Positions 1-64,000 of a DNA stretch of 64,000 nucleotides are shown here, in pieces. A model generated the notes under the pieces. The model was given only the letters and a program-made list of their open reading frames with translations. It was not told the origin of the DNA and ran no database searches. The stretch lies in contig JAMKCF010000013.1 of the NCBI GenBank assembly GCA_023634235.1, positions 14,943,705 through 15,007,704 on the forward strand, read 5' to 3'. Each line of letters starts with the position of its first letter. Position 1 is the stretch's first letter. Position numbers and translations under genes: made by a program. This DNA is from Pisaster brevispinus. Its lineage: Eukaryota; Echinodermata; Asteroidea; Forcipulatida; Asteriidae.

Positions 1-1684
1 CGTTTGCCAAATTATTCAGTACCTATCAAATTAGTTGTGTGTAGGTTTACAAAAAATAGTGTTTGTAGGGGGCAAGTTGTTTCCCAGGATCTTAAACTAT
101 GCATGACAAACAAAATCTTCCAAAAGGTCTGAGACAACATTTTATGTGTTATTTTTGTGGTAAATGTTTTTAGTAGATGTTTGTTATTGGCTCTGAGACA
201 CAAATTTAAGGATGCCCTGGCTCTTGATTAAAAAATAAAGGATACATTTCCAGTTGGTCCTAGGGTTTGTTTGTGGGTTTTGGGTTTTTTTTTGTGTGGT
301 TTTTTTTGGGGGGCTGTTATATACGATAAGGAGAAACGCTGTTATATTTATACATTACTTTACTTAGAGTTGAAATAAGGGTATAGAATATCAAACTTCT
401 CATATGTTTAGGACCAATACAGTATCTTGCCTGCCAGGAAGTGACATGGAATACACAATGCCAATGTTTTTGTTTACGATCTGTTGATCCAATTTACCAA
501 ATGTCATCACTACAGTAAACCATGGTTGCGCGACCATTTTTTTTTATCCTTAAAGTGCTATCACTTTTTCTAAAATAGATACAGTTTAATAAAAGTTGGA
601 TTTGTGAGAGGAGGGAATACTTTTGTAAATACTTTTCCAATAATTGTGCCTTTTCCTAAACAGTTTTTGGGCATATGTTTTCTGCAATGCTGCACTTGGG
701 TATTTTTGTAAGAAAAACAAATAATTGTTATGGTATGTACAGCCACCTTTTTCCCTGTACATTCTAAGTTTTACATTGAAGTGTATTTTATTCAAATATT
801 TGAAACATATGAGTGATTTTTTTACAGAATTCAAGAAGTGAAATCTGCACTATTCCATTTCACAAGGTGAAGCCGAGTGAAATTGAAATGCCAGATTTCA
901 CCAAGTGATTATATTCTGCGACAATGCATGAGTGAAATGCATTCAGTATTTGTGTGATATAGCTCACACAAAGATCCTTGTCATTTGAAAATTTGTTTTA
1001 CAACAAACACAAAAAAAGACACAAAAACTTGCCACCACACACTCTGAAAAAAAAAACCCAACCGAAACCACCTTCTCAACAACATGCCTGACTCTATGTA
1101 GACACCAACCTTGTCCCCAGGTTGGGGTTGTTTATTTTTATTTTGGAAACGATGCTGCAAAGCGTCCAATAATTATCCATATTGGACTCCAATATTAAAT
1201 TTTGGAGCATCGTGGCAGTACACATGGCAAACTAATGGATGGCATGTGATATGTGTTCCACCATCAAATGACAGGGATCTGTGTCTGTGGTAAATAAAAT
1301 GTATATCTTTTAAAAGTTTTTTTGTGCTATCTCAGGTCTAATTATAGCAAATATTAATGTATTTTTAAAGCTTTTATGTAAATGTTATTTTCTTGCAAAC
1401 AAATAATGTGTTCAATTAGCTTATTCCTATCCCTGCCAAATGCCAAATACAGCAAATGGTAAAAGTTGTTGTACTTTGTCTAAATTTTCCAGTCAGCTCG
1501 ATTCGCTTACTCTGTTTACTCTGTGCTGCAGTTAGCAGGGTACTACATGGCCCCGGCATGTCCATAATTATGCAGTCCCAGTCCCTATCAAACTTCAATA
1601 CGTTCTAGCCGGGTAACTGCCCAGCGGCGTAAACCAGTTCACTTCACAATGCAACAGAAGCTGCCGTTGCATTTTGTCTGCATT
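1..1684. other. Intergenic region, no gene recognised
   Basis: AT-rich DNA. A dispersed repeat at about 840-975 ('atttcacaaggtgaagccgagtg') is related to the hairpin repeat at 27,245. Short open frames here have no recognisable domains. Confidence 0.6.
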
Positions 1685-2083
1685 GCGGGGCGTTGCAGCC
1701 GAGCGGTCTACTGCATCCAACTCAAGTTCTGATGGTTGAATCATCGGAGCGTGGGTTCGATTCCCGGCCATGTGACGCTTGTGTCCTTGAGCAAGCCACT
1801 CAACCATAATTGCTTCTCTCAACCCGGTTGTATAAATGGGAATTTAAGAGGGCTGAGACAGTTTTGTGACCCCTTGGCGCTAATTTTAGCCAATTTAAGC
1901 AGCTTGAGGTTGTATGCTCTCCGGGTAGTTGAAGTAAGAGGAATGGCCTGAAAGTATTCCCAATGAACAGGGATAATAATGTTGTAGTCAACAGGTTTAT
2001 CCAGGCACCAGGATATGTGCTATTATACAAGAACCATTTGAGATGCCCATTGGATGTGATAAAGTGCTATTTAAGAACTTAGT

Positions 2084-2136
<53 letters not shown>

Positions 2137-2142
2137 CATTAT

Positions 2143-2176
<34 letters not shown>

Positions 2177-2178
2177 AT
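1685..2178 (+). mobile_element. Full-length tRNA-derived SINE
   Basis: Plus strand: head TTGCAGCCGAGCGGTCTACT with a tRNA-Leu-like A box and a B box GGGTTCGATTCCCGG at 1,753; body GTGTCCTTGAGCAAGCCACT; end GATAAAGTGCTATTTAAGAA, then a long compound ATT and GTT microsatellite at 2,086-2,176. The most complete copy of this type. Confidence 0.85.
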
Positions 2179-2720
2179 AATTATTTAACAGGGCTTTTAT
2201 TTCAACTTTGTTGCATTTTGATGCATTTTTCAGGGTTTTCATTACAACTGTGTTACATTTAGCAGGGTGCATAGAAAACACCCGATTGCGGATAAGGTTA
2301 ATAGCTTTACGTATTTGGGCACAACGATTATTAATTGGGCCCTGTTTATTGTTAAATATTTATTTTGAGTGCAACTCTCTACAGACTTTGCATTGGATCA
2401 GAACTGGTAAACTTGCTCCAAAGATAATTCCGTGTATTTTAAAAAATAACTTTTTAATAACTTGATAAATCCAGGAATTGTGTACTTAAGATTTTGTCAA
2501 TAAATTTGGGATACGTTTGCAGGTAAAATTGAGACCACTCATGACACAATAAGATATGGAACTTATTACGAAAAAATATTACAACAAAGTGTTTACTGAA
2601 TCATGTTCTTCGATTGAGTTTGGGTAAAGTGTTTTCATATGTAAATAATTAAACAATAAGCAATTTGGTTGGAGAAATGGAGAAATTTCTTTACAGTAAT
2701 AAATATAATGTATATTTTAA

Positions 2721-3215
2721 GAGGGGCACCAAAGCCAAATTCAATTTTTGTGATCCACTCATTTGCCTATAGATAGAGTCTTCATGAAACTGGGGGAAAA
2801 CTTGGACGTTGCAAACCTCATTTTACAAACAGTTTGAAATACCAATGTGTTTGATGCCCTTTTCAAGTGCAATTTTTTGTCAAAATCAACACACTTCAAG
2901 TATAACAGTCTGTACATTTTTGTACAGAGAATTTTTAGTTTGTTCCTGAATCTTGATATTGTACCAAACTAGCCTTGGATTTTACCTTTTGAATGGCACA
3001 ACAATTCCTCTTTGTATTGTGCAGATCCTTTTGTTTTTGATGTTCGATGATGTCATGTTTCGGATTTCACTGTGAAAGAATATCGGAAAAAAATGACAGG
3101 ATACACTGTTTTATTTTGAGGTTAGAGACTAGAAAGTTTGTCCCCATTTTCATGAAAACTCTTATCTATTGAAAAATGGATCAAAAAACTGAATTTCACA
3201 TTGAAGCCCTTTTTT
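2721..3215. mobile_element. About 500-bp inverted-repeat element, copy 1
   Basis: Starts GAGGGGCACCAAAGCCAAAT with 'tgatccactcatttgcc', and ends with the near complement ('gaatttcacattgaagccc'). It shares long stretches with copies at 20,051 and 56,351. No protein. Confidence 0.72.
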
Positions 3216-4559
3216 GCTAGCCATCTCAAAGAGCTGTTAATCACACAATTTAAGCATTGAACAATCTTATTTAGTGACTGATGGGTTAACAGCCAAAATG
3301 CCAGTAGTATCTATTTCAGGGTGTGCACAAAATTGGTAAGATTGAAATTATAAACGTTCACCGATTTGCTCATAACTTACATGGTATCAAAGACAGTGAT
3401 GGTGGAAATAGTTATCCTGATGTTTTTTGTTGTTGCTTGAAATGCTTTAGCTTTTGAGAAATGAGTGGAACAGTTAGTTTTGATCTCACTTCTCCAAAAA
3501 CACAATTTTTTTGAAACAGGGTTTTTAACTATTTTCTTGTGACTTTGATGACTGATTGAGCTTAAGTGAAGAAATGGGTCCTTGACAAATACCGTTGTTG
3601 TTGTCTGTCTGTTGTTTTCTGCATGTTTTAAGACTGGTGCAGTGCTATTTAATGGATACATTTTCTAACCATGATTTTCTAAAAAAACAATTGTATAAAA
3701 TTTTTCTCTTCGATGTAAATTCTGATGCCAAGTGAGAGAGAGAGAGAAAAAAAAGAAGGAAATCTATACTTAAAAGTTAAAACGAATGAATAAAATGTTG
3801 GCATAAACATCCACCTTGCAATTCCTCTTAATGCCAAACAGGTGGAAGCCGCAATAAAGAGAGGTGAATAATGAGGAAATAAAACAGACATTTACAACTG
3901 AAAATGTGTCTCAACTTGCAAGTTTGTTAATTCCAACTTATCACAACTGAGCATACGCTTTGTTGGATCAAGGAAGGGAAGGGGGCGTGTAATTTAAAAC
4001 AATGCATATGAAGAAACTCCATTTTGTTCCTTTTTGCATTTATCAGGTATGGTATTTAGTCCTGGAAGGGCTGACCTACATGTACACATGGTGTAAGTTA
4101 AGGCTTTTCAGACTATTTTCATCACATCACAAATCGGTCTAAAGTAGGAAGAATTCTATGCCTGATTTGTTAATAGAAGTCCCACCCCTACCCACTTGAT
4201 AAAAAAAATTGTTAAAGTCAACGGCACAAACATGACCTTCAAAGCTGTTTTCTTTCTTTCATTTCTTTATATTGACATTAATGGTTTTAAATCAGAAAAG
4301 GACAACAGGTTAAACTCACTTATTTGGAGTACAACACATAAATTTGCAAAGCAAAAGTAGAGTGAGACATGCTAAAATATGAGAGATGTAAATACAAAAT
4401 TGAAAGATAAAAACAGTTTAAAATGAGAAGATATATAATACACGATGCACACTTATACCTTAAAAAATATACACACTGTAATTTCTGCATTATTAAAAAA
4501 AAAAAACACTTTCAAATAGTACATAAATTATACAAATGATCAGATAGAATAATTCTTAA
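3216..4559. other. Intergenic region, no gene recognised
   Basis: 1.3 kb of AT-rich sequence; short GA run at 3,735-3,765. Nothing coding seen on either strand. Confidence 0.6.
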
Positions 4560-4795
4560 TCAGCCAATCAAAATGCCGCAACATACCATGCTCCTGTTGG
4601 TGATTGGATGACCAGGTCAGCAGACTACCCTTGCTTGATGCCAATTGGTCAATGAGATCACTAGACTAGATCGCCACAAAAACCATGCTTGATCCTGATT
4701 GGTCAATACAATCACTACATTAACTTATTTGATGCTGATTGGCTGATCAGGTCACCAGAATGACCTTCCTTAGTGCTGATTGGTATATAAAAAAA
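4560..4795. promoter_or_regulatory. CCAAT/ATTGG array ending in a TATA-like box
   Basis: Inverted CCAAT boxes (GATTGG or ATTGG) at 4,602, 4,643, 4,697, 4,737 and 4,778, plus CCAAT at 4,564; units of 40-55 bp are visibly related. TATATAAA follows at 4,784-4,791. It resembles an NF-Y-type promoter, but no gene is seen to the right on the plus strand, so it may be just a tandem repeat. Confidence 0.35.
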
Positions 4796-5204
4796 GATAG
4801 TAATTACTTGCACACATGTACGTTAAAACAAGATTCTAAAAAAATGGTAAGAGTATTTCTCACAATCAATTATCAACATCAAGATGAAAGAATTTCATAA
4901 CAAAAGTTATTTTTAGTTAATTTAAGTACACACGCCATTTCTTATTAAGAATAAAAACATTCAGCGTTTTTCTCGGATGTCATATAAAATATATCTGAGT
5001 ACAAAAAAACACATTAAGGCACCAGACAATGCTGGCATATTCTGTTTTCTACCTCCTTTTTGTAAAAAAGTTGTAAAGATTTATACATGAAGTACTTAAT
5101 TTTGTAAATACATGATCAGTCCCGTTAAAGAGATCTTCCAGACATGATGGCAGAAATATCCTGTTTGGCTTCCATCGATGAGGAAGAGGGATGTACCCCG
5201 AACT

Positions 5205-5480
5205 GGCTACATACCCCAAAAGTCGTGAGAATGAACTTCATTGGGTGACATTATTTTAGTGATACACCCCATTGGGATATATATCTTATGGGGGTTACAT
5301 ATTTCAATGAGGGTATACCCATATGGATGGTATACCCGGTATGGGATACACCCAAATGGGAACCATGGGCCAAAGAGGATAATCCAATGATGTAGATATC
5401 CCATGGGTATACATACCCCTTTGGGAGAGCATCACCCAAACGAGGCACAAACCCCTATTTGGGAACAGACCCGAACTAGA
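5205..5480. repeat. Palindrome-rich degenerate repeat
   Basis: Many short palindrome-like words: CCATATGG, CCCATGGG, CCCAAATGGG, GGTATACC. About 17-18 bp spacing in places but too irregular for a clean unit. Downstream of the giant gene. Confidence 0.6.
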
Positions 5481-5799
5481 GTTACAGACATCTCGTATAG
5501 ATTTAAGGCAATAAAGGCACACTGTTGTAAGGACGGAAAAGTGAAAAATTTTGTTTAACTACAACAGCACTCTTTAACTACAGATGTTGATGACGTTTGG
5601 CAAGTTAAGGCTAATCAACGATTAAGCACAAACTTTTTCCTTGCTATGCTATTAATCACAAAGGGCGTGGGTGACTTTCCGAGAACCAACTCTGACGAAG
5701 TCTGCAGCGAACGGATAAAACAACAGCCAACGACACTACAGACCTTCATTCACAAACACTAAGGCCAGCCATAAATTTATCAAAAAACGTCCGTCAACA

Positions 5800-6321
5800 T
5801 CTGACAAAATATCTATTTTGGATTTATTATTATAAGGAAGGCGTCTCGGTTGCGACCGCTACATGGTGATGATGAGGCATCTCCCTCGTGTATAAAGGGG
5901 GAGGGGGGTTCTCAAAAATTTTAGTGTTTCTTTTTATATTTATAATTATGACTTTGTTCTCCGAGTAAGACAGTGAGGACATAAAGGAGGACAAATAAAC
6001 ATTGTACACGCTGTACCTTATTAGGGTCTTTTCAGGCTTAAATGTTTAAATTTAAGTTTGTTGAACCCTTTGGCAGTTCTAGAGTTCATTCACCGTCGGA
6101 ACTGAAATAGTTTACAGGTCTGGAAAAGATTTCAGAGGGTATCAACATTTCAAGTTCCGCTTTCTGTCATTTAAAAAAAAAAAAAAGAGGACTTTTGTAG
6201 GCGGGATAAACATCTCAAGACGTTCCGTTCTGCTTCTGTTCTTCAATCGCGTGAACCTCCGATTTTCATTTTTTTTTAGTTTGATCAGAATTTGTCCATG
6301 AACTGAATTGCAGAGGCCCCG
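5800..6321 (-). other. Probable 3' untranslated region
   Basis: Sequence following the stop codon on the minus strand; no coding signal. The first AATAAA on the minus strand after the stop is at 5,823-5,828, about 500 nt downstream, so cleavage near 5,800 is a reasonable guess. The true end is not visible from sequence alone and could lie further left. Confidence 0.4.
5823..5828 (-). terminator. Candidate polyadenylation signal AATAAA
   Basis: Reads AATAAA on the minus strand (TTTATT on plus), about 494 nt after the stop codon of the giant gene. Position fits a poly(A) signal, but the motif is common in AT-rich DNA. Confidence 0.35.
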
Positions 6322-6491
6322 TTAAGAACATGTTGTTATTCCCGCTCCGCCCGTTGGGTCTGCCTGGAGGTTGACGGAGGGTAATGTCTGGCTGCCCGGG
6401 TTGATGGCCGTGGCAAACTGACGGATGCAACCAACGAGGCCCTGATCGAAGTAACTACCAGTCAGCTGCTCGACATCGTTGGGATGCCCAC
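6322..6491 (-). CDS. E47: terminal exon, end of laminin G 5 and stop
   Basis: 170 nt to the TAA stop at 6,322-6,324. It encodes [20 protein letters not shown], then [10 protein letters not shown] and ends GITTCS. The two cysteines match the closing laminin G disulfide. No hydrophobic segment or GPI-like tail follows, so the protein ends in a laminin G domain. Confidence 0.92.
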
Positions 6492-9400
6492 CTAAAAAGA
6501 GTGGGAAAAAAAAAGTATCAAATGAATATTGAGAGGGAACAAGTCTTGAAAGGTTTTATTGGGGTTTAATCTTAGGAGCCAATTGTATAGATCTGCCCTG
6601 TTCAAATGAAGTTTGCTTTTTAAGGTTCATGAATAACCTGCCTTAACACCGGGCCTAATTTCATAGAGCAGAAAAACAGCGCGTCCAAATTTTCGACATA
6701 GGATTTTGGCTGGTAACCAAATTGTGGTAAGCAACATTTTGTCATGCTTAGCTCTATGAAATTGGCGCCTTGTAAAGTGCGTGATTCTATGCGCTGTAAG
6801 CGCAGAATTCTGTGGTAAGCAGAACCATGAAACTGGACCCAGTACAATTTCTTTACAGGGTTATCACCAAAGTTTTCCTACCTCGAAAACCATTCCATAA
6901 AAACTACCACTTTTATAATTTGGTTTTTACCCTTATCCTGAAAAAGCGCTGTATACTCGGAACTTTCGCGAGTTCTGTGAAAGAAAATCCGCAGGCAAAT
7001 CACTCGGGTGGGGTTCGAACCCAAGACCTTTGCATTGCTAGAGCAGATGTCTTACCACTAGACCACTGAGCTAGCCTGATGGCTAGAGGCGGGTCCGAAT
7101 CCTTAGCAGCGGGTACCGCAACGATTTAATAGACGTTATTTATTTTGGCATTGGGATAATAAATATAATCTACCACTATTCCTGGGAGTCTTTTTGACCC
7201 ACTTTGGATGGACTGAGAACAATGTGGATGTTTACTTTTGTCGTGAATGTTTTAAAAAGTTAGTGGACGCTTTACCTAGATACAGCAAGCTGCCGAACGC
7301 GTTGAGTCCCGTCTGCGAACCCGGACTCTGCGAGTTGACCGTCTGTTGGTTTTGCTGTAAATCCTGTATCGTCATGGCAACACTCCTACCCAACCTGTAT
7401 AAAACCAAGTCACCATTTTTGTTGTAAAAAAATTATCAGGAAAATAAGTGGGTCTCTAATCCACAAATGGTAAAGCAATGCACATGGTGATGCTCATTCC
7501 CTTCAACATTGAGTATTTTCCTGCAAGGTATGTGGGGCTTCGTTTGAAGTATGAGACCTACTCCTTTACATAGCACCATGTAATGGTTTACAAGGTGCTG
7601 TGGCGCAATATGCTGCCAATCAAACCAGGAACACCGGGGCAGACCCCTTCTCTTTTCGATAAGTGCACTGGGTTCTTTTACGTGCGTTACACAACACACG
7701 GGACCAACGGCTTTACGTCCCATCCGAAGGACGAAGCAATAATGGTTAACTGTCTTGCTTAAGGACACAAAGTGTCACGACCGGGACTCGAACACACGCT
7801 CTGCTGAGTCGGAAACACCAGAGCTTGAGTCCGGTGCTCTTATCCGCTCGGCCACGACACGCCACATCAAAGAGCAGGATTTCTTTATACATGGGGACAA
7901 AAAAGAGCTAATTTTTTTCGCCAGGCTGACTCAAAAAGTCTGCATTCAGATAAAAATATAACTATTTCTCATCCCCGCCACACTCACCTTGAGACCCTTA
8001 CATCGTACCACATATTGGTGTTGATGGCTATATTGTTGGCAGTGACCGACCCCACGCCGTCACCGAGCTCATAGCGAAACTCCACCCTCTGGTTTTTGAT
8101 CCCCAGGGCTATGAAGTCACTGGTGGTGCTGGCCCCGTACCACAAGAGCAGGGAGTTGGCCGAGGGGCTGCTCGTTCGGAACATGAGGGTGAACTCGTTG
8201 GACGAGAAATCACTGAAAAACGCATGACAACAATAATTATAACGACGACAACGACAACGTAACTGTATTACAGAACAGTGTCATACACTGCACTTGAATA
8301 TTAATATTCTTAAAAATAACTCCTAGAAACTAAGCCTCATATCATCTGCTAATTTGTCCCGATAATAATCAAGTTACTATTATTGTTGAATTATTATTAT
8401 CATTGTTATGCAAGGGGAAAGTAGTTTAAAAAAATAATAAATACATAAAAAATGTGTGGTAGTCTCCTCTACATCTGGACCCAATTACCTATAGCAGACA
8501 ATTTTGCTTAGCATTTTCCGGCTAATTATTATGATTATTAACAATTGATTAAGGTAAACTTTTTTTTAAGGTAAGTACAAATTTGGATAACAAATTATCC
8601 TGTAGGTGTTGAGTTTATAAAACCCTGAGGTTACAGGAAGTTTACAGAGAGATTTGAACGACTTTATACCTAAACACAAAACAAAGGCAAACACAATGAA
8701 CGTCAGTACATAATAATAATAATAATAAAGACATTTGTAAAGCGCCTAATGCTAAAGCCTCTAAGCGCATAAAGAGAACAATAAAATATACAATGAGTGA
8801 AAGATACAATTACAAATAAGCAGATTACAAATAAGCAGCTTCAAACAAATGAGTTTTTAACAGAGACTTAAAACAATGTAAAGAACTAGCCTGGCGAATA
8901 CGCACAGGAAGACTATTCCAAAGAAATGGTGCGGCGTAAGAAAATGATCTGTGGCCATAAAAAAAATGATCTGTGCCATCTATCTTTCCTTGATGGTGAG
9001 TCAGGTAATCTTTTAAGGAATTTTTTTTAGGCAAAATCACATTTTGATTACAAATTGGTCCTCAAGATCTTGAGTTTATAAAAACCATAAGTTTACAGGG
9101 AGTTACAGGGAGAAAGGCAAGAAAACTGAGACAGAAAAAGGCAAACACACAGTGAACACAAAATATGCACTTTATTCCTTGATGGTAACTTCACATAAAT
9201 TTCATAGTCATAGTCACAAGGCAAAGAAGATTTGCAAAAAAACAAAATATCCTGCAATCAGAAATAAGAATAATTATAAAGTATTTCTTTAGCACCTTAT
9301 GCAAGTGCTCAAAGCACTTCACAAAAGTACATATACAATACAATCAGCAACTATATATATATTACAGAACAAACACACACAACAATTATCAATAGACAGA

Positions 9401-12400
9401 GCACTGTGTACACATCAATATGTGTAAAGCAGTTTATACTCTGTACTTTCCCAAGTCCTGCGAAAAACACAGGCATATTACTCAGGTGGGATTCGAACCC
9501 ACGACCTTTGCCATTCTAGAGTAGATGCCTTACCAACTAGACCACCGAGATTGCCCGGTAGCCAGAGGCAGTTTGAATGCTATATTTTAGCGGCGAGAAC
9601 GGCAACAATTTCATAGATTTGGGGATGAAAAATATTATTTTGTATCAACCATACAGGTAATTCTTTTGAGAACTATCTTTACCTTGCAATAATCTCGGGG
9701 GAGAATTCTAGATAACTGCGACCCATGAACTGTGGTGTGGAGTAACTGAGGGCTGTAGAGGTGAGGGGGAAAAAACCATTATTTTTATTATTATTATTAT
9801 TATTGCTATTATTATTAATATTATTACACATTGCTGGTATTGAAACTAAAGGTGCCTCATAAGTGAACTTAATCACTGTAGCTCGCAAGCCTGAGGAAAC
9901 CTGTACACAAGGGTGCTTGCTATGTGAACCAGAAACACTGGGGTGAACCACTACTCTTCCATGATAAGTGTTCTGGGTTCTTTCATGTGCATTCCCAATC
10001 CTAGTACACGGGACCTATGGCTTAATGTCCCATCCGAAGGACAAAGCAACTAAAGTATCTTGCTAAAGGACACAAGTGCCATGAAACACCAGAGCTTTAG
10101 TCTGGCGCTCTTAACCACTCGACCACAACAACGTGAATCAACGACAGCTGCAAATAAAGACAGTTTACTGGAACACGAGTATTAGAATAAGCCCGTTGCA
10201 AGTTTGGTTTTTAATATAGTCTGGTATAACGACTTGATTTGTCACAAGTGAACACTCAAATTGGATGTCCCAGACTAAAGATAGTCACATGGTTCGGAGC
10301 AAGCTTTTGTATAGCAACCTCCAGATGGGCCAAGCATAGTACCATCGTGCCATGCACATTCATTCAGAATTGTTTCGCTGTCTTTTACGTAACTACGCAG
10401 GAACATCCCCCCCCCCCAACCATGTGACACAGCAACTGTCCGCAGTCTAAGGAACTCAAAACTTAACCTGTCACTAAAGACTAAGTCATTGTATCAGACA
10501 TTATTCAAGTCTAACTCACAAATGGCTTTATGGCAATGTAAATAAACACAGTTTACAAATTTGATACGGCAACATAAAAACATACAAATGAAACAGTATT
10601 GATGTGATATCTAAAAACTAAGCAAATTAAACAGAGGAAAAACAACTGCTTATTGAGAAAATTTTGAGCTGGCACAGTAGGAAAAACAAAAAAACGAAAA
10701 ATGGTTTGAAACTCACCGTCTGCACATGTCAAGCCAGTAAAACTAAAGGTACATAGACAGATAGCTACTCCATTGCTGTCATGGTAACATGTGCCGCCAT
10801 TCTGGCACTGTCTGGATGTGGGAAGAGACTCGCACGGCGTGGTCTCACAAAAGTCACCTTGGATTAGAGAATAAACATTGTTATTTACCGCACTTAAAGA
10901 TCCTTGTCATCTGATTGGCTGAACACGCGTCTTGTGTAATACTTTATTTTGCAAAGTATACTACTCCGACACTCTATAATGAAATGGAATAGTCCAGAAT
11001 TTGCTACCCTACAATGATGTTATCAGCACTTTCCCAAGACTTGCAGAAAAAAAACAATCACAGGTAGGCTACTTGGGTGGGATTCGAACCCATGACCTTT
11101 GCCATTCTAGAACAGATGCCCAACCACTAGACCACCTAGCATGCCCGGTAACAAGAGGTCACACCATTAAAACAAACTAAACGAAAGCCAAAAGTTCAAT
11201 CTCACCTGAGTACCCCGGTGCACAGTTACACCGGTAACCCTTAGCATCTACAGCGTCGTCGGCGCACGTGGCTCCGTTGATGCAAGCATTGTTGAGATTA
11301 CAGGGACTGGAATCCTGACATTGGGATAATCCTAATCCCAAGGATGGTTGATCCAAGGCCTGCTGCTGGCTGTTGATCTCCAGTCGACGGATGCAGCCAG
11401 AGAAACCTGTTTTTAAAAAACAAGTATTTTTTGTAACAAATTAATGGTTTACCCATAATTGTTAGTTCGGGCAGCTAGCCAGCTGGGCAAGTTATACCCA
11501 GTTCAGACGGGCGGTCTAGAGTTGCACCAAACCAAATTATTGAACTTAGTACATGCAAAAATTGACGCCTGAAACAGTTAAGAGTGACTGGACATACTGA
11601 AGTTGAAAGATCAACTGTTGCAGTCATTCTGATCGGCTCTGGAGTGTCTTGGTTTCAGACATCGATCTTGTCATAAGCCAAACCTAATCTAAATGTTATG
11701 TTAAGTTCGCCTGTCTGAAACCAAAATTTATTTGGGTCGACCTAGAGTCGCTCCTACTCTATTTGGTTCGGCGTGACTCTGGAGCGCCTGCCTGAACGGG
11801 GTGTTAGGTGTTTTTACTAGCCATTCAGGGCCAAATTTCATGGCCCTGCTTATTGCGAAACTCCGCGCTTACAGTGCCCTGTAAAGCGCGTTAATCTATG
11901 AACCATAAGCGCAGAATTTGCAAAATTATACAGTAAGCAACTCAATGAATTAAAAAACAATACACAAGTTAAATAACTGCCAAACATTTGACCCACCTCC
12001 AGTTATACCGGCCCTGCTTGGTATGACGACACCTTGGCCCACGCCCCCGATGTACGTCAGGTTACCGGCACTCAATCTGTTGTTCGGACCCAGTGACTGA
12101 CCGGTAGCCATGCCCAGTTCATTGTCCAGTTTCAGCTGACCCATGGTTGAATCTCGCACGACGTAAAGCTCGTGCCACTCGCCAGTCCTCACGCGGGTGT
12201 TGCTGATGATATTGGCCTGACCTAAGAAATTGTACAGAGTTCATTAATAACATTTTACCCATATTTTCAACACTCCTCTGACTTTTATAAAAAGATATAA
12301 CCCGTGAAGGTTACATGTAATGCTCAAATTTCAAAATAAAACGGCAAAAATAAATAAATCTGCTCACTTGACATTTTCCAGTGAGTTGACCTACCATTTG

Positions 12401-15400
12401 AAACCATTCAACTGCACAGGTTTTGTATGGCGGCACAACTGTGCACAGAACTAAACTGTGTACATGTGTGTGTTCTGCGTGGATACATTCACCAAATAAT
12501 ATCATCTTTTAAGATTGGCATAGTTTATCTATCATTCAAAATGGTGGGTAATATTAACTGGTCAGAGAGTTTCTAGGCAATGAAGGGTTAATGTTGCATT
12601 AAACTGGAAGACAAATTATAATATAAAACAGGAGATAAAAGAGAAAAAATAACTAATCAAACACATTCTGCAAATTTAACAAACAAACAATACTCAGATG
12701 TAAGTTGTTTACAGTTACTGCAAACTCTTCAACCCCTTCACTTAACGATTAGTGTAACTGGGTTCTTTATGTACATTACACAACACACAGGACCTATTGC
12801 TTTACGTCCCATTCAAAGAATGAAGCAATGGTCAAGTGTCTTGCATAACAACACAAGTGTCAAGACCTTGACCCAAACCAACACTCTGTTTATCAGGGAC
12901 CATTTTCACAGCTCTGCTTATCGTAAGCAAAGAATCGGCGCTTACTGAAGCAGGGAATACGCGCTTACGTCGAGCGTACTTCACAGGTTAGCAGGGAATT
13001 GATTCCTTGCGCACGTGTGTACTCCACTGTATTAGGCATTTTTCGCTTACACAGCAAGCGCAGGAATTTAGCGCTTGCACAGTAAGCCAAGAATGGTGAT
13101 CGCAAGCGCAAAATTCGGCGGTAAGCAGAACCATAAAAATGGACCCCAGATGTTTGCTGTAAAGGTTTTATTACGTTATTTTTGTACAAACCTGAGCCCA
13201 GATCAAAGGTGAAGTGTACGTAGCTGTTGACCAGACCGATCCCAATGAAGTCATTGCTGTCAGCATTCCACAGAAGGACTCCACTGGTACCCGACGGTTT
13301 AAACTCCATACGGATCATGGTGGTCGATGCGGGGATGAGGATGAATGAGTGGGCCTGGTACGACGGCGGCCCGAAGGACGGGATGGTTACGCTCGTCGCT
13401 AACAAGAAAAAATACAAAATCATATTGACTCTCACAGCTCACTACCTTTTCTTGAACCTCAAATCAGTCATTTATTAAGCTGCTTTGCCACAAGAGTCAA
13501 AGCACCATGACAGGTATGCTATGTTTTGAACTACAATATTGTTGAGTCAGTGCAAAAATGTCGTATCTCCAATTTGCTAAAACATCGTATCTCCAATTTG
13601 CTAAAACATCGTATCTCCAATTTGCTAAAACGTCGTATCTCCAATTTGCTAAAAAGTTGCTAGAAAATCGTCTGTGCAAAAACATTGTATCTCGGTGCGT
13701 ACTTGTTTTGTGTGTACATCCGGGCTATTTTAACAGAGATACAACGCTTTGTAAACAAACTCGCGCGTAATGTGCTATTTTAAGAGTTACGACGATATTA
13801 CTTTTTCACAGCACCGTGTAAGGGTTTACAAGGTGCTACAGCGCAACCTGCACCCAACCATACCTGTATAATACCTGAATTAGTCAAGTTTTTTTGAGAC
13901 AAATTTCTGATTTTCTGGATTTCTTCATTAGGCAGCCATCTTGATTCTTCTTCATGTAAATCAATCTAACCCAACAGAGGGGAAAGCAAATTAGTTGACC
14001 ACCTTTTACGATATTTTTTTTTTTACCCTCTTACTATCCTAACATTCAACATCGTGTTCAATTAAAAAGTCCTCGGAAATGACGACGTACCTATTTGACA
14101 TGTTGACCCCGTCCATCCGACCGGGCAGCTGCACCCAAACGTGTCATCATTGATGACACGGCACTGACCGTTACGCTGGCAGGGGTTGGGGGAACAGGGG
14201 CTGTTGTCACACTGACCAACGTCAACCCCACTTGTGGCCGTCTGCCATAGGATAGGTGAAGCTACAGTCCCGCCAACCTGCACGTAAGAAATAATGTCCC
14301 AAACAAATTGAACACACAGATCTTGTTTTATTTGGGGTTTTTTAGGAAGAAAAAATCTATTAGAATTGCATAAGAATTCATTAGAAAGATGTGGGAAAAA
14401 TATTCTGTTTTTTTTTGTTGACCCCAAATTTTGTTAAAATCAAAACTTACCTGTAAATCTTGCATGCACCCTTGGAAACCAATGAAGAAACCTGTATCAA
14501 GATGCAGCTGGCTGTAGTCTGGCGCCCCGCCAACGAGTAACGTTCCAGTGATGGTCAGAGTGTCCACACCGCTACCCTGGTACGTGGCGACTTGGTCATC
14601 TACAAACAAGTCGGCCGAGTGACCGTTGCGCTGGAGTGACGCCGTGTGCCACTGGTTCAAGGTGATTGGCTGGGTGCTTAGAACTACCGTGATGTCACCT
14701 TTGTATTGTTCAAATAAAGATCAAGTATTGTTCAAATAAAGGGTAAAAACCAACTTATTTTCGTTAACCCCGATGCAGAAATCTATTAAATTGTTGCGGA
14801 ACCTGCTGCTATGGATTTGAACTGCCTCTAGCCATTGAGCTAGCTGGGTGGTCTAGTGGTAAAACATCTGCTCTAGCAATGCAAAGGTCACAGGTTAGAA
14901 ACCCACCCGAGTGATTTGCCTGCGTTTTTTATTCTTCACAGAACTCAGGAAGCACAGAGTACACAGTGCTTAAAAGCACATTGATATAAAGGTAAAAACC
15001 AAATTATATTCGTTATCCCCAATGCAAAAATTAACATCTATTAAATTTCTGTAATCAATTAATAATATGTGTTACTGCGCTGTACCCTTTTTTTAGTTTT
15101 AACCATAGCACTTGAGGCAGTCAGTGTTTGTACACTATCTACACTGACCTAGATTGTATCTCATCTGCACCAAACTTCCCAGCATGCCGAGCGCCAGGAA
15201 GTTTCCCGTCGGGGAATTCTCTCCCATGTAGATCAGGAGTCCGTCACTGGCTGTCGGTCGAAACGTCAATCTGATACTGGTTTGTAAATCAGCTGACCTC
15301 ACCGGGTCAAAGGTCAAGTGAGAGGCACCGGTGAAACTGGGACTCAGGCTGGCGAGATCTGAAACGAGGAAGGAGTATTTTTAGAAAGAGTGGGTGGAAA

Positions 15401-18400
15401 TTTCAAGGCAAAAGGAAAACGTTTGGGGGTGAGAACGGTCAATTCACAACTCTGGGTTATATTTCAAGGTATTTATATTCCTTTGGAATATGATCGCTCA
15501 AAAGCTCAATGTCCCAAATCTAGTGCATCACTTCTGTCTTAAGACAAACTCAAAGATTAGCAATCGTCGTTAAAGTAATTGATGAGTTTCTCCATCTGAA
15601 ATACTGTAAAATTCAGGAAATAGCATTTAAGGACCCCCTAGGCACCATTGCTTATTTCAATAGCCACAATCAGAATAAGAACATATAGAAATGTGTAGAG
15701 AATCCCTCACAAAAATTGTTGGAATTATTTATCAGTTTCTCCAACCGAAATGACTTGAAGTGAAGTCCAGAAAATAGCATCAAAAGACCCCAAAGTACCA
15801 TTGCTTATTTCAATCGTCACTATCGAAATAAGAGCATACACAAATATGTACAAATTCCTAACAGAACTCAAACCATTTTCCTTTTGCTTTCACTACAACG
15901 AAATCACATAATTTGATGAAATTTTCACAGATTGGTTGTATGGTGTGTGTATTGAAAACTAGCAAACGAAAATGAATTCATTCCTCTACAGTGACGTACT
16001 TTCCCTTTTAAAACTTTCAGTCTTACCCTGATCGGTTTCACAGAGATCTCCAGTTTTATCGAACGGACACGAGCAGCGAAAGCTCGCGCCAACGGGAACA
16101 CAAGTGGAGCCGCTAGCACACCGGGTGTTCTCGAAACACCCGTCGTGAGAAAGCTCGCAGTTGCTGCCGTGGAAACCGACGGGACACTGACACGTGTAGG
16201 AGCCCGGGGATGAAACACAGATGGCGCTGTTCTCGCAGGGAAGCGCATCGCAGAGGTTGTCGTCACATTGGGCGACGTTGGCTCCACGCAAGGCCTCTGA
16301 TTGGTTGAAGCTTTGGATGAGTGAAGAAAAAAAAAAGTTTTATAATAAACGCATTGGGTGATACAAAGAAATCCTCAACTTTCATTCCATATTCTTATTT
16401 ACCAAGATAGATCAAAGGGTATGCAAATAAAAGTAATAATAATGAAAAAAAATGTATAAAAATCATTATAATGCAGATATTAAATTTGCATCATGAATAA
16501 AGAATACTATTTGTATGTTTTACCCATACATAGATTATGTTAATTTCTGAGTCCTGTGTTAAAAATCAACAGGCGTACTAGTCAGGTTGGATTCGAACCC
16601 ACGACCTGTGCCATTCTAGAGCAGATGTCTCACCACTAAACCACCGAGCTTGCTAGAGGCAGTTCTATATTTTCGCAGCAACGATGAATAATGTATTTAT
16701 CACAGGCTTTTTCAACCCAACTGGACCCCTCAAAGTGCTCTTCACTATTATTTATTACCGCTGTTTATAGGGCTGGACGCATTCCTGAAACCATCTCAAG
16801 CGATTGTAGTCCCATGCGGGAGACAATGAGTTTAGGGTCTTTTTGGTTTTGATTTCTTTTTGTAAAGCGATGGGTGGGTGGGTGTGGGTGATGGTTTTGA
16901 CTACTATCTGCCCCAGTGCACCACAAACCCTAGGTACGTCACTACCTGGGGTGCCTGACGAGTTGCTTTACAGCAGGACTTGGAAAGCTCCAAGTACAAA
17001 TAGCCTGTGAGGTCTTTCACTTTCATACAAACACATCAGTGACGTCCTGGATGTGAGGATCCGTTTCTGATCCGTTTCACTGGATTAACATGCCATGGCA
17101 GCATAATTTTTTTTGCCGGTGGGTTTTGGACTTCAGATATTCCTCATAAATCTTTCATATGCATTAGGTCTACTCTACATTATAGCAAATAAATCTAAAT
17201 TGAATCGACGATGTATATACCGACCTGTACGAAAACCCTTGTATGGTCAGAGACAGAATACAGCCTGTGAATCCTACATTGACCCCTGACCTCGAGGCCG
17301 CAGGGGTCAGGTCGTCCATGCCACCCACAAACACCTCTGGCTGTACATTCAGTGAAGAGAGCTGTCCAGGGGATGTTCCACTTTTTGTGCTGCAGGAAAA
17401 CAAAAGACACACCTCGACTAAAATACAGGATTGAGTTCCAGTTTCATACAGCGGCTGCAGCAGAAAATATGGCTTAAAAAAATTCTGCTAAGCGATAAAT
17501 GAGCAGGATACCAGTCACAGATGGTACATGTGACATGGTATTTTGGCTGGTAACCTTATTCTGGTAAGCATAATTCTGTTGCGTTTAGCTTCTTTTGTGT
17601 TTAAGCAGCTCTATGAAGTTGGGCCTATACATTATACCCAAAAGGTGAACGCCTGATGAGCCCAATTTCATAAAGCAATTTCTGATGAGCACAAATTTGC
17701 AGAATACCAGTCATAGATGGTACATGTTACATGGTGTTTTGGCTGGTAACCTTATTCTAGTAAGCGTAATCTTGCTGTACTTTCTGCTCAATGAAATTGG
17801 GCCCAGGGTTTACCTAAGTTAAACTCTGAACACTTTTTTTTTAATGTTTTACTTTGTAAGCACATCAGCGCAAGATACATACTAAATTAAGATAAATGAA
17901 GACAACTCATTTCTCACAAAACAATGACTGTGCTCTTTCAAGTTCCAATGAAGTACCTTTAGTTATCGTTTATGAGTACGGGTGTGGAACACGTTGAAAA
18001 TTTTTTTTTTTAACTGACCTTTGACCCAAGACAGTCATCTGACTGGATCTGCCGTCTCTTTGTACCTCTACTGTGACCCAACTATTGAGGGCCACGGGGT
18101 CACTAATTATTCGCACTGTGTCGATACCTGTGCCAGACAAAATAGAACAAATAATCAGCTCGATGAATCTGGATCTTGTTCCTTTTTTTTCCAAGAGTCT
18201 TACGAGAGTTTGAAATGTGCAATAACCAAGCACTACCATATTCATTATAAAATCAATCATTTAATAAATCCGCCGATCATACTGAAAGAATCCTCACCAA
18301 GGTTGTATTCAAACTCCACCCTGCTGTCCGTGAGCGACAGAGAGAAGAAATCCCCCTGTACGTTTTCCTGCGTTGCGTACAGCAGCAGACCGTCCGGTTC

Positions 18401-21400
18401 CTCTGCTCTGAACTCCATGGCGATGGATAGGGTGCTGAGTACCGGCTGGAGCGGTGGCAGGGCGTACTTGATGTACGACGCGCTGGCGAAATGAGGAACG
18501 TTGAAACGCACCGCTGAAAGATCAACAACATTTTTCATTAAAAAATTACCATTTTCAACAAACTTTACCTGTGAATCATGCACGCTGACCACAAGAAGAA
18601 AAAAAAAAGTATATTTCATCATCGTACACAAGCTCATTAGTGCTTTATTTTCAAGAGCATTTGTTTTTATTTTTAAGAGCAGTTTCTATTTCAAGGGCAG
18701 TTATTTTTATGATCGAGTGAAGTTTTTTTTTTTCAAGAGCAGGTATTCTTATTTTTAAGAGCAACTCAGGTGGTTAATTACGACCTTCAAGAGCAATTTT
18801 TTTTCAAGAGCAAAATTTTTTTTTTTGCGAGAGCAGTTTTTTTTTTTTAAGAGCAATTATTTTGCATTTTCACGAGCAGCTTTTATTTTCAAGAGTGTTA
18901 ATTTTTATTTTTCAAGAGCAGCTCGGGTTGTCGATTACCAATGAGCCCCAAGGCGACCCTTGCCTGGTTGGGGCGAGTGCTTGACATGACTTCGTTTCCA
19001 GTGGGTTATTCTACCTATATTTGTTCAATACTTAAATACTTTCTCATGCCATACACTGACTGAATGCCACATATCATCCTTGTATCATCGCAGCCACAAT
19101 CCCCACAAATATTTCCCCTTATCTGCCGCCACTGTTTGACACGATTCCGCACCTGTTTCACAGACGGGGCCAGCATAGCCCAGCGGACATCTACAGGTCG
19201 TCTCGCCGAATAGCAGGACGCATGTACCGCCATGTTGACAGGAGGTGGAGAGGCAGACGGCTAGCTGACAATCTTTGCCTCCGTACCCTACGTCACAGCT
19301 ACACTGGTAATCACTACCACTCTGAAGAAAAAAACAAGCAAAAACAAGAATGTAAGAGCCATTCAGAATAATCAATGTTGAAACATTTCCATTTTATTCA
19401 TTCTGGTTGTGAAGCAAAGAATTCTCAGAAAAGTGAGCTTAACCACTATACTAGCCAAAAACCCTATGGAAAGAAGACAAAAAGGATGTTTCAGTTTTTA
19501 GATGTGGGAGGAAAACCCTAGAGAATTATTCCAGAAAAAACCTACGCTATCAGATTGGGACTGAAAACCCAATCCACATTGCCCCCGGCGGGATTCGAAC
19601 TGGGGTCCTAGAGGAGGATGGCAAGGAAAGAGACCACTAAGCCAACCCAACTGACCATGATAATGACAATACATGGAATGGTCTTCCATCCTGTGACTGA
19701 CCACAATCAATGGTGCTTAACTTAGCACTTTACCACCAGCTCTTCCATTGAACTGTCTAGATTTAAAGCCTGTTTACATTTCTGTTTTGTCATTGCTAGC
19801 TAAGCGAACATTCTCACCAATTCCACACAGCTCCCCCGCCCGTTGCAGTCCACGTTGTCGCAGGCAACAATGAAGCAATTCTCGACGTTTTCGGCGGCGA
19901 CAAAATCCCGGACAAGATCGAAGGAACTGACTCCGAGCTGTAGATCCTGAATGCATCCGTTTAGGTTCCTGCTGGAGAAGGCAGCTGGCTGAGTCATACC
20001 CTGAGGAAATGTAACCAAAAAATGATTGAGTAATTAACTAATTGATTAAAGAGGTGCTCCAAGGTGAAATGCAGTTTTAACACCCATTCATTTTCACAAT
20101 AGAAAGAGTCCTCATGAAAATTGGAAAAATTGCAAGTCTCTTACCTCGCGTTAAAACGGTTTAATATGCCACTGTCTTTTACACCCTTCCAGGAGAATTT
20201 TTGTCAAAATCTAAAAACGTTCAGTGACGCCACATTTCAAATCTATGGTCTGTACATTTCTGTGCAGAAATTTTTTAGTTTATTCCTGAATTTTGAAGAT
20301 ATTCAATCAAAACGGCAATGAATTTGACCTTTCGAATGGAACAAAAGTTCCTCTTTAGGATGTGCAAGACCCATTTGATGTCCAATGAAATCATGTTTCA
20401 AAATTCGCTCCGAAGGAGTATCCTAATAATATGGCATTTTACACCATTTTAACATGAGGTTCGAGTCAGTAATACTATCTTTAGTCTCAGGGATTAAATT
20501 TGTTTATGTCCACTTAAGGGCGGGGGAGAGAGGGTTTTCAGGGAAGAGGTGGATGGTGTGGGGGAGGCAGGGGGTGTGAAGAGGGAGTCAGGAGGGAGGA
20601 GGCATGAGGGGAGATGGTGAGGGGGTCCGTACCAGTGGGATTCCTCCAAGATAGATGTTACTTAGCCCCGTGATCAGATTCCCTGAGAAACCCAGGGTTG
20701 TGGTGTCACTCCCGTCCACCGTCAACCCAAGACTCTGCACTGCTTGGTTGACGGTAATCACGTGGAACGCGCCGTCGCCGTACGTGTTTTGCTGACTGGA
20801 AAAGGTTGTCACTAAGCCACTCAGATCCTGCAGGCTGAGCACCACACGACCAGCAATGAATAAAACCGCTAAGTAACCTATAAAAAAAACATACAGATCA
20901 CAAAATTATCAGAATAAAGGGCAAGTCCAATAGTTTTTTTTTGTTTCCCTACATAAAAACCAGAGCTTGAGTCCGGTGTTCTTATCCACTCGGCCAGGAC
21001 ATGCCACATGGAGCTGTATTGACTATCCACTCTCAAATCATGTTTTATTGGTATACATATATGACTCAAAATTTCTCAAGATGAAAAAAAAAAGTACCCA
21101 CCTGAGGTGAATGTAGAGACAGCGTAGAGGACCATGCCATCCGGGTTGGTTGAGCGTACTGACATTTCCATCCTGAGCAGACCGTTGAATGTATGACTGT
21201 ACTGCATGTGACTGTTCACCCCAAACGACGGCACAGATATCGATCTACCTACAGACAAAAATACATGGTATAGGTAGTTCTCACTTGATGTCGCACTAAG
21301 TCAAGTCGGCCATCTTTACGGGCGAGGACATTCAAATTCAAAGTCAAATTCAAATTCAAAATATTTATAGTCATGATAAAAAGCATGAAATTTGGCTTCC

Positions 21401-24400
21401 CTTTGTATAAGGAGAATACATACAAGTAAAGGCATAACAACAATAGACAACAGGACTAAACATTTACAAATTAACAGAGATATACAAAATATGTATAAAG
21501 GAGTGAGGGCATATAAAAAATACAACACATTAGTTATCAGTAACATATCAACAACATTAGTTATCAAAAACATATATCAGTTATTTACACTTTGAACAAA
21601 CAACTGTGAGATAAGCGAATACCGTGTGCCGCACACAGAAGTTCTACCAAATTCCTTGCAAGATTGCGTGAACCAATCAAAAAAATAACAAATTTGATGT
21701 GGCCCAAAGCCAAACCCCAGGTTGCTTGTAAAGATGGCGTCTATCGGGAACTATAGACACCAATAACGAACAACATTCCTCAGAAATCTGAGAAACAATT
21801 CGTGCCTAAATAGTTTCTCAGGTTCAAATGTTTTTGGGCTGAAAAAATTATCCAAACCAAATCACTTCGAAGTGAATCCTTTCTCAAAATAGTTTATAAC
21901 ATCAACAGCTGCAGTGCATCTCACCAAGTAAGTTTTTTAATAATAACAGTTATAATAAAGGAGATTTATAATGCGCCATGTCTGTCATATAGTGACACCC
22001 CTGATGAAGAAAAACCCTTAACTAAACTGACATATAAAATGACCATATAATAAACAGGAGGTGAAACAGATTATTAAAAGAGATGGGTTTTGAGTTTGTT
22101 CTTGAATGTGACGTAGGAAGTCTCCTTTCTCAGTTTGGTGGAGAGTGAGTTCCGAGAGAAAGATCAGTTTCCCCAGGAATCTGAGAAACTTACCGAAACA
22201 TGACCCTACCTTCAAGAGAATGGATTTACTTACTCTGGGCACACAGTTCCCCGGCCGTGCCAAACGGACACCGACAGACAAACTCGGTGATAGACAGGGG
22301 GACGCAGGCTGCCCCCGCCTCACACTGTATACTGTCACAGACGCTGGCTTCACATCTCTGACCTGTGTACGGCAAGATGCAGCTGCAACTGAAGCCATTC
22401 AACTGTAGCATGCAAAGTATTAAATTCAAGAAAATAGAATTAGCCGTTGCAAACTACTTACCAACCAAAAAGACTTATATGCAAAAAATTAGTTTCTACC
22501 CTAGCAGAGTCTTTCTCAAAGAATTTGAGAAAGACTCTAACCAATTAAATTAAATATTCAATTTTCAATTTATATTCAGTTTGCAGTAACACCAGGTGTG
22601 TATATTTACTTTGCTGTGTAGATATGTTCTTTGAGAACTTGTCTTGGGATTTTGAATTTGCAAGACTCTAAAAAGAACTGGCTTGGTTATTAACTACTAC
22701 CTGGGGGGAGGTAGGAAGACACCAGGCCACCAACAGTTTTTTGCAAGTATTTAATTTGATATCTTGTGTACAATGATTACTTATATGAAACTCACTCAAC
22801 AAATTCAACATTTCAGTTTAGCATCCTCTGCTGTCTGTCTATAGGTATCAATTCTGTGGTTCTCCTCTCTCACAAAAACATAGACTGGTCCCAGATAAAG
22901 ACAAGCACAGGTCTTACAAACTCAAAGGCCGGTGTCTGGAATTATTCATACGCTTCGAAATGTGACCTCAGAAGTTCGGGCAACAAAAACGTAGCTTTCA
23001 AGTTTGTTTTGAAGCCATGAAAAGCTCCGGCTGTTTTACCAAAATCTAATCAATGGATTCTAAATTTCCTTTTACCTTATCCCTTTACTTTTTTAGATAT
23101 CCTTCTCACAGACAGACAGACAGACAGACCAACAAACAAGTTGCAAATGTGAGCTTTTGACTCACCACATCAGTGCAGACTCCACCATTAATGCATGTAG
23201 TCGGAGTACAGGCTCTGATTTCCGCGTCACAACGAAGTCCCATGAACCCGTCGAGGCAAGAACATGTGAAACCCTGGGCCGAGGAAGGATCGTTGGAGCA
23301 TACTCCTCCGTTCAGACATGGATTACCTGACGGGGAAAAAAGAATCAATTCACTTTTCAATTTATATTCAGTTTGCGGTAACACCATGGGAAATATATCT
23401 ACTTTGCTGTGTAGATTTGTTCTTTGAGAACTTGTCTTGCTGTTTATTCTATTGCTGCGGAGTAGATTTCCAATTTGCAAGACTCTGAAAAGAACTGTCA
23501 TGGGCCCAATTTCATAGAGCTGCTTAAGCAGAAAATATTGCTTACAAATTTTCTGCCAAGCAGAAATGAGCAGGATACCAGTCATTAATTGTACGTGTTG
23601 TATGCTGGTTTGGCTGGTAACCTTATTCTGGTAAGCATGTTTCTTTTTGTGCTTAGCTACTTTTTTTGCTTAAGCAGCTCTATGAAATTGGGCCCTGGTT
23701 ATGAACTATGCCAAGGGGAAGGTAGAAAATTGGCCGGGACTACTAGTATTTTATACGCACCTCTTCTCCGGACACACAAACGAAACTTGGATAAACCCGC
23801 TCTAAAAACTTGTGCAGGGAAGCCTTCAGGAGAAATGTAAGCATGCCCAGACATTCTATGGTGTAGAGTGCACAATGCATGCACTCTGTGTTGCACTTTG
23901 TATCAAAGAGACACAAAGGGTACTGGAACTCATGCTCAGAAGTCTCCCTTTTTCAGGAGGTTACTGTGTAATCCCCAATTTCAGACCTTAGACCTGAAAA
24001 TGTTGCTTGAATTTTCAACTTTTGCTAAGCCAAAACAAGTTAAGAGACACCAGTCAGCTACGTAGTGATTTGTTTGTGCTTACCGACTTTCTATGCTACT
24101 TACTTGAGCAGTAGTCACACTGAAAGGAGTTCCCGATGTTGGAACACGGCACAGTCAGGGGGCAGGGACTTGCTGCGCAGAAATCCAGAGTCTCGCAAGT
24201 GGCACCAATGAAATTGGCCAAGCAAGAGCAGGTGTAGGCTGTTCCATACGTTGGATTAGGGGTGTTCACACAGGCTGCTCCATTTACACAGGGGGAGGTG
24301 GAGCAGCTGTCCTCCGTTATCTCGCAGAAGGTTCCACTGTAGCCTACAGTGCATTGACACCTTGGGTAAAAAAAATAGTTTTGTAACTGGAAATATTTTG

Positions 24401-27400
24401 CAACTATAATTGATGTCACGTTAGCAGAGACTTTCTCCAGACTAAATGATAAAGCCGTTTTTCAATGGCATTGAAAAAGAATCTGCTACGGTTGAATTGT
24501 GTAGCCATTACAAGTTTTGGAATTTAAACCAGAGGTGTATTTTTTGTTGATTGACTGTTTGTAACAGCCCTTTCTTTCCTTTTTTCATTTTTCTTCAATT
24601 GCATTTTTTCCCTTTCCTTTGACTGCTCATATTTTTTCTGCGACTAACAAGAGGCTACCATTGTGGTGTTGGTGCTGTTGTCATTAATACAGGGAAATCA
24701 TTTGAATCAACTTTGATACGGCTCTCTCCTCCACTGCGCCAAAGCTTGCCAAAAATCTCCCCACTTTTGGAGCAATTCAAGAAGAATCTCAAGCGATATC
24801 TATTCTCAGAAATAGTCAACGCAGGCCTGGCATTAAGGTCATGGCCTCCTTTGCCCTGGTCTTGGCCCTTGGTGTACCTTCACAAGTTTCCCATAGGGTT
24901 TCAGATTTTCCGATGCAAGTGCCCTTTGCAAAAAAATTAATGAAAATGGCCTTGCCCTCTCAAAGATGAAATTCCAGGCTTGTCATTGATTAGACTGCTG
25001 TACTCTTTTGGATAATCAGAAAGTGAGGTTTGTTCTTCTGACTCGTGGATGACTGCAAATGCGCTTTATAAATGACTGGTATTATTAGTATTTTTAAACT
25101 TGCAAAAATAAGTTACCCTAGCACTAGCAGAGTCTTTCTTGAAGGCTAAATGACAACACAACCCACATAAACAGGTAAACTAGAGTAACAAAAGCAGTCG
25201 AGTGGAAAAAGATGACAGAGATGAAAGCACTAGGAAAAAGCAGGGGATAAACAAAGAGGAGGGTGACAGGAGGAGGGGGGTTGGGGGAGGAACGGGCTGG
25301 TTTAACAACAAGAGGTAGGGAAGACAAAAGAAAATCAATTATGGGTGGAGGGGGGGGGGAAAAGTAACTGATTAGTAAATGAGGCAGACCAAGAAGGGGG
25401 ATATCTGTGGTAAAAAGGAGAAGGCAAAGACAACAAGTTGTTAGCCATTTCCTTCGTGGATGGTCAGACCATGTGGTTGAATGATCTGGAGACGCCTTAT
25501 CCACAGATTCTCCCTACTCAATCTCAAACAATCTCTCTGAGTTTTCCCAGTGCCTCAAAGCCCCGTAAAATCATTTTTTTGGTAAACTTACGTGTATCCG
25601 TTGACCTGATCAATGCACATGCCTCCATTGCGACAGGGATTACTCACACACTCATCGATGGCAATCTCACATCGTGTGCCCACATAACCTAAAAGAAAAT
25701 CCCAGAAGAAAACAGTGTTTAAAAAGGTAAACACGGCTGTCAGCAGACAGAAAAGAACAATCCAGACAAACGATCGAGACAGAAAACCCCCGACCTTATT
25801 TGCTGACAATTTGAACCTGATATAACAGATGAAAAATGTTTTCAGATAGTGCTATCCTTGTATCAGATAAGTATGGATTATTTAGTTCCAGCTGATATAT
25901 ATCATATTGCACTCAACAGAGAACAGCTGTTGATGGTCCCAAGGAAACCAAAGAACCTTGGTTCAAAGTGACGTTTCATATGGCAATCAACAGAGAACAG
26001 CTGTTGATGGTTGCTAAGGGAACCAAAGAACCTGGGTTCTAAGTGATGTTTCATACTGCAATCAACAGAGAACAGCAGTTGATGGTTCCAGGGAACAAGA
26101 CAACCTTGGTTCTAGCTAATGCATCATATATATGACACTAAACAGAAAACAGCTGTCATTGGTTCTTAGGGAACCTAAGAACTATGGCTCTAGCTGATAC
26201 ACCGTATTGCACTCAACAAAAGTAGATGATGGTATTCTTAAAAATGTTGTTCCTAGTTCCGTAGGCCAAGTAGTTTTCTGATGTTGATGATGTTCCACTC
26301 AAGAAAGTGTCTTTAAAATGCCTGTTATGGTTAAGTAAAGGGAAACCGAAGGACCAAACTTTGTTTTATTTAAAACAAAGATTCAAGTTTTTAACCATGT
26401 TTTTCCCTCCTACCTGGCAGACAGAAACATGAGTAAGACCCGTCCGTGTTCAGCATGCACTGTGCACCATTCAGGCACGGTTGGCTGGCGCACGCAGGCC
26501 CGACGATCTGACACGTCACCCCAGTGAAGCCCGGCAAACAGTCGCACGTAAACGCCGTGCTGGTCGAACTGCACGTCGCTCTGTTCCGACAAGGCCGGGA
26601 TGAGCAGGGGTCGACGACCTCGCAGAGATCCCCTGTGTAACCTGGAGGGCACCTATGAGCAGTACAGACGGAAAAACAATTATTGAAACAGCTGGGTTCG
26701 ATTTCACAAAGCACGAAGATGCATCTTAAGATGAGTTGTCAGTATCACCATTGTGATTTGTATCAGTGTGACATCACACTTTGCTAAGCAACTAAAATTG
26801 AATTTCCTTAAGATTTACTTAGCTCTTTGTGAAAACAAGCCCATTACAGGGGCCAAATTTTATAGAACTGCTTAAGCACAAAAAGTAGCCAAGAATAGGT
26901 TAACCAACAGAAATACCATTTCACTGGTACCATATGTGACTGACTGGTTTCCTGTTCAAGAGGGCGTTTGTCCATTGAGAATACGATAATTACTTGTGTT
27001 TTACCCGTACACCGATGTGAGTTAAGCACTGCATGTTCACTGCTTTCCCGAGTCCTGTGAAAAACCCTCGAGCATATAACTCGGGTGAGATTCGAACCCA
27101 CGACCTTTGCCATTCTAGAGCAGATATCTTACCACTAGCCCATCAAGGAAGCCCCGTAGCTACAGGCAGTTGGAATCTTACATTTTAGCAGCAGGTAGAG
27201 CAACGATTTTTATAGATGCTAAATTCGCATGGGATAATAAAGCGTATTATATACCGCACTTATTGATCCTTGTCATTTGATTATCACGTGTTAAAATCTG
27301 GACTGTTCCATTTCACTCAGCTTCGCCATGTGAAATGGAACAGTCCAGATGTCAACTCATGATTATATTCTGCTACATTGAACTAAACTCATATGCATCC

Positions 27401-30400
27401 AATATTTGTGTACCACTTGTGTTTCTACCCACACATCAATGTGTGTTGAGCACTGTATTTTCAGCAATCCCATCCTAGTTTTTTCCAAACTTGTTTTTCT
27501 CATTTATTTAGGCCAGTTGGAAAAATTAAATTTCTAAGAAGAAGATTTGTGATCAACTCATTTTAACCATTTACCTGCACAGGAAGTTCCCCTTGCTGTC
27601 TTCGATACAGTCTCCATTTATACAGGGGTTGGGTTCACACCCCTGGGTGACGTCCAAGCAGAACTGTCCAGAGAAACCGCTCTTACAATCACAGTAAACC
27701 TATTAAGAAAGAGAAATACAGGCAAGAGTTCATCAATCACTGTCTACAGATTGTACATTTGAACCAGGGGTTGGGTTCACATCCCTGGGTGACATCCAAG
27801 CAAAACTGCCCAGAGGAACTATTTTTAATATCACAGTAAACCTAAAAAAGAGAAATACAAACAACATTTCATCAACCAGTCTATAGATTCAATATTTAAA
27901 CTGGGGATGGGTTCACAATCATGGATCTTAACCTAGCAGAACTGTCCAGAGAAACCCACTTTTCTAATCGCAGAACAAACCTTCAACAGACAAATATAAA
28001 CACTTCATCAATCATGGTATCTATGCTCTACATTCAAATAGATGTTGGGTGTACATCCTTAAAAATTTGTCCAGAGAAAGGGCTATTAAAAAAGAGAAAC
28101 ATAAACAGTTAAAAAAAGTGCAGGAAAACCCAAATCCAAACGAGAAACCTGAACCAATATTAATAAGGAAATTTATTTCAGAACATACATAAACACCTCT
28201 CGACCACAATTTATACTATCTTAAAATGTAACATAAATCATACTAGAAAACAGCGAACTATCAAAGCTTTGCAAGACTTACTTGGCCGTTCTGATTCCAG
28301 CAGATTCCATCATTCTGGCATGGGTTGTTAGGAGAGCACACACCGGGAGTCAACTGACACCAAAACCCAGTGAAACCCTCTGGGCAGATGCAAAATGGCC
28401 CTGGAAAGAGAATGGCAAAATACACTAACTTTTTGACCCCCCAAAATATCCACATGACAGGAAACACAATAAAGGGCAACACTCTGCATCCGTCATGTTA
28501 GCAGTTTTTCCATTGGTTGTCATTTTTATTAAAGTACCTGAAACCACCCAAAAAGTGTTCCAGCTTGTGAACGGACATTCAGAAATTTCAAACCCTGACC
28601 CAATTTGATGTAACCGAAGAAATTGGTCAGTTGCAAATAAAGGGGTTGGAAACAGTTTAAAGTCAAACTTGTGGAGTGACGCTGGCCTAATTTCTACAGC
28701 TGATTTATACTGTAAATAATTTGAGTTGATTCATTCGTTGTTGTTGTTGGTTTTTTTTTAAAAATCATCCTCAAATTTCCATCAAAAATGGACAGAAAAA
28801 GTTACTTGACTTTCCATCCATTAAGTTGGTAGGTCTCATATTCGACTCGTGCAAGTTTGAAACTGAAGCGCACAAGTTTGAAACTTGGAGCTACTCAGCG
28901 CTCAACATGGATAAAAATTCACTGAAGAGTTGAGGTGAGCTGAGGCTAAACTGTCAGATTTGTTCTCACCTGTTACAAGTTTTTGTTTTACATTTTTTAA
29001 ACGAAAAGGTTTTTATGAATGAGAAAACAAAGTGTTTTGAATCAGTTTTAAAGTAGCTGTTTAAACACGGTGATTATTTTAGCTCAACTTTGTCTCAGTA
29101 AGATTATCAAGAACTAGGCATCACCGAGTTTGAACGATACGTTTAAAACCTCCTCACTGCACTTTCATCCCCTTGATACTAAGCACTGCATGCTCAGTGT
29201 TGTGCAAGTCCTGCAGGAGAATCTCCTCAGGTTGGGTCCGAACCCAAAATCCTCTGTGCTTTTGCACTGTTCCACCAACCAACCTATAAAATCTTCAAAG
29301 CACGTGCCACCATTCCAACAAACACCGTCCCCGCAGGAGGTGATTTCATCTTGACAGTGGTCACCGGTGAACCCTGCTTGACACTGACAGCGGTAGGCGT
29401 CAGTACCAGTCACCTCGCACAGCCCATTGTTGAGACAGGGTCGACTGGCGCATGGATCTCCAACCTCCATCTCACACCTGAAGGAAGATTCAAAAACAAA
29501 CAGAGCTCATTTTAATACGTGTTCATATATAACCCAGACCGTTTAGGCAGTCCTATTGGTTGAAAGGTGGTCACATGACCATGCTTTACCTGGTATTAAA
29601 CAGCTGATAAAGACATAGCTGGAGCTGTTTGACACCGGTTGGCTAAAGAGCGTTTGACGTTCATAGTCATACGTGTGTTGGCACGAAAGCTTACGCATGT
29701 GATAATACTGCGTAACGCAATCAATTCATACGGTACTCAATATAAAATCTTTTAGTAAGGAACCGTTGAGCATTGCATGCAATTTGATTGTTGGCGAGGT
29801 GGTCCAAGAACAGGAATCGACAAACTTTACAAAACATAGAAAAGCTCAATATTAAAGTTATATTTTTTCCTCTAATTTTATGCTTTTCCCCAAAAGGGAA
29901 TTTATGAATGGGAATGCATCCCTTTGGTTTTTGGAATCGTTCGACACACTCCTCAATCGTTTCAAAAGCCGTTTGTGCACAAACACGTACAGTGTTTTGT
30001 AATTAGTGAGTAGTGCCTACAAACACATACATTTTCCTCTTGAAATACAACCAGCGAAACATATGGTCTGCCATTTTGTGGAGTCAAAAATTTGGTTCTA
30101 CAAAAAAGCGGACCGTGTCCTGTGCAAAAACCACACAATTTCAAGGGGTATTTATGTGAATCATTATATTCTACTTTTAAAATGTCTTTCCAACTATATT
30201 CATTTGAAAAAAATGCTTTTTATAGCCCAAAGCGCCCAACTCAAAGGCAACGCGACCCTTTTAAAGTCTGGCTTATGCGTATACTTACCTGTCCCCGGTG
30301 AAGTCAGCAGTACACTGACAAAGAAAACCAACAGCCGTGTTGACGCAGTCGCCGTTGTTCAGACATGGAGAGCTGAGGCAAGGCAGCGGAGGGGGTACAG

Positions 30401-33400
30401 TGGACTCACAGTTAGCCCCACTGAACCCATCGTCGCACTGACATGTGAAGGCGTTGTTGGCCTCCACACACCGACCGTTGTTGCACGGGTTACTTGAGCA
30501 GGGGCGTGGTGGCGGGATCTCGCAGTTCATGCCGGAGTAGCCGGCGTCGCAAGCGCAGGTGTAAGCATTCACCTGGTCCGAGCACCGACCGTTGACGCAA
30601 GGATTACTGGCGCAGGGTTGTAGAGGAGGGATGTCGCAGTTCTGACCGGTGTAGCCATTGGTGCATTGACAGGAGTACCCATCTGCAAGGTTAAGGCACT
30701 GACCACTAACACAAGGGTTTCTGGAGCACGGCTGGACGACAACGATCTCACAGTTCACCCCAGTGAAGCCCGCACTGCAGATGCACCTGAAGCCTGTCAA
30801 AAGGTTCAAGCACTCACCACTATTAAAGCATGGGTTGCTTACGCACGGAAGGGTTACGACCGTGTCACAGTTCTGACCAGCAAAACCTGCGTCGCAGACG
30901 CATCTGTAGGAACCCACCTGGTTGAAGCACTCTCCATTGATGCACGGGTTACTGGCGCACGGCTCCGTAACGACCGTCTCGCAGTTGACACCGGTGAAAC
31001 CAACGTTACAAATACACAGGTAGGCACTCAGCTGGTTAAAGCACAGGCCGTTCCCCTGGCACGGGTTGCTGAAGCAAGGTTGCAGTACGATGGTCTCGCA
31101 GTTCGTGCCGGTGAAACCCGCTTCGCAAATGCAACTGTACGAGTCCGGCTGGTTGACGACGCACTGGCCGTTGACACAAGGGCCACTTTGGCATGGTTGA
31201 GTCACGACCATGTCGCAGTTCTGTCCGAAATAACCCGCATCACACGTGCAGCTGTAAGTATCTCTGAAATTAAAACACTGACCGTTGACGCACGGATTAC
31301 TGGAACAGGGCAGAATTATATCCATCTCGCAGTTCTCACCCGTGAATTGACTGGGGCAGATGCATCTGTAGGAGTCTTGTTCAATCAGGCACACACCGCC
31401 GTTCACACAAGGGTTGTTGGCACAGGGCTGGACGTTGCAGTTTTGACCAGTAAAACCAGCGTCACAGTCGCAGCTGTAAGAGTTTAGTAGATTGGAGCAC
31501 TGACCACTGACGCAAGGGTTACTTGAACAAGGTAGCGGGGGCGCTATTGTCGACTCACACGAGAGACCTGTGGAAGGGGAAAAACTTGAGGTTTGACTTG
31601 GGGGAAAAAAATGGTGTGTGCAACTGGTTAGATGTACTAAAACATTTTGTGGGACAAATCGTTGGCTCAGAGCAACAAGACTGATAAGACCTCAGTCGGC
31701 TCAGAGCAGGACAGACTTATACCCCATTGTGCATGTGTGTCCTTTCTGCTCTGAGCTGACTTGGTCTTTCTAGACCTGATAAGTCCTTTCTGCTCTGAGC
31801 TGACTGGGTCTTTCTAGGTCTTAGAAGTCCTTTCTGCTCTGAGCTGACTGGGTCTTTCTAGGTCTTATATGATATGTCCTTTCTACATGGAGCTGATTGG
31901 GTCTTTCTACGTCTTATAAGTCCGTTCTGCTCTAAGCCAACAAAATTCTTACATAAGAACTAAGACACGCCAAGCAGAAACACTTAACCAGCCAGACAAC
32001 CATGTAATGTAAGGTAATTTCTTGCTTTGTAAATAATACATGCTTAGCATGATATTCTGCCCAAGCACTTCGTAACCCGGTGGGCCAAGCGATTGATATA
32101 AACTCAGGCATCACTAATTCATGCACTACAAACAACAGCAAGAGATAAAACACAACCAATGATGAAACAAATTATGGAGAGCATTAATATAGCTTTGGCA
32201 TGGCATCTGGAAGTGGTTCACTTTTACACCATTTCAAAATTCGTATCCACTTCAAAGCAAAGAACATTTTTTAACTCTCAATCTGATTTTCCAAATTCTA
32301 GAGGTAGATTGGAACGATTGCATTTTCACCTTTTGCCAACCCCTAGAGTTAAAAGAGATTGCAAGGATCTCCTGAGAAAATAACTGCTACTTTTTTCCAT
32401 CAGGATTTAAAAAGGAAACAAAATTTGACATTTCTCATCCCTATACATCCAATAGACTAGTCGACTATGCTTTTTGTGGTAAATTCTGATTGACAAAAAA
32501 ACAAAACACTTTCCAGTGCCATAACCATATCCTAAACATCCGACTGCAATACTAAACCCTAAAATACACACCTGTAAAACCATTGCCACATACACACAGG
32601 AAAGCATCACCGCGGTTCAAGCACTCTCCATTGGAACAAGGGTTGGAATCACAGGGCTGGGGCGGAGGAATTGTGCTTTCACAGTTTGAACCAGTGAAAG
32701 TTTCGCTGCACATGCATGTGAAAGAATCACCAGCATTCACACAGGGCTGGCCATTCAAGCAAGGATTGGAATCACATGGTAAGGGTGGTGGAATAGTGCT
32801 TTCACAGTTCAGTCCAGTGAATGATTCACTACACATACATGAGTAAGAATCATCAGCATTCACGCAGGGCTGGCCATTCAAGCAAGGATTGGAATCACAT
32901 GGTAAGGGTGGTGGAATAGTGCTTTCACAGTTTGATCCATTGAAAGTTTCACTGCACATGCACATGAAAGAATCACCATTGTTTACACAGGGCTGGCCAT
33001 TCAGGCAAGGATTTGAATCACAAGGTAAGGGTGGTGGAACAGTGCTTTCACAGTTTGATCCAGTGAAAGTTTCATTACACATGCATGTGAAAGAATCACC
33101 AGCATTCACGCAGGGCTGGCCATTCAAGCAAGGATTGGAATCACAAGGTAAGGGTGGTGGAATTGTGCTTTCACAGTACAGTCCAGTGAAAGTTTCATTG
33201 CACATGCATGTGAAAGAATCACCGTTGTCCATACAGGGCTGGCCATTCAAGCAAGGATTGGAATCACAAGGTAAGGGTGGTGGAATAGTGCTTTCACAGT
33301 TTGATCCAGTGAAAGTTTCATTACACATGCATGTGAAAGAATCACCAGCATTCACGCAGGGCTGGCCATTCAAGCAAGGATTTGAATCACATGGTAAGGG

Positions 33401-36400
33401 TGGAGGAATAGTGCTTTCACAGTTCAGTCCAGTGAAAGTTTCATTACACATGCATGTGAAAGAATCACCAGCATTCACGCATGGCTGGCCATTCAAGCAA
33501 GGATTGGAATCACAGGGTAAGGGTGGTTGAATAGTGCTTTCACAGTTCAGTCCAGTGAAAGTTTCATTACACATGCATGTGAAAGAATCACCAGCATTCA
33601 TGCAGGGCTGGCCATTCAAGCAAGGATTGGAATCACAGGGTAAGGGTGGTGGAATAGTGCTTTCACAGTTCAGTCCAGTGAAAGTGTCACTACACATGCA
33701 CGTGAAAGAATCACCATTGTTTACACAGGGCTGGCCATTCAAGCAGGGATTGGAATCGCAAGGTAAGGTTGGTGGAACAGTGCTTTCACAGTTCAGTCCA
33801 GTGAAAGTGTCACTACACATGCACGTGAAAGAATCACCATTGTTTACACAGGGCTGGCCATTCAAGCAAGGATTGGAATCACAGGGTAAGGGTGGTGGAA
33901 TAGTGCTTTCACAGTTCAGTCCAGTGAAAGTGTCACTACACATGCACGTGAAAGAATCACCATTGTTTACACAGGGCTGGCCATTCAAGCAGGGATTGGA
34001 ATCACAAGGTAAGGGTGGTGGAACAGTGCTTTCACAGTTCAGTCCAGTGAAAGTGTCACTACACATGCACGTGAAAGAATCACCATTGTTTACACAGGGC
34101 TGGCCATTCAAGCAAGGATTGGAATCACAGGGTAAGGGTGGTGGAATAGTGCTTTCACAGTTCAGTCCAGTGAAAGTGTCACTACACATGCACGTGAAAG
34201 AATCACCATTGTTTACACAGGGCTGGCCATTCAAGCAGGGATTGGAATCACAAGGTAAGGGTGGTGGAATAGTGCTTTCACAGTTCAGTCCAGTGAAAGT
34301 GTCACTACACATGCACGTGAAAGAATCACCATTGTTTACACAGGGCTGGCCATTCAAGCAGGGATTGGAATCACAAGGTAAGGGTGGTGGAATAGTGCTT
34401 TCACAGTTCAGTCCAGTGAAAGTTTCATTGCACATGCATGTGAAAGAATCACCGTTGTCCATACAGGGCTGGCCATTCAAGCAAGGATTGGAATCACAAG
34501 GTAACGGTGGAGGAATAGTGCTTTCACAGTTTTGTCCAGTGAAAGTTTCACTGCACACGCATGTGAAAGAATCTCCAGCATTCACACATGGCTGGCCATT
34601 CAGGCAGGGATTGGAATCACAAGGTAAGGGTGGTGGAATAGTGCTTTCACACATTTGGCCAGTAAAGCCATTGCTACAAATGCAAGAATACGTCGTGTCG
34701 TCATCTAAGCATTGTCCGCTATTAAAGCAAGGATTAGAATCACAGGGCTGAGGTGGAGGAATAGTGCTGTCACAGTCTTTTCCAGTATACCCATTGTCAC
34801 ACGAGCAAGAATAGCTATCACCATTGTTCATGCACTGCCCACTAAAACAAGGGTTAGAGTCACAGGGTAGAGGCGGTGGGATGGTAGCCTCACAAATCTG
34901 ACCTGTGAACCCCTGAGCACATGAGCAGAAAAACGATGTGCCGATATTCTGACACTGTCCGTTCAAACATGGGTTTGAATCACAGGGCATCGGCGGCGGC
35001 ACAGTGGTCTCGCAGTATTGCCCTGTAAAGCCAGCCATGCAGTTGCAGGTGAAAGAGTTGCCGTTGTTGACGCAGGTGCCACTGAGGCACGGTTGAACAT
35101 CACATGGCAGGATCGGCTGATCGCAGTTTCTACCCGTGATACCACTGGGGCAGTTACACGTGTAGGAAGCTCCGGCCTCCAGGCAGACGCCGTTTACACA
35201 GGGATTGCTGTCACACGGTCGTATCTCACTTTCGCATCTTAGTCCAGTGTAACCTTGCAAGCAGAGGCAGTCGTATCGAGTGGTGCTCTGAACACGGCAA
35301 AGGCCGCCGTTCAGACACGGGCTGCTGTCGCAGGGTGTAATTTGCGTCTCGCAGTTTGTGCCGGTAAAAGTTTGCCCACAAGCGCAGGTATACAGATTTC
35401 CGGAATACGAGCATTGTCCTCCGTTGATGCAAGGCTGACTGTCGCAGGGCGTGACCTGAGTCTCGCAGTTCTGACCGGTCCAACCGGCTTCACAGATGCA
35501 CTGGTACCCCGCACCAATGATCTGGCAGGCCCCGTTCACACAGGGATCGGGGGTGCATGGTATGTCATTCTCGCAGCGATCACCAGTGAAGCCCGTCTGA
35601 CACACGCAGCGGAATCCCTGAAGCATGTCGATGCACTGTCCGTTGTTAAAACACGGCGGCTCCGATGCGCTGATGCAAGCGTCGATCTCTATCTCGCAGA
35701 GGTTGCCGCTGAACCCATCCACACAGAAGCACTGACGTTCCCCCGGTGACAACGGGGGGCAGCTCGGTACCCCAACTTGGCAACAGTAGCTGTTATGCTT
35801 ACATGGATTGGGACTACAAACATCCAGGTACTATGGAAATGAAGGAGGAAAAACATACTCATTCATTTTGCAAATATATATTTTAAAAATACGGACAATT
35901 TTATTTGAAAGAAGATATTTGGAACTGAAGTTAAATATCTACAAGATGTCTACATCTACGAGATATCTACATCGATATCAACTTGAAGATGTTGGCTTAA
36001 GCATGATAAGTAAAACCAGTCGCCTGTGGTAAGGAAAAGGATTAAGAGCTGAACGTCACATACCTCATTGCAAGTTTCCCCTGTGTATCCGAATGCACAG
36101 TTACAACTAAATCCGTTCATTTTATCGACACAAGTTCCTGTAAACAGAAAACAAAAACACTAATAGTAATTTTTTAACATCCATTTAAAATCGGAGGTGA
36201 AATCAGAAAAAGGAAACAATTGCCGCGCAATCTGAACACTTTTACACTTTTTGCTGCATCTTCTCATCAATTCACTGCCAGATATTCGTCTAGCTTTGTC
36301 CCTCCTACTGTCGCACGCTGGACCTCATACCTGTATGTTGTTTTTCACCATTCAAGAGAAACGTGAACAGATAGCTTCTCTCCCTCTATAACTTTCTATA

Positions 36401-39400
36401 TTTTCCTTGTAGCCCTCACTTCGGGTGACCCTTTGGCCTTGTGTAGGGCAATTTTTCAAAGAAGTGAAATAATTTCATCAGGTAATTGATTTCACATTCA
36501 TTTTATATCTGACAGTTTGATGTAATAAACGGTCGACTCTTGTTATAACAAGATTGCTTTTACCTCTTCATTACAGTCACGTTGTTTAAAGGGGACAGCA
36601 AAATCAAGAAACTCAAAGCAGAAATAAAATTCAGTGCTTCAGATTCAGATTCAGATTGTACTCTTTACAAGCGGAACTTCTTTACAACAATGCTCATTAT
36701 AGCAAAGGTTGACTGTAGTTGTTTCAATTTGAAAGATTCACAATACAGTGAACTGAAACAAGTGTGAAACAGAAAATTCATTTACATGGATAAAGGCAGT
36801 TGACATGCAGTTGTCGCAGAAATTTCAACTTTACGTTGAAAAATAAACCTTAAAGGCCTTACATATAAAAATTACTGTTACTGACACACTCACTGAGAAA
36901 ACTTTTTATCACAAAAGCTTTTTTTTTAAAGCTGACTCAAACTTGCAAGAACAGGCTTTCCTCGTTCAACTAAAGGCAGACTCTGTATCTACATTCCAAA
37001 GAATGTCTGCTTTAGTCACTGGTACTATTAAGAGAAATGGCCTCTCCATGGCAAACTCTTGGTGGCGCTCTATATTGTGAACTGCTCAACCTATGCTAAT
37101 ACCTTGGGGTCCGCATGGGTTCCCGATACACTCATCGATGTTGATGTCGCACAACTCCCCGGCGAAGCCATCCAGACAGGTACATGTCGGGGTCACAACC
37201 TGCCCCTGCACCTTTCTACACACGGCTCCATTCTGACAAGAATTGTCATCACAGTTTGAGGGGAACTCGCAGCGCAAACCCCCCCAGTCTGAACCGCACG
37301 CACAGGTGTACCCGTTCAGGACTGGATTGCAGATGCCGTTATTCAGACATGGATTGGAGAGGCACTCATTCCTCTCAAACTGACAGAAGCTTCCTACAGT
37401 TGGGAAGAATCAAAGTCAGTTCCATTACTTTGAAGGTCACATTCATAGGATCACAGTAGTTTAGGAATTATGTTGAAATGATGGTATTTCCACCTGTAAG
37501 TAACCCCTGGATGTGATAGATTTCAAGGAGCTTCTGGGAAAAGTATCCTTGAAAAAGAGGCAGTGGTTAACGGCCTTTTAGCCCCAATGGTAACTGTAGT
37601 CGACTGTGCACTATACCCTGCTTGAGCCCCAATGGCGACTGAAGTCGAGTGTACACTGTACCCAGCTTGAGCCCAATGATGACTTTAGTTAACTGTGCAC
37701 TATACCCTGCTTGAGCCCCAATGGCAACTTCAGTCGACTGTGCACTATACCCTGCTTGAGCCCCAATGGTAACTGTAGTCGACTGTGCACTATACCCTGC
37801 TTGAGCCCCAATGGCGACTGAAGTTGTGTGTACACTGTACCCAGCTTGAGCCCAATGATGACTTTATTCGACTGTGCACTATACCCTGCTTGAGCCCCAA
37901 TGGCGACTGAAGTCGACTGTGCACTATACCCTACTAGCGCCCCAATGGTGACTTAAGTCGCCAGACCAATACACCCTGCTTTCTCTTTCCAATAAAGAAA
38001 GCCAGGGTGAACATGGACAAATATACAGGTTTATTACAAATGGTCTTTCTTTTCTGGCTCGATTGCTTTCTTGTCTGTAAGCTTGGTAGACTAAAGTCAC
38101 GCAGAGGGGGTATGAGTGCATTCGATTAAAGTCACTTATGGTAAGATTGTGGGGGTATGAGTGCATTCGATTAAAGTCACTTATGGTAAGATTGTGGGGG
38201 TATGAGTGCATTCGATTAAAGTCACTTATGGTAAGATTGTGGGGGTATGAGTGCAGTTGACTAAAGTCGCCTATAGTAAGGAAGAGGGGGTATGAGTGCA
38301 GTCAACTAAAGTCACCTATGGTAAGGAAGAGGGGGTATGAGTGCAGATGACTAAAGTCACCTATGGTAAGGAAGAGGGGGTATGAGTGCAGTCAACTAAA
38401 GTCACCTATGGTAAGGAAGAGGGGGTATGAGTGCAGTCAACTAAAGTCACCTATGGTAAGGAAGAGGGGGTATGAGTGCAGTTGACTAAAGTCACCTATG
38501 GTAAGGAAGAGTGGGTATGAGTGCAGTTGACTCAAGTCACCTACGATAAGGAAGAGGGGGTATGAGTGCAGTCGACTAAAGTCACCTATGGTAAGGAAGA
38601 GGGGGTATGAGTGCAGTCAACTAAAGTCATCTATGGTAAGGAAGAGTGGGTATGAGTGTAGTCAACTAAAGTCACCTATGGTAAGGAAAGGGCTAAGCAT
38701 AATGCTTATTGGAAACTAGAGGATGGGACTGGTGTTCTTTCCCTTTTAAGCAATTAGTTTATGAACCAAAACCTCATCAACAAATTAACGATTCCACCCA
38801 CCTTGGAAACCGGTATCACAAAGGCACTCAACGCCATTCACCACATCGTTACAGAAGCCACCGTTAGTACAGGGCTGACTCTGGCACTCGATGATCTCCT
38901 GCTCGCACTGTATGCTGGTGAATCCCGCAAGGCAAGAACACTGGAACAGACCGTCGCCGGTGTTCCGACAGAACCCGCCGTTCTTACATGGGTTGGACGA
39001 GCAAGCGTCCAGGAAGACCCCACAGGCGAGACCAGCAAAGTTTACCGGGCAGATGCACCGGTATCCATTGATTTGATCAAGACAAAAACCTGATTTAAAA
39101 AAAACAAAAATGGAAAATCATTTCTTAAAACTTTTTTATTTGAAGGAAACTGACACAGCTTGTAACGAGACAAGTTTTTTCACTTTGCTCTTTTCATCAA
39201 TGAAGGAACAAACTTTAAAAGGAGGAGTACAATGAAATCTTAGATCAGGCCACAAAAGTTAACCGGACAGCTGCAGACGAATCCATTGATTTGATCAAGC
39301 CGCTGCTTACCTGTGGAAGAAAACAAGCCAACACACTTGAGCTCTTCAAAAATAGACTCAAAACCCCTTTATTTGTGTAGTCTTGTCATGTATTATTGTG

Positions 39401-42400
39401 CTTGTAAAGTTTTTCTATCTCCTGTATCAATGCATTGTTTGTTTGTATCTTTATTTATATGTCAGCTTTTGTAAAGTGCTCCTAGCTTTGTGGCGCACTA
39501 TAAAAAAAATGCCTGTATGTATGTATGTATGTAGTGTACAAAAATTTGATGTTACCACAAACCTTGGTTTTTCAATACTAATAAAGTATTACAATTATAA
39601 ATAATGTAACAACATCGTACCACCATTTCTGCAGGGGTTGCTGCCACATTCGTCAATTTCAGTCTCGCAGTTGACGCCCGCGTATCCCGACTGACAATCA
39701 CACTGGTACCCACCGATGAGATCCACACACACTGCGTTATTCAGACATGGATTGCTGGCGCACTCTTGGATGTCCGTCTGACACCGGTCTCCCTGGTAAC
39801 CCACAAGACACTGACAGCTGTAACCGTTGACTTGGTCGGTGCACGTGCCAAAGTTCAGGCAGGGGTTGCTGGCGCACTCGTCGATGTTCTCGTCGCAGAA
39901 AGTCCCCGTGTATCCAGACAAGCACTCGCACGTGAAGCTGTTTAACATGCTCCGGCATACAGCGCCATTCTGACATGGATTGCTTGCGCATTCGTCGATG
40001 TCAGTGGCGCAAGTTTGTCCATCAAACCCCGGGGTGCACTGGCAACGGAAACTACCGAATAAATCCACACACGTAGCCCCATTCTGGCACGGGTTATTGG
40101 CACATTCGTTAATGTTATTCTGTAAAGAAGAAAATATTTGACAATGTTTTACAATTCTACCGCAAGGGGAAATCGTTTATAAAACCAGCGACAACATTTT
40201 AAAAATAACCTGGTCTAATCTCATGGACCTAATGATCATCAAAACTATTCTTTAAAACCCTTTTTGGAGCCCCATTTCCTCCTATAGGAGTCACAAGTGA
40301 TATATTTCATTGTTTTTCCCAGTTTCAATACCCAGAGCGAGTTGAACATCCTTGATATCCTAGACTGGACCATTTCCACATATCTAAGGCAGGGGGGCAG
40401 TTCCCAGGTTCAATTTTGTTTAATGGGCTGGGGGAAAAAACCCAATCTGTAACATGTCTTAAACACATCTTAACGTTAGGGTAAACAGAGCCCTCACACA
40501 TTCAACCCTCTGATAAAGTGGAACCATTCCAGCCATCTGTTTATTGTTTATTGTAAAATAGCACTTTGAAATGAGTTTGAAACTGTCAAAATGTCATATC
40601 TCACTTAGCCCGCATGTACACAAATCAAGTTTTTGCGCGTAGCCTTTTTGTGCGAAATATGAGGTTTTTGCATGGAGCATTTTCATGTGAGTTAACAACG
40701 CTCTTGCAAAATCAAGATACAACACTTTTGCAAAATTAAGATACAATGCTTTTGCAAAATCAAGAAACAACACTTTTGCAAAATCAAGATACAACGCTTT
40801 TGCAAAATCAAGATACAACTTTTGTGCAAAATCAAGATACAAGGCTTTTGCACTGACATGACGAATTGGGATATCCTGAAGGAATTTCTAAGTTACAGTT
40901 CAGCGTCGTGATCTTAACCCATTCCCTGTGTAACCTTACCTGACAGAAGAGTCCCTCGAAGCCCTGAGCACACTGGCAGGTGTAGCCATTTATTCCATCG
41001 ATGCAGATTGCGCCGTATTCGCACAGATTGGAGACGCAGTCGTTAATGTTATTCTCACAGTGGGCACCGGTGAATCCAGCGGCGCAGTTACACTGGTACC
41101 CGCCCACCATGTCCACACACAGCGCGCCGTTCATGCACGGGTTACTGGCGCATTCAAACAGCTCGGAGTCGCAGTTGGTACCCGTGTACCCCGGTGCACA
41201 CGTGCAGGTGTAAGCGTTTACAGCATCCGCACAAGCTGCTCCATTAACGCACGGATTGCTGAGGCATTCATTAATATTAGTTTGGCATCGAGGACCTAGG
41301 AAAAATATATAAAGGAAATTCAGACTCAAAAATGTCAAGTGCATTCTTCATTATTTCAAAAATAATACCTATTAAGTGTCTGTGGTTTTATATCTTCTGG
41401 CATTCAGTTTCAACCTTGTTGACTTTAGGTAAATTTCAAGAAGCAGGTCAAAATTTCATCAAGCTGGTAAGCGCATAAATTTGCTAAGCACAGAAAAAAA
41501 ATGGATTTGCATAAACTGGTTACCAGCCCAAAGTTACCATTATTGTGACTCCCCTGCTAGTTTTTTTCTTTGAAAAGAAATCTGCTAAGCAACATTTTCT
41601 ACTTAAAAGTTTTATGTGAGTAGGCACAATCCAAACTTTGCGCAATGTCATTTTACACTTGTCAATACACTCGTACTCATAAATTTCAGTATGAGATGTC
41701 ATGAGAATTTTCCCGGCGAGTTCTACAGTTGTGAGTTCTAGTGGCGGGAAAGGAAAAGGGTCCCATACTTCAAAAACAAAGCTCCGCATACCTTGAAGAA
41801 AAACACAAAACTGAGCGCTTTGAGACGCCTATTGAGTGTGATAAAGCGCTATTTAAGAATTGCGTATTATTATTATTATTATCATTATTCTTCTTCTTAT
41901 TATTATTGTTATAGCTTACCCTCAAACCCAGGAGCACACATGCATGTGAACCTCTGCACCCCATCCATACATGTTCCACCATTTTGACACGGGTTGGATT
42001 GGCACTGGTCACCATCTGATTCACAGTTGACACCGAACCACTCGGGGAGGCACAGACACTGGTACGCTCCAGCAAGGTTCTGACAAGTTCCTGGAAGATA
42101 AAAAATTTTCAGGACTGAGTTCTACCCGCCGAAAGTAATCTGAGATCTTTAAAGGTATTTAATATACAGGATTGGTAACTATCGTTTGTAAATATGTATT
42201 TTTGGATTCACGTGTCTGTAATTATTTGAGTTTGCATTGACGTCTTTCAGTCACGGCTGCTTTGTGGCTTAAGCTGTGACAAGGATAAACAAATTTAATG
42301 TTTAATTTTAGTCTGAAAGCTTACCGATTATGAAGTTCATACAAGACCCATTTTTTTCTGTGAAATATTTCCCTCTAAATTGAAGTCATATATTGTAGAA

Positions 42401-45400
42401 TACTTCATATAAAAAACCTGCAACAGCTCATTTTGGTTGTTGCAACCGGAATTGAGGACAAAAGGGAGGCTTGTGTCAAAATAGACTGGTGTCAAACAAA
42501 CTGATAGTTTGTGATGCAATTATCCATAGATGTCCAGGGTACCAGACAAGATGGCAACCTAGTCTTACCTCCATTGATGCATGGATTACTGCTGCACTGG
42601 TTAATGGTGTCAATCTCACAGTTGAGTCCACTGAACTCGGCCGTGCAATCACATCTGTAAAGACAGGATATTAAAATGTGTTCAGTGTACTGTTAGACTG
42701 AAACACAAAGAAGCCAAAGTTGGGCTCTAGTCCTTTAAATCGTCCTGCATTTACGCTGGTCGAATTTGGGCACCTCATTGATCCAGTCACTAGGCTTATT
42801 TCACATTATTAAAGTTGTACATTGTTGTTGCCAAGCATATATTAGGCTTTAAAAAAAATTCGTAAAAAATAAATAAATAAAATAAAATATGATTTTTTTT
42901 TTTTTTTACGAAAAAAAAAAAGCGGAAATAAAAAATTGTCACGGTCAAGGAAAAAGCGGAAATCCGCTTTAAAGCGGAGATTTTACAGGCCTGTTTAATG
43001 CCAACAGCTTTCAAAAAAGGTTTAGATGAGATCTGTGAACAAAAACCTGAAATCAGGAAAAATCCTGACAAATCACAGATCAGGACCTAATTTCATAGAG
43101 CTGCTTCAGCACAGAAAGTAGCTAAGCACGACAAAATCATGCTTACCAGAGTAAGGTTACCAGCCAAAATACCATGTCACATGTACAATCTGTGACTGGT
43201 ATCCTGTTTATTTTTGCTTAGCAGAAAAATTTTAAGCAAAATTTTCTGCTTAAGCAACTCCATGAAATTGGACCCTGCTGATGCGCCGGAAATTAACTAA
43301 GCACAAAACAATTAAAAAGTGGTACATAAAAAGGTCTCATATATCAAAAACTTTAAAAACCTGCCTGGAAATAAATAATGATAAGCACTTTGAGAAGCCT
43401 GCAGATAAAGCGCTATATAAAGAACTTGTTATTAAGGTTACCACCCACAATACCATGTCACATCTGTCATTTTCTGACTAATTTCCTGCTAATTGGTTCT
43501 CAGCATAAATTTGTTAAGCAATATTTTCTGCTTAAGCAGCTCTACGAAATTGAGCCCTGGGCCCAACTTTTAAAGCTGATCGGCACAAAACACTTTTTCA
43601 AAGCTTCTGCTACTAAAAGAACAAATAAGCAGGATACCAGTCACAGATTGTACAAGAGTCACGATAGTTTGGCTGATAACCTTATTGTGGTAAGCATAAC
43701 TTTGAAGTGCTTAGCTTCTTCTTGTGAATTTGGGCCCTGTCTGAATTTTTAGTGGATAAACTCACCTGTAAGCCTTGACAAGGTCGACGCATTTGGCTCC
43801 GTTCAGACATGGATCTGGAATACACTGGTCCCCGTCTACCTCACAGCGTACTCCATTAAAACCCTGAGGGCATTCGCAGCGGAATGCATTCAGCAGATCA
43901 ATGCAAGCACCTGAAAAGATGCAGGAGTTTGACAAGTTCAATAAATCATTTGCAATTTAGATTTGAGTAATGTCTAGTACAATGACATGCTACAAGTCAT
44001 CGCTCAAATTTGAATTCCTTGGACTGTAGAGATAGTTGCTTTATCACATGACGGGAAAGCTCAATTAAAGAAAGAGGCTCAAATAAAACATCCTTTTCGT
44101 CTGACACTCACACCTGTTATCTCCACGTAATTGGACATCATTGGATCAAGCACAAACCAGTAGGACTGCTGACTGCGTCAGGCAGATCAACTGCTCATCC
44201 ATTAAGTTTAATGACCCAAGTAATTAAATGTAAACACACCTAATAGGTGAAAAAGATGAATAGTTTCCGAGCTTTTCCATGATGTAAATCATTTAGGGCA
44301 AGCCTATGTATAACAACTTCCAGATGGGCATTTAAAATTATGTATCAATGTTCGCCGTTTCTTAGGTAACTAAAAGAAAACAAAGAAACTCTACCTCCAT
44401 TTATACAGGGGTTACTTTCACATTCATCAAAGTTGACTTCACATCTGGTGCCAACAAACCCGGTCAGGCAGGCACACTGAAAACCTGCCAGCTGATCGGT
44501 GCACGTTCCCCGGTTCAGACAGGGGTTGGAAGCACACTCGTTAATCTCCACATTGCACAGGGTACCGGTGAATCCCGGCAAGCAGACGCACGTATACGTG
44601 TTGACGCCATCCATGCACATAGCGCCGTTGAGGCAGACTACGCCGACGCAATCGTCCACGTTGATTTCACAATGTGTACCTTCAGGAAGAGGGGGAAAAA
44701 AGAGGTTTATCAAATAAACCAAAACATACGTTCTTTTCCCCCCTGGTAATCTTTTCTTTATCCATCACAAACAAACAATATATTCCATTGTGTGCCTGTA
44801 AGAAGGGTGAAAGGCTCTACAACCGTCTACCAGGCACAAGTACTTTTCCAGAAACAGCCGTAAGCGACAAAATGGCTCCCGACAAAGAAATATTGCATTA
44901 CTGTTACATTTTTTGTAGTAAAAAGGTTGGGAAGGTAGTGCATTCTGCTTTACCAGCCAGGCTCCTAGTGGATGATACCCATGCCTACATCCTTTAGGAC
45001 TGTGAATGGGTTACCCTGTTTTAGCCCCATGAGTAGGTAGCAATGCAGCCGTGGTGACAGTTGATTTGGGTCGACAGCCCGAATCAGTTAGATGTAGCCC
45101 TAACCTTTGTCATAATTTTTTTTTTTTTAATTACCCCAAAGGTATGTTTTCCCATTACCATTCAGAGTTCAACCTTCCTATAATGACTTATGAATGGCAG
45201 AAAACCAATCTTAATTAATCAAGTAAAATCAAGTTACCAATTAATCAATCAGTCAATCAATCAATCAGCCAATCAGTCACACAAAAGACCTCTTGCATTT
45301 GCCACAGCAGCCAATACCAAACAGAAATGTTTACCACTTACCGGTGAAACCGATCATGCACGTACACTGGTACCCGTTCAACAAGTTCATACACAATGCG

Positions 45401-48400
45401 CCATTCATACATGGTGTGCTGAGGCATTCATCCGTATCGAGCTCACAATTGACACCGCTATATCCAGCGACGCATGCGCATTCGTACTGGTTGGCGCCGT
45501 CTTGGCACACGGCTCCATTCTGACAAGGGCTGGATGCGCATTCATTGATGTTTATCTGACAGCTATCGCCTAAAATGGACAGAGATTAAGCCAAAAACAG
45601 TTCATTCAAAGTCATGGTCGCTTCCATTTTGAGCTTGGTGGCTTTTTGATAATTCTGTTCTATTGTGGCACTCCATGACCTTATTTCACAAAGTTTATTA
45701 GCCAAAAATATAGCTTTGATTGATTGATTATAAGAGAATCTCTTAAAATAACAGACCATTTTACAGTAGTCACACAAACACGGCCCAATCTCATAAATCT
45801 ACTTAAACAGAAAATATTGCTTACAAATTGTCTGCTGAGCGAAAATCAGAGCAGGACACCAGTTAAAGTTGGTACAGGTAAAATAGTATTTTGGCTGGTG
45901 ACCTTATTCTGGTAAGCATACTTTTTGTTGTGCTTGGGTACTTTTTGTGCTTTAACAAAGTGACGAGATTGGACGAATTTGAAAAGTCCTGAACAATTTC
46001 CTGTGGATCTACATGTAGGTCCTTCTGTAATATGTTACAGACCCAGAACCTCCGAGATGTTACAATTCAGGAGGTTTACAGACTCCGTGCATCACCAGAA
46101 ATACAAAATTACAGGTTTGGACACAATGTGGACTTATTCTTTCTCCCTTTGGTTACTGCTTTACTTCTCTCCAGAAAATTTGAAGGCTCAAGTAGATTTT
46201 GAGAAAAACCAGAAATCAGGATAAATCATAAGAAATCACATGCCTGTAAATAGCTGTGTGAAATTGGGCCCTGATGAAATGGTAAACTTGTTAATTTTCA
46301 TTCATACAATAACATCATGCAAGCAAATAAATAACAGCAAAACAATGATAAGAAAACAAAGCAAATTGCATCACACACAATATGATACCAAAAAGCAGAT
46401 AAATAATTTGTTAAAAAAGGAATGCAAACAGAAAATGTCCAAGTAGTAACAAACAAAATTCAAGCATAGGAAACCATGATCTACATGTTAATAAACCAAA
46501 ATCCAACAGCACACAGTTCAACTCAACTCAACTCTGATGGAATGCTAAGAATACAAAATTATAAAAAAACAAACAGCAAACATTAATTCAACAATCTTAC
46601 CCCGGGTATTTCGCCCTATTTCCTGAAGCTGTTAAGCAGATAAACTTGCTCTACAAATTCATTTGCTTAGCAAAAATAAGCGGGGTACCAGTCACAAACA
46701 TTGTACATTACCTACCAATGTGGCTGGTAACCTATGTTGGCTAAGCAGTTCCTAAGTGATTTGTGTTGGCCAGGAAGATATTGACCAAAAGCTGATTTAG
46801 TTCTTTGATAAATTGGTGTGTACTTTTAACGATGACATTAATTGTATAGTGAAGCCATGTTCGTGTACAGTTTGAATGGATTTGTTTTAAATTCTTTAAA
46901 GGCACGTACATGGACCAGGTTCAGACTGTGAGGTGCTGACTTGAAGACTGTGACCAATGAACAGCCACCATTATGACATGATAACTAATAAACGTAATGA
47001 ACAACCAATGAGAGTGAGACGTCAGACGGGCCAGAGCCCAATGTGAAAAAGAAGTGCTGATTAGTATTCAAACCGCTGATGTACATTGTACAATGCACAT
47101 ATCTGATGCAACAATCCCAGAATTCATGTCACTACAATGGCAAATCGAACCACTCTCCGATACCAAAATGTTACAAATAAAAATCAATGCATTATGTTAG
47201 TGTGATTTACTTAAAAACAAAACATGCACAAAAATGCTGTTTTTTTTTAACAGGAACAAAACACATGGCAAACAGGATAATTGTTACAATGTTTTAATGG
47301 ATTAGAGTATGATGCATACAACAACTTTGTTCTCTACGCATAGAAGTGCAGTGGAATACAAATCAGTGCAAAGGTTACCACACGCTGCTGAAGAAAATTT
47401 GTTGAGGTTTAAAAACTGCGGGAGTAACTTGATCCCAACACCAAGTGAGAAGTCAGTGACTTGTTAAACGAAAGATTCACACCACATCACATCACCTGTG
47501 TAACCAGCCAGACAGTCGCACCGGTATCCGTTCACCCTATCCACACAGGTCGCCCCGTTCAAACAGGGGTCACTGATGCATTCCGGGTTATCGACTTGAC
47601 ACACGCTCCCAGAGAACCCCGGTGCGCAGCTGCACACGAAGCCGTTGAAGATGTCCTGGCAGGTAGCATTATTCTGGCACGGATCACTCTCGCATTCGTC
47701 GATGGCAATCTCACAGCGTTCACCGGTGAAACCGAGAATGCAGCTGCAGAAGAAGGCGTTGAGTTGGTCTACGCAGCGGCCACTGTTAAGGCAAGGGTTG
47801 CTGTCACATTCTTTGGTCTCGATCTCGCAGAGTACCCCCTGATAGCCTGGAATGCAGACACACTCAAAGCCATTCACCAAGTCCATACACGTGGCTGAAT
47901 TCTGACACGGGCTACTGCTACACTCATCGATATTGATGTCGCAGTTCACACCTTCAAAACCCAACAGACAAAGACAGGTGTACATGTTGACACCATCTTG
48001 GCATGCTCCATTATTTAAGCAGGGGTCTGAGGCACACTCATCAATGTTATTCTCACAGCGGGTGCCATTGTAACCGATCGGACAGAGGCAGGTATAGCTC
48101 CCGATCTCGTCCACACACGTCGCCTGATTCAAACACGGGTCACTCGAACATTCGATGATCTCAGTCTCACAGTTAACCCCTGTATAGCCGAGAACGCAAA
48201 CGCACATATACCCAGCGATGACGTCAACGCAGGTGGCCGAGTTCAGACAAGGGTCGCTCTCGCACTCAAACGTGTCAGTCTCACACCTGCTACCATGGTA
48301 ACCAGGCGGGCACGTGCATTGGTATTGATTGACTAAATCTTGGCATGTCGCTCCATTAGCACATGGTGTACTCTCACATTCGTTAGTGTCAGTCTCGCAA

Positions 48401-51400
48401 GTGTTACCTTTCATAAGGAAAATGTTGCATTTTTTTAAAATGATGTTACAACATGTATGTATTAAATGACATGGAAGTTTGTAAAAAATTAATTAAAAGG
48501 CATTATATTTGGTCCTAGAAGAAAAGTAGAATAATTTTATTGAGTAATAACATGTACATGGTGTGTAGGCTTTAATAGACTTTTCTGGATATTTAATCGT
48601 TTTTTTCTAATTTTTCAAATTGGTAAATAGAGAGAATATCATGCTTGAATTAGGTAAAACATTGGCTTTTCTTTGCTCTTTTCTGATAACTTTCTTCTGC
48701 TGTTTTTTTTTTCTTTTTTGAAGACTTTCTGCAAAACACCCAAGGGTTTATAAATTTGTAAAATGAATACAAAATCTACTGATCTTTTCTCTCTTTGCAT
48801 GTCAAATATCAAATTAGTATTATCTATCAATTAATAAAGAGATAATGATGAAAATGATGTCAAAGATGTTATGAGAATGGTGGTTATTTGTGGTGTTAAT
48901 GAACATGAAGAGAGTGTGGGGGGTGGCAGTGAAAATGACAGTGAAGACCCAAGTCTCAAAATTAAAATCTGCAAGCCAGGAAGGAATGCACTTGAAAGTG
49001 TTAAAAGTGAAGTCTTGTCAATAATCTCTTTGGTAAAAACATCATTCAACACACACACAATTTTAGTTGAAAAAAAAATGGCGGCAAAATTATTTGCCAA
49101 TATTTTTATTTTTTTTTATCAAACATGTCAAATTGGCACTTTCTGCTAAAATACAAGTTTCACAAATTTCGGAAGTCAAATTTACTTTGTTTAAAATGGC
49201 CTTTGGAGGAGTATTGAAAATGGCCTTTAAAGGAGTGTAGAAAAATAGCGCAGCCCCCCCCCCTTTGATAAATGGTACAAAAGTACACGCAAAGCGCTTC
49301 AAGAATGATACTGATTTATAGATTCATAGACTTGGTTTGAAATCAAAGCTGTACCTAGTTTTCATGTGATTAAAAAACATATAGAATATGTTAAAGTTGA
49401 CCAAGACCATGAATGAATAACGATGTTTAAATGTTGACAATGTTAGAAATGATAGGACAGAAAATGTTAAAAGGAAGATACGAATGATCAGACAGGCTGT
49501 TAACGGTTATAACATGTAGATGATGTCAGTGATGATGAAGCAGAAAAACTGATTGGAAATTACATGTAGGCGATTGCACGGATGATAGCAGGATGATAAC
49601 GGATTAGGCAATGAAAACAATTTAAAATAAATGAAGTTAATTTGATGATGCAAACCCAAGAAGACCAGAACTCAAAAAGGGCAAGTTTAAAGAAAACCCA
49701 GTCATCCAAAGGGTGTTAGTGAGTAGGTTCACAGAAGCACACTGAGAGAAAAGAAAGCAAAACGCAAAAGGTGAAGAGGATGGACTGGTGAACAAGTCTA
49801 CCATGTTGACCCATGACACACCAATTAAATATTCATATCACACTCAATATGTCACCTGTGTAGCCTGGTATGCAGTCACACTGGAAACCATTCACTAAGT
49901 CCACACACGCTGCTCCGTTTTGACATGGTGTACTGATGCATTCTGGGATGTTGATCTCACAGTGGATACCAGTGAAACCGGCAACACACTGGCAGCTGTA
50001 TCCATCGAGTGCATCTTGACATGTTGCGCCGTTCAGGCAAGGGTTGCTCTGGCACTCGTCAAAGTCAGTCTGGCAACGGTCTCCAACAAAGCCACTCGGA
50101 CATGTACAGGAAAAGGCGTTGGTCTGGTCCACACACTGTGCACCATTCACACATGGATTACTCGCACATTCATTGATGTTCGTTGCGCAAAGTACACCGC
50201 TAAAGCCGTCCACACATTCGCATACGAACATGTTCAGCAAATCAGCACAAGTTGCCAAATTCTGGCACGGATTACTGGCGCACTCGTTTATATCGATTTC
50301 ACAATTATCACCTTGGAAACCGGCAACGCAGAAGCATACGTACATGTTGACGCCATCACGGCATGTACCGCCATTCCCACATGGATCAGATTCACACTCA
50401 TTTATGTCATTTTCACAATGAATGCCGAGGTACCCATCCGGGCACAAACAAGTGTATCCGTTGACGTCTTCAACGCATGTTGCTTCATTTAGGCAGGGAT
50501 CACTTGCACATTCTAAAATTTCTACCTCGCAATGAGTTCCGGTAAAACCCGGCAGACAAGTACAATTATACCCAGCGACTTTATCGACGCAGATCGCGGC
50601 ATTAGCGCAGGGGTTACTTAGGCACTCATCTAATTCAACTTCACAATTACTACCGTTAAAGCCGTTTGCGCATTCACACATGTAAGCATTGATTAAGTCT
50701 ACACAGCGAGCTCCATTCATGCAGGGACTGCTACTGCATTCGTTAATGTCAGTCTCACACAGCTTACCTTCAAACCCAGCGAGACAAACACAGTTGAACG
50801 CGTTTATCTGGTCTCGGCATTCAGCGCCACTCTGGCAGGGGTTGCTGGCACACTCGTCGATATTTACCTCACACTGCTGACCCTGGTACCCTGGAAGGCA
50901 CTGACACTGGTAACCGGCTACCAGGTCGGTGCACGGTGCCCCGTTAACACATGGAGAACTGTCGCATTCGTTAATCTCCTCTTCACAGTGAGTTCCCGTA
51001 AAGCCTTGGCTGCACAAACACTGGTAGCTGTTGACACCGTCCACACAAGTCGCCCCGTTCCGGCAAGGCGAGCTGCCGCATTCCGCAACATTAGTCTCAC
51101 ATTTGTCCCCAACGAACCCTAGGACACACAGACACCTGTAGCTTGCAATTAGATTCTCACAAGTTGCCCCATTCTCACATGGGTTACTGGAGCATTCGTT
51201 GATCTCAACGTTGCACCTGGCCCCAACAAATCCATCGCCACAATTACATCGGTACCCTGGGAGCTGGTCTACGCACTCGGCACCATTCAGACATGGGTTA
51301 CTCAAGCATTCGTTGATATCTTGGTCACAGACTGTCCCTCCGTAGCCATCGATGCAGAGGCATGAAAAGCGGTTGATCTCATCCATGCAGGTAGCCCCGT

Positions 51401-54400
51401 TACGACAAGGATTACTCAGGCATTCGTCCACCTCAAACTCGCAGTTTGTACCCTGAAAACCCAAGTTGCAATCGCACTGGTAGCGGTTAACAAGATTTAT
51501 ACAGATGGCGCCATTCTGGCAAGGACTGCTGGAACACTCATTAATATCAAGTTCACAAAGGGTACCGTTGAAGCCGTCAGGACACAGGCACGAAAACTGA
51601 TTTAGTTGATTGATGCACTGAGCCTCATTCAGGCATGGGTTGCTGGAGCATTCGTCGATGTCCAGTTCACAGTGGACACCTTCAAAGCCAGGCAGACACA
51701 CACAGATGTAGCTTCCCACCTGGTCCAGGCAGTTGGCATTATTCATGCAGGGACCACTGTCGCATTCGTGGATGTCCTGCCCGCACTCAGACCCCTGGAA
51801 TCCCACTGGACAAATGCAGGTGAAGCCATTGACGAAATCCTGACAGGTGGCGCCGTTGGTACAGGGCATACGCGCACACTCATCAATGTCAATTTCACAC
51901 TGGGTACCAGTGAAACCAGGCAGGCACTCACAGACGTAGCCATTGACACGATCTGCACAGGTAGCTCCATTTTGGCAGGGGTTACTTGCACACTCTAAAG
52001 AATCCAGTCCACATCTTAATCCCTCGTATCCCTCAACACAGTCACACTCAAAACCATCCACAAGATCTTGGCAGGTAGCATTGTTTAGGCAGGGGCTACT
52101 TGCGCATTCATTGATGTCTATCGCACAAGTTGGGCCTGCAAAACCTGACAGACAAGTACAGCTGAAGCTGTTAACTTCATCAGTACACTGCGCACCGTTA
52201 AAGCAAGGCTGTACTTGACATTCATTGATATTTGTTTGGCAGAAAACACCTTCAAATCCCAGCTGACAGTCACAAGTGAAGCTGTTCACACCGTCTGTAC
52301 AAGTGGCTGTATTTAAGCAAGGGTTGCTCGCGCACTCGTTGATGTTGATTTCGCAATTTGTTCCCTGGAACCCTGCATTACAAATGCACTGGTAACCGTT
52401 CACCAAATCGCGGCAAAGCGCTTGATTCTGGCATGGTGTGCTGGCACATTCGTCCGTATTCACCTCGCAGTTGATTCCACTATACCCAGCAATACAAACA
52501 CATGAATATCTGTTGACACCATCTACGCACTCGGCACCATTCAGGCACGGGCTGCTGAGACACTCCTGGATGTTGGTCTCACAGCGCTCACCGATGAATC
52601 CAGGATTGCATACACAAATGAAGCTGTTGGGCCTGTCCTGACACTCAGCCCCGTTCTCACAAGGACTACTTGAGCATTCGTTTATCTCCTGCTCACAGTT
52701 TGTACCAAAATATCCAGGAAGACAAGAACACAGATACCTGTTGAGGAGGTTGGTACAAGCAGCTTGGTTCAAGCAAGGGTTACTTGCGCATTCATTGATA
52801 TCGGTCTCGCAGTTGATGCCTCCGTAGCCGGCTGGACAATCGCAGGTGTACCCTCCGATAGCCTGAGTACAGGGAGCTCCATTCTGACAGGGGTTGCTTG
52901 CACATTCATCGATATCAGTCTCACAGAATGTGCCTTCCCATCCCATCAGGCATTGACACGAAAATCGGCTGATCCGGTTCAAACACACTGCATTATTCAA
53001 ACATGGGTTACTAAGACACTCGTCGACTTCATTCTCACAACGGATCCCAAAAAAGCCCGCCTGGCAGTCACACCGGTAACCATTGATCAGATCGATGCAT
53101 TGGCCATTGACGCACGGGTTGCTCTCACACTCGTCTACATTAATCTGACAGTTAATGCCCGAAAATCCAACAGGACATTGGCAGCTGTAACGATCAAAGA
53201 GATCCGTGCACACGGCTCCATTCTGACACGGGTTACTGCTGCATTCGTCCACTTCCTCCTGACAAAGAGTCCCCTGATACCCAGACAAACAAACACAAGT
53301 AAAACCCAAGAATCTATCCTGACAGTTTGCAGAGTTTAGACAGGGTGAGCTTTGACACTCATCGACTTCCCTCTCACAGTTAACACCTTCGTAGCCACTG
53401 GCGCAGGTGCAGGTATACAAGTTGATGAAGTCAGTGCAGGTGCCTCCATTCTGGCAGGGCATGCTAGAACACTCGAGAAACTCTATTTCACAAGCCATGC
53501 CGAAGTATCCCGGTTGACAGAGGCACATATAACCGTTGACCTCATCCAGGCAAACAGCCCCGTTCTGACAGGGTCTGCTTATGCACTCATCTATGTTGAT
53601 ATCACACTCACTGCCCGTGAAGCCGCCATCACAGTTACAGATGTAGCTGTTTGCGGCGTCCTCACAGACCCCGTTTTGACATGGATTACTGAAGCATTCA
53701 TTAATATTAACTTGACACATCTCACCTTGGAATCCAGGCAGGCAGGCGCAGGTGTAGCCGTTAATTATGTCTACACATCTGGCTCCATTTGCACAGGGAC
53801 TGCTCATGCATTCATCTGTATTGATCTCACATTGGGCCCCATGAAATCCTGGCTCACACTCGCAGGTGAAGAATCCAACCCCTTGCGTACAAACACCTCC
53901 AGAGAGACAAGGCTGGCTGGCACACTCGTCGATATCCTGCCCGCAGTTTACACCAGTGAAGCCTCGCCGGCAAGCACAGCTGTACGCGTTGACCTGTTCC
54001 ACACAAGTACCACCGTTCATACACGGTAAACTGGCACACTCTCGGATCTCACTCTCGCAGTTGATCCCAGCGAATCCGTCAACGCAAGCGCATGAATAGC
54101 GCCCCACTTCATCAATGCAATCGGCGTTGTTCTGACACGGGGCGCTAGCGCATTCGTTCTGATTGATCTCACAAAGTGTACCAAGAAAGCCAAGGATGCA
54201 CTGACAGCGGAACTCATCGATCAGATCCTCACAGGTGGCTCCATTTTGACAAGGGCTGCTCCCGCACTCATTGGTTTCAATCTCACAGTTTCGTCCACTG
54301 TAACCTAAGACGCAATCACAGATGTACGAGTTCACTCCATCGATACAAGTTCCTCCATTCCGGCAGGGGTCACTGATGCACTCTGGAATGTTCTGCTCGC

Positions 54401-57400
54401 AGAAGGTTCCCCGGTATCCAGCCTGACACACACAGCGATACATGTTCACAAGGTTTCCACACTGGGCACCGTTCTGACATGGCTGGCTGGCGCATTCGTC
54501 AACATCAATCTCGCATCGCGTCCCCGTATACCCCGGATCACAGGAGCAGAGGTAGCCGTTAATCAGCTCGTTACAGACACCGTGACTTCCACACGGTGAA
54601 CTCTGACACTCACTGACGTCCGACCCGCACAGGGGACCGGTCAAACCAGCAGTGCATAAACACACAAATCCAGCAACCACGTCTTGACACGTTGCTCCGT
54701 TCATACAAGGGTTACTCAAGCATTCGTTGATGTTCACATCACAGAGGTCTCCTTCATATCCTGGAAAGCAATCACACCGGTAACCATTCACCATGTCGGT
54801 ACAATTGGCGTTTACCCCGCAGGGATTACTTGCGCACTCGTTGATGTCAATCCCACAGGTGGTTCCCCTGAATCCAGGCAGGCAGGCACAAGTGAAGAGG
54901 TCCAGACCCTGCGTACAGATCCCTCCATTAAAACAAGGAGTACTTGAACACTCGTCGATGTCGGTGCTACAGGATTCCCCCGTGAAGCCAGCCGGGCACA
55001 GACATTGGTATCTGTTGATGAGATCAAGGCAAGTTGCTGTCTGATGGCAGGGACTGCTGAGACACTCATTTAGGTCTTGCTCGCAGGTCGTACCTAGAGA
55101 TAAAGACAAACAAATTTGAAGGTCAACATGTGACGAACAAAAGGGAGCAGGGATTCACCATCAACCATTCATGGGGAGACCGATCTTTCTCACACGCTGC
55201 GCCATGCCTATGGAACAAATTGCCAGCACAAGTAAAAACATCTGTTTCTTTAACCCTATTTTTAAAAAAACCTAAAGACTCATCTTTTCAATCAAGTATT
55301 TGAGTAAATGATTTGTTAGTTTTTTTTACCTATATTTTTAATTTGCATTTCTTAACTACATGCATTGTATTCTGGAATTCTTCAAAGCTAGGCCTCCATC
55401 GTGCTTGTTTGTCCAAACGTCACACCATAGAAACATTAAAAAAAGGGCAACACGTTTCACCAGAAAGCAGAAAAAGAGTTACCAACCAAAACCACACTGT
55501 GGTGTATTACAATAGTGGCAGGTTCCCTGCTAGAGTTGTCAAACCACCGATTTTTCTCAGAGCCACCCCTTCTCAAAAGAGATTTTACACAAGATGTCAA
55601 CGCATACCCTCACCTGATTGTACTCCCTCCACGCAAAGTTTCAAATCCTTCTGCCAGTTTTTGATAAACAAACGGATGGGACTAAACCAAAGACCTTTTG
55701 AATTCTACCAATTGGTTGAAGAATCCTATACCATGTCAAAAGGTCTCTTATTGGATCCTGATAAGTCTGATAAGTTTGGTCAAACAAAAGTTTGGCAAGC
55801 ATTTCTTAGATTCACACAACAACAGTGATAAACCTTTCAAATTTCACTATTGGAAAGTAACCACTTGTATTAAAAAAGATTTGAAACAAACATTTTTAAA
55901 TTGTGAAAAAAAAGAGAAACAAAATCAGGAGAAATTATCTGCACACAAAATATTTTCAACCAATTAATGGTCAACTGCACTAAAAAGCATTAAAATACTT
56001 GTATTTATGTTAAAAATTGATTAGTTTTAAAGACGCACCATTATATCCTGGTACACACTCGCAGGTATAAGCAAAAATGCCATTGACACAGGTTGCGTTG
56101 TTCAGGCAGGGGCTAGAGGCACACTGGTCCCCATCTTCTTGGCAGTTGGTCCCAAACCATCCTTCTTGACAGATGCAACTGTACTGACCGATGCCGTTCA
56201 CGCAAACACCTAGAAGAAAGAAATAAAAAACAAGTGGAAAAAAATCCAAACTCACCAAACTCATAAAAAGCAGTGGGGGTATTTTTTGCTCTAGCCCGCA
56301 GTCACGAGGAAACAGACTGGCCCCCTTTTGTGCAAACAACTTTTAAACAAGGGCTTCAATGTCAAATTGAGTTTTGTGATCCACTCACTTTTCAATAAAT
56401 GTCCTCATAAAAGTCGGGGGAAAAATTACAAGTCTCTAACCTTGCGTTAAAACGATGTAAATTGTCATTTCATCGAATACTCTTGCGTAGTGAAATTTGA
56501 AACATGATGTCATCGAACATCAAAAACAAATGGGTCTGTACAACAACACAAAGAGGAATTTTTGGGGCCAGTCACTAAAGGTTAACTCCAATGCTGTTTT
56601 GATTGAATACCATCAAAATTCAGGAATGGATTAAAAATTCTCCGTACAAAAATGAACAGAACATATATTTGAAATGCGATGTCATTAGACGCTTTCGAAC
56701 TTTGACAAAAATTGCACTTGAAGGGTATCAAACACAGTGGTGTTTTACACCATTTTAATGTAAAGATAGAGACTTCCATGTTTTCCCAGATGTTCATAAG
56801 GACTCTATCTACTGGAAAATGAGTGGAACTCAAAACTGAGTTTGACCTTGGAGCCCCTCTTTAACATTTTGTCAGCCTTATGACAAGCAGGGAACTCAAC
56901 TGGTGCTTTCACTGTAGCTACAAACAAGCAGAGAAAAAACTGAGATCAGGAATTCCTTGACGCGACCGATGAGGCGCTCTACTCACCCCCGTTGATGCAA
57001 GGCCGACTTGAACACTCATCTATCAAGTCAGTGTCACATCTTAACCCGGCCAGCCCCTGCGGACAGATGCATCGATAGGCCTTGACTAGCTCCTGGCACG
57101 TCCCGCCATTAATGCACGGATTGCTGGCGCACTGATCACCATCGATCTGGCAATTAGCTCCGCTGAAGCCCGCCGGACAGTTGCAAGAATATCCATTGAT
57201 GCCATCAATGCATGCACCTGTAATAATAATAATAATAATAATAATAATAGAAGAGAGATTGTTTTTTTCGAGTAGGGAGAAACTGGGGATAAGGCACCAC
57301 CAGACCACTCAACCCCATGGTCTGAACATCCAAAAAGGAAGTGACTAAACTTGTTGTCTTTGCCTTCTCCTTTTTCCACAGATATCCCCCAGTTTAGTCT

Positions 57401-60400
57401 GTCTCACTCACTAATTAAGTATTTGTTTCTCCCTCTTCCCATCTTTGATTTTGTCTTTTGTGTTTCCCACCTTTATGGTTAAACCAGCCTCTTCCCTCTA
57501 CCCCTGTCCCCTGCCTCATTGTTCATCCCTTGCTTTTTCTGTGTGCTTTCTGCCTCTCTCTCTCTTTTCATTTCTTTCCACTTGACTGCTTCTGTTACAC
57601 CAGTATAACTGTTTACATGTGTTGTGTTTTTAATTAGCTATGAGCAAGACTCTGCTAGGGTCAATAACATCAGGCCAATAACTATTTTTTTGCAACGATA
57701 ATAACACACAGTTCTTTTTGTAATAGATCATTATGTGCAACCTCAACATAAAAACGATTGGATTAAAAAACACTCAAAAAAATAATATACTAAAAGACCA
57801 CAACACTGTAAAATCACACATAAAAACTGAAAAAATTACAAATTAAGAAACAAGGCAGGGCAAGGAGAAAGCAACGACTTGATAAAAAAGACTCGGGCTG
57901 TGCATCTACGTTTATTTTCCTAAATGGTTGAATGGAAAACGATTACTTTAACGATTACGTTTAATGGAAAACTCCAGAAGCTGAAGAAGTAAAACAAACA
58001 ATAAAGTTTTTTGCGGAATACCGACGCGAAGTTGTTAAAGGGTCAGATCACTTACCAGTGTTCTGACAGGGGCTGCTCGTGCATTCATCAATGTTCACCC
58101 CACATGTCACTCCGGTAAAACCCAGGATGCACTGGCAGGCGTATCCCCCAATCCTCTCCACACACGTCGCCCCGTTCATACAAGGCCCGGAACCGCACTC
58201 ATTGGTCTCCTCCGAACAGGTCGGTCCAAAGAATCCTACGGGACAGACGCAGGTGTAGCGGTCAACGAGGTCCTCGCAGGTGGCCATAGAGCTACAGGGA
58301 TTGCTGGCACACTCATCGATGTTTGTTGAGCAGTTGAATCCTGAACGTCAAAACATCAAAATCAGCACCAAGTTTAATATTACAGGGTCTACACTGGTTA
58401 CTCATTCAAAAATTCTTATTATCTTCAAAACAGCTGTCAATGTGTACAAAGCACTTTCGAACATTCACCCAAAAAACAACAGACTCACTTGATCTCAGCA
58501 TGTCCAACTGAAGTGGCCTCCGCTCGAAGCGTTACTTTTAAAAATACATCACACATTCAAACATGCAGGTGACAAGGCCTTCTCAGTAGCTGGAACCAGA
58601 TGCTGGAACTTGCCAACTCTCAAATTTCCCTCAAAATTCCATTGGACAAATGGAACTCGATTCATACCTAATTTCATCTTAAGGTTCTTGTTCAGCACAA
58701 TGTACCTCTCTGGAACTACTGCCCTTAGCGCATCGCAACCATTGCAACAAGGCACTTTATAAACACTTGTACTTTTTTTTATTTATTTTTTTTAAACATT
58801 TTTATTACTGCATGTTGTTACTGTAAAAAGTTCTATTATTATCAATTTCTGGCAATGAAACCAAGGATGCTTCGAAAGTTAACTTAATCACTGTAAAACT
58901 CGGAAGCCTGAGGAAACCTGTACACAAGGGCCCTTAAGGGTGCTCGCAATGAACCAGAAACACAGAGGTAAACCCCTACTCTTCCAAAATAAATCTACCA
59001 AAGCCACAGGATCTACGGCTTTCTGTCTCATCCAAAAGAAGAATGTATGGGTCTCTGATTGACTCACCTTCAAACCCAGCTGCACAGTTACACCTATACT
59101 GTCCATTCTCAACGATGCACGTTGCGCCGTTATCGCACGGACACGTCCTCAAATCCGTCTCACAATTAGTCCCCGAGAAACCGGGGGCGCAAATGCACCG
59201 GTACCCGTTCGATTCGACAATGCAGGCGGCTCCGTTAACACACGGATCACTTGAACATGGTCTAGCAGCACAGGATAAACCTAAAATTTGGGACAAACGT
59301 CACATGTGTAAAAACACCTTTCAAAAACAATAGCAAAGAGATTTGCTATGACAGGAATTTACATGTAGATCACTGGTTTCTGCTGCCTTTACTCCTCAGC
59401 AATGCGGCTTCTAAAACAGACACAGTCAAAGTCATAGCCAATGCAGAGTTTGCCCTTAACTTTTTCAGTGACTAGCCAATGCAGGCTAGTACGGCAGGTC
59501 GGTGACGGGATTGTGCCTTTGAAGATACAAGCATGGCACACTGTCAGAGCATGTCACGACTAAGATATCTGGGTACAAGGTTTTAGCCAGGATTTGGTAA
59601 AAGGGTGTCAAAATTTGCTGGAAATTAGGTGTCAAAACTGTTCACTTACAATACATGTAAATGATAGATAAAACAGGCTGTCCAAAACTTAAAACAGGGT
59701 GTCTTAATTTTATAACACGGCGTCTTAATTTAAAACACGGTGCGATCCAAAAGAAGCTCAGACACCCCCCTGGCTAACAGGATGTCTGGATATTGGGCCA
59801 AGACAGGTTTGTTCTGGGACTGTAAGTAGAATAACAAGCAATGGCAGCCATTTTGTCTATTTTTAAAAATAGCTTGTTATTTTACCTGTATTTTTTTTCA
59901 AAAGACAAATCTGCGATGGCCGAATATTTTTCTTGTGACACACGTACTGAGCCTGTGTGCCAAACAGCATACCACACTAATGATGTCACTTTTGCTCAAA
60001 ATACCAAGTTGTCAGACCAACTTTCTACCGCCCGTGCGATCACCACATCGGCACGCCAGACCGCAGTTCTAACAGTGCAAGCGAGTAAACATGAAGCTTG
60101 GACATGTAGGCGCATGTAAGATAGTGAAATTTGACCTGTTGTCCGAGACTGGGGTACAGAGCTTCTATTTTTTGCATCATTCCGGAGTGCTATGCCATGC
60201 TGGTGTCATTAAAGGCACAATTCCCCCAATTGTTTCCCCTATCAGCAAAGTCCAGAACCAACAGCTTTGATTAATGCTTCTGGCTAAACTGCTGTAATTT
60301 ACCAATAAGCCATTAAGCAATACTTTTGATTGCAGCAGCCAAAGTTGAAGCTCAAGAAAATTTCAATGACACAACGCTGAGGGTTTGCTGTATCCTTCTT

Positions 60401-63323: not shown

Positions 63324-64000
63324 CTGGAGTGAGAAAGAAAAAAATCACCAACTTTATAAGGGATGGCTGGTAAAAGTTCAACCTGCTGGCCATATGCCAA
63401 AATCACTGGCCTCGGGCCTGCTGTCCAGTGTTGGCCCAATACTTAAATCACTGGCCTCGGGCCTGCTGTCCAGTGTTGGCCCAATACTTAAATCACTGGC
63501 CTCGGGCCTGCTGTCCAGTGTTGGCCCAATAGTTAAATCACTGGTCTCAGGCCTGCTGTCCAGTGCTGGCCCGATACTTAAATTACTGGTCTCGGGCCTG
63601 CTGTCCAGTGTTGGCCCAATACTTAAATCACTGGCCTAGGGCCTGCTGTCCAGTGTTGGCCCAATACTTAAATCACTGGCCTCGGGCCTGCTGTCCAAAA
63701 TTGGCCCAATACTTAAATCACTGGCCTAGGGCCTGCTGTCCAGTGTTGGCCCAATACTTAAATCACTGGCCTCGGGCCTGCTGTCCAAAATTGGCCCAAT
63801 ACTTAAATCACTGGCCTCAGGCCTGCTGTCCAGTGCTGGCCCGATACTTAAATCACTGGCCTCGGGCCTGCTGTCCAGTGTTGGCCCAATACTTAAATCA
63901 CTGGCCTCGGGCCTGCTGTCCAGTGTTGGCCCAATACTAAAATCCCTGGCCTCAGGCCAGTGCTGGCCCGATGCTTAAATCACTGGCCTCGGGCCTGCTG
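63324..64000. repeat. 45-bp minisatellite running off the window edge
   Basis: From about 63,399 a 45-bp unit repeats at least 13 times to the window end. Each unit contains CACTGG and later CCAGTG, which can pair as a small stem, and CCTCGGGCC. It lies in the intron upstream of E1 (63,324-63,398 is plain intron). The unit length is a multiple of 3, so two plus-strand frames stay open; these are not genes. Confidence 0.9.

Follow-up and report, generated by a model that had tools for sequence, protein, structure and literature searches.

We lean towards the view that a gene on the minus strand of a 64,000-nucleotide stretch of DNA from Pisaster brevispinus (C13:14943705-15007704; here called the window) encodes a giant secreted, EYS-like and glycan-binding tether from a separate lineage of proteins with laminin G (LG) and EGF modules. 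This lineage would stand apart from the sampled EYS, pikachurin, agrin and perlecan proteins and comprises two species so far. A broader proposal has, in our judgement, about even chances. According to it, the lineage constitutes a fifth LG-EGF family beside EYS, pikachurin, agrin and perlecan, an echinoderm or ambulacrarian one that arose before chordates and protostomes split, is concealed in databases by the label "eyes shut homolog," takes the form here of a secreted giant with 142 EGF modules, and changes in length by unequal exchange of EGF units. The Pisaster protein is a variant of very large size among the LG-EGF matrix proteins and not a new kind of system; what is surprising about it is its position in the family tree rather than its size alone.

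The gene model was obtained by an exon-chain search together with homology and manual refinement. It comprises 47 coding exons, read from 63323 to 6322 on the minus strand with the 5′ end missing, that form one predicted open frame of 6,643 residues. The sole stop of this frame is the TAA at 6322-6324, and an AATAAA or ATTAAA hexamer was found 493 bases past it. A preliminary description of this DNA had counted 47 exons and 46 introns in one frame for more than 6,600 residues, and the same numbers emerged from our separate exon-chain search after this refinement. Its approximately 142 EGF modules, five laminin G domains, LDLa domain and mucin segment were likewise all recovered by Pfam, an EGF pattern and a hidden Markov model (HMM). 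The Pfam search, which that description had proposed, confirmed EGF, five LG and LDLa domains in the six pieces of the protein that were scanned, with the five LG domains and the one LDLa domain exceeding the Pfam cut-offs; exons 4-6, 8-18 and 21-26 were called EGF by pattern and profile only.

From the N-terminal side, the protein consists of an LDLa domain, a mucin segment, a long EGF array and five LG domains separated by one or two EGFs each, all encoded on the minus strand. Exon 1 (63180-63323) encodes the LDLa domain with its six cysteines (Pfam PF00057, 32.9 bits). Exon 2 (60899-61795) contributes an EGF, the Thr-rich mucin segment and another EGF, as recognized by pattern, repeat finder and Pfam; the mucin segment has 228 residues, 67 of which are Thr (S+T+P 48%), in tandem 42/84-bp units. 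EGF modules then follow in exons 3-6 (56039-59280; EGF pattern and HMM), in the 5,238-bp exon 7 (49856-55093) with 45 complete modules (Pfam and pattern), and in exon 8 (47496-48407) with 7 complete modules (EGF pattern). Exons 9-18 (36064-45569) continue the series with four complete modules in exon 15 and fewer in each of the rest. The 3,259-bp exon 19 (32572-35830) holds 26 complete EGF modules, some of which form a tandem array of 123-bp units, and exon 20 (30289-31567) holds 10, while exons 21-28 (22234-29477; pattern and HMM) extend the EGF modules as far as the first LG domain. LG1 and the start of the next EGF are encoded by exons 29-31 (19818-21248); the first half of LG1 corresponds to the exon at 21102-21248, and the domain is complete with the exon at 20633-20877. 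The EGFs of the LG1-LG2 interval lie in exon 32 (19153-19321), LG2 and two EGFs in exons 33-36 (16027-18513), LG3 and one EGF in exons 37-39 (14091-15358), and LG4 with the start of the next EGFs in exons 40-42 (11206-13398). Exon 43 (10717-10857) encodes the EGF between LG4 and LG5, and exons 44-47 (6322-9752) encode LG5, the C terminus and the stop. A hydropathy scan found no membrane anchor: the highest 19-residue value (1.77) fell inside LG1, and LG5 extends to the stop. The Pisaster protein is thus predicted to be secreted.

Among known systems, EYS is a close match in layout. It is a secreted protein in which an EGF array precedes five LG domains interspersed with EGFs, with an LG domain at the C terminus and O-glucose motifs in the EGFs; the five LG domains of the Pisaster protein also alternate with EGFs, its stop directly follows LG5, and it lacks an anchor. 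The domain combination, which the preliminary description had regarded as unfamiliar, is for this reason not unprecedented in kind. The two proteins nevertheless differ. Human EYS is 3,145-3,165 residues long and has 21 EGFs N-terminally in addition to those that separate the LG domains (PMC8127272, PMC3003713), compared to at least 6,643 residues and 142 EGFs in Pisaster, and the available text of these two sources mentions neither an LDLa domain nor a long mucin segment in EYS, whereas the Pisaster protein has both. In addition, the LG domains of EYS cluster in a clade of their own, and the Pisaster protein lacks most EYS-diagnostic residues. Pikachurin (EGFLAM) shares the LG-EGF-LG-EGF-LG end, an identity of up to 32% and the grouping of Pisaster LG5 with its LG3, but is a protein of about 800-1,080 residues with three LG domains and, in vertebrates, FN3 domains; FN3 was without a match in the six Pfam-scanned pieces, and pikachurin-diagnostic residues were at background level. 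Agrin and perlecan resemble the Pisaster protein in their three C-terminal LG domains with EGFs between them and in glycan binding. They differ in their upstream follistatin-like or Ig/laminin-type modules, and neither follistatin/Kazal (agrin) nor Ig and laminin-IV domains (perlecan) gave a Pfam match in the six scanned pieces. Dumpy of Drosophila has a ZP domain and DPY modules and is not known to have LG domains. It is similar as a giant EGF matrix protein with more than 300 EGF modules, near-identical tandem units and 78 coding exons (PMC2930355). EGF arrays with O-glucose motifs are also found in Crumbs and in Notch and fibropellin, and Crumbs has LG domains too. Fibropellins are not known to have LG domains. 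Notch and Crumbs are transmembrane proteins and Notch has no LG domains (PMC4238978), whereas the Pisaster protein has no anchor; a Crumbs-type anchor with a short cytoplasmic tail is absent, as the stop follows LG5.

Three protein searches covered size ranges of about 671-2,137, 2,532-8,055 and 979-3,115 residues, and few echinoderm proteins were among the matches listed. With the LG region of a preliminary model as the query, the best of 110 matches was a "protein eyes shut homolog" of Lytechinus variegatus (P0004; 1,102 residues), which showed 44% identity to the Pisaster LG region (E 6.5e-201, 688 bits); pikachurin, amphioxus EYS and bird EYS came next with about 345-361 bits. P0004 resembles the Pisaster protein throughout the LG region in its LG order 2-3-4-5 and equal EGF spacing, but the Lytechinus model starts mid-EGF and is without LG1 and the two EGFs that follow it, the EGF array, the mucin segment and the LDLa domain. 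A 4,603-residue query yielded fish EYS proteins as the four best of 16 matches (best 606 bits), and no protein named as echinoderm was among these 16 matches listed (2,532-8,055 residues). Among the 87 matches listed for an amphioxus EYS query (979-3,115 residues) were EYS proteins from vertebrates, arthropods and Lingula, as well as an unnamed relative from the worm Ridgeia. Lytechinus P0004 and any named echinoderm EYS were absent from these 87; the echinoderm matches were Jagged (Anneissia, Holothuria), an axotactin-like protein (Amphiura) and an uncharacterised protein (Apostichopus). Lytechinus therefore provided the only other member among the matches listed in the three size-limited searches. 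No description of the Pisaster protein was found within the literature library searched for echinoderm EYS and giant echinoderm EGF proteins, for EYS in general, for LG proteins and for Dumpy, and the main text of a review of the echinoderm matrix (PMC10381214) does not mention "eyes shut."

The LG domains were placed in a tree of 72 domains from 21 hand-chosen proteins, with the Apteryx LG1 left out as short. In this tree, EYS domains from vertebrates to insects clustered mostly by position (LG1 and LG2 were mixed), and two of the groups contained a Nematostella domain. Pisaster LG2-LG5 paired one-to-one with Lytechinus LG1-LG4 outside the EYS groups (bootstrap 100, SH-aLRT 98-100), and Pisaster LG5 fell into a larger group that also contained pikachurin LG3 and the C-terminal LG of EYS (96/88). 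A grouping of Pisaster LG1 with Slit (96/80) was distrusted, as the branch measured 2.17 and LG1 is too diverged for placement. When the last three LG domains were concatenated, the eight EYS rows formed a clade without the Pisaster-Lytechinus pair (97/97); Lytechinus was the sister of the Pisaster protein in every tree and with 100/100 support in the concatenated one. For this tree the LG domains of Lingula and Nematostella EYS were shifted by one position, on the basis of the 72-domain tree for the first two Nematostella LGs and of their order for the third Nematostella LG and for Lingula. The preliminary description had suggested a lineage-specific protein. The single further member among the matches listed and the position of the pair outside EYS when outgroups were included speak for this, but few echinoderm proteins were shown among those matches, so that the term holds as far as these matches and trees extend.

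The most serious alternative, which we consider possible although clearly less probable than a separate lineage, is that the protein represents a true echinoderm EYS orthologue, fast-evolving and EGF-expanded, whose tree position is a long-branch error. The stem of the pair is long (1.11), and such an error may apply for this reason. The orthologue reading also draws on the shared layout (N-terminal EGF array, five LGs, an LG last, secretion), on the fish EYS matches among proteins of roughly 2,500-8,000 residues, and on the lack of another echinoderm EYS among the matches listed for the amphioxus query. The best tree does unite EYS and the pair, weakly (69/55), and a position of the pair as sister of bilaterian EYS was compatible with the data (p 0.24); unions of the pair with pikachurin (p 0.28), agrin (p 0.105) and perlecan (p 0.38) were so as well. 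Nesting of the pair with EYS of the chordates, which were the nearest phylum compared, was in contrast rejected when outgroups were included (p-AU 3.6e-9, at a cost of 63 log units), for each of the three LG domains taken singly (p 0.049 for LG5, 0.012 for LG4 and 0.00018 for LG3) and with the outgroups removed (p 0.019). In the latter case the pair was placed within arthropod EYS with a branch length of 2.19, which indicates that the placement signal is weak. Sequence identities point in the same direction as the rejection: amphioxus EYS shares 50% with Lingula and 43-44% with two vertebrates, compared to 26% each with Pisaster and Lytechinus, and the Pisaster protein is nearer to vertebrate pikachurin (32%). 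Furthermore, by eye, the LG3-LG4 interval contains a single EGF in both echinoderm proteins versus two in Sardina EYS.

Residues diagnostic of EYS gave a similar picture. In LG3-LG5, the Pisaster protein matched 6 of 34 EYS-diagnostic columns and the Lytechinus protein 8 of 34, while bilaterian EYS members that had been left out of the definition matched between 27/51 and 35/39 (53–90%). Nematostella EYS, which the tree accepts as EYS, matched 8/31 and thus did no better than Lytechinus. With one family at a time outside the definition, the other families reached 6-26%, the pair 17-29% and Nematostella EYS 30-33%. The values of the pair are slightly higher than those of most other families, in favour of an orthologue, and the residual EYS signal is faint. 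Columns diagnostic of other families were matched in the Pisaster protein at 6/23 for pikachurin, 2/14 and 0/15 for agrin and 3/17 for perlecan. The name "eyes shut homolog" of the Lytechinus relative is not supported and may mislead, because the pair falls outside the EYS clade. Should the LG lineage prove separate, echinoderm proteins of this type that are named "eyes shut homolog" would be unfit as evidence on the photoreceptor protein EYS. Echinoderms would then possess an uncharacterised giant matrix tether, with a bearing on mutable connective tissue, tube feet and sensory organs.

All 46 introns have GT-AG borders and a median length of 770 bp, and their phases (31 in phase 1, 8 in phase 2 and 7 in phase 0) agree throughout. 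Splicing is required for module completion at 41 of the 46 junctions, which lie within an EGF or LG module; only junctions 1/2, 14/15, 18/19, 28/29 and 39/40 fall between modules. It is unlikely, in view of these cut modules, the consistent phases and the lack of an internal stop, that the exons are split over two or more transcripts, for example for one protein made of EGFs only and a short one with LG domains, with no single giant chain. The precedents for such a split are human EYS, which has short 5′ isoforms and a 3′-only transcript (PMC8127272), and Dumpy, which is alternatively spliced (PMC2930355). The Lytechinus model, which spans the C-terminal 1,102 residues only, and the five between-module junctions could also be read in this way, but the mid-EGF start of that model is like that of a truncated prediction. 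The sequence hence supports a locus consisting of one gene for a giant protein of at least 6,643 residues (approximately 0.7 MDa before glycans), in line with the single giant extracellular protein and the missing N terminus of the preliminary description.

No start codon was found in the 49 kb upstream of the window, which lies inside a contig of 18.57 Mb (assembly 549.7 Mb) and does not end at the contig end. These 49 kb contained neither additional EGF exons (best HMM score 9.6 bits) nor a convincing signal-peptide exon, and the missing N terminus is therefore probably short or more distant. A first simple Viterbi model with 78 exons was discarded, since it split the mucin segment with spurious introns and predicted spurious exons within a minisatellite. 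The exon-chain search gave 52 exons, which were edited by Lytechinus homology, domain completeness and phase. Five exons were removed by hand (63771-63945 and 63407-63635, both 45-bp minisatellite, and 60029-60068, 46910-46947 and 19578-19607), one was extended (63180-63323), two were merged (60899-61795), one was added (21102-21248), and the donors at 47496 and 17225 were relocated.

The 142 EGF modules were counted as 139 by a six-cysteine pattern and 3 by an HMM. As a chance control, an EGF HMM was trained on 80 modules taken from three long frames of the Pisaster gene; counting scores above 5 bits, it matched the minus strand of the window 157 times and the plus strand 5 times. An O-glucose motif was present in 112 of the 142 modules. 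By patterns that we take to be the usual definitions, O-fucose motifs were found in 40, O-GlcNAc motifs in 106 and beta-hydroxylation motifs in 100 modules, and 41 or 48 were calcium-type EGFs depending on the pattern used. The tandem array of exon 19 (32637-34651) comprises 16.4 copies of the 123-bp unit with PPPLP linkers (92% matching). Its 17 units of 41 codons have a mean identity of 88% and a dN/dS of 0.20, at least two of them being identical; the dN/dS value indicates that the array is maintained as protein. Although this array is the sort of sequence in which an assembly error could inflate the EGF number, we consider such inflation very improbable, given that its units average 88% identity, that the tandem repeat finder reported no other EGF array in the window, that synonymous sites have reached saturation (pS 0.88) among 29 pattern-picked 38-codon EGF units taken from across the protein, and that the contig is large.

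The Pisaster protein appears to have been enlarged via tandem duplication of EGF units. Exons 4-6 (56039-58340) have lengths of 285, 231 and 171 that recur in exons 10-13 (41920-44679) as 285, 145+86 and 171. The two blocks share 118 of 229 residues, and their match is the best non-overlapping one by a small margin (757 versus 717 for other EGF windows); they likely represent a block duplication after which one intron was gained or lost. This one gene offers an extensive natural series of EGF units, ranging from identical copies to saturated ones, for studies of repeat-protein growth. Elsewhere in the genome, EGF-like coding stretches of 56-99 bases that are 74-82% alike to part of exon 7 were observed at C23:3527854-3527919, C23:3550471-3550569, C27:3095551-3095611 and C15:958649-958704.

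Among the calcium ligands of LG domains are a residue of the D-E loop that is acidic, in most cases Asp, and a residue of the J-K loop that is either acidic or an amide (PMC6450144). At the positions matched by alignment, Asp and Asn are present in LG2 and LG5 of the Pisaster protein, Asp and Ser in LG4, and Asn and Thr in LG3, while LG1 has neither ligand. The Lytechinus counterpart of LG2 also has Asp and Asn, but that of LG5 has Ser and Ala; LG2 alone is therefore predicted to be competent in both species. The Asp that is altered in two EYS disease alleles occupies a conserved LG position (PMC3003713), which is probably the same column as the Asp of the putative Pisaster calcium sites. Calcium is necessary but not sufficient for sugar binding of LG domains on dystroglycan, and pikachurin LG3 by itself did not cluster dystroglycan (PMC6450144), which suggests that a tandem pair may be required. 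Human EYS LG domains bind matriglycan in vitro (PMC7210881), Drosophila Eys is required for the placement of laminin and perlecan in the eye (PMC12167501) and makes use of the O-glucose motif (PMC4238978), and dystroglycan, agrin and perlecan have been reported from echinoderms (PMC10381214).

A mode of action like that of EYS, pikachurin, agrin and perlecan can be proposed on these grounds. The C-terminal LG domains, LG2 foremost and in Pisaster LG5 too, would bind acidic surface glycans, with the matriglycan of dystroglycan as an example. The rod of EGF modules, rich in sites for Notch-type O-glycosylation and in part calcium-binding, would be a long spacer filling or bridging an extracellular space. 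At the N-terminal end, the mucin segment would provide hydration and spacing, and the LDLa domain would bind a second partner. Judged from its domains, a calcium-dependent LG anchor on a long glycosylated EGF rod would fit a matrix spacer or tether.

Several repeats were observed in and around the gene. Dispersed repeats that are about 71-80% alike occur at 6914-7174, 9412-9620, 14779-15030 and 26967-27255; two of these copies overlap tRNA-like predictions (6999-7073 and 9478-9551), and the repeats probably constitute a tRNA-derived SINE family in introns. Four other tRNA-like predictions, at 7772, 11067, 16579 and 63003, were not tied to the SINE-like repeats. A second dispersed intronic repeat of about 170-195 bp (78-85% alike) was found at 17437-17625, 23502-23697, 43081-43277 and 45779-45955; copies of a third, about 400-500 bp long and 69-75% alike, lie in either orientation at 2716-3215, 20046-20465 and 56345-56864. 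Minisatellites with 45-bp units are located at 63400-64000, 38103-38692 and 37580-37981. The first of these contains long open stretches in one frame (SDLSIGPTLDSRPEA), which misled gene prediction.
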